Source: Cryomorphaceae bacterium BACL29 MAG-121220-bin8
GTDB taxonomy: Bacteria > Bacteroidota > Bacteroidia > Flavobacteriales > Flavobacteriaceae
Assembly (NCBI GenBank): GCA_905181705.1
Contig: CAJIYP010000003.1
Coordinates: 62,001-126,000, forward strand
Direction of reading: 5' to 3'
Length of the DNA stretch: 64,000 nt
Shown: piece after piece, positions 1 through 64,000 of the stretch
Layout of the letters: the number at the start of each line of letters is the position of its first letter
Position numbering within the stretch: the stretch's first letter is position 1
Program-made: the position numbers and the translations under genes
The notes under the pieces: generated by a model
Database searches by the model: none
Told to the model about the DNA's origin: nothing
What the model saw: only the letters and a program-made list of their open reading frames with translations

Positions 1-1130
1 CAATTTTTATCTTTTGCATAAAAAGTAAAAGATTCATTTCCATTGTAATCCACATTAGGCTGGTATTTCAAAGTGTTTGCTGGCAAAGTTTTTGGCAAAT
101 CATCTGCAGCAATAACTGTGGTGTCGATTAATAAATCTCCGTTAGTTGGCAAGGATTTAATTACATAAACCATATCTAGAACACCCTCTGGATCGGTTGC
201 TTTAAGTGTTATATCTAAAGGAACCTCCTCCTGCGTTTTTAAATTTTGATCCTCTGCTATAGGAGGATCGTTAACTGACTCAACTTCAATAGAAATAGTA
301 GCTACATTACTGTCAGTACTATCATTTATAGAAAATTCAAACACAGGCCATGATTGCGCATTACCAATCGACATGTCGTTCCATTGAATTCCGTTTGTTC
401 CATTACTACTAAATTCAAATTGAGCATAGTCTTCGGCTCCAGCTTGATTTGGTTCTGATGGATAATTATACCAATTGTGATACCCTCTATCTTTTAGAGT
501 AACTCCATCTACCCAAGTCCATCCTCCCCAATTTTGACTCTCTAAACCAGGCTCTGCATAATCTGGAGATGTTTTGTCTTGATACAAACCAAGCCAATAG
601 TATAGCCCACTCTGACCTGTAAGACCCATTGATTTTAGTCCGTTCCATACTAAAAGTTCCATTTCAGCATTCAAAACAACGTACATCATTGCTCCTTCAA
701 TAGTATTTGTTAAATCACGAGCTGTAGTCCAATCTATAGGTGATCCTGAAACACCTGTTTCTTCCTGAATTAAGAAATAAGTTTTTCCTTCTGGTTTTTG
801 ATAAGTTACTGGAACTCCATCTTGAGCTATATATTTTAAGCCGTTGGCTTTTGTAAAAGAGTTTAGAAAATTAGCATTGATTATAAAATCAAATGAGTCA
901 TCACCAACAAAATTGCATTAGGAACGTAAGTAAGAGAATCTGCTGGTAATAATTTAGGAAGTTCAGAGGCTAAAATCGTGTTAGCGCCCTCTTTTAATAT
1001 TCCATTAGTTGGCAGTGTTTTAATTAAATATGTTAAAGGATCATCTTCAGGATCACTTCCTGTTAATTTAATTTTTAAAGGAGTTTCTTCGTCTGTTTTT
1101 AAACTTTGATCATTAGCAATAGGAGGATCA
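1..1130. repeat. Segmental duplication of 3153-4330
   Basis: Bases 1-330 match 3153-3482 nearly base for base (scattered single substitutions), and about 775-1130 match about 3970-4330 equally well. Between them the lectin-like domain is clearly homologous but more diverged and has small indels. This is a recent within-locus duplication or gene conversion between the two tandem surface-protein genes. Confidence 0.85.
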
Positions 1131-1243
1131 TTTACAGATTTAGATGTAATAGTTTCATTGGATATATCCCATGGTGTAGGATTTGTTAGAGCAAAAACAA
1201 ATACATGAGATAAAAAAAATAATGAAAACAAAACCTTTCTCAT
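1..1243 (-). pseudogene. Frameshifted paralogue of the giant cadherin-like/C-type lectin surface protein, cut by window edge
   Basis: The reading frame starts at 1243 with a signal peptide (MRKVLFSLFFLSHVFVFA) almost identical to that of the next gene upstream, then one cadherin-like 'NDPP..DQ' repeat. The frame then breaks: compared with the paralogous stretch near 4110 one T is missing between 915 and 916. In the shifted frame the protein continues without stops to the window edge. It shows a C-type-lectin-like domain with the sugar-binding signatures EPN (near 470) and WND (near 370), then another NDPP repeat ending at the edge. It is a shorter sister of the 1355-8806 protein, since it lacks the FG-GAP-like part and most repeats. 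By homology it would be an exported adhesin. Whether the 1-base deletion is real or a sequencing error cannot be decided here. Confidence 0.8.
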
Positions 1244-1354
1244 TTTATAAAGATAATATGATTATTGAAATTTAGGGTATAAACCACGCAAGAAAATTAT
1301 TCCCGCGAAGTTAAAAGAAAATTGGGATTGAAAAGTTTTAAGAAGAATATTTTT

Positions 1355-4300
1355 TTACCAAGCCCGCAATAAACTAAAATGACCTTTAAACTCCCTTCCA
1401 TCCTCAAGAATAACTTTAAACCAATAATCCGTTTGTGGCATTGGTTTGCCTATAAAGTTTCCGTCCCAACCCTCAGAAAGAGGATCTAGTTCTTTTATAA
1501 GCTTTTCAAATCTGTCAAAAATATAAATCTTGGTCTTAGGTAAATTATCTTTTGTTATCCCTATCAAATTCCATTTGTCAGTATATCCATCTCCATTTGG
1601 TGTAAAGAACTTCTTGTAACCAATTACAAACAAAGGCATCTTAGCAATTCCACAATCATTTTTATCTCTCACATAAACTGTGTGACTTCCAGGTCTAACC
1701 TTTTCAAATATAGGCTCGTCTTGGTAAGGGCCTGTAATGTCATCAATAGCATACTCATAGTCTCCTATTCCTAGAGTTGCTGTTAATATTTCTATAGAAT
1801 TATTAGGTCCGGCTTTTAGTTCTTTTATTACAATATCCTTTTTCTCTAAAGCAGCAATACTAGATTCTTTCATTTGAATGGTCATGGTCTTAGAACAATT
1901 TGTTCCATCTGTAGTAGTGGCAGTAACAATGTATTCTCCTCCAAGTCCGATTAAAATACTAGAATCTATTCCAGCTATATTGGGAGCAAAAGCAGTTCCA
2001 TTTCTAGTCCATGTATAACTATAAGTTCTACTGTCTTTTGAAGCTACTCCAATAGTAACTGGATCTAAATTGGAACAAACACTTTTAATGTCTTCTATCC
2101 TATCGAAAACAGGAACAGTATTCACTTGAAAATCTATAGTTTGAGTTCCTACACAACTTCCATTTATTTTGCTGATAAATTTAACAGAAACTGTCTGTGA
2201 AGCAGAGTATAAAGGATTAGGAAGTGTTGCCTTTGTTATATTAGCTGATGTAGTATCATCAAAATAAGTAAACTCAATATCATATAACTTCTCGTCTTGT
2301 ACCACTCCAGTACTAGGGTTTTTAAGAAGCGTGTTTAATATAGTAGAGGTATCAAAATTAACTTTCCCATTACTATCGTCCTTATCAACAGCATCGTCAC
2401 ATACTTCTAATTTAGGAACAGCATAAGCTACTGGTGGATCACTCGCTATAATCTCTACTTCAATAATTTCTTCGTACTTAGGTTCTTGAACCACCTTAAA
2501 TATAACTTTGTGTTTTCCTGCAGGTAAACCTGTAATCTTAGCGGTTTTGTTAGGAGATACAATAGTTGCCAACTCTCCTATTCCTTCAATACTAATTTTA
2601 TAGGTAATTGGAATATCTGGACCTGAAGCAGTTTTTTTGTAAGACGTAGCGGCTACTTCAATATCTAAAATCCCAAAATCAGAACCCTTACATGTCTCAG
2701 TTGGTGTAATGGTGTAATTATTTGGAAGTACTAAAACAAACTCCTTAATGTTAATGGTAACTTGTGAATCTTCCCTTAATCCACTTACCTTATCGGTACT
2801 GTCTGCCTTTCCATCGTTGAGCTTGAAATTGTATTTGTCCTGACCATAAAAACCAGGGTTTGGTACATAGGTGGCATCCGTTCCTTTTAATGTAAAGGGA
2901 AGTTCAGCAGGTGTAATTGTTGTGCTCCCCTCCTTTAAAATACCATTGGATGGGTAAGTCGTGATTATGTAAGTAAGATTAATATTTACTAAATCTTTAT
3001 CTCTTCCAACATGAGTAATATCAACTGGAAGCTCCTGGTCAGTATTAACAGTCTGAGGATCAGATTCTGGCGGATCGTTTACAGGTTCTACAATAATTGA
3101 AATATTAGCAACGTTGCTTTGTTCACATGGATTGGAACTAATTGGGTTAATACAATTTTTATCTTTTGCATAAAAAGTAAAAGATTCATTTCCATTGTAA
3201 TCCACATTAGGCTGGTATTTCAAAGTGTTTGCTGGCAAAGTTTTTGGCAAGTCATCTGCAGCAATTACTGTGGTGTCGTTTATTAAATTACCGTTAGTTG
3301 GCAAGGATTTAATTACATAAGCCATATCTAGAACACCCTCGGGATCGGTTGCTTTAAGTGTTATGTCTAAAGGAACGTCTTCTTGAGTTATTAAATTTTG
3401 GTCCTCTGCAATAGGAGGATCATTAACTGACTCTACTTCAATAGAAATAGTAGCTATATTACTGTCAGTACTATCATTTATAGCAAATTCAAATACAGGC
3501 CATGATTTTGCAGCATTAGCACCTAAGGACATATCATTCCACATACTTCCTTTATCTCCACTACTACTAAAAGCAAATTGTCCATAGTCTTCCTCTCCGT
3601 CATTGGAAAACTTGCTTGGCCAATCATTAGGTTCAGTACCATTTGCTTGACCCCACCAATTTTGATAACCACTATCTTTCAACGTAACTCCGTTTGTCCA
3701 AGTCCATCCCCCCCAGTCCTGATCTATATTTCCAGGCTCAATATAATCCTTTGAAGTATTATCATGAAAAAGACCAAGCCAAAAATAAATTGCATCTGAA
3801 CCATCTCTATCTAAATTCATAGATCTTAAACCGTCCCAAACCATTTTTTCCATATCAGCATTCAAAACAATATACATTGTTGCACCATCAATAGAATTAG
3901 TTAAATCACGAGCATCAGTCCAATCAATAGGATTATTCCCTGCAACACCTGTATTTTCCTGAATTAAGAAATATGTTTTTCCTTCTGGTTTTTGATAAGT
4001 TACTGGAACTCCGTCTTGAGCTATATATTTTAAGCCGTTGGCTTTTGTAAAAGAGTTTAGAAAATTAGCATTGATTATAAAGTCAAATGAGTCATCTCCT
4101 ACAAAATTGTCATTAGGAACGTAAGTAAGAGAATCTGCTGCTAATAATTTAGGAAGTTCAGATACTAAAATCGTGTTAGCGCCCTCTTTTAATATTCCAT
4201 TAGTTGGAAGTGTTTTAATTAAATATGTTAAAGGATCATCTTCGGGATCACTTCCTGTTAATTTAATTTTCAAAGGAGTGTCTTCGTCTGTTTTTAGGGT

Positions 4301-7300
4301 TTGATCATTAGCAATAGGAGGACTATTAACTTCTGTGATTGTAATATCAATGGTAGCCTCAGCACTTTCAAGTGTACCATCGCTTACTTTAAATTTAAAG
4401 GAATCAACACCATTATAATCAGCTTGAGGAGTATAAGTAATTGAACTAGAGGATAAAGTTTTAGGAAGGTCTCCACTTACAATTTCATTTCCACTATGTT
4501 TTAGGGTTCCATTTGTAGGTAAGGTGGTAATTATATATGAGGAGGAAGCAGAAGAATCAAACCCTCCGTCTGGATCACTTCCTGTAAGAGTTACATCTAA
4601 AGCAATATTTTCTTTTGTAATCAATGATTGATCGTCAGCTGCTGGAGGATCATTTAAGGCGGTAAAAGTAATGGAAACAGTAGCATCACTACTTTGCTTT
4701 GAACCTGCATCTTGGGTTTTAAACTTAAAAGAATCCGTTGTTGGAGTATCTGAGGTTCCCGTATAAATTAATGTACTTCCAGATAAAGTTTTAGGAAGGT
4801 CTCCACTTGCAATTATAGTGGAACCATCTTTTAAATTGCCCTGAGTTGGAAGTGTTGAAACTATGTATGTAAGAGGATCTGTTTCAGCATCGTCTCCAGT
4901 TAAAGTTATATTTTTTGCTGTCTGCTCCACCGCTGCTACAGACTGATCATCTGCTGTTGGTGGATCATTAAATTCTGTAATATTAATGGAGACAGTAGCT
5001 GCTAAAGAACTATCCAAGGTACTGTCATTGGTTTTAAATGTAAATGAATCAGAGCCAGTATAATTATTATTAGGTGTGTAGGTAACTGCGGCTGAAGAAA
5101 GAGATTTGGGAAGGTCCCCAGATGCAATCACAGTTCCAGCGTCTTTTAATGAACCGTTTGCTGGAAGTGATACTACAATAAAACTAATGGTATCTCCCTC
5201 TAGATCTGATCCAGTAAGAGTAATGTCTTTGGCGGTATCTTCATCTGTTGTAACCGATTGAGCATTGGCCAATGGTGGATCGTTTACTGAACTGATAGTA
5301 ATGGAAACCGTTGCAGCAAGTGTACTATCCACAGTCCCGTCATTTACTTTAAAAGTATAAGAATCTGCTCCATTGTAATTAGCGTTAGGAGTGTAAGTAG
5401 CATTGGCAGAAGATAAAGTCTTTGGAAGATCTCCACTCACAATAACAGTTCCAGCGTCTTTTAACGAACCGTTTGTTGGAAGTGTTACAAGAATATAAGT
5501 CAATGCATCCCCATCAATATCAGTTCCAGCATGTGTAATTTCTTTGGCAGTATCTTCTTCTGTTGTTACGGATTGTGCAGTAGCTTCTGGTGGGTCGTTC
5601 ACATTTGAAATAGTAATGGAAACCGTTGCAGCAAGTGTACTATCCACAGTCCCGTCATTTACTTTAAAAGTATAAGAATCTGCTCCATTGTAATTAGCAT
5701 TAGGAGTGTAAGTAGCATTGGCAGAAGATAAAGTCTTTGGAAGATCTCCACTCACAATAACAGTTCCAGCGTCTTTTAACGAACCGTTTGTTGGAAGAGT
5801 TACAAGGATATAAGTCAATGCATTTCCATCTGCATCTGTTCCAGCATGTGTAATTTCTTTGGCAGTATCTTCTTCTGTTGTTACGGATTGTGCAGTAGCT
5901 AGTGGAGGATCGTTTGCATTTGTAATTGTAATGGTAACAGTAGCCTGGTTACTAACAGCTGGTGTGGATTCATCGTCTTTGGCTGTAAACTTAAAAGTAT
6001 CGTTTCCTATATAATCAGTGTTTGGTAAATAGGTTAAAACACCTGTTAAATCACCTATTGCAGTAATAACTGTCCCTCCATCTTTTAATTTTCCATTACT
6101 TGGTAAAGATGCTATAGTGTAAGTTAACGTAGTATCGTCGGGATCAGGGTCTGCAGCAACCAAGGTAATTGTACCAGATTCTGTGTCTTCACTAATTGTA
6201 ATGGACTGATCTTCAGCAACAGGAGGGTCATTGTCTGTATTGTTTATAGTAATAGAAACTGTAGCTGCAACAATACTATTTTCTACATCTGTAGCGCTAT
6301 CGTCATTCACTCCTTTATCTCTAGCTTTAAATTTGAAAGAATCAGATCCTGCAAAATTAGAATTAGGAGTGTAAGTAACTTTAGTATTTCCTGAAACTAC
6401 TACCAAAGTAGTTCCTCTTTTAATTACATAAGTTTCTCCAGATGCCATAATATCTGCGCTAATTGACAAAGTGGTATTGTTGTCAACTGCCTTGACATCT
6501 GCATAAGTATTATCTGTTGTATTTATAATAAAATCCCCTGCTTGAACCGTGGAGGAAAAGTCTTGAGAACTATCCACTAGTTTGTTTGTAGATGCTGAAT
6601 CAGTTGTTCCAGAATCTCTATCAACCAAACTAACAGCAGCATCACTATTATTTTTATCAGTTAAAGTACCATTAGCTGGAAGGGAATATATCAAATAACT
6701 CAAATTAACAACCGCTGTATCAACATCTGTTCCAGCTAATGTGATGTCTTTGGCTACGTCCTCGTCACTCGTTACAGATTGATCAGTAGCAACCGGTGGA
6801 TCGTTATCAGGGATAATAGTTAATGAAACCGTTGCAGGAACACTACTAGCCTTGCCATCGTGAACTATAAATTTAAATGAATCGTTTACTACAACATCTG
6901 AATTACTATTGTACTTGACTTTATTTGCAGTTAAAGTATATGGTATATCTCCAGAGGAAATTTCTGTACCACCTTCATATAACTTTGCAGTATTTAATTC
7001 GGTGATTATGTATACCAAAGGATTTGGACCACTATCCCCGTCTGTTCCAGTTAAAACTATTTCTTCCGAGGAGGTAACTTGCTCATAAAGAGTAAAGGAT
7101 ACACTCTGTGAATTAGCCACAGGAATTTGTTGCACCTCAAATAGTTTATAAACTCTTAGGTGACCTGAATCTGTTCCATTTCCATCATTTTTATCAGCAC
7201 CTATAGCCAACACAGAACCGTCACCACTTAAAAAAACTCTTTGACCTTTTGATTCAGCATTGCCAGACGCACTTTGATCTCCATCCGCTTCACCATCAAA

Positions 7301-8806
7301 ATCATAACTAGCAGGAGATTGAACCCATGAAGTTGAACTAGCCTCGTAATTGTAGACCCTAACCCTACCTTTGTTCAAATAAGTAGAACCTGAGTTGGCA
7401 TCGTGACCTGGACCCATTACAGAAAGAGTATTTCCTTCATTATCTAAAGAAAGATGAGCACCAAAATAATCGTATTTATCAGATCCAATTAAATCAGATC
7501 CTAAAGCTGCATAGTTAGTTCCATTCCATTTAAATACACTTACTTTACCAACAAACTCGGTTCCTGATCCTGAAACCCTATGGTATGGTGCTCCAACTGC
7601 AACAGTTAGTCCATCACTGCTTAAATCAACAGATGCTCCAAATTTATCAAAAGTCTCCACTCCATTTAAAGTAGCTTTGACGTCCCAAGAGGAAGTTCCA
7701 GAATTATATTCATAAATTTTAACTTCTCCAGAATTGTTTTTTGGTGTGTCATTTTCATGAGCTCCCACAGCCATAATATTTCCGTTAGCACTTAAAGAGA
7801 TTCCCCAACTAAAATTATCACTACTTGAGCCATATAAAGCCGTCTCGTTTCCTAAAGAATTCCAATTAGTTCCATCGTATCGGTAAACCACTACTCTTCC
7901 TTGGTTGTTTCCACCAGTTCTATCAAACCAAATATCACTAACAGCCAAAGTTTTTCCATCGCTACTTAATCTAACATCATTTCCGAATTGTTCTGAAACA
8001 GCTTTGTTAGAGCCAGAGGCTGTAATATTTGGAGTTATAGTTCCTGTAGGATTCCAAGTGCTTGAACCAGAATCATATAAAAATGTTTTTACTTGACCAG
8101 CGTTCGAAGAACCAGCATCGTCATTATAGGGAATTCCAACTGCTAGAATAGTTCCGTCCGCACTAAGAGAAACACTCGATCCAAAGTAATCTTGAGAAGT
8201 TATTCCATCTAAATCTGAACCTATTTGGCCCCATGCAGTTCCATTAAATTTAAAAACTTTAACATGACCCTTGTCTGAATCTGCAGTATCAGCATCGTTA
8301 AATGGAGCTCCAACTGCCATAATTGTTCCGTCTTCACTTAGAGAAACAGAACGACCAAAACCATCTTCAGCTACATCCCCATTAATTTCAGCTCCTATTA
8401 ATGTTGGAGGGCTCAAGTAAGAATCAAAAACTTTAACTGTTACTGTTTTTGTGGCACTCTCTAATCCACCACTATCAACAACTTTGTAAGTGAAACTTGT
8501 GGTACCAGAAAAAATATATTTATGATTTTCATCACTATGAGGAACAAATGTCAATACATCTCCAGTCAAGCTTCCCCCAGCAGCTATTACAGCATCACTA
8601 TTTAATGGATCTTGTATTGTTCCATGAGAGGGTAAGGTAACAATGGTATAGGTTAACGTACCAAACTCAGAGTCAGAACCAACTAAATGAATGGAACCAT
8701 CAGTATCCTTAAAATGTGCGGTGGATATGTCGGAGGCTAGAGGATTTGTCTGAGAAAAGACAAATACATGAAATAATAAAAAAAAAGAAAATAAAGCTTT
8801 TCTCAT
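1355..8806 (-). CDS. Giant secreted adhesin: FG-GAP-like repeats, about 11 cadherin-like repeats, C-type lectin domain, T9SS type B sorting domain
   Basis: The 2483-residue protein starts with a signal peptide (first ~19 residues). Residues ~135-560 hold FG-GAP-like blade repeats of the form 'FG.SV.LS.DG..MAVGAP'. About 11 cadherin/Ig-like repeats follow, each opening with NDPP or a variant and carrying DEDT..DITL, TYTPN and DSFTFK. One is interrupted by an insert at ~724-801. A C-type-lectin-like domain sits at ~1610-1780 with EPN at 1725-1727 and WND at 1756-1758, the calcium/sugar-binding signatures of that family, although the classical disulfide cysteines are not evident. After two more repeats and Ig-like segments, residues ~2395-2483 (FFTPNGDG, WDG, YWF) form the gliding-motility-associated C-terminal (type B) signal for type IX secretion. 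The inferred role is surface or secreted adhesion to glycans. The start is chosen at the signal peptide. Confidence 0.9.
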   Translation of the reverse strand: MRKALFSFFLLFHVFVFSQTNPLASDISTAHFKDTDGSIHLVGSDSEFGTLTYTIVTLPSHGTIQDPLNSDAVIAAGGSLTGDVLTFVPHSDENHKYIFSGTTSFTYKVVDSGGLESATKTVTVKVFDSYLSPPTLIGAEINGDVAEDGFGRSVSLSEDGTIMAVGAPFNDADTADSDKGHVKVFKFNGTAWGQIGSDLDGITSQDYFGSSVSLSADGTILAVGIPYNDDAGSSNAGQVKTFLYDSGSSTWNPTGTITPNITASGSNKAVSEQFGNDVRLSSDGKTLAVSDIWFDRTGGNNQGRVVVYRYDGTNWNSLGNETALYGSSSDNFSWGISLSANGNIMAVGAHENDTPKNNSGEVKIYEYNSGTSSWDVKATLNGVETFDKFGASVDLSSDGLTVAVGAPYHRVSGSGTEFVGKVSVFKWNGTNYAALGSDLIGSDKYDYFGAHLSLDNEGNTLSVMGPGHDANSGSTYLNKGRVRVYNYEASSTSWVQSPASYDFDGEADGDQSASGNAESKGQRVFLSGDGSVLAIGADKNDGNGTDSGHLRVYKLFEVQQIPVANSQSVSFTLYEQVTSSEEIVLTGTDGDSGPNPLVYIITELNTAKLYEGGTEISSGDIPYTLTANKVKYNSNSDVVVNDSFKFIVHDGKASSVPATVSLTIIPDNDPPVATDQSVTSDEDVAKDITLAGTDVDTAVVNLSYLIYSLPANGTLTDKNNSDAAVSLVDRDSGTTDSASTNKLVDSSQDFSSTVQAGDFIINTTDNTYADVKAVDNNTTLSISADIMASGETYVIKRGTTLVVVSGNTKVTYTPNSNFAGSDSFKFKARDKGVNDDSATDVENSIVAATVSITINNTDNDPPVAEDQSITISEDTESGTITLVAADPDPDDTTLTYTIASLPSNGKLKDGGTVITAIGDLTGVLTYLPNTDYIGNDTFKFTAKDDESTPAVSNQATVTITITNANDPPLATAQSVTTEEDTAKEITHAGTDADGNALTYILVTLPTNGSLKDAGTVIVSGDLPKTLSSANATYTPNANYNGADSYTFKVNDGTVDSTLAATVSITISNVNDPPEATAQSVTTEEDTAKEITHAGTDIDGDALTYILVTLPTNGSLKDAGTVIVSGDLPKTLSSANATYTPNANYNGADSYTFKVNDGTVDSTLAATVSITISSVNDPPLANAQSVTTDEDTAKDITLTGSDLEGDTISFIVVSLPANGSLKDAGTVIASGDLPKSLSSAAVTYTPNNNYTGSDSFTFKTNDSTLDSSLAATVSINITEFNDPPTADDQSVAAVEQTAKNITLTGDDAETDPLTYIVSTLPTQGNLKDGSTIIASGDLPKTLSGSTLIYTGTSDTPTTDSFKFKTQDAGSKQSSDATVSITFTALNDPPAADDQSLITKENIALDVTLTGSDPDGGFDSSASSSYIITTLPTNGTLKHSGNEIVSGDLPKTLSSSSITYTPQADYNGVDSFKFKVSDGTLESAEATIDITITEVNSPPIANDQTLKTDEDTPLKIKLTGSDPEDDPLTYLIKTLPTNGILKEGANTILVSELPKLLAADSLTYVPNDNFVGDDSFDFIINANFLNSFTKANGLKYIAQDGVPVTYQKPEGKTYFLIQENTGVAGNNPIDWTDARDLTNSIDGATMYIVLNADMEKMVWDGLRSMNLDRDGSDAIYFWLGLFHDNTSKDYIEPGNIDQDWGGWTWTNGVTLKDSGYQNWWGQANGTEPNDWPSKFSNDGEEDYGQFAFSSSGDKGSMWNDMSLGANAAKSWPVFEFAINDSTDSNIATISIEVESVNDPPIAEDQNLITQEDVPLDITLKATDPEGVLDMAYVIKSLPTNGNLINDTTVIAADDLPKTLPANTLKYQPNVDYNGNESFTFYAKDKNCINPISSNPCEQSNVANISIIVEPVNDPPESDPQTVNTDQELPVDITHVGRDKDLVNINLTYIITTYPSNGILKEGSTTITPAELPFTLKGTDATYVPNPGFYGQDKYNFKLNDGKADSTDKVSGLREDSQVTINIKEFVLVLPNNYTITPTETCKGSDFGILDIEVAATSYKKTASGPDIPITYKISIEGIGELATIVSPNKTAKITGLPAGKHKVIFKVVQEPKYEEIIEVEIIASDPPVAYAVPKLEVCDDAVDKDDSNGKVNFDTSTILNTLLKNPSTGVVQDEKLYDIEFTYFDDTTSANITKATLPNPLYSASQTVSVKFISKINGSCVGTQTIDFQVNTVPVFDRIEDIKSVCSNLDPVTIGVASKDSRTYSYTWTRNGTAFAPNIAGIDSSILIGLGGEYIVTATTTDGTNCSKTMTIQMKESSIAALEKKDIVIKELKAGPNNSIEILTATLGIGDYEYAIDDITGPYQDEPIFEKVRPGSHTVYVRDKNDCGIAKMPLFVIGYKKFFTPNGDGYTDKWNLIGITKDNLPKTKIYIFDRFEKLIKELDPLSEGWDGNFIGKPMPQTDYWFKVILEDGREFKGHFSLLRAW
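5301..5930. repeat. 315-bp near-perfect tandem duplication (two cadherin-like repeats)
   Basis: Two adjacent copies (5301-5615 and 5616-5930) of one 105-residue repeat unit differ at only a few bases, while the other repeats in the same gene are clearly diverged. This is a recent unit duplication inside the adhesin gene and a likely spot for copy-number change. Confidence 0.85.
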
Positions 8807-8861
8807 TAATTAAATATAATATTCATTATTTAAACTAAACACATAAATTCCGAAAGAAATA

Positions 8862-9527
8862 TTATTTTTTTGAACTCTCCAACAATTCACTGAACTCTAA
8901 GCAATAAAAACCATTCTTACCTTTGGAAACTTGATATATCATTGCTTGAGAAATAGTATCAGCATGAATTGATTTATATTTTTTGAATCCTCCAAAAAGA
9001 AATGGATTAAAAAGAGAAAATAAATATTTGGCAGCTTTTTCAGTGAATCTACTTTCCTTTCTATCTCCTAAAATAAGTCCCGGTTTCATGATACTAACAT
9101 GGTCAAAAGAAAGTTTCTTCAAATCCCTTTCTATCAAGCCTTTTGTTCTTGGATATAGTAATTTAGAATCTGGATTAGATCCAACAGAAGATATTATTGA
9201 AAGTCTTTTTACTCCGCTCTCAAAAGCATTTCTAGCAAGAGCTATACAATAATCATAATCTACTTTAATAAAATTACGATCGCTTCCTGCTTTTTTTATT
9301 GTCGTTCCCAAACCAATATATAAATCATTTGAGCTACTAAATATTTTTTCATTTTGAATATTATCAAAATCAATTACAATATTTTCGATCTTAGGGGAAT
9401 TATAAATAACTTTTTTTCTTGTGATCGAATGAACTTTTGGATAAATTTTTGAAAGATTCTCTATCAAGTGTGAGCCAACCAAACCTGTGGAACCCACAAC
9501 GCATGGGATTTTATTTTTATCTACCAT
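8862..9527 (-). CDS. NAD(P)-binding Rossmann oxidoreductase (HTATIP2/TIP30-like)
   Basis: The 221-residue protein opens with a dinucleotide-binding loop (VVGSTGLVGSHL, residues ~10-21) and shows the pattern of atypical short-chain dehydrogenases that resemble TIP30/HTATIP2: a conserved ISSVGS segment and a YPRTKG segment in the place of the usual Tyr-x3-Lys pair. It has no signal peptide and is probably cytoplasmic. Its start codon abuts the stop of the aquaporin gene upstream (9528), so it is probably the last gene of the glpK-glpF transcript. The substrate is unknown. A link to glycerol metabolism is suggested only by position. Confidence 0.75.
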   Translation of the reverse strand: MVDKNKIPCVVGSTGLVGSHLIENLSKIYPKVHSITRKKVIYNSPKIENIVIDFDNIQNEKIFSSSNDLYIGLGTTIKKAGSDRNFIKVDYDYCIALARNAFESGVKRLSIISSVGSNPDSKLLYPRTKGLIERDLKKLSFDHVSIMKPGLILGDRKESRFTEKAAKYLFSLFNPFLFGGFKKYKSIHADTISQAMIYQVSKGKNGFYCLEFSELLESSKK

Positions 9528-10277
9528 TTATATATTAAAAACCTGGTTTAAAGATATAAATAAAAGTCCTGCTAATATAGCTCCAGCGATCGGTCCAAAA
9601 ACTGGAATCCAGCTATAACTCCAATCCGGTTTTTTGTTTTTTCTAGGAAGCAGTGAATACATTAGTCTAGGTCCAAAATCTCTGGCTGGATTAATAGCAA
9701 ACCCTGTTGTTCCGCCCAGAGTCATTCCAATAACCCAAACTACAATTCCCACTGGCAATGCCTCAAGAGATCCAATTCCAAAATTTATTACCTCCCCATC
9801 AATCTCAATGTTTGGAGTAGCTATAAAAAATATGGCAAAAACCAAAACAAATGTTCCAATTAATTCACTAAAAAAATTATTTTTAAAATTTCTTATTGCT
9901 GGACCTGTACAGAAAGAACCGCGAACAGTGTCTTCATCTTTAGTTTCTCTATAATGGTCTATATAAGTTAGGTAAGCTAACCAACTTCCAAATATTGCTC
10001 CCAATAGTTGGGCAATAATATATCCTGGTACTAAAGACCATGAAAATTTTCCAGCCGTAGCAAGTCCAAAAGTAACAGCAGGATTTAAATGAGCACCACT
10101 AAATTGACCCGTTATAAAAACTGCAATAAAAACTGAAAGTCCCCAAGCCATAGTTACTAAAACCCAACCTGAATCTTTATTTCCAATTGTGTTTTTCAAT
10201 GAAGTATTTGCGTTCACCCCAATTCCTAGCAATAGAAGAATCGTAGTTCCAAGAAACTCAGCTAATAAGGTACTCAT
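9528..10277 (-). CDS. glpF: Glycerol uptake facilitator (MIP/aquaporin family)
   Basis: This 249-residue integral membrane protein has the two half-helix NPA signatures of the aquaporin family: GAHLNPAVT (NPA at 65-67) and FAINPARDFGPR (NPA at 196-198). An aspartate directly after the second NPAR (D200) is the hallmark separating glycerol facilitators from water-only aquaporins. Six hydrophobic segments are readable. It lies 90 bases downstream of glycerol kinase on the same strand, the classical glpK-glpF arrangement, so it should let glycerol diffuse across the inner membrane to be trapped by phosphorylation. Confidence 0.92.
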   Translation of the reverse strand: MSTLLAEFLGTTILLLLGIGVNANTSLKNTIGNKDSGWVLVTMAWGLSVFIAVFITGQFSGAHLNPAVTFGLATAGKFSWSLVPGYIIAQLLGAIFGSWLAYLTYIDHYRETKDEDTVRGSFCTGPAIRNFKNNFFSELIGTFVLVFAIFFIATPNIEIDGEVINFGIGSLEALPVGIVVWVIGMTLGGTTGFAINPARDFGPRLMYSLLPRKNKKPDWSYSWIPVFGPIAGAILAGLLFISLNQVFNI

Positions 10278-10367
10278 GATCTATAAATTTTTTTAATTAT
10301 AAATGTTGAACTTTTATCTAAATTAAAAATAAGCAAGATGAACGACCTGACATAATATCACTAAAAA

Positions 10368-11843
10368 TTAAAGTACTTTTTTTATACGTTCCTCCCAATT
10401 AAGAATTATTTTTTTATCATTTTCACTTCTTTTCGGTGAAAATTCATGTTCTACTTCCCAGATACTTTTAACCTGGTCGATAGAAGACCAAAATCCAGAA
10501 GCAAGTCCAGCAAAAAAAGCAACTCCAAGAGCGGTAGTTTCAGTGATTTTAGGTCTAATTACTTTTACATCTAATAAATTAGATTGTATTTGCATTAACA
10601 AATTATTATTGCTAGCACCACCATCTACTTTTAATTTATCAAATCTGGTTCCCGAGTCTTTTTGCATTTCAATGATTATTTCTCTAGATCTCAATGCTAT
10701 GGCCTCCAGAGCTGCTCTAGCAATATGTCCCTTTTGTGTTCCTCTTGTTATTCCCATAATAGCTCCAGTAGCATTTGGATTCCAATACGGGGCTCCTAGT
10801 CCGGACAATGCCGAAATAAAAGTTACCCCTCCGTTGTCTGAAACTGACTTAGCAAGATCTTCAATCTCTGAAGTATTTTTTATGACATTTAATTGATCTC
10901 TTAACCATTGCACTAAAGCTCCTGCAATAAAAACACTTCCCTCAAGTGCATAAGTCGGAGTGTCATCAATCTTCCAAGCTATGGTAGTTAACATTCTATT
11001 GTTAGATTTCACCGCTTTTGTCCCCGTATTCATCATACAAAAACAACCTGTTCCATAAGTATTTTTTACATCTCCAGGATTGATACACATTTGACCAAAC
11101 AAAGCAGCTTGCTGGTCTCCAGCTACCCCACAAATTGGAATGCTTGCACCTAAAATAGTAGCATCGGTATAGCCAATTTTTTCAGAGGAGTTAAATACTT
11201 TAGGGAGAATTATTTCGGGGATATCTAAAAGAGAAATCAGTTCCTGGTCCCAATCTAGTTTATGAATATTGTACAATAGTGTTCTACTAGCATTCGTGCA
11301 ATCAGTAGCATGTATTTTTTTTGAAGTTAAATTCCAAATAAGCCAAGTATCGATTGTTCCAAACAACAAATCACCCTTAATTGCTTGATCTCTAATTTTT
11401 TTATCTGAATCTAAAATCCATTTAATTTTAGTTCCTGAAAAATAGGCATCTAGTATAAGTCCTGTTTTATTATAAAAAACATCTGACTTTCCTTTGTTTT
11501 TTAAATCTTCACAAATTGACGCAGTACGTCGATCTTGCCATACTATTGCATTATATACAGGCTTTCCTGTATTCTTGTTCCACACAACAGTTGTTTCTCT
11601 TTGATTTGTTATTCCTATAGAATCAATTTCTTCAAAATCAATTTTAGCTAAATTTACTACATTCTTAATAGCTTTTAGTTGTGTTTCCCATATTTCAATT
11701 GGGTCGTGTTCCACCCAAGATTCTTTAGGAAATATTTGAGAAAACTCAAACTGCGATATAGCAACTTGAATTCCTTTTTTATCAAATAAAACAGCCCTAG
11801 AACTGGATGTGCCCGCATCAATGGCTAAAATGTATCTTTTCAT
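10368..11843 (-). CDS. glpK: Glycerol kinase
   Basis: The 491-residue FGGY-family kinase has the usual length. The N-terminal phosphate loop (DAGTSSSRAVLFD, residues ~9-21), SIGITNQRETTVVW, the GVAGDQQAALFGQ motif, GTGCFCMMNTG and the C-terminal adenosine-binding DGGASNN are all visible. It phosphorylates glycerol to sn-glycerol 3-phosphate in the cytoplasm. It is the first gene of a minus-strand group with glpF and a Rossmann oxidoreductase. About 226 bases of non-coding DNA separate it from the divergent thioredoxin-like gene. I see no clear repressor operator there. Confidence 0.95.
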   Translation of the reverse strand: MKRYILAIDAGTSSSRAVLFDKKGIQVAISQFEFSQIFPKESWVEHDPIEIWETQLKAIKNVVNLAKIDFEEIDSIGITNQRETTVVWNKNTGKPVYNAIVWQDRRTASICEDLKNKGKSDVFYNKTGLILDAYFSGTKIKWILDSDKKIRDQAIKGDLLFGTIDTWLIWNLTSKKIHATDCTNASRTLLYNIHKLDWDQELISLLDIPEIILPKVFNSSEKIGYTDATILGASIPICGVAGDQQAALFGQMCINPGDVKNTYGTGCFCMMNTGTKAVKSNNRMLTTIAWKIDDTPTYALEGSVFIAGALVQWLRDQLNVIKNTSEIEDLAKSVSDNGGVTFISALSGLGAPYWNPNATGAIMGITRGTQKGHIARAALEAIALRSREIIIEMQKDSGTRFDKLKVDGGASNNNLLMQIQSNLLDVKVIRPKITETTALGVAFFAGLASGFWSSIDQVKSIWEVEHEFSPKRSENDKKIILNWEERIKKVL

Positions 11844-12069
11844 ATAACATATTATTTTACTATTATTTAATCCCCTAATATTGAATACAAAGACAATTCA
11901 TTTCTATGCAAATTGGTATAGTTTTTTGAAAATGAAATGCAAGAAATAAAAAGTATTAAAGATATGGAATTGGTTCATGACTTAAATTTAGTGTTTGTAA
12001 AGTAAATTAGAAATATTAATCTGGTTTAAATAATAGATAAAAAAAATTAATTAACTAATTTTAATAATT

Positions 12070-12498
12070 ATGAAAAAAATATTTTTCTCTTTACTAATTT
12101 TTAGCTCCTCAATAATTTATTCTCAAAATTGGGAGACTTCTTATGAAAACTCTATCAAATCAGCAAAAATTCAAAATAAAAAAATCATTTTAGTTTTTCA
12201 AGGATCTGATTGGTGTGGACCCTGTATTAAACTAAGTAAAGAAATATGGTCGTCTCAAGAATTTATTGATTATTCAAAAGAAAACTATGTTTTATTACAA
12301 GCTGATTTTCCAAGAAAAAAGAAAAACGCTCTAAGCGAGGAACAACAAAATATTAATAATTTTTTAGCTGAAAAATACAATCCAAACGGTTATTTTCCTT
12401 TGGTTGCTATATTAAACAAAAATGGAGAGGTTTTAGGGGAGACTAGTTATAAAAAAGTAACCCCTAAACAATACATTAATTTGCTTGAGTCCTTTTGA
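12070..12498 (+). CDS. Exported thioredoxin-like protein
   Basis: The 142-residue protein has a signal peptide (first ~18 residues, ending ..IIYSQ) and a thioredoxin fold with the redox motif WCGPC at 48-52, preceded by LVFQGSD as in thioredoxin_7-type proteins. It should act in the periplasm as a thiol reductant or oxidase. It is the first gene of a four-gene operon with apbE, a DUF4266 lipoprotein and a DUF3570 barrel. Its stop overlaps the TTG start of apbE. The partner is unknown. The cysteine-rich C-terminus of the DUF4266 protein is a candidate. Confidence 0.88.
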   Translation: MKKIFFSLLIFSSSIIYSQNWETSYENSIKSAKIQNKKIILVFQGSDWCGPCIKLSKEIWSSQEFIDYSKENYVLLQADFPRKKKNALSEEQQNINNFLAEKYNPNGYFPLVAILNKNGEVLGETSYKKVTPKQYINLLESF

Positions 12499-13487
12499 AA
12501 GAATCTCTGACTAAACATATAAGTCTACTGGTTATTCTTTTGTCATTTAATTTACAGTCTCAAAGTATATTCACTAGAAATGCCTTGTTGATGGGAAGCG
12601 ATTTTGAAATCACAATCGTTGATAAAAATGAATCTAATGCAAATTTCTTACTAGACCTTGCTATTAATGAAATATCTAGAATTGAAAAGTTAATTTCATC
12701 ATGGGATAAAAATTCTCAAACTTCATTAATCAATTTAAATGCTGGAATTAAACCTGTAAAAGTTGATAAAGAATTATTTGATTTAATTGCTAGAGCTTTA
12801 AAAATATCAGATCTCTCACAAGGAGCCTTCGATATTAGTTATGCTTCTCTTGATAAGGTATGGTATTTTGATAAAGAAATGCTTGAGATGCCATCCAAAG
12901 AAGATATTATAAAATCTGTTTCAAAGGTAGGATATCATAATATTATTTTAAACAAAGTAAAACAAACTGTTTTTTTGAAAATAAAAGGAATGAAAATTGG
13001 ATTTGGTGCTATTGGGAAAGGATATGCAGCAGACATGGCAAAATCAATATTAGTAAAAAATGAAGTAAAATCTGGAATTATAAATGCCTCTGGAGACTTA
13101 ACAGCATGGGGTAAAAAGCCAAGTGGAAAAGATTGGATGGTTGCCATAGTAAATCCTTTAAATAAGTCAAAAATATTTTCGTGGCTTCCAATAAAAAATA
13201 AAGCTGTAGTAACTTCTGGAAATTATGAAAGATTTATTAAATTTAATGACAAATCCTATTCGCATATAATAGACCCCAGAACTGGTTATCCAAGTCAGGG
13301 AATATTAAGTGTTACAATATTTACTGAAAAAGCAGAACTAGCTGATGCACTTGCAACTTCAGTTTTTGTACTGGGTCAGGAAATTGGGATGAATTTAATA
13401 AATCAATTGAAAGGAATTGATTGTATAATTATTAATAAAGAAAATAAAATTTTAAAATCGAAAAATATTGAAATCGAAAAAATTTAA
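12495..13487 (+). CDS. apbE: FAD:protein FMN transferase (ApbE family)
   Basis: The 330-residue exported protein has a hydrophobic signal segment (~8-22). ApbE signatures include MGSDFEI, GAIGKGYAAD (near 170), NASGDLTAWG, the C-terminal YSHIIDPRTGYPS, and ADALAT with the metal-binding aspartate. The enzyme moves FMN from FAD onto a threonine or serine of exported target proteins. Translation appears to start at TTG (12495), overlapping the stop of the thioredoxin-like gene by 4 bases, so the two are coupled. The target is presumably made by the same operon, but no canonical flavinylation site is certain there. Confidence 0.92.
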   Translation: MKESLTKHISLLVILLSFNLQSQSIFTRNALLMGSDFEITIVDKNESNANFLLDLAINEISRIEKLISSWDKNSQTSLINLNAGIKPVKVDKELFDLIARALKISDLSQGAFDISYASLDKVWYFDKEMLEMPSKEDIIKSVSKVGYHNIILNKVKQTVFLKIKGMKIGFGAIGKGYAADMAKSILVKNEVKSGIINASGDLTAWGKKPSGKDWMVAIVNPLNKSKIFSWLPIKNKAVVTSGNYERFIKFNDKSYSHIIDPRTGYPSQGILSVTIFTEKAELADALATSVFVLGQEIGMNLINQLKGIDCIIINKENKILKSKNIEIEKI

Positions 13488-13701
13488 ATTAATAAAAAAA
13501 ATAGCACTATTATCAATAATAGCTTATTCGTTAAATTCTTGTGCTAGTATAAAAGAATACGAAAAAGTAAATATTAACGATCCTGATATGGAACTTTCTC
13601 AAAGACAAATATGCAGGTTTGAAACAAATTTTCAATTATACAGGGAGGGTTCTAGTGGGGCTAATGGCGGTAAAGTTGGTGGTGGTTGTGGTTGTAATTA
13701 A
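13468..13701 (+). CDS. DUF4266 small lipoprotein with glycine/cysteine-rich tail
   Basis: The 77-residue protein has a signal peptide with a lipobox-like end (SLNSC, Cys at ~24), a short conserved 'IKEYEK.. DPDMEL' part, and a C-terminus rich in Gly and Cys (SSGANGGK then GGGCGCN) typical of DUF4266. It probably starts at TTG 13468, inside the 3' end of apbE (20-base overlap). DUF4266 proteins regularly sit between ApbE and DUF3570 genes. Their biochemical role is unknown. The terminal CxC could bind metal or be a thioredoxin substrate (inference). Confidence 0.85.
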   Translation: MKSKKFKLIKKIALLSIIAYSLNSCASIKEYEKVNINDPDMELSQRQICRFETNFQLYREGSSGANGGKVGGGCGCN

Positions 13702-13708
13702 TTAATTT

Positions 13709-15100
13709 ATGAAAAAAGTTATTTTATTGCTTTTATTGTTTTTTTGTGGACTTAATTTTAGTCAAGACATAAAAAAAGACAAACTATACAAAAAAAGAGT
13801 TCTAGAATCAGTAGAAATAGATTTTTTGTCCAGTTACTATAGTCAAGAAGGAAGTAATGCCTCTGTTACAGGTGGAATTGGAAACGAAGATTTAGAAGAC
13901 TTTAATCCTACTATTGTAGTTAGTATTCCTTTAAATGACGACGATGTAATATCTATAGACTTAGGTATTTCCACATATACTTCTGCTTCCTCCAGTAATG
14001 GAAATCCATTTGATGCGGGTGTTAACGCAAACAAAACCACTAGTCCATGGTATGCTTCGTCAGGTGCCTCAAAGGTAGATACTTGGAAAAATCTTAATAT
14101 TGATTATTCACATTCCTCTGAAGATAGAAATACAATATTAAATGCTAATTTTTCTTCAGCAACTGAATGGGATTATGAATCATTTGGTTTTGGAGCAGGA
14201 ATTACAAAACTTTACAATAATAAAAATACCTCTGTAAGTTTGAGTACTAAAGTTTATTTAGATAAATGGGTTCCAATTTATCCAAAAGAACTAGATGCTT
14301 ACGTTGATGCAGATGGAGATACGAGCTCAGGATATTTTAATGATAAAACTATCTATGACCAAGAAGGAGTAAGCTCAAATAAATGGTCTCCAATTAAAGG
14401 TTTTGGCTTAATTAATGATAAATCGAGAAACACTTTTTCTTTATCATTTTTATTTTCTCAAATTTTAACTAAAAATGCTCAATTTGCATTTTTTATTGAT
14501 ATTATTAAACAACAAGGATGGTTAGCAAACCCCTTACAAAGAGTGTATTTCTCAGATATAAATAACTTTTATATTGGTAATCCCTCCAGTATTCCACTAT
14601 ATACTTCTACCCTTAATAAAGATGTTTTTCATCTTGCAGATGACATTGAAAGACTTCCAAGTAATAGATTGAAAATCCCAATTGGATTACGATTTAACTA
14701 TTATTTAAATGAAAACTTAGCTCTAAGAACTTACTATAGACACTATTTTGATGACTGGGGAATAAATTCTCATACATTCAATTTAGAATTGCCAATAAAA
14801 ATTTTAGATAATTTTACTTTCTATCCTTCCTACAGATTTTACACACAATCTAAAGCTGATTATTTTGAGCCCTATGAAAAGCTTCTTTCGTCTTCTCAAT
14901 ATTATACGTCTGATTACGATTTATCTAAATTTAGATCTAATCAACTAGGTTTTGGATTAAAATATGTAGATATTTTTACTAAGTTAAAAGTATGGGATTT
15001 AGGTTTAAAAAGTGTTAATATAAACTACAGTAAGTACAAAAGAAATTCAGATTTCCAATCCTATATTTTTTCGGTCGGATTTAAGTTTGTTGTAAATTAA
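13709..15100 (+). CDS. DUF3570 outer-membrane beta-barrel protein
   Basis: The 463-residue protein has a signal peptide (first ~19 residues) and then many alternating amphipathic strands ending in an aromatic-rich C-terminal strand (FSVGFKFVVN), as expected for an outer-membrane barrel. An SSGAS segment at 117-121 (ASSGASKVDTW) resembles the SGA(T/S) sites flavinylated by ApbE. Whether it is modified is inference. It follows the DUF4266 gene by 7 bases and ends 2 bases before a convergent gene. It probably forms the outer-membrane part of the ApbE-linked redox module. Confidence 0.87.
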   Translation: MKKVILLLLLFFCGLNFSQDIKKDKLYKKRVLESVEIDFLSSYYSQEGSNASVTGGIGNEDLEDFNPTIVVSIPLNDDDVISIDLGISTYTSASSSNGNPFDAGVNANKTTSPWYASSGASKVDTWKNLNIDYSHSSEDRNTILNANFSSATEWDYESFGFGAGITKLYNNKNTSVSLSTKVYLDKWVPIYPKELDAYVDADGDTSSGYFNDKTIYDQEGVSSNKWSPIKGFGLINDKSRNTFSLSFLFSQILTKNAQFAFFIDIIKQQGWLANPLQRVYFSDINNFYIGNPSSIPLYTSTLNKDVFHLADDIERLPSNRLKIPIGLRFNYYLNENLALRTYYRHYFDDWGINSHTFNLELPIKILDNFTFYPSYRFYTQSKADYFEPYEKLLSSSQYYTSDYDLSKFRSNQLGFGLKYVDIFTKLKVWDLGLKSVNINYSKYKRNSDFQSYIFSVGFKFVVN

Positions 15101-15102
15101 TT

Positions 15103-16005
15103 TCAAAAATAAATTTGCTGCGCTAATCTAAAAGTATTTGAATGTGCTTCAATAATCTCATTTATATTTGTTGAATACCCTCCCCCCATACTTACCTGAA
15201 CTGGGATATTATTATTTTTACACGTTATAAGTACATATCTATCTCTTTCCATACAACCCTCGATTGTCATCGAAAGTCTTCCTAATTTGTCGTTTTTTAA
15301 AACATCCACCCCAGCTAAATAATAAATAAAATCTGGTTCAAAATCATCAATTATCTTAGGAAGAGTTTCTTTTAGCTTAAGTAAATAAAATTCGTCATTT
15401 GTATGGTCTTCAAAACCAACATCTAAATCACTTATTTCTTTTCTAAAAGGATAATTTTTTTGACCATGAAAAGATAGAGTAAAAACGTTTGGATTTTCTT
15501 TAAAAATTGAAGCCGTACCATTTCCTTGATGAACATCCAAGTCTACAATCAAAATCTTTTTAGCTAAATCATTATTTAATAAATAATTTGCGGCTATTGC
15601 TTGATCGTTTAACATACAAAAAGCTTCTGCTCTATTAGAAAAAGCATGATGAGTTCCACCAGCAATATTCATTGATATTCCATTTTGAATTGAAAATTCT
15701 GAACACTCTATAGTTCCTTGAGCAATCGTTTTTTCTCTAAAAATAAGTTCTTTACTCATGGGAAAACCAATTGGTCTTATTTCTTTATTTGTTAATGAAA
15801 GATCACATAACCTATCGAAATAGTTCTTTTCGTGGGTTGTTAAAACATCAGAATCTTTTATTTGATTTGGATTAAAAAAGTTTTTATCACTACAGGTTTT
15901 TTCCTTTATTAATTGCTTAGGAATTAGTGAATACTTAATCATTGGAAACCTATGACTCTTATCCAAGGGATGTCTAAAGGTTTTATCAAATGCGATTTTT
16001 AACAA
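15103..16005 (-). CDS. Histone deacetylase-family hydrolase (acetylpolyamine/AcuC-like)
   Basis: The 300-residue zinc hydrolase of the arginase/deacetylase superfamily has the paired histidines GGTHHA (H119, H120), the zinc-binding segment DLDVHQGNGT (D155-H159 region), and the YLAGVDVLKNDKLGRLSMT motif near 230-248 with a further metal aspartate. It is somewhat short but complete and cytoplasmic. It removes acyl groups from an amide, with acetylated small molecules or proteins the usual substrates. It ends 2 bases from the convergent DUF3570 gene and begins 10 bases after the oxidoreductase subunit gene, so it probably belongs to the same minus-strand transcript. Confidence 0.85.
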   Translation of the reverse strand: MLKIAFDKTFRHPLDKSHRFPMIKYSLIPKQLIKEKTCSDKNFFNPNQIKDSDVLTTHEKNYFDRLCDLSLTNKEIRPIGFPMSKELIFREKTIAQGTIECSEFSIQNGISMNIAGGTHHAFSNRAEAFCMLNDQAIAANYLLNNDLAKKILIVDLDVHQGNGTASIFKENPNVFTLSFHGQKNYPFRKEISDLDVGFEDHTNDEFYLLKLKETLPKIIDDFEPDFIYYLAGVDVLKNDKLGRLSMTIEGCMERDRYVLITCKNNNIPVQVSMGGGYSTNINEIIEAHSNTFRLAQQIYF

Positions 16006-16014
16006 AAAAGAAAA

Positions 16015-16653
16015 TTAAATAGACCAGGCTTTCCCTCCTGTAGTTTCTTGTAAATCCACACAACCCTTTTGCTGACCTGGAATTGGTGCATATGCTAAAA
16101 CGTTTTCACCTATATACTCATTACCTTTAAATGCAGTAATAGTTAATTGTCGAATAATATTTAAAAAATTAAATGAAAAAGCTTCATTTAAATCAGACTT
16201 ATTCACAATATCTTGGTCTTTATTTTTATTATAAGCCTGCCTCCATTTACTATGAGAACTATTTTTAATTTTGAAATAGTATTCTAAACTCGAGTCTAAA
16301 TCATTTCTTTCAAGATTATCAATATTATTTTTATTAGATCGTATTAAACAATCACTTAAAAATGCATCCATTGATTTTTTTAATAAATCTTGTTCTTTTT
16401 TATTTGAAATATTGTAAATATATAGATCAATGAATTTAATTAAATTTAATTCTTTTGAACCTGGAATATCATCTCCAGATGGTATAATTAAATCTGTTAG
16501 TTCAGAAACAACATTCACTTGATTTGAATTAAAAAATACAGGATTCCAATCCAAATCATTTTTACAGCTTTGTAGTAAACTAAGTACTGCTGGGGATAAG
16601 GTAATAGTTCCTAAACTTAATCCTAAATTTTTTAGTGCTTTCCTTCTATTCAT
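16015..16653 (-). CDS. Gluconate 2-dehydrogenase subunit 3 family protein
   Basis: The 212-residue protein begins NRRKALKNLGLSLG, an RR-type export signal, followed by a hydrophobic stretch and LLQSC, a lipobox-like end near 29. The body has the helical 'LIIPSGDDIPGS.. FIDLYI' pattern of the small subunit of GMC-type dehydrogenases. It is encoded 4 bases after the GMC oxidoreductase gene, its expected partner. It probably helps export or anchor the flavoprotein through the shared Tat route. Confidence 0.85.
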   Translation of the reverse strand: MNRRKALKNLGLSLGTITLSPAVLSLLQSCKNDLDWNPVFFNSNQVNVVSELTDLIIPSGDDIPGSKELNLIKFIDLYIYNISNKKEQDLLKKSMDAFLSDCLIRSNKNNIDNLERNDLDSSLEYYFKIKNSSHSKWRQAYNKNKDQDIVNKSDLNEAFSFNFLNIIRQLTITAFKGNEYIGENVLAYAPIPGQQKGCVDLQETTGGKAWSI

Positions 16654-16657
16654 TTTT

Positions 16658-18349
16658 TTAAATATTTTTTTTATTTAATTCGCTAACTGCATGTTTAACC
16701 GCTCTAGCTGTTAATGCCATATAGGTTAGTGATGGATTTACATTTCCAGCAGATGTCATAGCAGAGCCGTCAGTCACAAAAACGTTTTTAACTGAGTGTA
16801 TTTGATTAAATTTATTTAAAACTGATGTTTTAGGATCACGACCCATTCTCGCTGTTCCCATTTCATGAATTCCTAAGCCCATATCATACCTTGATTCTGT
16901 ACTTCTTACATTTTTAAATCCAGCTTTTTCAAGCATTTCAACGGCTTGACTTTTCATGTCTTTTCTCATATTTATCTCATTTTCTCTTATGTGAGCATCA
17001 AAAGTAACTGTTGGAAGACCCCATTTATCTTTTTTTTCATAGTTTAAATACATCTTATTATCATGATATGGTAAAGTTTCTCCGAATCCTGAAAGTCCTA
17101 CATTCCATCCACCAGGGGATAAAACAGCTTCTTTTAAATCTTGACCGTAAGATAGTTCGGCAATTAAGTCGTTGTAATTTCCTCTACTAGCACCACCTTG
17201 ATATCCATAACCTCTCAAGAAATCTTTTCTATTAGTTGAACCACCAATATTTCTAAATTTAGGTATATTAATTCCCCCAGGCCTTCTACCGGTATAATAT
17301 TTATCACTAAAATCATCACTTTTAGCTCTCGCTCCAACTTTGAAATGATGATCCATTAAATTATGACCAAGTTCTTCAGAATCGTTACCCATTCCATTTG
17401 GAAATCTATTTGATTTAGATTGCATTAAAATTGAGGTAGAACCAACAGTTGATGCGCAAACAAATATGACTTTAGCTTTAAATTCATAAGTCAAATTAGT
17501 TTCTGAGTCGATAACTTTTACACCAGTTGCCTTTTTTGTAGTTTCATCATAAGTAATTTCATGAACAACTGAATGAGGTCTTAGAGTCATATTTCCAGTG
17601 GCTTCAGCTGCAGGGAGTGTCGATGAATTACTACTAAAATACGCTCCAAATGGACATCCTCTTCTGCAACGATTTCTATACTGACAAGTTAGCCTACCCA
17701 AACCAGGCTTAGTTCCCTCAGTAATATGAGCTATTCTAGCCATGGTAACAAATCGATTATCATAGGATTTGGTAACAGAATCTTTTAACACTTTTTCTAC
17801 ACAATTCATCTCCATTGGCTTTAAAAGTTTTCCACTTGGAAATTGTGGTAAACCTAAGTTTTCTCCAGTTACTCCGATATAGTCCTCAACATAATCATAC
17901 CATGGTGCTAAATCTTCATATCTAATCGGCCAATCCACTGCAATACCCTCTTTAGCATTGCCTTCAAAATCAAATTTTGTCAATCGATGACTTTGTCTTC
18001 CCCAAGTAAGTGATCTTCCTCCAACGTGATATCCTCTAATCCAGTCAAAAGGTTTGTCTTCGCTGTAGGGATGATCTAAATCGTCGACAAATAAATGTTT
18101 AGTAGTTTCTCTATTTACATAGCCAGTTCTACTTTGTTTTGGTTGTCTTTCCTTAATTTTATTTGTAATGACATCTCCCAAAGGAAGATCCCAATTATCT
18201 AAATTTGCTGTAGTGTAATCTTCAACATGCTTTAGCATACGACCTCTTTCTAAAACAAGGGTTTTTAAACCACTTTCACAAAGTTCTTTGGCAGCCCAGC
18301 CACCACTAACACCTGTTCCAATAACAATTGCATCAAAATTGGTTTCCAT
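16658..18349 (-). CDS. GMC-family FAD oxidoreductase (gluconate dehydrogenase-like large subunit)
   Basis: The 563-residue flavoprotein has the N-terminal FAD loop (IGTGVSGGWAAKEL, ~10-23) and ERGR. A cysteine-rich CRRGCPFGAY segment near 230-240 is typical of this subfamily, and the C-terminal catalytic block includes HEMGTARMG and GNVNPSLTYMAL. There is no signal peptide of its own, which fits export together with its RR-signal partner encoded just downstream. It should oxidise a sugar or sugar derivative and pass electrons onward. In Bacteroidota such pairs beside Gfo/Idh/MocA proteins have been linked to 3-keto-sugar chemistry. The substrate here is not determined. Confidence 0.88.
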   Translation of the reverse strand: METNFDAIVIGTGVSGGWAAKELCESGLKTLVLERGRMLKHVEDYTTANLDNWDLPLGDVITNKIKERQPKQSRTGYVNRETTKHLFVDDLDHPYSEDKPFDWIRGYHVGGRSLTWGRQSHRLTKFDFEGNAKEGIAVDWPIRYEDLAPWYDYVEDYIGVTGENLGLPQFPSGKLLKPMEMNCVEKVLKDSVTKSYDNRFVTMARIAHITEGTKPGLGRLTCQYRNRCRRGCPFGAYFSSNSSTLPAAEATGNMTLRPHSVVHEITYDETTKKATGVKVIDSETNLTYEFKAKVIFVCASTVGSTSILMQSKSNRFPNGMGNDSEELGHNLMDHHFKVGARAKSDDFSDKYYTGRRPGGINIPKFRNIGGSTNRKDFLRGYGYQGGASRGNYNDLIAELSYGQDLKEAVLSPGGWNVGLSGFGETLPYHDNKMYLNYEKKDKWGLPTVTFDAHIRENEINMRKDMKSQAVEMLEKAGFKNVRSTESRYDMGLGIHEMGTARMGRDPKTSVLNKFNQIHSVKNVFVTDGSAMTSAGNVNPSLTYMALTARAVKHAVSELNKKNI

Positions 18350-18408
18350 TATTTAATAATTTGAATCTAATTTATTGATTAAAAGTAAAATAAAGATGGT
18401 TATATAGT

Positions 18409-19767
18409 TCATAAAGTGTCACCATATGACCAACCTTTGCGAACAGGTTCCTTAATATAAGCATCAACATCAGGTCTATTGGTGATTTTCATTTTTTTCG
18501 AATTATAATCAATATCTGCATTAAATCTTTGTGCTAAACAACCTAAAAGAGCCATCTCTGTAAGACTTGCACCATATTCAAAATTTGATAATGGAAGGGT
18601 GTCATTTTTAATTGCATCAACCCATTCCTCAACAGGTGTTTCATCCTTAATTCTAGGAATAGTTTTCTCTGGTGCATTTTTCAAAAATTCTTTCCACTCT
18701 GAATTTGACATTAATAATCTAGGATTATTTGGTCTCCCCCCAGTAATTAATGTATTTTTATCGCCTACCATTATCATACCTTGTCTATCGAATCCTTTCA
18801 TCTTATCAACTCCTAAATCTTTTAAAATAGAAGGCTTAATTCCGCCCTCATACCATTTTAAAGTAACAGGAGGTCTTTTTTTTCTTTTTTCAAAATTATA
18901 GGTGACAACAGATTGATCGGAGACAAAATTATTTTTAGTCATTGGATTAGGCACCCTAACTTTAATACTTTTAGGCATTCCTAAATCTAATGCCCAAAAA
19001 GGACCATCTAAAGTATGACAGGCCCAATCTCCAAGTTGTCCATTTCCAAAATCATAAAATCCTCTCCAAGATTTTGGTGCATAAGCTGAGTTGAAATCTC
19101 TATATTTTGCTGGACCTAGCCACAAATCCCAATCTAGGTGATTTGGAATAGGATTGCTAGGAGGAGGGAAACTTTCAGGTTTGGTCCAATAATGACCTGG
19201 TCTAAAATTAAATTCACCAATCCAAGCGTGTACTTCCCTCACTTCACCTAATACTCCAGCTTCATACCACTCTTTAATTGATCTTATACCGTCTGTTGTA
19301 TGACCTTGGTTTCCCATTTGAGAAACTATTCCGTAATATTTAGCAGCCTTTTTAAGTGTTCTTAATTCCCATATGTTGTGAGCAAGAGGTTTTTCTACAT
19401 ATACATGCTTACCTAATTCCATAGCAGCCATAGTTGCAGCAAAATGCGTGTGATCTGGTGTACTAATTATCACAGCATCTATTTCCTTGTGCATTTTATC
19501 GAACATTACTCTAAAATCCTTAAATTTTCTTGCATTTGGAAACATATTATATCCATCGGCTGCACTTTGGTCATCCACATCACACATTGCAACAATATTT
19601 TCTTTTGGTACTTTGCTCCAATTTGCTCTTCCTCTACCACCTACTCCGATTACTGCGATATTTAATCTGTTGTTTGCAGAAAATCCGTATAAACTTGGCA
19701 GAATCAATAGGCCAGAAGAAATTGCAGATGTAGACTTAAGAAAGGATCTTCTTGATGATTTGTTCAT
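18409..19767 (-). CDS. Tat-exported Gfo/Idh/MocA family oxidoreductase
   Basis: The 452-residue protein has an RR signal (SSRRSFLKSTSAISSG, residues ~4-19) and a Rossmann loop (IGVGGRGRAN). It carries the family's EKPLAHN motif with the catalytic lysine, and a long C-terminal alpha/beta domain typical of the secreted Bacteroidota/Planctomycetota branch. Members oxidise or reduce sugars and related compounds with tightly bound NAD(P). It lies 60 bases upstream of the GMC gene and 4 bases after the CocE-type hydrolase gene on the same strand, so one operon is likely. Confidence 0.87.
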   Translation of the reverse strand: MNKSSRRSFLKSTSAISSGLLILPSLYGFSANNRLNIAVIGVGGRGRANWSKVPKENIVAMCDVDDQSAADGYNMFPNARKFKDFRVMFDKMHKEIDAVIISTPDHTHFAATMAAMELGKHVYVEKPLAHNIWELRTLKKAAKYYGIVSQMGNQGHTTDGIRSIKEWYEAGVLGEVREVHAWIGEFNFRPGHYWTKPESFPPPSNPIPNHLDWDLWLGPAKYRDFNSAYAPKSWRGFYDFGNGQLGDWACHTLDGPFWALDLGMPKSIKVRVPNPMTKNNFVSDQSVVTYNFEKRKKRPPVTLKWYEGGIKPSILKDLGVDKMKGFDRQGMIMVGDKNTLITGGRPNNPRLLMSNSEWKEFLKNAPEKTIPRIKDETPVEEWVDAIKNDTLPLSNFEYGASLTEMALLGCLAQRFNADIDYNSKKMKITNRPDVDAYIKEPVRKGWSYGDTL

Positions 19768-19770
19768 GAT

Positions 19771-21654
19771 TTATTTTTTTATAATTGGTAAAGTTATTGA
19801 CGAGGGATATTTTTTTGAATGATGAATTTTGTTATTTGCAGTAACGGATTTAATTTCATCATAATTGTTTCCACCTGTGTTTAAATTCCTTGCAAATCTC
19901 GGAAAATTACTACTTGAAATTTCGATTCTAATTTGATGACCTTTTTTAAAAAAATTGCTGGTAGACATTGGAGTTAAATCCACTTTATAAACTTTATCAT
20001 TTTCCATAAAAACTTCTTTATCATATCCTTCTCTGTATCTAACTCTTTGTATAGTCTCGTCAATATTAAATGCTCTTCCGTCTGGGTATACATCAATTAA
20101 TTTTATTGTTAAGTCTGTATCTTTTACATCAGAAGATAAATAAAGACTAGAATTTATAAAGCCAGTAACCTCAATACCATTTTTTAAAGGCATAGTGGAA
20201 TAAACTAGTATGTTTTCGTTCAATTCAACTTCTTGTTGATCAAAAGCTCCTCCTTCAACTGCATTTCCTTGACAACAAACTCCCCCACCATTGGATTTCA
20301 CAGGAGACATAGGGTCATAAGAAAATGAATCTGATTTATTATCAACCTTTCTTCTGATTGAAGTTAATTTTCCATCGCCATTTAAAGTATTTGCATTACC
20401 ATTACTACTTAAATAAAAAGTAGTCATTTCTGTATTTTCTGGGGGCCAAATTTCGGAACTTTGCCATTTATTAGAACCCATTGTGTAATATTGAACTCTT
20501 GGGGTTTTCTCTTTAAAATCATTTTCTTCTCCTTTTAACATTAGATCAAACCAAGAATAAATTTGTTCATCGTAATTGAGTCTAGCGTCTCCAACGCTTC
20601 TTTGACCAACAATTGTATTTTCTGTAGCTCTTTTAAACCCACAATGTAAAGTTGGTGCAATTACTAGGTATTGGTTATCTACTGCCTTAGAATCTTTTCC
20701 ATTATTTCTTAAATGATTAAACAATGCTATATTGGGGCTTGTAGCTACATCATACCATGAAACAAACCAAAAACTAGGAATATTGATTTCCATGTCATCG
20801 TGATAAAGTCCCCCCTTGTACCATGCAGGATCATTAGGTTTTCTTCTAATCATTTTATCAAAAATTTCTTTTTTCCCGTTTACACTTTTTAATAAATCTT
20901 GCAGGGGAAGATGATTAAAAGCCTCTGCCCAATCAACTTTAGGGTTCTTTGGAGCTAAATCATAAAACCTTGAAATTCTAATTAAATCATCCTGGGTTGC
21001 ACCCGATGGAATTCTAGGTTTAAATTTATCATGTTCTACACCATATAACCAAGAAGGAAACAAAAGTTGTTCTACTCCTCCTCTATACCAATTTCCTTGT
21101 TCATAATAGTCACCGATTCTTCCTACACCAGCTCCAAAACCCTGAGGAACCATAGCGGCATGTGATGGATGATCAAGAGCAGCTACAGCCATTTGCCACT
21201 CTGCTGTAGAAGAACATCCAATAGTTCCTATTTTACCATTTGACCAATCTTGATCACTCATCCATGAAAAAGCATCAAAACCATCTGTCAATGGAACTCC
21301 TAAGATATCCCATTCGCCCTCAGAAAAATACCTTCCTCTTTCATTTTGAATTACATAAGCATAACCCCTTTTCACAGCTTGGTAAGCAGATTGATATGCT
21401 CTTGTTTTTTCTTTTCCATCAACCCATGAGTTAAAGTTATAAGGGGTTCTTGAAAAAATAATAGGTACTTTTTCATCTGTTTTTGGACGATAAACATCAG
21501 TTGCTAATCGAATACCATCTCTCATTGGCATCATCACTTTTTGATCTACAAAAGCAATTTCTTTTAGTTTAGAAAGTATATCTTCCTGAGAGTTAACATT
21601 ATAAGATAAAAAAAGTATAAAAATTAAAGTAGAGATATTATAAAGTTTCTTCAT
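19771..21654 (-). CDS. CocE/NonD-family alpha/beta hydrolase (peptidase S15-like)
   Basis: The 627-residue exported hydrolase has a signal peptide (first ~22 residues). The N-terminal [14 protein letters not shown] segment, the nucleophile region [10 protein letters not shown] (Ser148 the probable nucleophile) and a C-terminal X-Pro dipeptidyl-peptidase-like jelly roll ([25 protein letters not shown]) place it in the CocE/NonD group of acyl-ester or amide hydrolases. The substrate cannot be named; cocaine esterase, glutaryl acylase and X-Pro peptidases all share this architecture. It is the first gene of the 15103-21654 minus-strand cluster. Confidence 0.85.
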
Positions 21655-21693
21655 ATCTTAAATATAACAAATTACTATTATTAAATATAGCAT

Positions 21694-22047
21694 ATGAGCT
21701 CATCATATATTAATTGGCTTGAACTGTTTTCTTCATTTTCATTTATATTTTATGGATTAATGTCCTTCTTTTCTCTAGAGATGAAAAAAGAATTTAAAAG
21801 ATGGAATATTTCTCAATTTAGAGTTATAGTTGGAATAGCTCAATTAATAGGTGGAATTGGAATGATAATAGGATTTTATATTCCAGTGTTTACACTATTA
21901 GCTTCATTTGGATTAAGCATTCTTATGCTTTTAGGTTTTATTTTGAGAGTTATGGTTAAAGATGGGGTTTTAAAATCCTTACCTTCCTTATTTTACTTTT
22001 TAATAAATTCATTTATATTTTTTAATTTTTTGAAAACAATAATTTGA
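21694..22047 (+). CDS. DoxX-like small membrane protein
   Basis: The 117-residue protein has four predicted membrane helices and the loop pattern LIGGIGMIIGFYIP characteristic of DoxX-like proteins. Such proteins are often encoded beside oxidoreductases, but their function is poorly defined. Its stop overlaps the TTG start of the downstream SDR gene (22044), so the pair is translationally coupled. Confidence 0.75.
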   Translation: MSSSYINWLELFSSFSFIFYGLMSFFSLEMKKEFKRWNISQFRVIVGIAQLIGGIGMIIGFYIPVFTLLASFGLSILMLLGFILRVMVKDGVLKSLPSLFYFLINSFIFFNFLKTII

Positions 22048-23429
22048 AAAAAACTGTAGCAATAGCGGGTGCAACTGGATTTATCGGTAAATGGTTCATC
22101 GATAAATACAAAGAAGAATTTAATATAATAGCATTAAGTAGAAATAAACTTAAGAATCCTCAAGAAAATGATATTGAATGGAGACAAGTTGACCTTTATT
22201 CTATTTCTAGTACAACAAAAGCTTTAGAAAATGTTGATGTTGGTATCTACCTGGTACACTCTATGCAACCATCTACTAGAATGAACCAAGGTAGTTTTGA
22301 AGATACAGATATACTACTAGCTGATAACTTTTCAAGAGCTGCCCAGCATTGTGAACTAGAACAAATAATCTATGTAGGAGGGATTCTACCTAAAGACGAT
22401 TTTAAAATATCTAAACACTTAAGATCAAGATATGAAGTTGAAAAAACATTGGGATCTGGATCAACTCCTTTAACATCAATTAGAGCTGGAATTATAATTG
22501 GGCCAAACGGTTCTTCGTTTAGAATAGTTCAAAAACTTGTTAAAAACCTGCCTGTAATGGCTTGTCCTGAATGGACAAAATCACTAAATCAACCAATAGA
22601 TATTTTAGATGCATTAAAAATTATTAACTGGTGTATTGCTAATAAGGAGACTTTTAATAAACCTCTTGAGATTGGAGGAAGTCAAGTTATTAGATATATG
22701 GATCTTTTGAAGATTACTGCGAAAAAGATGAATAAAAAAAGACTCATCTTTTCTTTGACATTCATTACAGTTGGTCTTTCTAAATTATGGGTAAGTGTTA
22801 TTACAGGGACAAGTAAGTCTTTAGTGTCACCACTTATCGAAAGCTTAAAGCATACTATGACTTTAAACGCTGAAAACAGAATTAATTTAGATATTGATTA
22901 TATATCAGTTGAGGATAGTGTTGAGAAGGCATTAAATACAAAAGAAAAAATTCCTGAAAACCCTGAATTTATCAAAATAAGTTCTGAGAAAAATACAGTT
23001 AGAAGTGTTCAAAGAATTGCAAACCCCAGTAAAAGAACAGCTAAGTTTGTAGCAAGAATTTATCCAATTTGGTTAACTAAAACATTTGCAAGTTTAGTTA
23101 ACGCTAACTTTGATGGAGAATACGTTAAATTTTCTTTTTTCAAAATTATTTTATTAGAATTAAAAGTAATTAAATCAAGAAGTGATGATAAAAGGCAACT
23201 CTTTTTTATATCTGGTGGAGTTTTAGTTAAAAGAAATGATTTAGGATGGTTAGAATTTAGATCAGTCTTAAATGACGAATATTTAATTGCTGCTATTCAT
23301 GAGTATGTACCTAAACTACCCTGGATAGTATATAAATTTACTCAGGCAAAAGTTCATCTTATTGTAATGAAACAATTTGAAAAGTTTTTATTTAAAATTC
23401 CAAATCAGTATTCCAAAAAAAATAATTGA
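22044..23429 (+). CDS. NAD(P)H-binding SDR protein with C-terminal DUF2867 domain
   Basis: The 461-residue protein has an atypical SDR N-terminal half with GATGFIGKW (8-16), IIYVGGILP and the divergent 'RSRYEVEK' in place of a classical YxxxK. A C-terminal half of ~150 residues matches the DUF2867 layout seen in YbjT-like proteins (YVKFSFFKIILLE.., RQLFFISGGVL.., LEFRSVL). It probably starts at TTG 22044, overlapping the DoxX-like gene. An electron-transfer or quinone-reductase role is possible but not shown. Confidence 0.78.
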   Translation: MKKTVAIAGATGFIGKWFIDKYKEEFNIIALSRNKLKNPQENDIEWRQVDLYSISSTTKALENVDVGIYLVHSMQPSTRMNQGSFEDTDILLADNFSRAAQHCELEQIIYVGGILPKDDFKISKHLRSRYEVEKTLGSGSTPLTSIRAGIIIGPNGSSFRIVQKLVKNLPVMACPEWTKSLNQPIDILDALKIINWCIANKETFNKPLEIGGSQVIRYMDLLKITAKKMNKKRLIFSLTFITVGLSKLWVSVITGTSKSLVSPLIESLKHTMTLNAENRINLDIDYISVEDSVEKALNTKEKIPENPEFIKISSEKNTVRSVQRIANPSKRTAKFVARIYPIWLTKTFASLVNANFDGEYVKFSFFKIILLELKVIKSRSDDKRQLFFISGGVLVKRNDLGWLEFRSVLNDEYLIAAIHEYVPKLPWIVYKFTQAKVHLIVMKQFEKFLFKIPNQYSKKNN

Positions 23430-23503
23430 TTACTAAAATATATCTGATGTAATTAATATGAATAATAATATTTATAAAATATAGCTGATTAAACATTATT
23501 TTT

Positions 23504-23511
23504 TACATTTG
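23504..23511 (+). promoter_or_regulatory. Probable -7 element of the tRNA-Arg promoter
   Basis: TACATTTG matches the Bacteroidota sigma-A consensus TAnnTTTG and lies 16 bases before the mature tRNA-Arg 5' end. The -33 element is not clear. Confidence 0.55.
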
Positions 23512-23526
23512 CATTCGTTAAAAAAA

Positions 23527-23600
23527 GGTCGCGTAGCTCAGCTGGATAGAGCATCTGCCTTCTAAGCAGACGGTCACACGTTCGAATCGTGTCGCGATCA
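23527..23600 (+). tRNA. tRNA-Arg (anticodon TCT)
   Basis: All four arms can be drawn: acceptor GGTCGCG/CGCGATC with discriminator A, anticodon stem TCTGC/GCAGA around the loop CTTCTAA (anticodon TCT, reads AGA), and T-arm ACACG-TTCGAAT-CGTGT. It is 74 bases long and CCA is not encoded. It marks the left border of a 2.1 kb island whose right border is a displaced tRNA-Arg 3' half. Confidence 0.95.
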
Positions 23601-23611
23601 CCAGAGTAAAT

Positions 23612-23636
23612 AGGGGGTTTTTAACCCCTTTTTCTT
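23612..23636 (+). terminator. Terminator after tRNA-Arg
   Basis: GGGGTT/AACCCC hairpin with a short T loop followed by a T-run, 12 bases after the tRNA. Confidence 0.75.
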
Positions 23637-23739
23637 TTTACCATTTGCACAAAATTCGCACAATAAACATTGAGATAGAGGGCTTTTAGAATAGAATATG
23701 AAAAAAGTAATTCTACTATTACTGCAATTATACTATTTC

Positions 23740-24003
23740 TTATTGCACCTTACAATCTCCGCCAAAAGCGTTAAGTATTGTGGCATAAGAATCTAATATT
23801 TCTCTCGTAATAGTAACTGTTTCTCCAGTATCTGGATCTTCACCAACTTCTCCAACACAAAGATTTTTTATGTCTTCAGACGTAATATCAATGAGATCAT
23901 TTCCATCAAGTGAATTACAAACCAAGCATTCTTTTGCTTGATCATCATCAGAAGAACAAGACAATAAAAGAACAGACAATAATAATAGACTTAAATATTT
24001 CAT
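23740..24003 (-). CDS. Small cysteine-containing lipoprotein of unknown function
   Basis: The 87-residue protein has a clear lipoprotein signal (LLLSVLLLSCSSDDD, lipidated Cys at 16). The mature part is short and acidic with four further cysteines (ECLVC, LC, DC), a pattern common in small flavobacterial lipoproteins without assigned function. It lies inside the tRNA-Arg island, and its base composition resembles the host rather than the GC-rich neighbour. Confidence 0.7.
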   Translation of the reverse strand: MKYLSLLLLSVLLLSCSSDDDQAKECLVCNSLDGNDLIDITSEDIKNLCVGEVGEDPDTGETVTITREILDSYATILNAFGGDCKVQ

Positions 24004-24140
24004 AATTATATTATTAGTTTATAAGTAAGTCACAAAAATAATAAACATTCACGTAGAAAGGTTAGTTTTTAACAATTATCTGGCAACCGTAATTTTTTCA
24101 TTTATTAATCTTTCCCACTTTCCTACCAGTTCTAACCTTG

Positions 24141-25439
24141 TTAATTCAACTTGATTAAACAAGTATCACTATCCCTGGTCAGTATAAAAGAAGTCTGCGT
24201 CAATTTCCCTTTGAGGGAAACGATGATGTCATATTCACCAAAAAATGCAGAGGTGGTAAAACTGCCATTTTTGTCTGTCTTTCCATGTTCTTTGGTCCAC
24301 CATTCATTGAATACCAATTCACGATAGACTGTGCCGTTTGGTTTTTCAGACCAATCTTCTCTGAACAATGCGGTAGGCGGACGGAAAATGTTACCTTCCC
24401 AGAATCCCCAAAACTGGATTCCAACAACAGATGGATGGCTGAAACAAAGAGTCATGAAGTTTCGTGTAAATTCTCCTTGTTTGTCTTCATCACTTCCATC
24501 GGCAGTAAATTCGGTGATTCGAATGGGAAGTCCCCGTGAGGCGATTTTATCGAGTTTTCCTTCAACTGTCTGAATGTCCGGATAACCTCGGAAATGGCTT
24601 TGCAGTCCAATTCCATCAAGTAAGCCAGATGCATTTACATGATCTATCCATTTAAAATATTTCTGAATTTGGGTTGAGTCATTTTCCGGGGAGGAAAGGA
24701 TTCCTGATTCGTTAAGATATAGATTTCCCTCAGGCAGATTTTTTCGTGTTTGTTCAAACCAAGCAATGGATTCCTCAATACCGAAAACCTGATTCCCCTG
24801 TGCCTGACCTGCTCCTTCGGCCTCACGACCAGGGCGAATTCTACCTACCGGATGATTCACTACGTCCCATTCATCGATGGCAAACTTTGTTTGAGTTGCT
24901 TTGTCATCAATTGCGCCCATGACCGCTCTCACCAGGGCACCTTTTCCTTCTTCATCATGAATTTTGATAAAGGCTTTGGAGGAGTTACGCAGGCCATTAC
25001 CTGTCATGAGATGTCCCCTGATCTTGATCCTGTTTGAATGAGTCCAATTAAGAGCCTTTATCGTAGCGTCTGGAGCCATATTTTCACCAAAATCGCCACT
25101 CCATGCTTTTACCTTTAAAGCGTTTTCGAAGGTGCCAGAATTAAAAAGTTCGAGTATTTTTTGATTATAAGCTTCCTGTTGCGGATCATTGATATAGGCA
25201 ACTTTGAAGGCGGAACCAAACTCGAATGCGTGACGTGTCATCAATACCTGGATATCTGCATTTTTAACAGGCTGCCCTTTGCTATCCACGACCTTCACTT
25301 GTAAAGGTGCTTTACGTACCTCTTCAATTCTTTTGTTGGCAGAAGTTAGCCACTCCGAGTAAGTTTGAGATTGGCCGGGAGTAGATAATCCCAGCATAAG
25401 TATGGAAATAAAACAGAAGATGGATTTAGTATTTTTCAT
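24141..25439 (-). CDS. GH10-like endo-1,4-beta-xylanase family protein, GC-rich (acquired)
   Basis: The 432-residue exported protein has a signal peptide (~1-24), a small Ig/carboxypeptidase-regulatory-like segment (VKVVDSKGQPVKNADIQV, ~48-65), and then a GH10 barrel. Visible marks are FGSAF (~74-78), ENALK (105-109), WDVVNHP (191-197), GIGLQSHF (277-283), the nucleophile segment ITEF (Glu310) and GIQFWGFWE. At the usual acid/base position (W-D-V-x-N-E) this protein has His196. Sampled lines are about 40-58% GC against about 30% in neighbours, so it is clearly transferred DNA. It lies in an island bounded by tRNA-Arg and a displaced tRNA tail. The role is xylan or other beta-glycan cleavage, or a binding protein if the His change abolishes catalysis. 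Confidence 0.85.
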   Translation of the reverse strand: MKNTKSIFCFISILMLGLSTPGQSQTYSEWLTSANKRIEEVRKAPLQVKVVDSKGQPVKNADIQVLMTRHAFEFGSAFKVAYINDPQQEAYNQKILELFNSGTFENALKVKAWSGDFGENMAPDATIKALNWTHSNRIKIRGHLMTGNGLRNSSKAFIKIHDEEGKGALVRAVMGAIDDKATQTKFAIDEWDVVNHPVGRIRPGREAEGAGQAQGNQVFGIEESIAWFEQTRKNLPEGNLYLNESGILSSPENDSTQIQKYFKWIDHVNASGLLDGIGLQSHFRGYPDIQTVEGKLDKIASRGLPIRITEFTADGSDEDKQGEFTRNFMTLCFSHPSVVGIQFWGFWEGNIFRPPTALFREDWSEKPNGTVYRELVFNEWWTKEHGKTDKNGSFTTSAFFGEYDIIVSLKGKLTQTSFILTRDSDTCLIKLN

Positions 25440-25512
25440 GTGGTGCGTTTTAATATTTGCGTCTCATTTAAAATTATAGATTTAAGACAAAAAGATTTGG
25501 TAAAGGTTTATT

Positions 25513-25632
25513 TTATAAAATTTCAAGAATGTTTTGAGGTGGATTTGCACCACCTTTTGAATGGGGAATAATGTGGTCAAATTCTAAATTTTCATTGCTT
25601 CCACATTCCACACATTTACCCTCGTCTCTTCG
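25513..25632 (-). pseudogene. HNH endonuclease remnant
   Basis: Read on the minus strand this gives [21 protein letters not shown] followed by IPHSKGGAN, the core of an HNH nuclease (first CxxC zinc pair, DH). It is preceded in frame by a stop and ends after PPQNILEIL, so the second CxxC half and the N-terminus are missing. It is a fragment adjoining the right boundary of the tRNA-Arg island. Confidence 0.75.
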
Positions 25633-25671
25633 TCATGATAATTAAAGTTTGTTTTTTGTGCAACCTACCGA

Positions 25672-25713
25672 CTTCTAAGCAGACGGTCAGAGGTTCGAAT
25701 CCTCTCGCGATCA
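25672..25713 (+). repeat. Displaced 3' half of tRNA-Arg (island right boundary)
   Basis: It matches the tRNA-Arg from the anticodon loop to the discriminator base: 18 identical bases, then T-arm AGAGG-TTCGAAT-CCTCT, then CGCGATCA. The T-stem differs from that of the intact gene but is itself fully paired. The 5' half (acceptor 5' strand, D-arm) is absent, so it is not a functional tRNA. Confidence 0.85.
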
Positions 25714-25717
25714 CACT

Positions 25718-25747
25718 AAACCTTATCTTAAATAATAGGGTTTTTTT
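25718..25747 (+). terminator. Terminator following the displaced tRNA-Arg tail
   Basis: AAACCTTAT/ATAGGGTTT hairpin (one G-T pair) followed by a T-run. It is probably the original terminator of the tRNA gene before island insertion. Confidence 0.7.
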
Positions 25748-25789
25748 ATTAATTATTAAATAACATAAATAACTTTCTATATTTAGGTT

Positions 25790-27809
25790 ATGAAAAAAGA
25801 ATATTTAATTACTTTATTTAGGGGCTCAGTTTTTGGTTACTTAACATTTTTATTCATTTTTTTTAATTCCTGTTCATCTAATGTTGAGCAGAAAGACGAT
25901 TTTAGTTTTTTTTCTGAACAATTCGCAGACATTAAAATCTTGAGATATCAAGTACCTGGATTTAACGAACTAAACCTAAGTCAAAAAAAACTTGTTTATT
26001 ATTTAACTCAAGCTGGTTTAGAGGGAAGGGATATTATGTATGATCAAAACTACAGATATAATGTTTCTATAAGAACTGCATTAGAAAAAGTATATGAGAA
26101 TTATAAAGGGGATAAATCTTTAGATAATTGGAAATCGTTTGAAACCTATCTAAAGAAAATTTGGTTTTCTAACGGAATACATCATCACTATTCAAATGAT
26201 AAACATGATCCAAGTTTTTCATCTAATTATTTAGAAAAATTACTAAAAGAAACTGACACAAACTTAGAAAAAGGAGCTTTTGATGTTATTTTTAATAACC
26301 AGGATTCTAAAAAAGTAAATTTAGATGCAAGTAAAGGATTAATTAAAGGTTCTGCGGTTAATTTCTATGGACCAGATGTCACAGTTGAAGATGTAGATTA
26401 TTATTACAGTGAAATAAAAAAAGTTCCTAACTCTAAAAAACCTATTTCTTTAGGTTTAAACTCTAAACTTGTAAAAGAAGACGGAAAACTTATAGAGAAA
26501 GTTTGGAAACTCAATGGATTGTACAGTAATGAAATTGAAAAAATCATTTACTGGTTGAATAAGGCTGTAGAATTCGCTGAAAATGATAAACAAAAAAAAG
26601 GATTAGAGCTTTTAATAAAATATTACGAAACTGGTGATTTAAATATTTGGGATGAATATAACGTAGCATGGGTAGAAACTATTGAGGGGGATGTGGACTA
26701 TATAAATGGTTTTATAGAAGTTTATAACGATCCTAAAGGATATAGAGGTTCTTATGAATCTGTAGTTCAAATAAAAGATTTTGAAATGAGCAAAAAAATG
26801 GATGCGGTTTCAAATAACGCACAGTGGTTTGAAGATAATTCACCAATTTTAAAAGAACATAAAAAAGAAACTGTTGTGGGTATTTCTTATAATACTGTAA
26901 ATGTAGCAGGAGAAGCTGGAGATGCTTCCCCTTCAACTCCAATTGGAATAAATCTACCTAATGCAAATTGGATTAGAGCCGAACATGGCTCGAAATCAAT
27001 TTCTCTTGGAAATATTCTTTATGCATACGGTAATGCTGGAAGCAGCGGAAGATTAAACGAATTTGCTTTTTCTGAAAAAGAAATAGAACTTGAAAAAAAA
27101 TATGGAAAAGATGCTGGAAGTTTACACACTGCCCTTCATGAAGTTATAGGACATGCAAGTGGTCAAATTAATAATGGTATAGGTACTCCAAAGGAGACCT
27201 TGAAAAGCTACGCTTCAGCATTGGAAGAAGCCAGAGCTGATTTAGTTGGCCTATATTTTATTTCAGACATTAAACTCGAAGAAATTGGAATTTCACCCTC
27301 ATCTGTCAGATATGGGAAGAGCAAGTTATGATGGATATATTAGAAATGGTTTAATAACTCAACTTATTAGAATTAAACCAGGTAATGATATTGAAGAATC
27401 TCATATGAGAAATCGTCAATTAGTTTCTTCTTGGGCATACGAAATGGGACAAAAAGATAACGTAATTGAAAAAGTAAAAAAAGATAATAAAACATTTTAT
27501 GTGATTAATGATTACAAAAAATTAAGAATTTTATTTGGAGAACTTTTAAAAGAAATTCAAAGAATTAAATCTGAGGGCGATTATGAAGCAGGTAAATACC
27601 TTATTGAAAATTACGGAGTAAAAGTGGATCAAGATTTACATAAAGAGGTTTTAGAGAGAAACAAAAAATTTACTTCTGCACCTTACAGTGGTTTTATAAA
27701 TCCTGAACTTGTTTTGGTAAAAAATGATGATGGAGAAATTACTGACGTTAAAGTAACTCAGCCAGAAAGTTTTTCTTCCCAGATGTTATATTACTCAAAG
27801 ACTTATTAG
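25790..27809 (+). pseudogene. Dipeptidyl peptidase III-like (M49) metallopeptidase, frame broken near 27308
   Basis: The first frame (from 25790) encodes a lipoprotein-type signal (FFNSCSS, Cys ~29) and the M49 zinc motif HEVIGH (450-455) with the second motif EEARAD (479-484). It then ends prematurely at 27331. The protein continues in the next frame with DMGRASYDGYIRNGLITQL and typical M49 C-terminal sequence to 27809. Removing one A near 27308 joins the two into about 673 residues, the family's normal length. The intact form would release dipeptides from peptides and act as a lipoprotein. It may be a true pseudogene or a single-base sequence error. Confidence 0.85.
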
Positions 27810-28128
27810 GTTGATTGGTTCATGAAATTTGAAATCAATTTATGGAAATGATGAACACCCTGCTATCTTGTGGGTAAGAATCTTCCTGGTTTATAAAAAG
27901 ATAATCTTAATCCATTGTGAACATTTTCTACGACAAACTCATCTTCTTCCTCAACTTTTTGGAGTTGATTTCCTACCCCACTATTTAATTTAGTTTCATC
28001 TTATACGTATGATCTAAAAGAAACTCTTGTCAAAGAACTTGAAATTGGTTTTACAATATTTAAATATAATCCCCAAGGATAAAAATTAAACATCATGTTG
28101 GGAAAAAACCCTAATAATAATAAGTAAG
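27806..28128 (-). pseudogene. Remnant of Rieske-type aromatic ring-hydroxylating oxygenase alpha subunit (C-terminus)
   Basis: Minus-strand translation gives GFFPNMMFNFYPWGLYLN (about 28105-28052), then VKPISSSLTRVSFRSYV, a stop, DETKLNSGVGNQLQKVE, then GLRLSFYKPGRFLPTR, a stop, and QGVHHFHKLI. This is the characteristic C-terminal catalytic tail of the Rieske aromatic/choline-monooxygenase-like family. Two in-frame stops and the missing N-terminal two thirds (no Rieske CxH/CxxH centre nearby) mark it as decayed. It ends overlapping the stop of the convergent M49 gene by 4 bases. Nothing else is seen between 27810 and 28160. Confidence 0.8.
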
Positions 28129-28159
28129 TATACCCTTTTATTATATTGTGAAAATAAAA

Positions 28160-28182
28160 AAGCCCTTTTAAAAAAAGGGCTT
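28160..28182 (-). terminator. Bidirectional terminator after the 28207-28878 lipoprotein gene
   Basis: AAGCCCTTTT/AAAAGGGCTT hairpin with A-runs on the left and T-rich sequence on the right. On the minus strand it lies 25 bases after the stop of the lipoprotein gene. Confidence 0.75.
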
Positions 28183-28206
28183 GATTTTTATAAATAATGA
28201 TAATTA

Positions 28207-28878
28207 TTATTTTGATCCTTGATAATCAAAATAACCTTCAACAGGAATCATTAAATGATCGTATCCAGTTCCTTTAAACATTACATAAGGAGCACCACTC
28301 ATAAAATCAGTAGTTTGTCCCTCTAGTGTTGATGGATCTTTTGGCATTAACATTAAATGCGCTCCAGATTCTATCCACTGACCTTCAGCTGCATCTTCTT
28401 TATTCATGACCATTTGTTTTGAATTATCTTCACCCATATCACCATGTAACATCCAGGCCCACCCGTCAGAATCCATTTCAGGCTTAGTTTGGCTCATATA
28501 AGCAGTTACCCATTTAAAAGATTGAGCATCACCAACCATAGCCATTGCCTCATGGGCATCCTTCCAGCCATTTTCTGGATCCGCAGGTCCTCTTGGGTTT
28601 GCTGGCATGGCTGTCCAACCATTAGTTCCTTCTCTCAACATGGTTCCGTCTGCATCCATTACCGTACAATTAGCGGCAATAAAAGATGGAGCAGCTGTAC
28701 TATATGCCCATATTTTCCATTCAACTGAGTTATGTGGACCATCTGGCTCACCATTTGTGTTTAATGGACTCATACGAAAACCTTCTGCTTCTAGTGTAGA
28801 AGCCGATACAGGCGCGGGAGCAGTTGTATTACAACTTATAAGTAAAGATGTAACAAATAATAAAAGTATTTTTTTCAT
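28207..28878 (-). CDS. Conserved lipoprotein of unknown function
   Basis: The 223-residue protein has a lipoprotein signal (LLLFVTSLLISCN, Cys16). The mature part contains the run AAPSFIAANCTVMDADG, then LREGTNGWTAMP and a C-terminal YVMFKGTGYDHLMIPVEG. I recognise this pattern from uncharacterised proteins of marine bacteria but know no function. Many Met and Trp residues and a His-rich segment (MLHGDMGED) are visible. It lies beside the metal-handling genes on the same strand but with its own terminator. Confidence 0.75.
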   Translation of the reverse strand: MKKILLLFVTSLLISCNTTAPAPVSASTLEAEGFRMSPLNTNGEPDGPHNSVEWKIWAYSTAAPSFIAANCTVMDADGTMLREGTNGWTAMPANPRGPADPENGWKDAHEAMAMVGDAQSFKWVTAYMSQTKPEMDSDGWAWMLHGDMGEDNSKQMVMNKEDAAEGQWIESGAHLMLMPKDPSTLEGQTTDFMSGAPYVMFKGTGYDHLMIPVEGYFDYQGSK

Positions 28879-28905
28879 AAGATTTTTTTTATAATTTAAT
28901 AAAAA

Positions 28906-29328
28906 TTAATTTGATTTAACGTTCATTTTAGGATCATACTTACAACATAAAGGAAGATTTTCGTATGAATCCATATTGTTATCAACTAACTCTGTACCAT
29001 AACCAGAATTAGCTATAGCTTCATGTATGCTCATTAAATCTACAATTTGAGAATCATAAACCAAGCTAACTTGTTTTGATTGCTTATCCCAATCTGCTTT
29101 AAGAACTCCATCTAAAGATTTCGCAGCAGTTTCAATAGTTTTTTTACACATTCCACAGTTACCTTTTACTCCAAAACTGGATTCAGTACCCATAAGTTCA
29201 ACAATTTCTTCAGGGTTAGGCACTAAGTTTTCATCTGAATCATGATTTGTAGCCGTATTAGCTAAAAAAAATCCAATTGCGAGACCTATTAATAAACCAC
29301 CTACTGTATATATTAAATTTTTTTTCAT
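28906..29328 (-). CDS. Membrane-anchored heavy-metal-associated (HMA) domain protein
   Basis: The 140-residue protein has one N-terminal membrane helix (~5-25) and then an HMA ferredoxin-like domain with the metal site GNCGMC (C58, C61). The C-terminal tail LPLCCKYDP carries a CC pair and is shared in kind with the neighbouring protein (LPECCYY). It is oriented to bind a soft metal, probably Cu(I), outside the cytoplasm. It is separated by 5 bases from the second HMA gene and belongs to the operon with the TonB receptor. Confidence 0.85.
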   Translation of the reverse strand: MKKNLIYTVGGLLIGLAIGFFLANTATNHDSDENLVPNPEEIVELMGTESSFGVKGNCGMCKKTIETAAKSLDGVLKADWDKQSKQVSLVYDSQIVDLMSIHEAIANSGYGTELVDNNMDSYENLPLCCKYDPKMNVKSN

Positions 29329-29333
29329 ATTTA

Positions 29334-29681
29334 TTAATGAATTGATAAGGTTTTATAGTAACAACATTCTGGTAGACTTTGATAAACTTCATCTTTTGCT
29401 TTGTATTTATCTGTATCGTGACCCAATGCTGCAATATTTTTTTTTATACTATCAAGTTTAGTTTTTCTTGAATTATAAATTATAGATATATTATTTGAAT
29501 TTATATTCCAATTAGCATACTTAACCCCTTTAATTTTGATTACACCCTCATCTATTCTAGATTTACACATATCACACACTCCACTAACTTCAAAAGAAAC
29601 CTTTGCAGATTTAGAATCTTGATCCTGAAAAGAAAAAAGATAAGAACTAGTAAAAAAAAGGATTATAAATATATATTTCAT
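29334..29681 (-). CDS. Exported HMA-domain protein (periplasmic metal carrier)
   Basis: The 115-residue protein has a signal peptide (~1-18) and an HMA domain with SGVCDMC (C36, C39). It ends LPECCYYKTLSIH, with a CC pair as in its neighbour, and is small enough to be a metallochaperone. It lies 12 bases downstream of the TonB-dependent receptor gene, suggesting it receives or delivers the metal handled by that receptor. The metal is inferred (copper most likely), not shown. Confidence 0.83.
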   Translation of the reverse strand: MKYIFIILFFTSSYLFSFQDQDSKSAKVSFEVSGVCDMCKSRIDEGVIKIKGVKYANWNINSNNISIIYNSRKTKLDSIKKNIAALGHDTDKYKAKDEVYQSLPECCYYKTLSIH

Positions 29682-29693
29682 AATAATATAAAG

Positions 29694-31928
29694 TTACAAT
29701 TTTAATCTTAAACCTAAATAAAATAAAGCCCCATGTATAGGCGCATAAATAAGTGAAGTATCAAAATCGGCTCCAAAAGGATCTCCTCCAATAATTGGAT
29801 TACTTTGTGTGTAACCACCAATATTTTCCCCACCAATATAAACCTCTAGTTTATTTGAAAACTCTCTTGTAATTTGAGAATTCAATAAACTATAAGAAGG
29901 TGAATAACCACCAAAATCTACTAATTCAGTATGACTCGTTAACCTTTGAGTGCCAATCCAATTATAAGTTAAATCAAACTTCCATTTAGATCCATTTTCT
30001 CTTTCATTTGTTGAAGCTTCTATATTTGTAAAAAATCTATTTTTTGGAGTCAACGGATTCTGTTTAAACCCAGAAACATATTGTTTTTTTACATCAAAAT
30101 TCTTAAAAGTTGATTTAATCAAAACATTATCACTTATTTGATATTCAAAATCAATTTGCAAGCTTTTAGCAAAACTTTTTCCATTTAAATTATAAAATGA
30201 TAATTCACCTTGAGTCTCCCAATCAACAACAACTTGATTTTTAAAATCAGTAACATAATAATCAAAAGTTATATCACCCTCTCTGTTGTTTATAAAAAAC
30301 CCTTGTCTAAAACTAAAACCATAATTAATAGCTTTTTCTGAATCAAGTCCATAAAATTTACCTGATTTATTTAAAATTTGAATATCACGGCCTGTTGCAA
30401 ATATGTTTTGATTTTCAGAAAATATATTTGAAGACTTACGACCAGTTCCAACTGAAAATCTCATCACAGATTTTTCAAAAGGTTGATATCGCATGTGAAG
30501 TCTTGGGGTGAAAAAATCACCTAAATTATTATGAATATCGTATCTAATCCCGGCAACAAGGCTTACAGCATCCATACTATCATAACTGTATTCAAAAAAA
30601 CCTCCAAAAGACTTATCTATTCTACTATAAAAAATATTTTGTTTATCTACAATTTCATCAAAATCATCATATGAATAATTAAATCCAAATTTAATTTTGT
30701 TAAGTGTACTTCCTAAAATAGTGTTGTAAATCAGACTTGAATAAAAACTACTTTGATTTATATTATAATTTCTTATTCCAAAAAAGGAATCTTGATCATG
30801 ATTTGAATAAGCCATTTGAAAGCCTATCGATTGATATGGAATACTTGGATTAACATAACCAAATTTAAAATTAGAATCGAACCTGTTAGTGTTGATTTCT
30901 CCCCTCCATGGATCTCTAATAAAAATCATATCCTGTGTGTTTTCACCAATAATTTTCTCATCTTTCATAAAACGAACACCAAGAAAGCTAACTAATCCTT
31001 TTTCAGTATTGATATATTGCCATCTGTTAAAAAGGTTGAAAGCATCAGATGTTGGATTATCTAAAAAACCATCGTTATTTTTATCATTAATAGAACTGTT
31101 TTTATTGGCATGTAAATACAATCCTGTACTTAACTTATCATTAATGATTTTATTTCCATGTATGTTTATTTCATTTCTTCCCATATTATTAGAATAAACA
31201 TTCACAAAAAAAGGGGAGTCAGAATATGGTTTCTTAAGTTCGACGTTAATTTGTCCAGAAATACTTTCAAAACCATTAACTACACTTCCTGAACCTTTCG
31301 TTATCTGCATACTTTCAACCCAGGTACCTGGGATAAATGACAATCCGTATACCTGAGAAGCTCCTCTAATCATAGGAATATTTTCCTCAGTGATAAGAAG
31401 ATAAGGACTCTCTAAACCAAGCATTTTAACTTGTTTAACTCCTGTGACTGCGTTAGAATAATTCACATCAATTGATGGATTAGTTTCAAAACTTTCAGAA
31501 ATATTACAACATGCTGCTTTTAATAATTCGTCACTTGAAACATTTGTAATATTTTGAGTTTTGAAATATGATTTCTGAATTGTTTTTCGTTTTTTATTTA
31601 TAGTTACTTCATCAAGAATATTATCATCGATGAACATTGTAATGTTATAGATTTTCTTGTCAGTAATATCTATTACTTGGTCCTTAAAACCTAAAAATTT
31701 AAACACTAACTTATTTGAAGAATTAGACAAAGGAATTTCATAGTTACCATCAATGTCAGACAAGGTTCCTAACTTGTATTTAGCCAATAAACAGTAACTC
31801 CTAGAGAATGGAAGTGTTTCACCAAATTGATTTTCATAAACAATAGTTCCATTAATGAAATTTTGAGAATATGTAAATGAAAAACTTAATAAAAAAGCAA
31901 AAGATATTAATAATAGTAATTTTCTCAC
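29694..31928 (-). CDS. TonB-dependent receptor (probable metal-related)
   Basis: The 744-residue outer-membrane receptor has a signal peptide (~1-21) and an N-terminal carboxypeptidase-like (CarboxypepD_reg) domain (~23-110, DIDGNYEIPL..LVFKFLGFK). The plug domain has an unusual AACCNISESFETNPS segment (~135-150), then SGQINVELKKP and a long beta-barrel ending in LFYLGLRLKL. The CCN motif in the plug and the two downstream HMA genes suggest transport or sensing of a thiophilic metal such as copper (inference). It is the first gene after the HMA-AraC regulator on the same strand. Confidence 0.87.
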   Translation of the reverse strand: MRKLLLLISFAFLLSFSFTYSQNFINGTIVYENQFGETLPFSRSYCLLAKYKLGTLSDIDGNYEIPLSNSSNKLVFKFLGFKDQVIDITDKKIYNITMFIDDNILDEVTINKKRKTIQKSYFKTQNITNVSSDELLKAACCNISESFETNPSIDVNYSNAVTGVKQVKMLGLESPYLLITEENIPMIRGASQVYGLSFIPGTWVESMQITKGSGSVVNGFESISGQINVELKKPYSDSPFFVNVYSNNMGRNEINIHGNKIINDKLSTGLYLHANKNSSINDKNNDGFLDNPTSDAFNLFNRWQYINTEKGLVSFLGVRFMKDEKIIGENTQDMIFIRDPWRGEINTNRFDSNFKFGYVNPSIPYQSIGFQMAYSNHDQDSFFGIRNYNINQSSFYSSLIYNTILGSTLNKIKFGFNYSYDDFDEIVDKQNIFYSRIDKSFGGFFEYSYDSMDAVSLVAGIRYDIHNNLGDFFTPRLHMRYQPFEKSVMRFSVGTGRKSSNIFSENQNIFATGRDIQILNKSGKFYGLDSEKAINYGFSFRQGFFINNREGDITFDYYVTDFKNQVVVDWETQGELSFYNLNGKSFAKSLQIDFEYQISDNVLIKSTFKNFDVKKQYVSGFKQNPLTPKNRFFTNIEASTNERENGSKWKFDLTYNWIGTQRLTSHTELVDFGGYSPSYSLLNSQITREFSNKLEVYIGGENIGGYTQSNPIIGGDPFGADFDTSLIYAPIHGALFYLGLRLKL

Positions 31929-31996
31929 TTTGCAAATAAAAACATTTTAAATCTATTGTAATTTATAAAATTTTGAATTAGAGTTGCAAAATTTAA

Positions 31997-32554
31997 TCAT
32001 TTTATATTTATTCCCTCTCTTTTGAAATTATTTTTTTTAAAATTAGAAGGTGAGTAACCAGTTTCTTTTCTAAAATGATTGCTTAAATGAGATATTGAAT
32101 TGTAATTTAATTTATAAGAAATCTCTTTGATAGTTAATTCATTATAGCTTAAATATTCTTTAATTTTTTCAATCTTTAATTTTAAAAAATATTTTTCAAT
32201 TGATATGTTTTCAGATAATTTAAAAACTTTACTTAAATGGTTATAACTATAATTAAAGTTTTCTAAAAGAATTGACGAAATATGCTTGTTTTCTATTACA
32301 TCTTCATTAATAATATTAATAAGAATAGCTTTGACTTTGGAAGAAATTATTTTTTTTTTATCATAAATTAAATCAAAACCTAAATTTATTAGTTCAGATT
32401 TCAACTTTGAGTTTAATGAAGAGTTTAAAACACTTACACGGTATTCTCCTAACGAAATAAACTTAAATTTAATATCTAATTTGTTTAAAATGTTATTAAC
32501 TGAAAAAATACATCTTTCACAAACCATATTTTTTATGTAAAGATTATAATTCAC
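31997..32554 (-). CDS. HMA-AraC hybrid transcriptional regulator
   Basis: The 185-residue protein has an N-terminal HMA-like domain with MVCERC (C12, C15) and then a C-terminal AraC/XylS double helix-turn-helix (ISIEKYFLKLKIEKIKEYL, then ELTIKEISYKLNY and SHLSNHFRKETGYSPSNFK). The layout implies a one-component sensor in which metal binding to the CxxC controls DNA binding. It lies immediately upstream of the TonB/HMA genes on the same strand and is the probable regulator of that operon. Its start overlaps the upstream DUF3089 gene by 4 bases. Confidence 0.87.
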   Translation of the reverse strand: MNYNLYIKNMVCERCIFSVNNILNKLDIKFKFISLGEYRVSVLNSSLNSKLKSELINLGFDLIYDKKKIISSKVKAILINIINEDVIENKHISSILLENFNYSYNHLSKVFKLSENISIEKYFLKLKIEKIKEYLSYNELTIKEISYKLNYNSISHLSNHFRKETGYSPSNFKKNNFKREGINIK

Positions 32555-33603
32555 AAATTTTTCAAATAATTTTTTGATCTTTCTATGCTATTCAATCTAA
32601 TATCTTCCCAAAACAAATTAATATCAGCTTTATGATAATCTTTAACTGAGGATAGAAGTATTTTTTTAAAGAAATTCATTTTTGGAATATTAATATATAC
32701 TTTACTATCAATATCCTCAATTTTAACTGTTTTCGGATATATTTTTTTGTTTAAATAAAGAAACCCCTTATGATCATCATATTTAGACTTCTTAGTGTCA
32801 TCCCATGTAATAGGATTTGAACATATTGCCCCTTCTAACCAATCGTAATTTACAGTATAAGAAAATCTTGCTTGTTTTTTTTCAGATACTTTTCTAAAGG
32901 TATTCCAAGAAACGAAACCACCGGTTTCATTTTTGTTTACCATTGGCTTTATAAATTTAAAATCATCTTTAGTGATTTTAGTACCAACTAAATAAGCAGC
33001 TATTAATTTTTTTTGGAGTGGTTTACCATCAAAAAAATCTTGTAAAATTCTTTTAGCATGACCTGCACCTTGACTATGACCAGCTATTATAATTGGTTTA
33101 TCATTGTTAAATTTATCTAAAAAAAATTGAAAAGCATTTTTTATATCTGAATAAGCTAACTCATATGCTTGCTCACCACCATTAAACCAAAAAGATTCTC
33201 TAAAAACTCTAAGATGTGCTTGTCTATAGAGTGGAGCATATAGACTTCCTGTCGAGGCCCATGCAGAAGCTTGATACTTTACACTTGAAGAAATGATAGA
33301 TTCTGCCATTTCAAGGTCATTGATATCAGAGTTCCAAGCTGTATTTTTTTTATCCCAAAATAAAGTTGGATGAATAAAAAAGATATTTACATCTAACAAA
33401 TCTTCCTTATTAATAAATTCTTCTAAAACTTCGTTATTCTTTTTAGGATGAACAGCCCAAGATTTTAAAAGCTTATAATCTGGTGCAGAAGAGGGTTTAA
33501 ATTTTCCATATTCTTCACTTGTATATTTAACTTCATTAGTAGATTCAGATAACAATCCGCAAGAAGAAAAAGAGAGAGTCAAAATAATATATAAATATTT
33601 CAT
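32551..33603 (-). CDS. DUF3089 alpha/beta hydrolase lipoprotein
   Basis: The protein has a lipoprotein signal MKYLYIILTLSFSSC (lipidated Cys15). For this reason the ATG at 33603 is preferred to the longer frame from 33639, which adds 12 basic residues before the signal. The body is typical DUF3089: FFIHPTLFWD, SLYAPLYRQAH, the nucleophile elbow IIIAGHSQGAGH and AYLVGTKI. It is a probable serine esterase, lipase or similar hydrolase in the periplasm or outer membrane. The substrate is unknown. It overlaps the regulator gene by 4 bases. Confidence 0.82.
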   Translation of the reverse strand: MKYLYIILTLSFSSCGLLSESTNEVKYTSEEYGKFKPSSAPDYKLLKSWAVHPKKNNEVLEEFINKEDLLDVNIFFIHPTLFWDKKNTAWNSDINDLEMAESIISSSVKYQASAWASTGSLYAPLYRQAHLRVFRESFWFNGGEQAYELAYSDIKNAFQFFLDKFNNDKPIIIAGHSQGAGHAKRILQDFFDGKPLQKKLIAAYLVGTKITKDDFKFIKPMVNKNETGGFVSWNTFRKVSEKKQARFSYTVNYDWLEGAICSNPITWDDTKKSKYDDHKGFLYLNKKIYPKTVKIEDIDSKVYINIPKMNFFKKILLSSVKDYHKADINLFWEDIRLNSIERSKNYLKNL

Positions 33604-33670
33604 TATCAGTTTTCTATACAAATATCGTGCTAAATACATATACTTTACTAATTTTATAAAAAAATTTATT

Positions 33671-34207
33671 ATGAAGAAAATATTCCTGTTGCCTATTTTA
33701 TTTTTATTTGTATTAGGATGTAGTATCCCAAATATGGTTGTAGTAGAATTAGAATCAAAAAGTTCTACAAACGTAAATGGAAATGTAGTCTTTACAGAAA
33801 TGAATCAAGTTGTTACTATGATAGCTGAAATTAAAAATTTACAACCAGGAGAACATGCGATTCATCTTCATGAGAAATCAGATTGCTCATCTGATGATGG
33901 CAAATCAACTGGAGGTCACTGGAACCCTACTTTAACAAGTCACGGAAAATGGGGAGATGATAATGGATTTCACATTGGAGATATAGGAAATTTTGTAGCA
34001 GATGAAAATGGGACTGGAAACATTACTTTTTCAACAGATCTATGGTGCTTAAACTGTGATGATAAAAACAAAAATATTATCGGTAAAGCCATTATTGTTC
34101 ACCAAGGAATAGACGATTTCACTTCTCAACCATCTGGAGCAGCTGGATCTAGAATAACTTGCGGTGGAATTATTTCCGATAATGCCATATTAAATTCAGA
34201 AAAATAA
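33671..34207 (+). CDS. sodC: Cu/Zn superoxide dismutase lipoprotein
   Basis: The 178-residue protein has a lipobox (FLFVLGC, Cys17). Copper/zinc ligands are readable: HAIHLHE (H65, H67), GGHWNP (H83), H91, FHIGD (H101, D104) and the C-terminal VHQGIDDF. The conserved disulfide cysteines C72 and ITCGGI and the end signature SGAAGSRI are present. It dismutates superoxide in the periplasm. The nearby oxyR and trxB genes and the copper-handling cluster make the setting coherent. Confidence 0.93.
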   Translation: MKKIFLLPILFLFVLGCSIPNMVVVELESKSSTNVNGNVVFTEMNQVVTMIAEIKNLQPGEHAIHLHEKSDCSSDDGKSTGGHWNPTLTSHGKWGDDNGFHIGDIGNFVADENGTGNITFSTDLWCLNCDDKNKNIIGKAIIVHQGIDDFTSQPSGAAGSRITCGGIISDNAILNSEK

Positions 34208-35005
34208 CTACCACTCTCTTTTTTTATTATTCTTTTCGATTTCAGAGATTTCTTTTTGAGATAAAACTTTCAAAAATGATGGGTGTTGTTCTATAGCTAT
34301 TTCTATCTTTTCAACAATACTTTCTACTGATTCATTATCATAATCTATGTCAAGTGGATTTTTAATTTCCATAGACTGCAAAATGTTTCTTTTCTTAATT
34401 CTAATTCCTTTTTTATCAAAGGATCTTCTAAATCCATCAATTACTACAGGAACAACAACAGGCTTATATTTTTTTATTATGTGAGCTGTACCCTTTCTAA
34501 TAGGCTTGAATGGTGTAGTAGTTCCTTGTGGAAAAGTAATTACCCATCCATCATTTAGAGCAGTTCCAATTTTACTAATATCGCTCATTTTCACCTGTCT
34601 ATTTATTTCTTCTCCTTTTGATCGCCAAGTTCTGTCTATAGAAACAGATCCAACATATGCCAATATTCTCGGAAATATTCCATCTTTCATAGTCTCTTTT
34701 GCAGCTATAAAATAAATATTCAGTTTAGGTTGCCACAAATACATCACGTTTTTAATAGAATCATCTCTTCCGCTTAAACTTGCATTAAAAACATGAAACA
34801 TTGCAAATACATCTGCAAAATAAGTTTGATGATTTGAAACAAATAAAACATTGTTATCTGGAAGTGATTTAATTACTTCAGATCCTTCAATCTTTAATTT
34901 ATTAAATCTATTGAATCTTTGATGAGACAAAAACCCTAAAATCCTTATTAACCACTTCTTAATTAATAAGTTATGGCCAAATGGATTTCTTTTAAATATA
35001 TTCAC
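34208..35005 (-). CDS. Lysophospholipid acyltransferase (PlsC-like)
   Basis: The 265-residue protein shows the acyltransferase blocks: VSNHQTYFAD (H59..D65), SIDRTW and FPQGTTTPFKPIRKGTAHI. In the catalytic motif five residues separate His and Asp (HQTYFAD) instead of the usual four, which I believe is common to a Bacteroidota subgroup. It should acylate a lysophospholipid or similar acceptor at the inner membrane. Its stop abuts that of the convergent sodC. Confidence 0.82.
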   Translation of the reverse strand: MNIFKRNPFGHNLLIKKWLIRILGFLSHQRFNRFNKLKIEGSEVIKSLPDNNVLFVSNHQTYFADVFAMFHVFNASLSGRDDSIKNVMYLWQPKLNIYFIAAKETMKDGIFPRILAYVGSVSIDRTWRSKGEEINRQVKMSDISKIGTALNDGWVITFPQGTTTPFKPIRKGTAHIIKKYKPVVVPVVIDGFRRSFDKKGIRIKKRNILQSMEIKNPLDIDYDNESVESIVEKIEIAIEQHPSFLKVLSQKEISEIEKNNKKREW

Positions 35006-35032
35006 TTTATTAAATTATGAAATGTAAATGTA

Positions 35033-35671
35033 TTAAGAATTAACTATATCATTATATAAAGAAATAAATTCGCTAATCATCATAGCAGTAGCTCCCCAAA
35101 CCACATGACCTTCAATAATATAACTAGGCACTCTGATTTCTTTATTTTGAATAGAAATTAAAGAAAGTTGTGTTTTCATTTTTAACAAATCCTTTAACAA
35201 GGGTTTTATAATTAATTTAACCTCTTTAGAATCTGGATTAAAACAAGGTTTGGCATTGTAAAGAGCTAAAAATGGTTGAACATTAAAATTACTCGGTGGA
35301 ATGTAAATTTCTGATAAGGGTCTAATAATGTTAATAGAAGATTCATCTAGCCCTAATTCTTCAACAGTTTCTCTAGTTGCAGTATGTTTTAAATTTCTGT
35401 CTGAGTTATCCATTTTTCCCCCAGGAAAACTAATTTGATTTGAATGTACCCCATTATATATATTTCTTAAAATTAGTGTCATTCTGGTTTCTTCATTTTT
35501 ATCTTCGTAAAACAACATGATTACTGCTGCAAGTTTAGGATTCTTTACAATATAACCATCTAAATACTGCTTAACTCTGTTTGGAGGTGCTAATTTTAAA
35601 AGAGATTTATTTCCTGGAAGATTAAAATCATTTATTTTTAATAAAATATTTTTAAAATTTAAAAAATGCAT
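35033..35671 (-). CDS. Nudix hydrolase, CoA pyrophosphatase-like
   Basis: The 212-residue protein has a Nudix box (GGKMDNSDRNLKHTATRET then VEELG, residues 84-107) preceded by the NQISFPGGK stretch that marks the CoA diphosphatase (NudL) group. It probably cleaves CoA or related nucleotide diphosphates. Its ATG (35669-35671) overlaps the ATG of the divergent cyclophilin gene within the palindrome ATGCAT. Confidence 0.85.
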   Translation of the reverse strand: MHFLNFKNILLKINDFNLPGNKSLLKLAPPNRVKQYLDGYIVKNPKLAAVIMLFYEDKNEETRMTLILRNIYNGVHSNQISFPGGKMDNSDRNLKHTATRETVEELGLDESSINIIRPLSEIYIPPSNFNVQPFLALYNAKPCFNPDSKEVKLIIKPLLKDLLKMKTQLSLISIQNKEIRVPSYIIEGHVVWGATAMMISEFISLYNDIVNS

Positions 35672-36349
35672 GTGAAAAAAATATTGTTGGTTATAATACT
35701 TTTAAACTTTCTTAATTGTAAAGATATTAGTAATAAACCTTCAAAAAAAATAGTAGTAAAAAAGATTGAAAAAACTAAAATCAAAAAAGAAAAAGAAATC
35801 TTTTTATTAAATGATAAAAATGCAATACCATTTTTCTTTGATTATGAAAAACACAATAAAGAAAGTCTTGTTAAAATAATAACAGATTATGGAGATATAG
35901 ACATTAAATTATTTGAAAATACACCATATCATAGAGCAAATTTTATTTATTTAACTAAAAAAAATTATTTCGATGGTGAGTTTTTTCATAGGGTGGTAAA
36001 AGATTTCATTATTCAAGGTGGGAATTCTGATAACCGAAATACATCTAAAAAAAGACGATCAATTGGAAGATATTTACTGCCACCAGACACAAAAAAAGGA
36101 TATAAACATCACAGAGGAATTGTATCTATGCCTAGTAGTGAAATTGAAAACCCACATAAACTAGCTTCACCATATGAGTTTTTTATAGTTCAAAAAAAAG
36201 AAGGTGCGTATCACTTAGATGGAAATTATACTGCTTTTGGGAAAGTGATAAAAGGAATGAATGTTGTTGATATTATTGCAAATTTAGAAACAGACAAAAG
36301 AGAATGGCCTTTAGATAATGTAAGATTTAAAACAATTTTAATTAAATAA
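35666..36349 (+). CDS. Cyclophilin-type peptidyl-prolyl isomerase lipoprotein
   Basis: The 227-residue protein has a lipoprotein signal (KILLVIILLNFLNC, Cys ~18) and a lysine-rich linker. The cyclophilin domain (~75-227) has FHRVVKDFIIQGG, GIVSMPS, FFIVQ and TAFGKVIKGMNVVD. It catalyses proline isomerisation, here tethered to a membrane. The ATG at 35666 overlaps the divergent Nudix start codon. GTG at 35672 is an alternative that removes the overlap and keeps the signal peptide. Confidence 0.88.
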   Translation: MHVKKILLVIILLNFLNCKDISNKPSKKIVVKKIEKTKIKKEKEIFLLNDKNAIPFFFDYEKHNKESLVKIITDYGDIDIKLFENTPYHRANFIYLTKKNYFDGEFFHRVVKDFIIQGGNSDNRNTSKKRRSIGRYLLPPDTKKGYKHHRGIVSMPSSEIENPHKLASPYEFFIVQKKEGAYHLDGNYTAFGKVIKGMNVVDIIANLETDKREWPLDNVRFKTILIK

Positions 36350-36429
36350 AAACTAATTATTAGTTATTCTTATTTATTTACTATATTTAATAGGAATAAT
36401 TTATATTAATAACTATAATAGAATAAGAA

Positions 36430-37383
36430 ATGACAATAGTTCAATTAAAATACGCTATAGCGGTAGCTGAACACAGAAACTTTACCATTGCTGCAGAAAA
36501 ATGTTTTGTAACTCAGCCAACCTTGAGTATGCAAATTCAAAAATTAGAAGGAGAGTTAGAGATAACTATTTTTGACAGAAGTAAAAAACCTATTGGAATG
36601 ACTGAAGTTGGAACAAAAATTATTCAACAATGTAAAAAAATAGTTAGTGAATCTGAAAAAATGCAGGATGTTGTTGATAAAGACAGAGGAGTTATTGGTG
36701 GTAATTTTAAATTAGGAATTGTTCCAACTATAATGCCCACACTCTTACCAATTTTTTTAGACGAATTAGTTAGTAAATATCCAATGCTTAAAGTTTCTTT
36801 TTTTGAGTTACCCACTTTTGAATTAATTGACAAATTAAAAAATAATGGTTTGGACTTAATAATAGCATCGACTCCTCTGGAAGATGACGAATTAATTGAA
36901 AAACCCATTTACTATGAACCGTTTGTAGCATACCTTCCTGAAAAAAATAAAAATTTTGGGAAAAAAGAAATTATTCCTAAAGACCTTTATTCTAACGATC
37001 TACTTCTTTTGAGAGACGGACATTGTTTTAGGAACAGTATTGAAAACTTATGCTTTGATTGTCACGAATACAAAGGAAAATTTGAATTAAAAAGCGGAAG
37101 TTTTGAAACTTTAATAAATTTAGCTGATCAAGGGTTAGGTATCACATTCTTACCATACTTACATACATTAAGATTAAATAGTAATCAAAAAAAGATGCTA
37201 CATAGTTTCAAAAACCCCAAACCTGCAAGAGAAGTTAGTTTAGTATATCATAAAAATGAAAATAAAATTCACATAATTAATGAAATAAAAGATCTTTTAA
37301 ATAAACTAACAAAAAGAAAGCTTCAGTTCAATGATGTAAATATTATAAGTCCAATAAAAAATAGAGAAGCAATAAGAGTATAA
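36430..37383 (+). CDS. oxyR: Hydrogen peroxide-sensing LysR-type regulator OxyR
   Basis: The 317-residue LysR-family protein has an N-terminal winged helix (FTIAAEKCFVTQPTLSMQIQ, ~18-37) and a LysR substrate domain. The redox pair is visible as RDGHCF..NLC, Cys199 and Cys208, exactly the positions of the E. coli pair. An additional CHEYKG follows. It activates peroxide defence genes when oxidised. Its neighbours sodC and trxB fit an oxidative-stress region. No operator was identified. Confidence 0.92.
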   Translation: MTIVQLKYAIAVAEHRNFTIAAEKCFVTQPTLSMQIQKLEGELEITIFDRSKKPIGMTEVGTKIIQQCKKIVSESEKMQDVVDKDRGVIGGNFKLGIVPTIMPTLLPIFLDELVSKYPMLKVSFFELPTFELIDKLKNNGLDLIIASTPLEDDELIEKPIYYEPFVAYLPEKNKNFGKKEIIPKDLYSNDLLLLRDGHCFRNSIENLCFDCHEYKGKFELKSGSFETLINLADQGLGITFLPYLHTLRLNSNQKKMLHSFKNPKPAREVSLVYHKNENKIHIINEIKDLLNKLTKRKLQFNDVNIISPIKNREAIRV

Positions 37384-37388
37384 AAAAA

Positions 37389-37574
37389 TTATATTAAAAC
37401 AGCTTCAAGGCCTGGCTTATTTAAAATGAATTTTTTTACCCATATAATTAGCTCATTATATTCATAAGGCAAAAGTACCTTAGAGGCCTTAAATAATTCT
37501 TTTTTAAAAAGAATTGGATCAAAACTCACTTTCTTTAAAACATCTTTAGTGTAATTATAAATAGATCTGGACAT
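37389..37574 (-). CDS. Small conserved flavobacterial protein of unknown function
   Basis: The 61-residue protein opens MSRSIYNYTKDVLKKVSFDP and continues with a LLPYEYNELIIWVKKF segment. I recognise it as a small conserved Flavobacteriia protein. It is helical, without signal or membrane segment, and there is no known function. It converges with oxyR, with 5 bases between stops. Confidence 0.7.
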   Translation of the reverse strand: MSRSIYNYTKDVLKKVSFDPILFKKELFKASKVLLPYEYNELIIWVKKFILNKPGLEAVLI

Positions 37575-37639
37575 TTTTAGATATTAATGTGAATTTATAA
37601 AAAATTCTGAATTCTAAATATTTAAGAAATGTTAAGGTT

Positions 37640-38092
37640 TTACTTTTTTACCTTTAAGGTCCATTGAAAACTAAACTTAGAAACCACATCTCCTGAGGAA
37701 TCTATTCCTGATGAATTAAGCCATATAGTCTGGGGTTCTCCTGATGAAATAGCTAAATTAATGGACTCTCTAATTTCAGAACCTTGATCACAACTAAAAA
37801 GAATTTTACCTGTTGCTTTTTTTGAAAAATTAGCTTTATTATTTAAAACTAACATAGAAAATTTTCTTTTACTTATTTCAATTTCATTTGATAATAGCAA
37901 GCCTGTAGATAATTCGCCTGCCATTCCTTGAACAGCCCAAAACATAGATTTAAAAGGATTTTGATTAATCCATCTATGCTTAACACCAATCAAACAAGAT
38001 TTTTCATTTACAGACTTAACTCTAATACCACACCACCAAACTGATGGAAGCTTAAAAAAAGTGTAAATATTATATTGAAATGGACTTTTCAC
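37640..38092 (-). CDS. DUF4442 hotdog-fold thioesterase-like protein
   Basis: The 150-residue protein has the DUF4442 layout (LPSVWWCGIRV, NPFKSMFWAVQGMAGELSTG), a hotdog-fold group related to acyl-CoA thioesterases. The substrate is unknown. It overlaps the stop of trxB by 4 bases, so the two are cotranscribed. Confidence 0.78.
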   Translation of the reverse strand: MKSPFQYNIYTFFKLPSVWWCGIRVKSVNEKSCLIGVKHRWINQNPFKSMFWAVQGMAGELSTGLLLSNEIEISKRKFSMLVLNNKANFSKKATGKILFSCDQGSEIRESINLAISSGEPQTIWLNSSGIDSSGDVVSKFSFQWTLKVKK

Positions 38093-39030
38093 TCTATATC
38101 AGCTAAATAACGTTCTGCATCTAAAGCTGCCATACATCCTGTTCCTGCTGCAGTTACTGCTTGACGATAATCTTTATCCTGGACATCACCTGAAGCAAAA
38201 ACACCAGGATAGTTAGTGTCAGTAGTTTTTCCTTTTGTAATAATATAACCGGCATCGTCCATCTCTATTTGACCCTTAAAAATATCAGTATTGGGTTTAT
38301 GACCAATAGCTATAAAAAGACCAGTTACTTTTACATCATCTTTTTCATTTGTCTTACTATTCACTATTCTAACTCCTTCCACTACATCTTTCCCTAAAAC
38401 CTCCTCAATTTCAGAAAAATATCTAACTTCAATATTCTCTCTTGATTCAACTCTATGCTGCATCGCTTTTGAAGCTCTCATTTGTCCTTTCCTTACTATC
38501 ATAGTTACTTTAGTACATAAATTAGCTAAATAAGTTGCTTCTTCAGCAGCCGTATCTCCTCCACCTACTATTGCTACATCTTGACCTTTATAAAAGAATC
38601 CATCACAAACAGCACAAGCCGAAACACCTCCTCCTTTTAGTCTTTCTTCTGATGGGATTCCTAAATATTTTGCGGTAGCACCAGTTGATATTATAATACT
38701 TTCTGCCTCAATTTCTTTACCATTATCAACAGTAACCATGTGTATTCCTCCCTTATTTTTACTTAGAGTGACCTTAGTTACTAATCCAATCCTAACTTCA
38801 GTTCCAAATCTTTCCGCTTGTTTTTGTAATTCAACCATCATTGTAGGACCATCTACTCCATGTGGATAACCTGGAAAATTATCAACTTCTGTGGTGGTGG
38901 TTAATTGTCCTCCAGGTTCCATTCCTGTGTAAAGAACTGGTTTTAAATCTGCTCTTGCAGCGTAGATTGCTGCTGTATAACCCGCTGGTCCTGAACCAAT
39001 AATTAAAGTTTTAATTCTTTCTATTGACAT
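38089..39030 (-). CDS. trxB: Thioredoxin reductase
   Basis: The 313-residue flavoenzyme has an FAD loop IIGSGPAGYTA (~10-20), the redox-active CAVC (C139, C142), an NADPH loop VGGGDTAAEEA (~156-166) and the C-terminal FASGDVQDKDYRQAVTAAG. It keeps thioredoxin reduced with NADPH. It is followed by a DUF4442 gene with a 4-base overlap. About 150 bases separate its start from the tRNA-Pro gene. Confidence 0.95.
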   Translation of the reverse strand: MSIERIKTLIIGSGPAGYTAAIYAARADLKPVLYTGMEPGGQLTTTTEVDNFPGYPHGVDGPTMMVELQKQAERFGTEVRIGLVTKVTLSKNKGGIHMVTVDNGKEIEAESIIISTGATAKYLGIPSEERLKGGGVSACAVCDGFFYKGQDVAIVGGGDTAAEEATYLANLCTKVTMIVRKGQMRASKAMQHRVESRENIEVRYFSEIEEVLGKDVVEGVRIVNSKTNEKDDVKVTGLFIAIGHKPNTDIFKGQIEMDDAGYIITKGKTTDTNYPGVFASGDVQDKDYRQAVTAAGTGCMAALDAERYLADIE

Positions 39031-39135
39031 ATATATTTATAATGACCATAAATTTAAAATATTTGATCACTTTCTTTTGAAAAAACTATAAAAAGTTATC
39101 ATCATAAATTATTAAAATATAATTATCATTTATTG

Positions 39136-39166
39136 TTTGATGATTTTTGAAATAATCCTATATTTG
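39136..39166 (+). promoter_or_regulatory. Promoter of tRNA-Pro (Bacteroidota type)
   Basis: TTTG at 39136-39139 and TATATTTG at 39159-39166, 19 bases apart, match the TTTG / TAnnTTTG pair of Bacteroidota sigma-A promoters. The tRNA begins 13 bases later. Confidence 0.75.
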
Positions 39167-39178
39167 CGCGGCTCACCT

Positions 39179-39253
39179 CGGGGTGTAGCGTAGCCCGGTT
39201 ATCGCGCCGCGTTTGGGACGCGGAGGTCGCAGGTTCGAATCCTGCCACCCCGA
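39179..39253 (+). tRNA. tRNA-Pro (anticodon TGG)
   Basis: Acceptor CGGGGTG/CACCCCG with discriminator A, anticodon stem CCGCG/CGCGG around TTTGGGA (anticodon TGG, reads CCA), T-arm GCAGG-TTCGAAT-CCTGC. It is 75 bases long and CCA is not encoded. It forms the left border of a sulfatase cassette. Confidence 0.95.
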
Positions 39254-39255
39254 CT

Positions 39256-39293
39256 AAACCTCAATAAATTTTTAAATTTGTTGAGGTTTTTTT
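39256..39293 (+). terminator. Terminator after tRNA-Pro, overlapping the sulfatase 3' end
   Basis: A 16-base stem (AAACCTCAATAAATTT with its near complement) followed by a T-run. The last sulfatase codons and its stop (39272-39274) lie in this hairpin. Confidence 0.8.
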
Positions 39294-41023
39294 AAAACTA
39301 ATAATCTAAAATCAATTGATTTTTTACCAATTTTTTTTATTGTTTTAACTTTCAATCTTGAAAAGCCTTTTTTAAAATTTATTTCACCAATGTTAACACT
39401 AACAAATTCTTTAGTGTAAGATTCTATTCTTTTTATAACGTCTTTTTTTGAACCTTCTAATTCAGGATCATAAAAAGTTTTAAGTTCTTTATAAATTATT
39501 TGATTTTCATATTCAACAGAAATTTCAGTGCCAACACTATTTTTAGGTAAAGTGTAGTATAACTCTACATTGTTTAATCCTGATTCTAGAACATTAATAT
39601 CCCAATAAATATAATCTTCTTCATTCTTCCAATTTTCAATAAACGAACAATTAGCATGGATTGATGATCGTTTTAATTTTCCAGTAATTTCTGCATCTCT
39701 AGCTGGAAGGTGAGTGTAAATAGATTTATTGTCGTTAACAGTAAATGGTCTTCTTTTAATTGAATCTTTATATTTATCAACAATATTTTTTTTCCAAAAA
39801 CTCTTTGCATCTTTCAAACTTTTAAAGTCGCTTAAAAATTTATTATTTACTGGTAATTCTTGTTTGTGATCTAATTTTAAGTCAAATAAATTATCTTGAT
39901 TATCTAGTATAAACCTATTGTTTCTGACACTAATTTTATTGTTCCAATATGAAAATATTTTCCTTTTGTTGTCTTTCAATTTTTGATCCTGTAAATATTT
40001 ATTAAAACTTAGACCATCAAAATCTATTTTAGAACTGTTATTGGTTAGTTCAATTAAGCTGGGGAATATATCTAATACACTTGATATCTGAGCTACTTTA
40101 GTTCCAGAGGGAATCTTATTAGGCCACTGAATGAAAAAAGGGACCCTAACCCCACCCTCATTAGTACTGCCTTTTCTTTCTTTTAAATCATTATTCCAAC
40201 GGTTACCATTAGGGCCATTATCACTGAAATATATAATAATAGTATTGTCATACAACTTATATTTTTTTAGTGAATCTATTACCTTACCTACGTTATAATC
40301 TAAGTTTTCGACCATAGCCAGAGCAGCCTGTGTTTTTTTGATATTTTCTTTGTCTGAATACCTTCCTTTTAACACTATGTTTTTATCTTTTAAATAAGAC
40401 TTCGGAACCTGCATTGGAGAGTGAGGAGTGTTGTAGGATATATATGTAAAAAAAGGTTTTTCTGAATTTTTAATAAATGATATAGCTTTATTGGTAATAT
40501 CATCTGAAATATACCCTTTTCCTCTAGTTATTTCACCATTATTTTCTAAAACAGGATCATAATAATTTCCCCAATGGCCAGAGGTAAATCCATAAAACTC
40601 ATCAAATCCACGAGAATTTGGGTGATAGGGAGGCTGTGAGCCATTATGCCATTTTCCAAAAACACCTGTTCTGTAATCCTTTTCTTTAAAATAATCAGAA
40701 ATTAAAATATGATCTAAGTTCATTCGCTCATAGCCTCTAGTGACTCCATTGACTCCAGATCTGATAAAGAATTTTCCTGTTAATAGCTCGGCTCTTGTTG
40801 GTGAGCAAACTGGACTTACATAAAACCTGTCAAATGCTGCACCATTGTTGGCAATGCCATCAATATTAGGAGTGTTTAAATTACTATTTCCGTTAAAACT
40901 TAAATCCCCCCAACCTTGATCATCAGACAAAAAGATTAAAATATTTGGTTTATTCTGGTCCTTATTGCTACATCCAAATAAACATATTATAAAAAAAAAC
41001 TTTATAAGATTGTTAAGACACAT
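39272..41023 (-). CDS. Sulfatase (formylglycine type) lipoprotein
   Basis: The 583-residue protein has a lipobox (FIICLFGC, Cys18). The S1 sulfatase core has DDQGWGD metal ligands (~34-40) and the maturation motif C73-S-P-T-R77, in which Cys is converted to formylglycine. Further marks are GKWHNG, ISYNTPHSPMQVP and YFSDNGPNG. The C-terminal ~150 residues form a beta-rich extension as in arylsulfatases. It hydrolyses sulfate esters, most likely of algal polysaccharides given the host type (inference). The last codons run into the tRNA-Pro terminator. It is the only gene of the cassette. Confidence 0.92.
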   Translation of the reverse strand: MCLNNLIKFFFIICLFGCSNKDQNKPNILIFLSDDQGWGDLSFNGNSNLNTPNIDGIANNGAAFDRFYVSPVCSPTRAELLTGKFFIRSGVNGVTRGYERMNLDHILISDYFKEKDYRTGVFGKWHNGSQPPYHPNSRGFDEFYGFTSGHWGNYYDPVLENNGEITRGKGYISDDITNKAISFIKNSEKPFFTYISYNTPHSPMQVPKSYLKDKNIVLKGRYSDKENIKKTQAALAMVENLDYNVGKVIDSLKKYKLYDNTIIIYFSDNGPNGNRWNNDLKERKGSTNEGGVRVPFFIQWPNKIPSGTKVAQISSVLDIFPSLIELTNNSSKIDFDGLSFNKYLQDQKLKDNKRKIFSYWNNKISVRNNRFILDNQDNLFDLKLDHKQELPVNNKFLSDFKSLKDAKSFWKKNIVDKYKDSIKRRPFTVNDNKSIYTHLPARDAEITGKLKRSSIHANCSFIENWKNEEDYIYWDINVLESGLNNVELYYTLPKNSVGTEISVEYENQIIYKELKTFYDPELEGSKKDVIKRIESYTKEFVSVNIGEINFKKGFSRLKVKTIKKIGKKSIDFRLLVLKKPQQI

Positions 41024-41120
41024 ATAAATTTAAGTTAGTTGTTAAAAATAAAAAAAATATCCCATATAAAATCAGTTAGTTATTTTCTTTAAAAACTCAA
41101 CCATCTCATACGTGTTGTTT

Positions 41121-41145
41121 GCAGGTTCGAATCCTTCCACCCCGA
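41121..41145 (+). repeat. Displaced 3' tail of tRNA-Pro (cassette right boundary)
   Basis: Identical to the tRNA-Pro T-arm and acceptor 3' strand except one base (CCTTC for CCTGC), which breaks a T-stem pair. The rest of the tRNA is absent. Similarity extends 5 bases past the tRNA end. Confidence 0.83.
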
Positions 41146-41147
41146 CT

Positions 41148-41186
41148 AAAACCTCTTTAAATATTTGATTTAGAGAGGTTTTTTAT
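41148..41186 (+). terminator. Terminator following the displaced tRNA-Pro tail
   Basis: AAAACCTCT/AGAGGTTTT stem extended by TTAAAT/ATTTAG, followed by a T-run. It is probably the original tRNA-Pro terminator. Confidence 0.8.
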
Positions 41187-41221
41187 TTTATCTATATTAG
41201 TATTAAGAATTCCTATGAATT

Positions 41222-42082
41222 ATGTTTGATTTACTATTTGCCAAAACATTTACTCTAGTTGGTGGGATGCTTGTTATTACAACAATTTTTTCAAGAATAA
41301 ATAAAGCTTACGAAACAACTGAAGAAGCCATAATTAATTTAGCTGGAAGTTTTATTGTTCTTTTTTTAATTTTTGGTTTTAGCGAATTTTTTCCATACAA
41401 CATTATACTACTTGCTGTTTTTTCTGGGCTTATAGGTTGGAGTATTGGACCTACTATTTCTGAGCTAGGGCGTAGTTTTAAGCTAAGACAATATTTCAAA
41501 AAAAAAGGTGTAATTTCAAAAAACATAATTACTAAGAAATCCACTGGATGGGATAAGTTTTGGGGTGGAAAGGATGAAAAGAAAACTATGTATTATGACA
41601 AAAAGAATCCAAAAGACATGTTTGATAAAGATTCAGAAAAATATAAATCTATTATAAATGATTTTGAATCAAGTTATCAATTAAAAAAAGATTCCTATGA
41701 TCAAGAATGGCAAAATATAGTTTTTCAAGCCATGCTTGGAACTACCATAGCAGTTCTATCGACATCATTTCTTGTTTTTAACTCTTCATTTAATTTTGGT
41801 ATTCTTGGCGGATATCTCTTTATAGCATTAATAATTTTAATTATTATGAGTTTTCTGAACACAATGGTTTTTAAATCAAGAATATTTTCATTAGCTAAAT
41901 CTTATGTAGGAGTTCTGATTTTTACGGGGTATTTGTTGTATGATTTTAATTTATTAGAGCAAAGAATGAATCTTGGAGATGATTCTTGGTCCTCAGCTGT
42001 TATAATTGCGGTAAATTTATATTTGGATATAATCAATTTATTTTTAGATTTATTAATGATTTTGGCTGAGGGCGGTAATTAA
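41222..42082 (+). CDS. Bax inhibitor-1 (BI-1/YccA)-like membrane protein with cytosolic insert
   Basis: The 286-residue protein has about seven hydrophobic segments: three before residue ~85 and four after ~165. The C-terminal signature LYDFNLLEQ..AVNLYLDIINLFLDLLMIL is typical of the BI-1 family. A hydrophilic insert (~90-165, WDKFWGGKDEKK and similar) divides the two halves and is unusual in length. Bacterial members act as channels or protease modulators. The role here is unknown. Confidence 0.75.
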   Translation: MFDLLFAKTFTLVGGMLVITTIFSRINKAYETTEEAIINLAGSFIVLFLIFGFSEFFPYNIILLAVFSGLIGWSIGPTISELGRSFKLRQYFKKKGVISKNIITKKSTGWDKFWGGKDEKKTMYYDKKNPKDMFDKDSEKYKSIINDFESSYQLKKDSYDQEWQNIVFQAMLGTTIAVLSTSFLVFNSSFNFGILGGYLFIALIILIIMSFLNTMVFKSRIFSLAKSYVGVLIFTGYLLYDFNLLEQRMNLGDDSWSSAVIIAVNLYLDIINLFLDLLMILAEGGN

Positions 42083-42100
42083 TTTTAAACTTAATGAATA

Positions 42101-43243
42101 ATGAACAAATTTTTCTCAATAACTATTTTTTTAGGACTAATACTTTCAAATTTTTCTTGTGCTCAAGATCTAAAACCTTTAGATAATGAAGTCGAAAATT
42201 CCATAATAACTGACGAAATAAATTATGAAATGGAATTAGTATTTGAAGACGAAAATATAATATGGGCTATTGAATTTTTTGAAGATAATTCTATTTTAGC
42301 AACAATAAAATCAGGATCACTGTTTCATTACAAAAATGGAAACAAAACAGAAATAAAGGGGCTTCCTGAAATATATTTAAGAGGACAAGGAGGTTTGTTA
42401 GACATAGCACTTCACCCAAACTTTAAAGAAAATAAATGGTTGTATTTATCCTATGCTTCTGAAGATGCAGGGGAAAAAGGAGGTAATACAACTATAGCTA
42501 GAGCAAAATTAATTGAAAACTCTTTATTAGATTTAGAAGTCTTATATAAAGCAGCACCAAACACCAGAAAAGGACAACATTTTGGTGGTAGATTAGAATT
42601 TGATAACGATAATTATCTGTATTTTTCAGTTGGTGACAGAGGGAATAGAGATGTTTATCCTCAAGACATAACTTTAGATGGTGGTAAAATATATAGGATT
42701 AATGATGACGGAACTATTCCTGATGATAATCCATTTTATAATACTCCAAATTCTAAAAAAGCTATTTATTCATTTGGACATCGAAACCCACAGGGGATGT
42801 TTAAACACCCAATAACTGGAAAAATATGGACTAATGAACATGGCCCAAGAGGAGGAGATGAAATTAATATTATTAAAAAAGGTAAAAATTATGGTTGGCC
42901 TAAAATAACTTATGGAATTAATTATAGTGGAACAACTATAACAAAGAAAAAAAGCCTTCCAAATATGGAACAGCCATTATATTATTGGTTACCCTCTATA
43001 GCCCCTAGCTGCTTCGAATACATTTCTAGTGATATTTACCCAAACTGGAACGGAAGCTTGTTGGCAGGTGCTTTAGTATTTAAATATGTGGAAAGAATTG
43101 GATTAAAAGACAATAAAGTTATCTCTAGATCTAAAATAGCGGAAGACTTAGGAAGGCCTAGGGATATAAAACAAGGGAATGATGGGTATATTTATGTTTC
43201 TATTGAAGGAAAAGGGATTTACAAGATTTTACCAAAAAAATGA
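42101..43243 (+). CDS. PQQ-dependent aldose sugar dehydrogenase (YliI/soluble GDH-like)
   Basis: The 380-residue exported beta-propeller has a lipobox-like signal end (SNFSC, Cys ~20). Family marks are GGLLDIALHPNF, GQHFGGRLEFD, YLYFSVGDRGNR, YSFGHRNPQG, NEHGPRGGDEIN, and the C-terminal GRPRDIKQGNDGYIYVS. These are the glucose/sorbosone dehydrogenase signatures including the catalytic His in GQHFGGR. It oxidises aldoses in the periplasm and hands electrons to a cytochrome. The next gene encodes a c-type cytochrome and overlaps it by 4 bases. Confidence 0.9.
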   Translation: MNKFFSITIFLGLILSNFSCAQDLKPLDNEVENSIITDEINYEMELVFEDENIIWAIEFFEDNSILATIKSGSLFHYKNGNKTEIKGLPEIYLRGQGGLLDIALHPNFKENKWLYLSYASEDAGEKGGNTTIARAKLIENSLLDLEVLYKAAPNTRKGQHFGGRLEFDNDNYLYFSVGDRGNRDVYPQDITLDGGKIYRINDDGTIPDDNPFYNTPNSKKAIYSFGHRNPQGMFKHPITGKIWTNEHGPRGGDEINIIKKGKNYGWPKITYGINYSGTTITKKKSLPNMEQPLYYWLPSIAPSCFEYISSDIYPNWNGSLLAGALVFKYVERIGLKDNKVISRSKIAEDLGRPRDIKQGNDGYIYVSIEGKGIYKILPKK

Positions 43244-43635
43244 AATATATAAATCTTATTCTATTTGTTTTTCCATTATTTATTTATTCTCAAAACGATA
43301 GTTTAGATATTTCAATAAAAAAAGGTAAATCCCTTTATGAGGATTTTTGTTTAAGGTGTCACATGCCAAATGGCAAAGGTCAAGAAGGAATTATTCCCCC
43401 ACTTGCAAAATCTGATTTTCTATTTAAACACATGGAAGAAAGTATTAAAGCAATAAAATTTGGAGGAATAGAGGGTGAAATAATCGTAAACGGGGTAAAG
43501 TATAATTCTAAAATGGAAAAAATGGGATTATATGATGATGAAATAGCAGATATAATGAATTATACTTTAAATAGTTGGGGAAATAAATATGGTAAAATGA
43601 TAAAGGAAAATTATGTTAAAAGTTTAAAAGAATAA
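43240..43635 (+). CDS. Class I cytochrome c
   Basis: The 131-residue protein has a signal peptide (~1-18), a heme site CLRCH (C37, C40, H41), the distal KMEKMGLYDDEIADIMNYT pattern and the axial Met region. It is a periplasmic electron carrier, most likely the acceptor of the overlapping sugar dehydrogenase. Confidence 0.9.
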   Translation: MKYINLILFVFPLFIYSQNDSLDISIKKGKSLYEDFCLRCHMPNGKGQEGIIPPLAKSDFLFKHMEESIKAIKFGGIEGEIIVNGVKYNSKMEKMGLYDDEIADIMNYTLNSWGNKYGKMIKENYVKSLKE

Positions 43636-43637
43636 AA

Positions 43638-44240
43638 ATGATTTTAATTGGAATATGCGGAGGAACTGGATCTGGAAAAAGTACGATTACTAATAAAATA
43701 GTAGAACATTTTAAAAAAAAGGGGATTGTCAAAATACAAAGTGATTCCTACTACAAAAGTGAATCTAATTTTGATTTCAAAAAACGCTCAAAAATAAATT
43801 TTGATCACCCTGATTCAATCGATTTCAAGTTTTTATTAAAAAACTTAAGTGAATTAAAAAATAATAAAAAAATAAAAGAACCCATATATTCTTATAAAAG
43901 CCACAAAAGACTAAAAAAAAATAAAGTAGTTTACCCAAAAAAAATAATCATTATTGAGGGATTACATATTTTTTGTAATAAAAAATTAATTAATTTAATA
44001 GATTACGGTATTTATCTTGATGTTAATGATAAAGTAAGGTTGAAAAGAAGAATAGATAGGGATGTAAATTTTAGAGGAAGGAAAACAAAAGAGGTAGAAG
44101 AGAGGTATTTTATGATGTGCAAACCTATGCATGAAAAATATATTGAACCTTCAAAGGAATATGCTGATATAGTTTTAAAATCAAAAGATATATCATTTCA
44201 AAAAGTTTTAAGTTTAATTTCAAAAAAAATAATATGTTAA
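43638..44240 (+). CDS. udk: Uridine kinase
   Basis: The 200-residue P-loop kinase has ICGGTGSGKST (6-16), SDSYYK, NFDHPDSIDF and IIIEGLHIF, all uridine/cytidine kinase signatures, plus RIDRDVNFRGR. It salvages uridine or cytidine to the monophosphate. It lies 2 bases after the cytochrome gene and overlaps the DivIC gene by 7 bases. Confidence 0.92.
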   Translation: MILIGICGGTGSGKSTITNKIVEHFKKKGIVKIQSDSYYKSESNFDFKKRSKINFDHPDSIDFKFLLKNLSELKNNKKIKEPIYSYKSHKRLKKNKVVYPKKIIIIEGLHIFCNKKLINLIDYGIYLDVNDKVRLKRRIDRDVNFRGRKTKEVEERYFMMCKPMHEKYIEPSKEYADIVLKSKDISFQKVLSLISKKIIC

Positions 44241-44560
44241 AATTTTTTAAGAAATTTATTTCAAATAAATATTTTAAGTTTTTTACAAATCTATATGTCT
44301 TAATTAGCATATTATTTTTGTTTTGGATTTTATTTATGGATGCAAACTCTTACATATTTCAAAAAGAACTTAACAGAGAGATTGAAGATTTGAAGTCGCA
44401 AAAGGAAAAATTAAAAATAGAAATAGAAATAGATAAAAAATTAATAAAGGATCTTAATAATATTGATAATTATGAAGCTTTTGCAAGAGAAAAATTTTTT
44501 ATGAAAAGAGAAAATGAGGAAATTTACATAATAGAATTTCAGGACACTCTTAAAAACTAG
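44234..44560 (+). CDS. Septum formation initiator, DivIC/FtsB family
   Basis: The 108-residue protein has one N-terminal membrane helix (~20-37), a coiled coil (RQEIEDLKSQ-like, here REIEDLKSQKEKLKIE) and the C-terminal NYEAFAREKFFMKRENEEIYIIEF typical of DivIC/FtsB. It is a divisome component linking FtsQ and FtsL analogues. The usual flavobacterial position after udk supports the call. Confidence 0.87.
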   Translation: MLKFFKKFISNKYFKFFTNLYVLISILFLFWILFMDANSYIFQKELNREIEDLKSQKEKLKIEIEIDKKLIKDLNNIDNYEAFAREKFFMKRENEEIYIIEFQDTLKN

Positions 44561-44632
44561 TTAACAAAAAGAATTATAACTCTTAAACACGGACATCAAA
44601 ATATTGTATTTTTAGGTAATTATTAATAATAA

Positions 44633-45397
44633 ATGGGTAAAATAATTGCTGTTTCAAATCAAAAGGGAGGTGTTGGAAAAACAACCACTTCTCTTAATCT
44701 TGCTGCATGCCTTGGAATTTTAGAAAAAAAAGTTCTTTTAATTGATCTGGATCCACAAGCAAATGCAACCTCCGGAATTGGTATAGATTTAAAAAAAATA
44801 AAAAAATCATCTTATCACTTATTAGAACATTCTGAGAAAATAAGTAATATTATATTAAAATCAAGTACCCCCAATTTAGATGTAGTACCCTCAGATATTG
44901 ATTTAGTAGCTATTGAATTAGAATTAGTAAATCATCCAAATAGAGAATTCATGCTCAAAGAAGCATTGAGAGAAGTAAAAGATAAATACGATTATATTAT
45001 AATAGATTGTGCCCCTTCATTAGGACTAATTACCCTAAATGCTTTAACTGCTTCTAGCTCTGTAATAATTCCAATTCAATGTGAATATTTTGCCCTTGAA
45101 GGTCTTGGTAAATTATTGAATACAATAAAAAGCATACAAAAAATTCATAATAGGGATTTAGAAATAGAAGGTCTTCTTTTAACTATGTATGACACTAGAT
45201 TAAGACTTTCTAACCAAGTTGTAGATGAAGTTAGAAAACACTTTCATAATATGGTTTTTAAAACGATTATTCAACGAAATGTTAAATTAGGTGAAGCCCC
45301 TAGTCATGGTAAAAACATAATAGATTACGATTCAACAAGTAAAGGAGCAAAAAACTATATTAAATTAGCACAAGAATTAATAAATAATAATTTTTAA
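44633..45397 (+). CDS. parA: Chromosome partitioning ATPase ParA (Soj)
   Basis: The 254-residue protein has a deviant Walker A KGGVGKTTTSLN (11-22), DLDPQANAT, DYIIIDCAPSLG and ARPSH-type GEAPSHGK. It binds ATP and the nucleoid to move ParB-parS complexes. It is immediately followed by parB. I saw no canonical parS palindrome in the window, so it is only suggestive of proximity to the origin. Confidence 0.95.
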   Translation: MGKIIAVSNQKGGVGKTTTSLNLAACLGILEKKVLLIDLDPQANATSGIGIDLKKIKKSSYHLLEHSEKISNIILKSSTPNLDVVPSDIDLVAIELELVNHPNREFMLKEALREVKDKYDYIIIDCAPSLGLITLNALTASSSVIIPIQCEYFALEGLGKLLNTIKSIQKIHNRDLEIEGLLLTMYDTRLRLSNQVVDEVRKHFHNMVFKTIIQRNVKLGEAPSHGKNIIDYDSTSKGAKNYIKLAQELINNNF

Positions 45398-46297
45398 ATG
45401 GCAAAAGCTTATAATAAACAACCTTTAGGAAGAGGGCTTTCGGCTTTACTGAATGATTCAAATGATGATATTAAAACAGCTAAAGATAAAAATGCTGATC
45501 AAATTATTGGCAATGTAATAGAACTTCCTATTGATCAAATCAAAGTAAATCCATATCAACCTAGAACCAATTTTGAAAACGAAAAAATATTAGAATTAGC
45601 TAAATCAATTGAAGAATTAGGCATAATTCAGCCCATAACAGTCAGGAAAATTGGTTTTAAATTATTTGAAATCATTTCTGGTGAAAGGAGATTTAGAGCA
45701 ATAAGTTCATTAAAAATAAAATCTATCCCATCTTTTATAAGAATAGCTAATGACCAACAATCATTAGAAATGGCTCTAGTAGAAAATATCCAAAGAGAAA
45801 ACTTAGATCCAATTGAAATTGCTCTATGTTATAAGCGCTTAATCGATGAAGTTATGTTAACTCAAGAACAAATGAGTACAAGGGTTGGTAAAAAAAGATC
45901 AACTATATCAAACTATTTAAGACTCTTAAGACTGGATCCAATTATTCAAACTGGAATTAGAGATGGCTTTATTTCCATGGGACATGGAAGAACATTAGTC
46001 AACATTGAAAACAGAGAAGATCAATTAAATATTTATGAAAAAATTTTAACAAAATCCTTATCTGTTAGAGATACCGAAAAATTAACAAATAGAACGAAAA
46101 ACCCAACAGAAAAATCAAAAACACAAAAAAAATGGTTAAAAGAGCCTTTTGAATCTAGTCTTGTTAATTTAAAAAAAGGGTATAACTCAGAAGTTAAAAT
46201 TAAGTTAAACGGAAATGAAAAAGGTTTAATAATAATTCCATTTAATAATATTGATGAATTCAATAAATTAAATAAAAAGTTAAATGAGAGTAAGTAA
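45398..46297 (+). CDS. parB: Chromosome partitioning protein ParB (Spo0J)
   Basis: The 299-residue protein has the N-terminal LGRGLSALL, the CTP-binding GERRFRA (box II), ENIQRENLDPIEIA and the helix-turn-helix TQEQMSTRVGKKRSTISNYLRLL. A C-terminal dimer part follows. It starts at the base after the parA stop. Its 3' end overlaps the next gene's signal peptide start by 14 bases. Confidence 0.95.
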   Translation: MAKAYNKQPLGRGLSALLNDSNDDIKTAKDKNADQIIGNVIELPIDQIKVNPYQPRTNFENEKILELAKSIEELGIIQPITVRKIGFKLFEIISGERRFRAISSLKIKSIPSFIRIANDQQSLEMALVENIQRENLDPIEIALCYKRLIDEVMLTQEQMSTRVGKKRSTISNYLRLLRLDPIIQTGIRDGFISMGHGRTLVNIENREDQLNIYEKILTKSLSVRDTEKLTNRTKNPTEKSKTQKKWLKEPFESSLVNLKKGYNSEVKIKLNGNEKGLIIIPFNNIDEFNKLNKKLNESK

Positions 46298-46821
46298 ACT
46301 TCTATTTTTAATTTTTATATCATTTGCGTCTAATAGTTTTACTCAGGAATCCAAACCGCTCATTTGACGAATTAGATCCCTTAGAACCATCTAAAGCAGC
46401 TTTTTATTCTGCGGTTTTTCCTGGAGCTGGGCAAGCATTTAATAAAAAATACTGGAAGATACCCATAGTTTACATGGCTATAGGGACGTCAATCTATTCT
46501 TATGACTTTAATCAAAAGAAATATTGGAATTATAGGAATGCATATAAAAGTAGAAAAGCAGGTTATAATAATGATGAGTTTCAAAATTTAATTTTAGAGG
46601 ATAATAGACTTTTAGATGGGGCAGATTTTCACAAAAAAAACAGAGATCTTTCAATGGTTTTTATTATCAGTTTTTATATTTTAAATATTTTAGATGCTAA
46701 CATTGATGCACACTTAAAGCAGTATAATATTGATGAAAATCTTACTCTATTACCATACTACGATAAAGAAACTAATATTAATTCAGAATCTGTTGGATTA
46801 TCGTTAAATTTGTTTTTTTAA
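46284..46821 (+). CDS. DUF5683 family protein, signal peptide out of frame (frameshift near 46365)
   Basis: From ATG 46284 the frame gives a signal peptide MRVSKLLFLIFISFASNSF and TQESKPLI, then a stop. The conserved DUF5683 body (DELDPLEPSKAAFYSAVFPG, then KKYWKIPIVYMAIGTSIY) lies one base out of frame. Removing one T from the TTT at 46363-46365 joins them. The shorter frame from TTG 46324 would lack a signal peptide. DUF5683 proteins sit between parB and dapB in flavobacteria. The function is unknown. The break is probably a sequence error, or a recent mutation. Confidence 0.8.
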
Positions 46822-46825
46822 AAAA

Positions 46826-47539
46826 ATGAGAATAGCGCTTCTAGGTTATGGAAAAATGGGTAAAGAAATTGAAAAAATTTCTGTTGAAAGAGGTCATAAA
46901 ATAGTTTATAAAATTGATAAAAACTCAGTAGATAGTAATATCAATGAAGCAGATATAGCAATAAACTTTAGTACCCCAGAAACAGCAGTTCAAAACATAA
47001 AATTAGCTCTAAAAAGTGGTGTTCCAGTGGTGTGTGGAACAACTGGCTGGCTTTCTGATTTTAAAATGATAAAAGAGCTTTCTATAAAATCTAAGATTAG
47101 TTTTCTATATTCATCTAACTTCAGCCTTGGTGTAAATTTATTTTTCGAATTAAACAAGAAGCTTACTCAAATTATGAATAAACATCATCATTATTCTTTA
47201 AATATTGAAGAGATTCATCATACTGAAAAAATTGATAAACCAAGTGGGACTTCAATATCATTGGCTAATGATATTATCGAATCTGGAAAATACAATAGTT
47301 GGTCAATTAATAATAAAGAAAAAAAATCTATAAGAATAGATTCAAAAAGAATTAATGAAGTTCCAGGTACTCATATTATAAATTATTCTTCAGAAGTTGA
47401 CTCAATAGAAATCAAGCATACCGCAAATAACAGAAAAGGTTTTGCCTTTGGAGCTATTTTAGCCTCAGAATGGCTAATTAATAAAAAAGGAGTTTTTGAA
47501 ATGAATGATGTTATCAATGATCCTAATTTTAAATATTAA
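46826..47539 (+). CDS. dapB: 4-hydroxy-tetrahydrodipicolinate reductase
   Basis: The 237-residue enzyme has the NAD(P) loop LGYGKMG (6-12), CGTTGW, the catalytic EIHHTEKIDKPSGTS and the C-terminal KHTANNRKGFAFGAI. It carries out the second committed step of lysine/diaminopimelate synthesis for peptidoglycan. It lies between the DUF5683 gene (4 bases) and lepB (2 bases). Confidence 0.95.
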   Translation: MRIALLGYGKMGKEIEKISVERGHKIVYKIDKNSVDSNINEADIAINFSTPETAVQNIKLALKSGVPVVCGTTGWLSDFKMIKELSIKSKISFLYSSNFSLGVNLFFELNKKLTQIMNKHHHYSLNIEEIHHTEKIDKPSGTSISLANDIIESGKYNSWSINNKEKKSIRIDSKRINEVPGTHIINYSSEVDSIEIKHTANNRKGFAFGAILASEWLINKKGVFEMNDVINDPNFKY

Positions 47540-47541
47540 TA

Positions 47542-49242
47542 ATGACAATATTTCAATGGTTTATTTTTTTCTTAATTATACAAGTAGTTCATGGTCTAGG
47601 TACATGGAAATTATATAAATCTGCTGGCTACAAATCATTTTATTCAATTATCCCCATTTATAACGCTTTGGTTTTAATGAAAATAATAAAAAGACCATGG
47701 TGGTGGATTTTTTTACTTTTTATTCCAATAGTAAATCTTTTAATTTTCCCTGTAATTTGGGTAGAAACATGTAGAAGCTTTGGTAAAAATTCGTCAATTG
47801 ATACTTGGCTTTCTGTAATTTCTTTAGGATTATTTATATATACTATTAATTATTCAAATAAAGTTGACTATAAAAATGACAGAGATTTAAATCCAAAAAC
47901 TGGTTTAGGTGAATGGATTAGTTCAATAATATTTGCGATAATTTTAGCAACAATAGTTCACACCTATTTTATTCAACCCTATATAATCCCAACAGGTTCT
48001 TTAGAAAAAACACTACTTGTTGGAGATTTTCTATTTGTAAGTAAATTCCATTATGGAGCAAGAGTACCTCAAACAGCTATTTCTTTTCCAATGGTTCACG
48101 ACACTATTGTAGGTACAGGACTAAGATCTTATCTCAATAAACCTCAAATACCTTATTTAAGATTACCTGGTTTTGAAAAGATAAAAAGAAATGAGATTGT
48201 CACATTTAGCTGGCCAGCAGATACAGTACGAAAATTCTTTGTCAAAGAAAAAGGAGTAAAGAAACCAATTGATAAAAAATCAAATTATGTTAAAAGATGT
48301 GTTGCCATTCCCTCTGATACTCTTGAAATTATTAATGGAATAATTCATATCAATGGTAAAATAAGTAAAATGCCATATAGGGCTAAACCAGTTTATAGTT
48401 TTAAAGCATATAATTCAAAAGGTGTATCCACTTCTAATATTGTAAGGCTTGGAATAAATATTCAAAGGAAATTTAAAGTCTCTGATATTACTCAAAATAA
48501 ATATATTCAAATACAGCCCTATATTTTAAGGATAGTTGATAATAATCCTGAAAACTTTATAGTTTTAACGGGTTCCAAAGGCATTCCCTACGATATCAGG
48601 TCAAAAAATAGAATTGAGTTAACAGAGTTAACTGATTATGCAAGAGAATTATTATTAACGGAAGAAGAAGCTAAAATAATCAAAGAAAGCAAATTATTAG
48701 ACAGTCTTAACAGATCGTTTAAAACTTTCAAATCATATAACACTTCCTTTTTTCCAAATGATATAAAATATAATTGGAATGAAGATAATTTTGGTCCAAT
48801 CATTTTACCTAAAAAGGGGACAAAAATAAAACTCAACATAACTAATCTTCCTTTGTACAAAAAGATTATAAGAGATTATGAAAAAAATACTTTAAAACTT
48901 GTTAATGGGGAAATTATAATTAATAATATTATTACAGATGAATACACTTTTAACCAAGATTATTATTGGATGATGGGAGATAATAGATATAGATCTGAAG
49001 ATAGTAGATCTTGGGGTTTTGTTCCCAAAGATCACATCGTAGGAAAACCTGTATTTATTTGGATGAGTATTGAAGGAATAAATGATGGTTTTAAAAATTG
49101 GAGAATTAGATGGGATAGAGTGTTTACAACTATAAACTTAGATGGAGAACCCAAATCTTACAGATGGTATTTTCTATTTGGAATACTTTTTTCTTTAGGA
49201 CTTTCCGAATATAATAAAAGAAAAAAACCTAAAACTAAATAG
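47542..49242 (+). CDS. lepB: Signal peptidase I, long Bacteroidota form
   Basis: The 566-residue membrane protease has an N-terminal DUF5684-like membrane part (~1-105), then IPTGSLEKTLLVGDFLFVSK with catalytic Ser153, and YVKRCVAIPSD with the general-base Lys251. A long insert follows, and the last conserved box is YWMMGDNRYRSEDSRSWGFVP. A C-terminal membrane segment is present. It removes signal peptides from exported proteins. The length is normal for Bacteroidota. Its TAG stop is followed in the same frame by the WbqC-like gene. Confidence 0.93.
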   Translation: MTIFQWFIFFLIIQVVHGLGTWKLYKSAGYKSFYSIIPIYNALVLMKIIKRPWWWIFLLFIPIVNLLIFPVIWVETCRSFGKNSSIDTWLSVISLGLFIYTINYSNKVDYKNDRDLNPKTGLGEWISSIIFAIILATIVHTYFIQPYIIPTGSLEKTLLVGDFLFVSKFHYGARVPQTAISFPMVHDTIVGTGLRSYLNKPQIPYLRLPGFEKIKRNEIVTFSWPADTVRKFFVKEKGVKKPIDKKSNYVKRCVAIPSDTLEIINGIIHINGKISKMPYRAKPVYSFKAYNSKGVSTSNIVRLGINIQRKFKVSDITQNKYIQIQPYILRIVDNNPENFIVLTGSKGIPYDIRSKNRIELTELTDYARELLLTEEEAKIIKESKLLDSLNRSFKTFKSYNTSFFPNDIKYNWNEDNFGPIILPKKGTKIKLNITNLPLYKKIIRDYEKNTLKLVNGEIIINNIITDEYTFNQDYYWMMGDNRYRSEDSRSWGFVPKDHIVGKPVFIWMSIEGINDGFKNWRIRWDRVFTTINLDGEPKSYRWYFLFGILFSLGLSEYNKRKKPKTK

Positions 49243-49245
49243 ATT

Positions 49246-49851
49246 CTGAAAGATACTTTTAAAATTAAAACTCCTTGTTATTTTGCGCCTATATCTCATT
49301 GGGCAGATATTATAAATGGAAATATTATTTGGGAAATAAATCAAAATTTTAATAAGCAAACTTTAAAGAACAGGACTTACATATTCGGACCTAATAAAAT
49401 TTTGAAACTTAGTATTCCAATAAAACATTCAACAGAAATATTTACATTAAAAAATGCATTAATTCAAAATGACTTTAAATGGCAAAAAGATCATTGGAAA
49501 TCAATAGAATCTTCATATAAATCCTCTCCTTTTTTTGAATACTACCAAGATTCATTAGAAAATATATACAAAAAAAAATATAATAAACTTTTAGATTTTA
49601 ACCTAGATTGTATAAAGCTTATTAATGAATGGTTGGAGATTGAACTTAAATTTAACTTCACTAATTCCTATAAAAAAAAATACCAAAAGCATATTGATTT
49701 AAGATTTAAATCAGAAAAGAATTATAAGGATGAGTTTAAAGTGAGAGAATATATACAGGTTTTTTCATCAAAACATGGATTTAAAAATAATATTAGCATT
49801 TTAGATTTAATATTTAATCAAGGACCAAATAGCATGAGTTATTTAAAATAA
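49246..49851 (+). CDS. WbqC-like family protein, no standard start codon
   Basis: From about 49246 the frame encodes LKDTFKIKTPCYFAPISHWA, then TLKNRTYIFGPNKILKLSIP, the N-terminal half of WbqC-like proteins, continuing to 49851 (about 201 residues, the normal size). A late TTG at 49402 would remove this conserved half. Upstream there is no ATG, GTG or TTG between the in-frame lepB stop (49240-49242) and the conserved region, only ATT (49243) and CTG (49246). Initiation at one of these, coupled to lepB termination, is the simplest reading. The function is uncertain (polysaccharide-related family). Confidence 0.8.
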   Translation: MKDTFKIKTPCYFAPISHWADIINGNIIWEINQNFNKQTLKNRTYIFGPNKILKLSIPIKHSTEIFTLKNALIQNDFKWQKDHWKSIESSYKSSPFFEYYQDSLENIYKKKYNKLLDFNLDCIKLINEWLEIELKFNFTNSYKKKYQKHIDLRFKSEKNYKDEFKVREYIQVFSSKHGFKNNISILDLIFNQGPNSMSYLK

Positions 49852-49857
49852 AAAAAA

Positions 49858-50141
49858 GCAGGCCATAAGCCGGATTCTGTCGTGCCTTATCATTTATCTA
49901 GACAAAATATTACTACTTTGTTCAAACCGCCCACCCTCCAACATCGAACGAGCAGTTCTCAAACGTTGGTCTACGTGACGTTTCACCTTATAGAGTTTAC
50001 CTGATTTCACTACAGCCTAACTGTACATTCTTTCTGTTGCACTGGTCCTCTATTTTCATAGTGACGGGTGTTACCCGCTATAATGCTCTGTGGTGTCCGG
50101 ACTTTCCTCTTTTGTAAAACAAAAGCGATAAGGTGGCCTGC
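49858..50141 (-). ncRNA. rnpB: RNase P RNA
   Basis: On the minus strand the RNA shows the P1 pair GCAGGCC (50141-50135) with GGCCTGC (49864-49858), the conserved 5' core GAGGAAAGTCCGGACACC, the GCGGGTAACACCCG hairpin, GACCAGTGCAACAGAAAG and the 3' signature ACAGAATCCGGCTTAT. It matures tRNA 5' ends. At about 284 bases it is compact for a class A RNA; ends are estimated from P1. A T-run after P1 serves as terminator. Confidence 0.93.
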
Positions 50142-50146
50142 GTAAG

Positions 50147-50154
50147 CAAAAGTA
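50147..50154 (-). promoter_or_regulatory. Probable -7 element of the rnpB promoter
   Basis: Minus-strand TACTTTTG matches TAnnTTTG and ends 6 bases before the predicted RNA 5' end. The upstream -33 element is weak. Confidence 0.55.
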
Positions 50155-50236
50155 TGTTAAAAATAACTGTTGATAAAAAGTTTTATTTAATTAATTATAT
50201 CGATAGATTAATATGGTCAATTTTTATATTTGTTCT

Positions 50237-51940
50237 ATGGATAATTTTGTTGTTTCTGCACTAAAATACAGACCTGATAATTTCAATTCGGTTATTGGTC
50301 AAAGCTCAATAACAAAAACTTTAGAAAACGCTATAAAACAAAATCAATTACCTCAAGCATTATTGTTTTGCGGACCTAGAGGAGTTGGTAAAACTACCTG
50401 TGCTAGGATATTAGCAAAAAAAATTAATGAAAATCAGGAAAGTTCAGATGATTTCTCTTTTAATATTTTTGAATTAGATGCGGCATCAAATAATGGAGTA
50501 GATGATATTAGAAATTTAATTGATCAAGTCAGAATCCCTCCACAAACAGGAAAATATAAAGTTTATATAATTGATGAAGTTCACATGTTGTCAGGACAAG
50601 CTTTTAATGCATTTTTAAAGACATTGGAAGAACCCCCGTTTTACGCAATATTTATATTGGCTACGACGGAAAAACACAAAGTTATCCCGACAATTTTATC
50701 AAGATGTCAAATTTACGATTTCAAAAAAATAAGTACGGATAATATTAAATTATATCTTGAAAATATTGCAAAATCTGAAAAAATCAAGTTTGATGATGAA
50801 GCTCTTTACTTAATTGCAAAAAAAAGTGATGGTGCATTAAGAGATGCATTGTCAATATTTGATAGGTTAGTAAATTTCACTGAGGGAAACATCACAAAAG
50901 AATTAGCTTATGAGAATTTAAGTGTATTAGATTATGACATATATTTCAAAGCTTTTAATCAATTAATTGAAAATGACATTACCAATATAATTTTATTATT
51001 AAATGAAGTAATTGAAAAAGGATTCGACGGACAACATTTTATTGATGGTTTTTCTTCTCATTTGAGAGATCTTATGGTTTCTAAAGATAATAAAACACAA
51101 GTTTTACTTGAACAGAATAAATCTTTATTAAATAGATATATTGAACAAGCCAATAAAAAATCTTTGAACTTTATTTTAACAGCAATTGAATTAACAGAAG
51201 ATTGCAGTTATCGATATAGAACAAGTAAAAATCAGCGATTATTAGTTGAAATTTGTTTAATGAAACTTTGTTCAATATCTCAAATTGAACAAAAAAAAAA
51301 AATAGCAATACTTCCAGTTGAATCAATTAAAAAAAGAGATTCACTAAAAATTATAGAAGAAACCACAAACAAACTAGAGGAAGAAATTAATATTGTTATT
51401 AAAAAAGAATTACTTTCTGATTATAAGACGAGTTCAGTTATAAAAGAAAATGATTTAAGTGAAACAAAGAAAGAAAAAGTTGTTTCTGGACTATCAATAT
51501 CTAGTCTTAAAATAAAAAAAAATATTGAAAAAGAATTAAAAGAAAAACAAAAACAAGAAAATATAGAAAATTTTAATGAGTCATTTAATCAAGATGACTT
51601 AAATAAAGAATGGAAAGTTTACTACACAAACTTGTTGGATAATGGTAGAAAAAATATTGCTAGTATTCTACAAATTGATGATCCAATAATTAAAAACGGA
51701 AATGAAATTCATTTTACATTATCTAACAATACCAATAAAATTGAACTAGAAAAGAACAAACCTCCTCTTTTAAGGTTTTTAAGAAACAAGCTAAAGAATA
51801 GTGAAATCCAACTTATTGTAGGAGTTAATAAAGAAAATGAAAAAAAATTTATTTATTCCTCTTTAGAAAAATTTGAAAAACTCAAGTCAATTAACCCTAG
51901 TGTAGAAAAAATGCGCTCAGAATTTAAATTAAGATTATAA
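50237..51940 (+). CDS. dnaX: DNA polymerase III gamma/tau subunit
   Basis: The clamp-loader ATPase has MDNFVVSALKYRPDNF at its start, Walker A GPRGVGKTT (46-54), VYIIDEVHMLSGQAF and LATTEKHKVIPTILSRC. The E. coli-type zinc cysteine cluster after Walker A is absent, as in flavobacteria generally. A lysine/glutamate-rich linker leads to a C-terminal tau-like domain. The second Met (50237) is preferred over 50213 because family members begin there. It overlaps the convergent ppx gene by 6 bases. rnpB is divergent. Confidence 0.93.
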   Translation: MDNFVVSALKYRPDNFNSVIGQSSITKTLENAIKQNQLPQALLFCGPRGVGKTTCARILAKKINENQESSDDFSFNIFELDAASNNGVDDIRNLIDQVRIPPQTGKYKVYIIDEVHMLSGQAFNAFLKTLEEPPFYAIFILATTEKHKVIPTILSRCQIYDFKKISTDNIKLYLENIAKSEKIKFDDEALYLIAKKSDGALRDALSIFDRLVNFTEGNITKELAYENLSVLDYDIYFKAFNQLIENDITNIILLLNEVIEKGFDGQHFIDGFSSHLRDLMVSKDNKTQVLLEQNKSLLNRYIEQANKKSLNFILTAIELTEDCSYRYRTSKNQRLLVEICLMKLCSISQIEQKKKIAILPVESIKKRDSLKIIEETTNKLEEEINIVIKKELLSDYKTSSVIKENDLSETKKEKVVSGLSISSLKIKKNIEKELKEKQKQENIENFNESFNQDDLNKEWKVYYTNLLDNGRKNIASILQIDDPIIKNGNEIHFTLSNNTNKIELEKNKPPLLRFLRNKLKNSEIQLIVGVNKENEKKFIYSSLEKFEKLKSINPSVEKMRSEFKLRL

Positions 51941-52831
51941 TTTATTTAAAAGTTCAGAAACCATACCATCAGCTAGGCCAATTTTAGGAACTTCAATTTG
52001 ATTTATTTCTGAACAATTTAACAAGAATTGATATATTTTTCCAGCTGGCACTATAACATCAACTCTATCAGGATTTAATTTTAATTTCAAAGTTTTATCT
52101 ATGTATGACATTTTATCAACTTTTGAAATAGTACTATTAAGTTTTTTTAATGTTAGAGGAGTCCCTAGCTTTAATCCTGAAATTTTAAAAATTTTATTGA
52201 TATTACCTCCCAAGCCAATTACTCTTATATTTTTAAAATTTTTAATGTTATTTTTTATCCATTCTTCAAAAGAATTCCATGTTTTTTTAGTTACCAAATT
52301 ATTTATCAATCTAACTCCACCAATTTTAAATGAATTAGATTTTAAAATTTTTCCATTTTTAAAGATTGTTAACTCAGTACTTCCTCCTCCAACATCAATA
52401 AAACAGTATGTATTCAAATTATTTTTATAATTAAATAATTTATCTTTTGTTATCAATGCACCTTCCTTTTTTGCATCAATAATTTTGATTGAAATACCCG
52501 TTTTATATTCAACATCTCTAATTACTTTTATTCCATTCGAGGAACTTCTTAATGCAGAAGTTGCGTAGGCAAGATGTTTTTCAACTTTATGAACCTTCAT
52601 AAGTAATTTAAAAGAAAACATCGTATCTATTAATCTAGAGATATTTTCATCTGAAATAAGGCCTAATGTAAAAGCATCCTGACCTAATCTTATAGGTACT
52701 CTGACTAAAGCATTTTTAGTTGCTTCTGGATTGAAATTTTCCCTAAAAATAACGTTTGATATCAATAATCTAATAGCATTGGAACCAATATCGATAGTAG
52801 CAAACTTTTTAATTTCTTTAAACCCCTTCAA
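51935..52831 (-). CDS. ppx: Exopolyphosphatase (Ppx/GppA family)
   Basis: The 298-residue ASKHA-fold protein has ATIDIGSNAIRLLI (~11-24), GGGSTELTIF (~145-155) and a final VPAGKIYQFLL. Only the core two domains are present (no C-terminal HD extension), as in short Ppx proteins. It degrades polyphosphate or pppGpp. It lies 1 base after ppk, the synthesising enzyme. Confidence 0.9.
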   Translation of the reverse strand: MKGFKEIKKFATIDIGSNAIRLLISNVIFRENFNPEATKNALVRVPIRLGQDAFTLGLISDENISRLIDTMFSFKLLMKVHKVEKHLAYATSALRSSSNGIKVIRDVEYKTGISIKIIDAKKEGALITKDKLFNYKNNLNTYCFIDVGGGSTELTIFKNGKILKSNSFKIGGVRLINNLVTKKTWNSFEEWIKNNIKNFKNIRVIGLGGNINKIFKISGLKLGTPLTLKKLNSTISKVDKMSYIDKTLKLKLNPDRVDVIVPAGKIYQFLLNCSEINQIEVPKIGLADGMVSELLNKL

Positions 52832-52832
52832 A

Positions 52833-54878
52833 CTATTTTAAATAATAATTATATACTTCGTCTTGTGATCTAAAGTTTGGTCTACTATTTCTTTTGTATT
52901 TATTCATTGAGGAATGATTTACAAATCTAGATTTAACATTGTCTTTCCAATATATATTGAAAATATCTAGGATCTCTTCTTTTATTTCAGCATCTAGTAT
53001 CGGACAAATTACCTCTACCCTATTATTTAAGTTTCGAGTCATTAAATCAGCCGAAGAAATATAAACACTATTACTTTTATCATTACAAAAAATGAAAAAT
53101 CTAGTATGTTCTAAAAATTTATCTACAATACTAATAACCTCAATATTATCACTCATATTTAATTTCTCAGGAATTAAACAACAAACCCCTCTAATAATCA
53201 TTTGAATCTTTACCCCTTCTCTACTTGCATTATAAAGTGATTTTATCATACTATAACTAGTGATATTATTTACTTTAATTTTAATCCAAGCTGGTTTACC
53301 TATTTTTGCGTTTTTAATCTCATTATTAATTAACTTTTTAATATTTTTTTCAGTGTTAATAGGTGAAACTATAAGTTTTTTAAAGCTGAATTTTTTGTAG
53401 TTAGCTCCAAAAAAATTAAAAACTAATTTCACTTCATTTAAAACTTCTTTATTAGATGTAAATAATGTCATGTCTGTATAAACTTTTGCCGTAGACTCAT
53501 TGAAGTTTCCTGTACTTATAAATCCATATTTCTTTAAAACTTTATCTTCTTTTCTTTCAATTAAGCAAATCTTACTATGAACTTTTAATTGAGGTGAACC
53601 AAATATTAATTTAATGCCTTGAGATTGCATTTCCTTTGCATATTTTATATTAGCAGATTCATCAAATCTTGCCTGAAGTTCAATTTGTACAATAACTTTT
53701 TTGCCATTTTTAGCTGCATTTATTAAAGCGCTTGCGACTTTAGACAATTTAGATAATCTATAAATAGTGATATAAATACTTTTTACCTTAGGGTCAATAG
53801 AAGCTTCTAAAAGAAAATTAATAACGTATAAAAATTTATGAAATGGGGCATGTAAAAGAAAATCTTTCTTTGAAATTGTTTCAAACATACTGTCTCTCAA
53901 ATCAAAACCATTAATATTTAGAGGTTTTATAGGTTTATATAATAAGTTTCTTTTATTCAAACTTGGAAAACTCATATAATCCCGTCTATTATGGTATTTT
54001 CCACCTGGAATCATACTATCCGTATCATCATCTATCTTCATTTTTTTAGTCAAAAAAGACAAACTATCTAGAGTTATTTTACTGTCATATACAAATCTTA
54101 CTGGATCTCCAGACGATCTTTCTTTAACACTTTCTGAGATTTTGTCTAAATAACTTTTTGAAATATCATCATCAAAATCCAATTCAGCATCTCTACTGAT
54201 TTTTATCATATTAGCTTGAATTTCATTGGGGTTAAATAATTTGAAGATTTCTTTTAAATGACACCTTATAAGATCGTCTATCATCATTACATAACGATTA
54301 GAATCATTTGAGGGTAATTCAACAAATCTTTTTAAATCTTTAGGAATATGAATTATTGCATGCTTAACAAAGTTAGCCTCTAACTCCATTCTGATTAATA
54401 AAAAGGATAAATTGTCTTTAAATTTTGGTATTTTTTTTGATTTATTTAAAACTATTATTCCAAGTGAAGGACTTATTTTTTCATTAAAAAATTCTGTAGC
54501 ATATTTAACTTGATAACTTTTAAGTTTTTTTTCATTTAAAAAATGGATATTTTCTGACTCTAAAAGTTTTATAATTTGATCTAAAATCTTAAAACTTTTA
54601 TATTGAAGGTCAATCGCATTTTTAGAAATTTCATTTAGTAATTCTTTAGCAGTTCTATCTTTATATATCTTTTTTCCTGAGTCAATACTAACAGCAACTC
54701 TTTTGACTGTAGCATATCGAACTTTATAAAATTCATCTAAGTTATTTGAAAAAATTCCAAGGAATCTAATTCTTTCAATTAATGGTACAGATGAATCATC
54801 AGCTTCTTGTAGAACTCTCTGATTAAATTCAAGCCAACTAATTTCTCTGTTTTTAAATTTATTTTGAAAAGTATTCAT
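52833..54878 (-). CDS. ppk: Polyphosphate kinase 1
   Basis: The 681-residue enzyme has REISWLEFNQRVLQEA at the N-terminus, the middle RKxS-like LLHAPFHKFLYVINFLLEA, ITIYRLSK, and the phosphorylated histidine in VHSKICLIER (His434). The PPK C-terminal domains (STGNFNESTAKVYTD, ISSADLMTRNLNNRVEV) follow. It makes polyphosphate from ATP. It overlaps sixA upstream by 4 bases and precedes ppx by 1 base. Confidence 0.95.
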   Translation of the reverse strand: MNTFQNKFKNREISWLEFNQRVLQEADDSSVPLIERIRFLGIFSNNLDEFYKVRYATVKRVAVSIDSGKKIYKDRTAKELLNEISKNAIDLQYKSFKILDQIIKLLESENIHFLNEKKLKSYQVKYATEFFNEKISPSLGIIVLNKSKKIPKFKDNLSFLLIRMELEANFVKHAIIHIPKDLKRFVELPSNDSNRYVMMIDDLIRCHLKEIFKLFNPNEIQANMIKISRDAELDFDDDISKSYLDKISESVKERSSGDPVRFVYDSKITLDSLSFLTKKMKIDDDTDSMIPGGKYHNRRDYMSFPSLNKRNLLYKPIKPLNINGFDLRDSMFETISKKDFLLHAPFHKFLYVINFLLEASIDPKVKSIYITIYRLSKLSKVASALINAAKNGKKVIVQIELQARFDESANIKYAKEMQSQGIKLIFGSPQLKVHSKICLIERKEDKVLKKYGFISTGNFNESTAKVYTDMTLFTSNKEVLNEVKLVFNFFGANYKKFSFKKLIVSPINTEKNIKKLINNEIKNAKIGKPAWIKIKVNNITSYSMIKSLYNASREGVKIQMIIRGVCCLIPEKLNMSDNIEVISIVDKFLEHTRFFIFCNDKSNSVYISSADLMTRNLNNRVEVICPILDAEIKEEILDIFNIYWKDNVKSRFVNHSSMNKYKRNSRPNFRSQDEVYNYYLK

Positions 54879-55360
54879 TTAAAGTTCTTTGGGAAAAAAT
54901 AATTACAATTACCAGTTATAACATCGGACCACAAAGATACATCAAATTCAAAAATTAAAATTCCAGAGGTAGGAACATGTTTATTAATAACACCTCCATA
55001 TTTAAATAATAAATTATTACAAGAATTATTATGAGAAAAAATCATGACAGTATTTAACTCATTATTTAAATTTTTAATAAATAAATCTAATTTATCTCCA
55101 TAAAAATCATAAAGATTTGAAGATTGAACAATTTTTAAATTTTTATAATTCACCAAATTATTTAGAAAAATTTTTGCAGTTTCAAAAGTTCTTTTGGAAT
55201 TACTAGAAAAAACAGCGTCAATATCTATAGAAAAATTATTTAAAATGCCTGACATTAAGTTGGCATCATCAAAACCTCTGTTTGACAAAGGTCTGTTTAA
55301 GTCTGAAACATTATGATCCCAGGAAGATTTAGCGTGCCTTATTAAAATTAATTTTTTCAA
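54875..55360 (-). CDS. sixA: SixA-type histidine phosphatase
   Basis: The 161-residue protein has the phosphatase loop LIRHAKSSW (catalytic His9), RPLSNRG, SSNSKRTFETA and the second His region IFSHNN. It belongs to the SixA/phosphohistidine phosphatase group of the histidine phosphatase superfamily. It overlaps both neighbours by 4 bases. The substrate is unknown. Confidence 0.85.
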   Translation of the reverse strand: MKKLILIRHAKSSWDHNVSDLNRPLSNRGFDDANLMSGILNNFSIDIDAVFSSNSKRTFETAKIFLNNLVNYKNLKIVQSSNLYDFYGDKLDLFIKNLNNELNTVMIFSHNNSCNNLLFKYGGVINKHVPTSGILIFEFDVSLWSDVITGNCNYFFPKNFK

Positions 55361-55995
55361 GGAGAAAGTCTAGCAAAATTCCAAATATTTTTTTCTTTTT
55401 TATATAATATTCTATCATGAAGTCTATTGTCTCTTCCTTGCCAAAATTCAATTGAATATGGTTCAACAATATAACCTCCCCAGTTATTTGGTCTTTGTAA
55501 AATAGATTTTATTTTAGATAATTCTTCTAATTTTTTGTCTAAAACATCTCTAGAATTAATAATTTCGCTTTGATTTGAAACAATTGCACCCAATTGACTT
55601 CCTTTTGGTCTGCTGTTGAAGTAAATATCTGAATCCTTTTTATCAACTTTTGAAGCAATTCCATTAATAATTACTTGTTGCTCCGTACTAGCCCAAAAGA
55701 ATGACAAACAAACATTTGGATTTATATTAATTGCCTTTCCTTTTCTACTATTATAATTAGTAAAAAAAACAAAGCCATCATTTGAGAATTTCTTAAGAAG
55801 AACTATACGAGTGATAGGCTTATTAGAAATATCAATGGTAGACAAAGACATTGCATTTGTTTCAGATTCAATATTTTTTGATTGAATAAAATCAAACCAA
55901 TCAGAAAACAATTCAATAGGATTTTCTGGGATATCTTTTTCTATTAAAATTCCTTTCAAATAAGATTTTCTAAAAGAACTTAAATCTTTATCCAT
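55357..55995 (-). CDS. pdxH: Pyridoxamine 5'-phosphate oxidase
   Basis: The 212-residue FMN enzyme has FTNYNSRKGKAI, SFFWASTEQQVIINGIASKV, SRPKGSQLGAIVSNQS and the C-terminal WGGYIVEPYSIEFWQGRDNRLHDR (read as two adjoining motifs) ending NFARLSP. It makes pyridoxal 5'-phosphate. It is in the operon between rnz and sixA. Confidence 0.94.
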   Translation of the reverse strand: MDKDLSSFRKSYLKGILIEKDIPENPIELFSDWFDFIQSKNIESETNAMSLSTIDISNKPITRIVLLKKFSNDGFVFFTNYNSRKGKAININPNVCLSFFWASTEQQVIINGIASKVDKKDSDIYFNSRPKGSQLGAIVSNQSEIINSRDVLDKKLEELSKIKSILQRPNNWGGYIVEPYSIEFWQGRDNRLHDRILYKKEKNIWNFARLSP

Positions 55996-56028
55996 AAATT
56001 AAAAAAATATTAATTAAAGATAATTAAT

Positions 56029-56934
56029 TTAAAAATTAAAAACCTTACCATCTGAAGCTAATTCAACATTGTCAAAGATCTCTTTAGCTTGATTTTGAAA
56101 ACTATTTAAATTTTTATATCTAGATGAAAAATGTCCAAGAATTAATTTTTCAACTTTTGCTAATTTTGCAATCTCCGCTGCTTGTTTAGCTGTAGAATGT
56201 TTAGTTTTTTCTGCAAGATCTTTGTGGGAATCAAGAAAGGTTGATTCATGGTATAAAACATTACATTTTTTAATTAAATCAATTATAATAGGATTAAAAC
56301 AGGTGTCACTACAATAAGCATAACTTATGTCCTTAGGTTTTGACTCTGTTAGTTCAATATTTTTAATTATTTCTCCAACAGCGTTAATTCCATCATTTCC
56401 CTTCTTAATTCCACTAAATTGAGTTTTATCAATTCCTAATTTTAATAATTTATTAATAAGTAATTTTCTTTCATTTTTTATTTCTTTAAATAAAAAACCA
56501 TTGGTATAAATCCTGTGATTTAAAGGAATTGTTTTAACTGAAAATCTTTCACTTTCTAATAACAAAACTGGATCCAAACTTTCTAATTCAATAAACCGTA
56601 AATCATAATTAGTCCAAGAATCTCCTAGCTTTAACATTAAGATAATAGCTTTTTTAATTCCAATCGGACCATAAATGTTTAATGGTTTAATTCTTCCCAA
56701 TAAACGAAAAGTTGAAATTAGTCCTGGAAGACCAAAAAAATGATCACCATGTAAATGTGAAATAAATATATGTTCTATTGAATTAAATTTTATTCCACAT
56801 CTTCTTAGTTGAATTTGGGTTCCCTCTCCGCAATCAATCAAAACATTAGTTCCCCCTATTTCAAGAATTTGAGCAGAGGGGAAGTGATTTTTACTTGGAG
56901 AAGCAGAAAAACATCCCAATATGGTTAGTTTCAT
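56029..56934 (-). CDS. rnz: Ribonuclease Z
   Basis: The 301-residue metallo-beta-lactamase fold protein has the zinc motif SHLHGDHFFGLPGL (H60, H62, D64, H65), ALID-like VLIDCGEGTQIQLRR, YCSDT, YHESTF and LGHFSSRY. It cleaves tRNA precursors at the 3' end. It overlaps the upstream small gene by 4 bases. Confidence 0.95.
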   Translation of the reverse strand: MKLTILGCFSASPSKNHFPSAQILEIGGTNVLIDCGEGTQIQLRRCGIKFNSIEHIFISHLHGDHFFGLPGLISTFRLLGRIKPLNIYGPIGIKKAIILMLKLGDSWTNYDLRFIELESLDPVLLLESERFSVKTIPLNHRIYTNGFLFKEIKNERKLLINKLLKLGIDKTQFSGIKKGNDGINAVGEIIKNIELTESKPKDISYAYCSDTCFNPIIIDLIKKCNVLYHESTFLDSHKDLAEKTKHSTAKQAAEIAKLAKVEKLILGHFSSRYKNLNSFQNQAKEIFDNVELASDGKVFNF

Positions 56935-57251
56935 AACAAATTTAAATCACGTTCAATTTCCTCTAGTGATATGTAATCCAATGCTTCTTGAAGTGTTGGG
57001 ACTAAATTTAAATCTAATTTATCATAATCAATATGATCAGTAACAATGACAACAGATTTTTTAATACTCTTATGACTTTTACAAAAAGACTTTAATAAGC
57101 TCAAATAATCATGAATAATTATATTATTTAATTCAATTATTACATTATTAAGCTTGTAGGAATTCTTGCTTATTTCATTATTTAGAGTATTTGGAGAATC
57201 TTTTTTTTCTAAAGTGATTAATATAGAATTCTCAAGATTGTTTACTTTCAT
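56931..57251 (-). CDS. Conserved STAS-like small protein upstream of rnz
   Basis: The 106-residue protein ends VPTLQEALDYISLEEIERDL, a block I recognise from small proteins encoded before rnz in flavobacteria (often mislabelled ribonuclease Z). The fold pattern (VIIELNNI..., SVVIVTDHI) resembles a STAS domain. There are no catalytic motifs. The function is unknown, but position suggests a link to RNase Z or simple cotranscription. Confidence 0.75.
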   Translation of the reverse strand: MKVNNLENSILITLEKKDSPNTLNNEISKNSYKLNNVIIELNNIIIHDYLSLLKSFCKSHKSIKKSVVIVTDHIDYDKLDLNLVPTLQEALDYISLEEIERDLNLL

Positions 57252-57253
57252 TA

Positions 57254-58180
57254 TTAATATAACTTTGAAGCTAATAAATACATTACAGCCATTCTAATAG
57301 CTACTCCATTTTCAACTTGATCCAAAATAATAGCTTGTTCTGAATCAGCAACCTCACTAGTTATCTCAACCCCTCTATTTATTGGACCTGGATGCATTAT
57401 TATAATTTCTTTATTTAAGGAATCTAAAATTTCTTTATTTAGTCCAAATTGCTGAACATATTCTCTAACAGATGGAAAATAACTTTCAGACATTCTTTCA
57501 TTTTGAATTCGAAGCATATTAACAGCATCGCACCATTTTAAAGCTTTTAATAAATCTGTTTCTACCTTTACATTTAAAGATTCAATATATTTAGGAATTA
57601 ATGATTTTGGCCCACATACTTTAACTTCAGCTCCTAGTTTTTGGTAGGCATAAATATTAGAAAGAGCTACTCTAGAATGTAATATATCTCCCACTATTAA
57701 TATTTTTTTATTTTTTAAATCTCCTATTTTCTCCTTTAATGAGTAAGCATCTAATAAAGCTTGTGTTGGATGTTCATGAGTTCCATCACCAGCATTAATT
57801 ATACAGGATTTAACATTATTTGATAAAAAAACACTTGCTCCTGGACTTGGGTGTCTAATTACAACCATATCAACCTTCATTGAAATAATATTATTTACCG
57901 TATCAATTAATGTTTCTCCTTTTGAAACAGAAGATACTGATGAAGAAAAATTCACAACATCTGCTGACAATCTTTTTTGAGCTAATTCAAAAGAAATTTT
58001 TGTTCTTGTACTATTTTCAAAAAAAAGATTTGCAATAGTAACATCTCTTAGTGACGGTACTTTTTTGATTTTTCTATTTATAACTTCTTTAAAATGATCT
58101 GTTGTTTGAAAAATTAATTTTAAATCCTTAGAATTTAAATATTTAATTCCCAATAAATGATTTACACTTAAATTATTCAT
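57254..58180 (-). CDS. pyrB: Aspartate carbamoyltransferase catalytic subunit
   Basis: The 308-residue enzyme has the carbamoyl-phosphate motif FFENSTRTKISFELA (~53-67), HPTQALLDAYSL, ILHSRVALSN and HPGPINRGVEI. It commits to pyrimidine synthesis. It overlaps pyrR by 4 bases. No PyrI regulatory subunit gene is adjacent. Confidence 0.95.
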   Translation of the reverse strand: MNNLSVNHLLGIKYLNSKDLKLIFQTTDHFKEVINRKIKKVPSLRDVTIANLFFENSTRTKISFELAQKRLSADVVNFSSSVSSVSKGETLIDTVNNIISMKVDMVVIRHPSPGASVFLSNNVKSCIINAGDGTHEHPTQALLDAYSLKEKIGDLKNKKILIVGDILHSRVALSNIYAYQKLGAEVKVCGPKSLIPKYIESLNVKVETDLLKALKWCDAVNMLRIQNERMSESYFPSVREYVQQFGLNKEILDSLNKEIIIMHPGPINRGVEITSEVADSEQAIILDQVENGVAIRMAVMYLLASKLY

Positions 58181-58719
58181 TCTTTATTTTTAAATAAATA
58201 AACAGAATCTTCACCATCGTTTTCTTCCCAACAAACTTTAACTATCTGATTTAATCTTGAATCAACTTGAATTCCACAGTAATCTGGTTGAATTGGCAAT
58301 TCTCTAGAAAACCTTCTGTCAATTAAATTTAATAATTGAACTGCTTTTGGTCTGCCATAAGATTGTATTGCATCCATAGCAGCTCTTATACTTCTTCCAG
58401 TAAAAAGAACATCATCTATTAAAACAACCGTTTTATTTTCAATGGAAAAATCTAATTTAGTTTTATTTGCTTTCAATACTTTTTTGCTTCTTCTAAAATC
58501 ATCTCTAAAAAAAGTAACATCTAATAAACCAAATTGAATATCATTAAATTCTTTTGTTAATAGTTTAATAATTCTATTAGCAAGAAGAACGCCTCTAGGT
58601 TGAATTGCTATGATTACAGTATTAGAAAAATCATTGTGGTCCTCAATTAATTGAAAAGACAGTCGATGAAGTATTGTAGATATTTCATTAGCGTTCAGTA
58701 TTTTTTTTGGTTTCATCAC
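58177..58719 (-). CDS. pyrR: Pyrimidine operon regulator/uracil phosphoribosyltransferase PyrR
   Basis: The 180-residue type I phosphoribosyltransferase has the PRPP loop VVLIDDVLFTGRSIRAAMDA (~100-119), IAIQPRGVLLANR and LIDRRFSRELPI, the PyrR signatures. It binds UMP/PRPP and, in other bacteria, pyr mRNA. No clear PyrR-binding leader was recognised in the 80-base upstream gap. It is the first gene of the 51935-58719 operon. Confidence 0.92.
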   Translation of the reverse strand: MMKPKKILNANEISTILHRLSFQLIEDHNDFSNTVIIAIQPRGVLLANRIIKLLTKEFNDIQFGLLDVTFFRDDFRRSKKVLKANKTKLDFSIENKTVVLIDDVLFTGRSIRAAMDAIQSYGRPKAVQLLNLIDRRFSRELPIQPDYCGIQVDSRLNQIVKVCWEENDGEDSVYLFKNKE

Positions 58720-58801
58720 GCTGATTTATCTTCAAAATTAGTGTTTTTTTCCTTTTTACAAGAATTTTGATTATTTAATAATGAAAATGAAAAGAAATAT
58801 T

Positions 58802-60052
58802 CTAAAGTGATTTCATTTTTTTTGCAATTTCAAAATAAGTTCCATCATATAATTTAGATCTGATTTTAGAAAAAGCTGAAAGAGTTTCTTCAATATCGTT
58901 TAAGTTATGAGAAGCAGTAGGGATAAGTCTAAGCAAGATCACTCCTTTTGGAACAACTGGGTAAACAACAATTGAACAAAAAATAAAATATTTCTCTCTT
59001 AATTCTTTTACCATTACCATTGCTTCTTGTATAGTCCCCTTTAAAAAAACAGGTGTTACGCAACTCTGGGTTGATCCTAAATCAAATTCTTGATTTCTAA
59101 GACCTGATTGAAGAGCTTTAACGTTAGTCCATAATTTTGCTTTGATTTCTGGTCTAGTTCTAAGCATATCCAGCCTTTTTAAAGCTCCAATAACAAGTTG
59201 TATTTGTAAAGATTTAGCAAAAACTTGAGATCTCATGTTATACTTTAGAAAATCAATAATCATAGTATCTGCTGCTATAAATGCACCAGTACTTGCCATT
59301 GATTTTGCAAAAGTTGCAAAATAAACATCGATTTGATCTTGTATACCTTGCTCCTCTCCAGCTCCAGCTCCAGTTTCACCAAGTGTACCAAAACCATGGG
59401 CATCATCGACAAGGAATCTAAATTTATATTTATTTTTAAGTGCGGCAATTTCTTTTATTTTACCTTGTTCTCCTCTCATTCCAAATACACCTTCAGAAAT
59501 CACAAGAATTCCACCACCAGTTTTTTCAGCAATTTTTGTAGCTCTTTCTAAATTTATACATAAACTATCAATGTCGTTGTGTTTGTAGGTAAACCTTTTA
59601 CCCACATGTAATCTAACCCCATCAACTATGCATGCATGAGCATCCATATCGTACACAATAACATCATTCTTAGAAACCAAAGAGTCAATTGTAGATAATA
59701 TGCCTTGATATCCAAAATTAAGAACATATGCTTTTTCTTTAGAAACAAATTCAGCAAGTTCTTTCTCTAATTTTTCATGAAATTCAGTATGACCAGACAT
59801 TAATCTAGCACCCATTGGATATGCAGACCCATATTTTTTAGCAGCTTCTAAATCAACTTCTCTGATTTCAGGATGATTTGCAAGACCTAAATAATCATTA
59901 ACACTCCACGTAATAACTTCCTTGCCATTAAATATCATTCTATTCCCAATGGGGCCTTCTAGTTTTGGAAAAGCAAAATAACCTTCTGCTATCCCAGCAT
60001 ATTTACCTAAAGGACCTTTATTGACTATAATTTTATCAAATAAATCTTTCAT
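58802..60052 (-). CDS. Serine palmitoyltransferase/KBL-family PLP acyltransferase (possible cysteate acyltransferase)
   Basis: The 416-residue alpha-oxoamine synthase has WSVNDYLGLANHPE, YPMGARLMSGHTEFHEKLE, the PLP pocket LVDDAHGFGTLGETG and the Schiff-base lysine TFAKSMAS (Lys250). Family members join an acyl thioester to an amino acid: serine (sphingolipids), glycine (KBL), or cysteate for the sulfonolipids of gliding Bacteroidota. The cysteine-synthase-like gene 38 bases upstream makes the cysteate/sulfonolipid reading attractive but unproven. Confidence 0.85.
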   Translation of the reverse strand: MKDLFDKIIVNKGPLGKYAGIAEGYFAFPKLEGPIGNRMIFNGKEVITWSVNDYLGLANHPEIREVDLEAAKKYGSAYPMGARLMSGHTEFHEKLEKELAEFVSKEKAYVLNFGYQGILSTIDSLVSKNDVIVYDMDAHACIVDGVRLHVGKRFTYKHNDIDSLCINLERATKIAEKTGGGILVISEGVFGMRGEQGKIKEIAALKNKYKFRFLVDDAHGFGTLGETGAGAGEEQGIQDQIDVYFATFAKSMASTGAFIAADTMIIDFLKYNMRSQVFAKSLQIQLVIGALKRLDMLRTRPEIKAKLWTNVKALQSGLRNQEFDLGSTQSCVTPVFLKGTIQEAMVMVKELREKYFIFCSIVVYPVVPKGVILLRLIPTASHNLNDIEETLSAFSKIRSKLYDGTYFEIAKKMKSL

Positions 60053-60090
60053 TAAAAAAATGTAATAATAAATTAATAAGCAAAAATAAC

Positions 60091-61131
60091 TTATTTAATG
60101 TATTCTATTGGCTTTTCTAGTTCAGTTTTTTCAGAATCAAAAAAACCTTGATCATACATCCACTTATCACTATAGATTTTACTCATATATCTGGAACCGT
60201 GATCACAAAAAATCATAACTACATTACTTTTCTTATTAAATAATTTTTGTTTTGTTAATTGTTTTACGGCCTGCATAGCAGCACCTGATGTATAGCCGAC
60301 AAAAAGGCCTTCTTTTAAAGCAATTTCTCTAGAAGAGTGAGCACTTTCTTCATCGGTAACCTTTTCAAATAAGTCGATAACATCAAAATCTGTAGCTGTT
60401 GGGATTAAATTTTTTCCTAAACCTTCAATTCTATATGGATAAATCTCATCTTCATCAAACTCCTTAGTTTCATGATATTTTTTTAAAACCGATCCATAAG
60501 CATCTACTCCAATAATTTTAATATCTGGATTTTGTTCTTTTAAATATCTACCAATTCCAGAAATTGTTCCTCCAGTACCACTACTAGCTATTAAATGGGT
60601 AATAGCTCCGCTTGTTTGTTCCCAAATTTCAGGTCCAGTTGTATTATAATGAGCTTCTATGTTTAGACTATTAAAATATTGATTTATGTAGAAAGAACCT
60701 TTAATTTCTTCGTGTAACCTTTTAGCAACTTGATAATAAGACCTATCATCATCAGCACTAACATGAGCTGGACAAACATACACTTTAGCTCCCATTGCTT
60801 TTAACATATCTATCTTATCAGGCGAGGATTTAGAAGACACTGCTAAAACACAATTATAACCCTTTATTATGCTAACCATAGCTAGGCTAAAACCAGTATT
60901 ACCTGATGTTGTTTCTATTATTGTACATCCAGGCTTAATTAAACCTTTTTTTTCTGCACATTCTAAAATATGAAGAGCAATTCTATCTTTGTTTGAATGC
61001 CCTGGATTAAAAGCTTCAACTTTAGCATAAAAATTACCTGGAATTTCTTTTACAATATTGTTGAGTTTTACTAGCGGAGTATTACCAATTAACTCAAGAG
61101 CGTTATTGTAAGCTTTTACTTTTTTTTTCAT
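60091..61131 (-). CDS. Cysteine synthase/cystathionine beta-synthase-like PLP enzyme
   Basis: The 346-residue fold-type II PLP enzyme has [25 protein letters not shown] with Schiff-base Lys48, [27 protein letters not shown] (PLP phosphate loop) and [12 protein letters not shown]. It catalyses beta-replacement on serine, O-acetylserine or phosphoserine. Candidates are cysteine synthase, cystathionine beta-synthase (no CBS domain here) or cysteate synthase. It is the first gene of a pair with the SPT-family enzyme. Confidence 0.88.
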
Positions 61132-61195
61132 TTAAAGTATAATCTTTGAAGTTAGCAAATTACTTAAAAAAAGCTGTTATCACCAAATTTTAATC

Positions 61196-63269
61196 CTATT
61201 TGTGAATATTTTCTAGATCAAATAGAAATGCATACTCCTTAGCGACTTCTTTTAAAGCCTCAAACCTTCCCGAAGCACCACCATGACCTGAATCCATATT
61301 TGTATTTAAAAACAATAAATTATTATTAGTTTTCAATTCTCTTAATTTTGCCACCCATTTGGCAGGCTCCCAATACTGAACTTGAGAATCATGAAGTCCT
61401 GTAGTAACCAATAAATTAGGATATCTAAATTTACCAACGTTATCATATGGAGAATAGGATAACATGTATTCAAAATATTGTTTTTTATTGGGGTTTCCCC
61501 ATTCATCATATTCCCCTGTTGTTAGTGGAATTGTTTCATCAAGCATTGTTGTTACTACATCTACAAATGGAACAGCAGAAATAACTCCATTATATAGTTC
61601 TGGAGCTAAATTAATAACAACTCCCATTAATAATCCTCCAGCAGATCCACCATATGCGTAACTTTTATTTTTATTGGTATATCTCTCATTAATTAAATGT
61701 TTTGTACAAGAAACAAAATCTTTAAAAGTATTCATCTTTTTAAGAAGTTTTCCATTTTCATACCAATCTCTACCCATGTATTCACTTCCCCTTACATGTG
61801 CAATTGCAAAAATAAATCCTCTATCCAATAAAGACAATCGACTGATTGAAAAATAAGGGTCTATTGTGTTTCCATAAGAACCATATCCATACAACAATAA
61901 AGGATTTTTACTGTTTTTCTCTAGTCCTTTTTTATAAACTAGCGAAATAGGTATTTTCTCACCATCCTCTCCTTTAGCCCAAACTCTCTCAGAAATATAA
62001 TTTTCTTTTTTAAAATTAGGATCCAAAACTTTTTGTTCTTTTCTAATAGTTTTTTCTTTAGTTTCCATGTTAAAATCAATTACTGAGGGGGGCTCAGAAA
62101 GTGAGTTGAAACCATATCTCAAAACATTAGTATTAAAATCTACATTTGTAGTAGTGTATAGTGAGTAGGTTTCACTTTTAAAATCCAAATAATAGTTTTC
62201 CGAATTATCCCATCTTTTAATATTAATTCTATTTAATCCATTTGATCTTTCACTAACAACCAAATAATCCTTAAAAATATCAATTCCTTCAAGCAAAACA
62301 TCCTCTCTGTGATTAATTACATTTTTCCAGTTTTTATATTCGGTATTCAAAACTGATGTTTTCATCAATTTATAATTCTTAGAATTATCTATGTTAGTTA
62401 TTATATAAAAGTCGTTTTCAAAATGACTTATACTATATTCTAAGCCCGTTTTTCTTTTACTAAATAATTTAAAATTAGAATGTGGCAGATCAGCATCTAA
62501 AAATTGGAATTCAGATGTCATGGTACTGTATGAAGAAATTATTATATAATTATTAGATTTTGATTTAGATACATTTGTATAAAATGTATTATCTCTTTCA
62601 TGATAAACTAATACATCCTCTTTATAACTTGAACCAATGGTGTGTTTGTAAATTTTATCATTTCTTAAAGTTTGGGTATTTCTTTTTGTATAAAAAAAGG
62701 TTTGATTATCATTAGCCCAAACAAAACTACCAGTGCAATTTTCAATAGAATCAATTAAAACATCACCAGATTCTAAATCTTTTATTTTAATTGTGTAAAG
62801 TCTTCTTGAGACTGTATCTACACTAAATACTGCTAATTTATTATTTGGACTTATTTTAATATTAGATAAATTGAAAAACTCATAATCTTTAGCTAAATCA
62901 TTACAATCAAACAAAACCTCTTCTTTAGAAATCAAAGAATTTTTTTTTCTAATATGAATTGGATATCCCTTCTCTTTTTCAAATTTCGTATAATACCAAT
63001 ATCCATTTAAAAAATAAGGAACAGACTGATCGTCTTCTTTTATTTTCCCTTTTATTTCTTTAAATATCTTTTCTTGAAAACTCTTAGTATGTGAAGACAT
63101 ATCTTCATAATAACTATTTTCATTTTCTAAATAATCTATAACTGCTTTATTTTCTCCTATCCTTTAACCAATAGTAATTATCTACTCTTTTTGAATCAAA
63201 ATTATTAAATTCAGTAGGTATTTTTTCAGCTTTAGGTGGTGGTGTTTTACTTTTTTCAATGGATTTCAT
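61196..63269 (-). CDS. ptrB: Oligopeptidase B-type S9 peptidase, N-terminus frameshifted near 63156
   Basis: The catalytic part shows YGYGSYGN, SYAYGGSAGGLLMG (nucleophile Ser), PFVDVVTTMLD, the acid in GLHDSQVQYWEPAKW and the His in SGHGGASG. The frame from 63100 alone misses the family's N-terminus. From ATG 63269 another frame gives PPPKAEKIP, then RVDNYYWLKDR. Deleting one base near 63156 fuses this to ENKAVIDYLENENSYYEDM and into the 63100 frame. The joined protein (about 690 residues) has family-normal length. It cleaves after basic residues in oligopeptides. The break is an error or a recent mutation. Confidence 0.88.
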
Positions 63270-63342
63270 AGAATTAATTCAATGGATTGCAAAAATAAGG
63301 CATAGAATCAAAATCCAAGTACATTTAACAGACTAAATAAAT

Positions 63343-64000
63343 TTAAAAACTTAATTTATTTAAAATATTCAAAAAACTATCATGCATATCAACAGTATAA
63401 TCTAAATGAGTAACAATTCTTAACTTATTGTCCCCCATTGAAATGATTTTAACTCCTTTATCTTTAAGTTTTTCCAAAAATAAATGAGAAGAAACGTTCG
63501 AATCAATTTCAAAAATTACAATATTAGTTTCAACTGGCTCTACTTTTTTAATGTATGAAAGGTTTTTAAGTGATTTTTCTATTTCCAGAGCACGTTGATG
63601 GTCATCAGATAATCTTGAAAAATTATTATCTAATGCGTAGATTCCACATGCTGCTAAATATCCTACTTGTCTCATTCCTCCACCCAAAACTTTTCTTACT
63701 CTAAGAGCTCTGTTTATTAAATCTTTAGATCCAACCAAGACAGATCCAGAGGGGCAGCCCAGACCTTTACTTAAACATACTGAAATAGAATCAAATAACA
63801 ATCCATAATCTTTTGGGCTTTGATTTTTTTTAATCATTGCATTCCAAATTCTTGCACCATCTAAATGATAAGCTAAATTATTTTCAGAACATGTTTTTCT
63901 AATCAATTCTAAATCTTTTAGATCCCAGCACGCTCCCCCCCCTTTGTTAGTTGTATTTTCTATACAAACTAAAGAACTTTTAGGACTGTGATAAAAATCA
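63343..64000 (-). CDS. Low-specificity L-threonine aldolase (partial, runs off window)
   Basis: The frame is open from the window edge, SSLVCIENTTNKGGGACWD, through YHLDGARIWNA, the PLP lysine SVCLSKGLGCPSGSVLVG and VLGGGMRQVGYLAACG to the stop at 63343. These are threonine-aldolase signatures of the beta-eliminating lyase family. The N-terminal ~third lies beyond 64000. It splits threonine into glycine and acetaldehyde. Confidence 0.9.
   Translation of the reverse strand, partial: DFYHSPKSSLVCIENTTNKGGGACWDLKDLELIRKTCSENNLAYHLDGARIWNAMIKKNQSPKDYGLLFDSISVCLSKGLGCPSGSVLVGSKDLINRALRVRKVLGGGMRQVGYLAACGIYALDNNFSRLSDDHQRALEIEKSLKNLSYIKKVEPVETNIVIFEIDSNVSSHLFLEKLKDKGVKIISMGDNKLRIVTHLDYTVDMHDSFLNILNKLSF

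Follow-up and report, generated by a model that had tools for sequence, protein, structure and literature searches.

Each of the only two tRNA genes that ARAGORN finds in the window (the whole stretch of DNA analysed, 64 kb), tRNA-Arg(TCT) at 23527-23603 and tRNA-Pro(TGG) at 39179-39254, is followed some 2 kb downstream by a partial copy of its own 3' end, with an enzyme gene pointing back at the tRNA in between, and the question raised by this locus is whether these units are mobile. An earlier note on the sequence had read both as one-gene, integrase-free elements moved in trans; the two layouts and their positions proved right to within a few bases, and the enzymes, a GH10-like protein (PF00331) and a sulfatase (PF00884), are indeed both encoded on the minus strand. 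We consider it probable that the first (unit 1) is an integrase-free integrative cassette at tRNA-Arg(TCT), and that the second (unit 2) is a tRNA-Pro neighbourhood with a long-resident sulfatase and a relic tail. The features of unit 1 and its flanks are as follows.

22044-23429, plus strand: NmrA/epimerase-like gene, left flank (Pfam, synteny; same neighbour in G013, G012 and G017)
23527-23603, plus strand: intact tRNA-Arg(TCT), attL side (ARAGORN; T stem ACACG/CGTGT)
23604-23636, plus strand: new terminator 3' of the intact tRNA-Arg, common, among the congeneric copies examined, to G011 and G013
23644-23662, plus strand: candidate arm-site-like direct repeat TTTGCACAAAATTCGCACA, found near tyrosine recombinases in IMG/VR
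23740-24003, minus strand: 87-aa lipoprotein-like ORF, cargo (no Pfam match)
24141-25439, minus strand: GH10 endo-xylanase-like gene, cargo judged to be foreign (PF00331)
25513-25611, minus strand: HNH endonuclease fragment, 32-aa ORF (PF01844, E 2.2e-6)
25654-25663, minus strand: inverted copy of the arm-like 10-mer, found elsewhere in the window only at 23645
25672-25714, plus strand: displaced 3' half of tRNA-Arg, anticodon loop to acceptor, attR side
25715-25751, plus strand: displaced terminator of the endogenous type (terminator comparison with congeners)
25790-27331, plus strand: peptidase M49 gene, right flank, reading frame broken near its 3' end

Unit 1 spans positions 23527-25714 (about 2.1 kb). 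Its displaced tail is 43 nt long, begins with the first anticodon-loop base and differs from the intact gene by four mismatches, every one of them in the T stem, which reads ACACG/CGTGT in the intact gene and AGAGG/CCTCT in the displaced copy. Because this difference is paired, the tail is no simple duplicate but represents another allele; the displaced tails described in the earlier note are both present. A terminator-like hairpin and T run lies directly 3' of the displaced tail in both units. In 18 of the 19 other congeneric tRNA-Arg copies, the displaced terminator of unit 1 is a better fit than the left one. The left terminator fits those of G011 and G013, whose sequences depart beyond it and lead into other cargo; the left end of unit 1 is shared by G011, where the stretch that was fetched showed no tail. 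The polarity of the T stem alone is not decisive, because G009, G019 and G020 combine the ACACG form with ordinary terminators.

The cargo of unit 1 is more than the single gene first reported, as it also includes the lipoprotein-like ORF and the HNH fragment. The GH10 identity is well founded (E 2.8e-27), and the gene is oriented toward tRNA-Arg. Judged from composition and database matches, it is foreign to the host genome: its GC is 0.42 and its GC3 0.38, the GC3 of six other genes of the region being 0.16-0.21; its product is 71% identical to a protein of an Opitutaceae MAG; and no ortholog was found among 21 congeners. Phages gave a single match to the GH10 protein, at 25%, and the lipoprotein-like ORF matches phrog_28771 weakly (E 0.0032) over its first 35 residues only; otherwise the HNH fragment, which adjoins the tail, is the one candidate phage gene piece in the unit. 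No tyrosine recombinase was detected within the interval, in line with the earlier note, and none of the three ORFs is an integration or transfer gene; those identified belong to families other than serine recombinases, and the remaining one has no Pfam match. The tyrosine-recombinase result for this and the other intervals rests on wider models, as our home-made profile missed a true integrase in locus L410.

The same tRNA-Arg site is variably occupied in the genus. In G017 and G012 a GH20 gene stands instead in the same setting between the NmrA and M49 genes, enclosed by two complete tRNA-Arg genes, and in G008 and G010 the site is nearly empty, with gaps of 46 and 81 bases between the tRNA and the next ORF; an exact empty site, with nothing but the tRNA between the NmrA and M49 genes, was not found. 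The earlier note had proposed looking for a tyrosine recombinase in other cassettes, and integrase-bearing elements with the same core are present in G547 (about 12 kb) and G046 (about 14 kb, flanked on either side by a complete tRNA copy), as well as in phage contigs some 36 kb long. Thirteen IMG/VR stretches contain the core, and in five of them a modelled tyrosine recombinase starts 127-175 bases from the core start. The core search pattern itself began at the anticodon-loop boundary; in tail-only phage copies, the letters before this boundary cease to match the tRNA after 2-5 bases. One contig, 3300037566_000074, holds the tRNA and an integrase in one stretch and a displaced tail in another. 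No more than a few bases separate the start of the unit 1 tail from the att core found in phages that use tRNA-Arg(TCT).

Candidate arm sites were sought at the ends of unit 1. The 10-mer TTGCACAAAA has two copies in the 64 kb, which are inverted and lie one at each cassette end; in a chance control, 74 of 2000 random pairs of places 2 kb apart had a rare 10-mer in common. Six of the eight IMG/VR stretches with the arm-like motif have a tyrosine recombinase at most 300 bases away, although four of these six positives carry closely similar integrases, the sample is only eight stretches, and the same test is passed by 25% of positions drawn at random from these stretches. The reversed control of the first motif hit one stretch of the viral contigs, without a recombinase by the first profile. 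Across 22 genomes of the genus, TTTGCACAAAATTYGCACA with at most one mismatch gave three matches, all directly 3' of tRNA genes, and its reversed pattern gave none; TGTGTACCATTNTGTGTACC with at most three mismatches gave five matches versus 13 for its reversed control, and matched exactly only at the tRNA-Met of the genome under study. The looser GTGTACCANNNTGTGTACCA was found in 66 viral stretches with a recombinase within 1 kb in only eight, versus 4.4% at random positions, and gives weak support to the arm-site link. Two stray copies of TGTGTACCA in the same genome both lie within coding genes. In viral contigs nothing matched a pattern for the tRNA end that included the CCAGA left end, and the left end of unit 1 had no match among INPHARED phages. 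It matched 21 of 199 family genomes, its own included; most of the others span the tRNA end only, two span other short parts and one, in G141, is at 72% over query positions 3-86, and G011 and G013 are absent from the matches listed.

The course of events that we infer for unit 1 begins with entry of the cassette into tRNA-Arg(TCT) by site-specific recombination of the tyrosine-recombinase type. The 3' half of the tRNA would have been exchanged, such that the incoming copy restored a complete tRNA and brought a new terminator, while the old half and the old terminator would have been pushed 2.1 kb away. The cassette would retain putative cis sites, namely the core and the arm-like repeats at both ends, and the recombinase may have been supplied in trans by some phage or island making use of this core.

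Displaced tails exceed chance expectation. In the genome under study, where 31 of 33 tRNAs have at least 2 kb of downstream sequence, a sense-strand downstream tail score of at least 12 was reached at four of the 33 (Arg 31, Pro 23, Thr-GGT 17 and Met-CAT 12), versus zero for antisense, zero for reversed, one for complemented-tail and zero for upstream controls, the last covering only about 3 kb for many tRNAs; chance matching was rejected on this comparison. The same survey found no tails at the 27 tRNAs surveyed in G016 (34 listed), and one tail at 36 tRNAs, with one control match, in G011. Tail-bounded intervals in which no integrase was detected lie at tRNA-Met and tRNA-Thr of the genome under study, at tRNA-Phe of G011 and at tRNA-Arg of G013, G257 and G039, the last with an efflux pump, and in G059, of the same order, tailed cassettes with shared ends and different cargo form a tandem array. 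No recombinase was detected in 14 of the 17 repeat-bounded intervals examined, which are a non-random sample. The recurrence of cargo-only tailed units as a class, claimed in the earlier note, is supported by unit 1 and these intervals; this support does not extend to unit 2. The features of unit 2 are as follows.

38089-39030, minus strand: TrxB-like reductase gene, left flank of the Pro site (Pfam, synteny)
39179-39254, plus strand: intact tRNA-Pro(TGG) (ARAGORN)
39272-41023, minus strand: sulfatase gene (PF00884; at the same locus in five congeners)
41121-41146, plus strand: 26-nt relic of the tRNA-Pro(TGG) 3' end, one mismatch (tail survey)
41147-41186, plus strand: terminator 3' of the Pro tail (terminator-like hairpin and T run)
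41222-42082, plus strand: Bax1-I family gene, right flank of the Pro site (Pfam, synteny)

Unit 2 (39179-41146) has the same outward layout as unit 1, with the sulfatase (E 4.3e-58) oriented toward tRNA-Pro, its tail letters are of the TGG type, and tRNA-Pro sites without cargo occur in G011 and G006, all of which would suit a mobile cassette like unit 1. However, the sulfatase lies between tRNA-Pro(TGG) and tRNA-Pro(GGG), or beside the latter, in G013, G012, G016, G018 and G008, the TGG tail is absent from the locus in all five, and the order of divergence is the same as that of the neighbouring TrxB. Moreover, the ends of unit 2 share no common repeat of nine or more bases, and the sulfatase stop codon is just 17 bases from tRNA-Pro. 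We therefore reject a fresh cassette, hold it quite improbable that unit 2 is mobile in the manner of unit 1, and find recent mobility unsupported, the evidence for unit 2 as a cassette being weak; residence in five congeners comes close to the outcome that the earlier note had named as counting against its claim. The neighbourhood is variable within the genus and the sulfatase is a long resident. tRNA-Pro(GGG), which precedes the Bax1-I family gene in several congeners, is not among the tRNAs found in the 87%-complete genome under study. The tail, whose mismatch disrupts a T-stem pair, is on its own the relic of an old event.

For unit 1, the main rival to movement in trans is loss of the integrase in place, by which a prophage or island would have shrunk through deletion of its integrase and other genes to a CIME (cis-mobilizable element, as defined in PMC5704250) that never moved in trans. 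We give this account a substantial, if minority, chance, as it explains a single unit equally well: the HNH fragment adjoins the tail, the larger integrase-bearing elements and phages sit at the same tRNA-Arg, and CIMEs are an outcome described in that source. It fits less well with arm-like sites at both ends and cargo alone between them, with the scarcity of recombinases in the (non-randomly chosen) repeat-bounded intervals, and with G059, where successive cassettes share their ends and not their cargo, a pattern hard to obtain by repeated independent decay. The tRNA genes could also be mere conserved anchors for homologous recombination that swaps neighbouring genes with no site-specific recombinase involved. 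The complete tRNA-Arg copies around GH20 in G017 and G012 accord with such swapping, as do eight of the ten further loci retrieved because they hold additional copies of the core, which are complete tRNA-Pro/tRNA-Arg duplications (scanned for recombinases with the home-made profile only), and two contigs of one MAG, G003, which are 99.3% identical over 7355 bases and differ from the tRNA 3' end on by a photolyase-like gene, with no tail seen. Nevertheless, a half-tRNA tail with an anticodon-loop boundary and the observed terminator pattern is the expected product of integrase-type exchange, and integrase-carrying phages show nearly the same boundary, which makes anchoring an unlikely explanation of unit 1. 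We prefer to read unit 1 as an integrative cassette, for which the evidence is good.

More tentatively, and with rather more doubt than confidence, we propose that flavobacteria-like bacteria keep minimal non-autonomous integrase substrates, namely cassettes of one to a few genes that have half a tRNA as their core and arm sites at either end, on which phage or island integrases would act in trans, which could build tandem arrays of the G059 type and which might bring in single carbohydrate-active genes from other phyla. If so, such genes would enter streamlined genomes via these cassettes, and many short unexplained exchanges beside tRNA genes would become readable from displaced tails. Unit 1 would offer bacteria with small genomes a concrete way to acquire catabolic genes one at a time on elements that encode no integrase themselves; the pieces now identified are the core, the arm-like sites, candidate helper integrases and congener sites that are nearly empty or filled differently. 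A literature search, in which subscription journals were thinly covered, found no paper on cargo-only tRNA-Arg cassettes of flavobacteria.

Among known systems, temperate phages at tRNA-Arg(TCT) (e.g. IMG/VR 3300037566_000074 and 3300020426_000002) share with unit 1 a terminator-like sequence carried in and the core, which runs to the acceptor from close to the anticodon loop, whereas their contigs are about 36 kb long and have an integrase next to the core. By site and gene content unit 1 resembles a CIME as outlined in PMC5704250: the tRNA, the displaced 43-nt half and the terminator pattern would represent retained attL and attR at a tRNA 3' end, integration and transfer genes are lacking, and related genomes and phages include autonomous elements directed at the same target. 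It differs in being only about 2 kb long, with no accretion partner seen at the locus, and descent from an ICE or IME is a candidate origin. The Dehalococcoides ssrA islands, 15 of which lack an integration module according to PMC3146451, likewise have direct repeats of an RNA-gene 3' end, tandem arrangement and catabolic cargo, but by that account they target tmRNA, use a serine-type recombinase and belong to another phylum, while the target of unit 1 is tRNA-Arg. The additive flexible genomic island of 'Ca. Methylopumilus', also a streamlined aquatic bacterium, is marked by repeated occurrences of the final 20 bases of a tRNA gene, in that case tRNA-Lys, and single-gene cassettes and arm sites are not among the features described for it in PMC10872708. 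Tycheposons, as described in the same paper, are 4-200 kb long, border on a tRNA and carry a tyrosine recombinase; the likeness drawn in the earlier note holds for the logic of cargo bounded by a tRNA gene, but not for size (2.1 kb) or for a recombinase within the element. Finally, integron cassette arrays and CALINs are defined by attC sites between cassettes; the repeats of the present units are tRNA halves, and if our broader proposal is true, tandem arrays whose members have the same ends but unrelated cargo, as in G059, would be a tRNA-based counterpart of integron cassette arrays.

The window holds two tRNA genes, and at both the same arrangement is seen: a minus-strand enzyme gene, its family confirmed by Pfam, points back to the tRNA and is followed by a copy of that tRNA's own 3' end (the tail) and a terminator. 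The layout described in the earlier note is therefore present at both sites, which comprise the following features.

23527-23603, tRNA-Arg(TCT), unit 1
24141-25439, minus strand, GH10 gene, unit 1
25672-25714, tRNA-Arg tail, unit 1
39179-39254, tRNA-Pro(TGG), unit 2
39272-41023, minus strand, sulfatase gene, unit 2
41121-41146, tRNA-Pro tail, unit 2

Unit 1 is not the single-gene cassette it had been taken for, as an 87-aa lipoprotein-like ORF and an HNH fragment also lie inside it. The source genome is 1.84 Mb in size, low in GC and flavobacteria-like; in a survey of it, 4 of 33 tRNAs (Arg, Pro, Thr-GGT and Met-CAT) are followed by a sense tail with a score of at least 12, and four controls gave 0, 0, 1 and 0. 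In the scan of relatives proposed earlier, congener G011 has one such tail among 36 tRNAs (Phe, 43-nt perfect; controls 0, 1, 0, 0), and G016 has none among 27 of its 34 listed tRNAs, seven contig-edge or weak entries being omitted (controls 0).

The unit 1 tail begins with the anticodon loop's first base, and the T stem differs in paired fashion between the intact and displaced tRNA-Arg copies. The left terminator, which starts CCAGA, is common to G011 and G013, and beyond it the sequences of the three genomes are wholly different. When the 21 congeneric tRNA-Arg copies, which are not independent, were compared after removal of those from G011 and G013, the displaced-type terminator was the closer one in 18 of 19 (exception, locus L113). 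Such a polarity would be expected had a new tRNA-Arg 3' half and terminator entered and displaced the old ones. Two observations complicate this polarity: three congeners combine the intact copy's ACACG T stem with an ordinary terminator, and G011 shares the left end, yet no tail was found there.

Mapping of the tRNA-Arg neighbourhoods in the fetched congeners revealed varied contents. The next ORF lies only 46 bases away in G008 and 81 in G010; G007 has a 391-aa ORF, G013 a BD-FAE-type hydrolase with a ~20-nt tail, and G011 several genes, one chitinase-like (named by eye). In G017 and G012, where NmrA-like and peptidase M49 genes form the flanks as they do in the window, two complete tRNA-Arg genes enclose a GH20 gene (Pfam for G017; the G012 unit is split over two contigs). 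Within one MAG, G003, two contigs (L098, L116) are 99.3% identical over 7355 bases downstream; from the 3' end of tRNA-Arg on, a photolyase-like gene (named by eye) sets them apart, which may reflect mixed strains. The empty sites sought on the earlier note's suggestion were found only in near-empty form, in G008 and G010; no exact empty NmrA-tRNA-M49 site was found among the fetched congeners. Several side observations concern these neighbourhoods. In another genus of the family, G141:C11:20702-20791 (L211) matches the whole unit 1 left end at 72%. An opposite-strand tRNA-Ala(GGC)-like call lies inside the G013 cassette near the tail (L108 4424-4498). The window's M49 frame (25790-27809) is broken near its 3' end into a 513-aa ORF and a 187-aa ORF in another frame, by either a mutation or a sequencing error; in G012 and G017 it is one frame of ~660 aa. 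In G008 (L121 4443-5945) the sulfatase and tRNA-Pro(GGG) have a relative of this gene between them, as if genes were exchanged between Arg and Pro tRNA sites. Elsewhere in the window, a 2483-aa open reading frame occupies 1355-8806 on the minus strand.

Candidate helpers are found among phages, as IMG/VR contigs reveal that they use the unit 1 core (the tRNA-Arg 3' half, from anticodon loop to acceptor). Five of 13 core-bearing stretches have a model-detected tyrosine recombinase starting 127-175 bases from the core start, where the left boundary was set by the search pattern and tail-only phage copies match the tRNA 2-5 bases further. In contig 3300037566_000074 one stretch carries the tRNA and an integrase, and a second stretch carries the displaced tail. 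Of the 13 stretches, at least three are tRNA arrays of large phages and were rejected as att sites. The source genome encodes three tyrosine recombinases; two are of kinds found in most congeners and presumably Xer-like, and the third (338 aa) lies beside surface-polysaccharide-type genes (judged by eye).

A candidate cis site, TTTGCACAAAATTCGCACA, lies directly 3' of the unit 1 left terminator. Allowing one mismatch, it has three matches in 22 genomes of the genus, each right after a tRNA gene (Arg in the source genome, Asn in G011 and G017), and its reversed pattern has none. In IMG/VR, a tyrosine recombinase lies within 300 bases of the motif in 6 of 8 stretches, four of the six having closely similar integrases; for positions drawn at random from these stretches the figure is 25%. 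Two copies of the 10-mer TTGCACAAAA are present in the window, one at 23645 and an inverted one at 25654; random pairs had a rare 10-mer in common in 74 of 2000 draws. No rare end-shared repeat of at least 9 bases was found in the Pro, Thr, G013-Arg or G011-Phe units. The cis-site case is stronger for the source genome's ~2.3 kb tRNA-Met(CAT) unit (G000:C3 ~808661-811080, L146 9662-12081), as 6 of the 8 TGTGTACCA copies in ~429 kb of fetched sequence lie at its ends, three per end. The tail of this unit is 12 nt long, its two ends carry nearly identical terminators, and its four ORFs have no Pfam, PHROG or PADLOC match; no recombinase was detected in it. Two other loci of this genome were noted. 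tRNA-Thr(GGT) has a degraded tail 3.9 kb downstream (L134 4820-8822), the interval holding a DUF2911 gene, a weak FkbM methyltransferase match and small ORFs. tRNA-Asp, in reverse orientation, is followed by sulfatase-like and GH20-like genes (named by eye) and no tail (L149 3130-6912), a cargo resembling that of the units at another tRNA.

Intervals of this type recur. Among 17 repeat-bounded intervals (tRNA and tail, two tails, or two complete tRNAs), which were picked for a repeat already seen and do not include the G059 intervals at contig edges, the G012 unit that is split, or eight complete-tRNA duplication loci, a scan of ORFs of at least 80 aa detected no recombinase in 14. The remaining three hold an integrase inside the interval (G547 and G046 at Arg, G058 at Pro), so some cassettes do encode a tyrosine recombinase, a point the earlier note had raised. 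The core is present in at least 176 of 395 genomes of the order (an order-wide count); of ten loci with two nearby copies that were examined among the matches listed, eight are complete tRNA duplications and two have tails (G257, G547). In G059, from another family of the same order, eight tRNA-Arg half copies form a tandem array over three contigs (L193, L194, L195); the T arm of one is degraded, and contig ends truncate two of them. In seven of the eight, the ~20 bases that precede the core are shared, and a direct repeat, TTGCAAA, lies ~65-90 bases upstream of the core. The genes between the copies differ, several encoding proteins with type IX secretion tail domains, and both tyrosine recombinase genes of this genome are on contigs other than the array's.

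The unit 1 cargo stands apart in composition, the GH10 gene having a GC of 0.42 and GC3 of 0.38 (six other genes here, GC3 0.16-0.21). A search of 60 genomes matched only the source genome, G003 and G022, the latter two partially at 25-27% identity, and revealed no ortholog in 21 congeners. A short-peptide scan of named genomes, which detects close relatives only, returned two loci; the better, in an Opitutaceae MAG, is 71% identical over its best segment (residues 29-432). If the window is flavobacterial, this is a different phylum; the direction of GH10 transfer is one that we infer.

Unit 2 tells a different story from the mobile cassette first proposed. The sulfatase lies between tRNA-Pro TGG and GGG in G013, G012, G016 and G018 and beside GGG in G008, with no TGG tail near it in any of the five. 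Its identity to the window copy is 86% (G013), 82% (G012), 75% (G008), 74% (G016) and 65% (G018), and TrxB identity declines in the same order (90, 88, 87, 87 and 84%). G020 has a different sulfatase-like gene (32%) at tRNA-Pro. TGG lies 68 and 146 bases from GGG in G019 and G010, and, where GGG is lacking, 230 and 209 bases from the right-flank gene Bax1 in G011 and G006. The window has its TGG-type tail and terminator at the position held by GGG in relatives, and tRNA-Pro(GGG) is absent from the tRNAs found in the source genome. We read unit 2 as a variable locus at which an old event has left a relic, and reject a recent cassette.

For unit 1, the best supported reading is site-specific entry into tRNA-Arg through a tyrosine recombinase that is not among the unit's own genes and would be supplied from outside; the unit may have moved as a cargo-only substrate or may have shrunk in place. 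The likeness to tycheposons drawn previously is one of logic only, as unit 1 differs from them in both size and recombinase. Its closest kinds are CIMEs (PMC5704250), those ssrA islands of Dehalococcoides that lack an integrase (PMC3146451) and additive islands marked by repeats of a tRNA tail (PMC10872708), and hitchers of site-specific systems are the subject of a review (PMC11389934).
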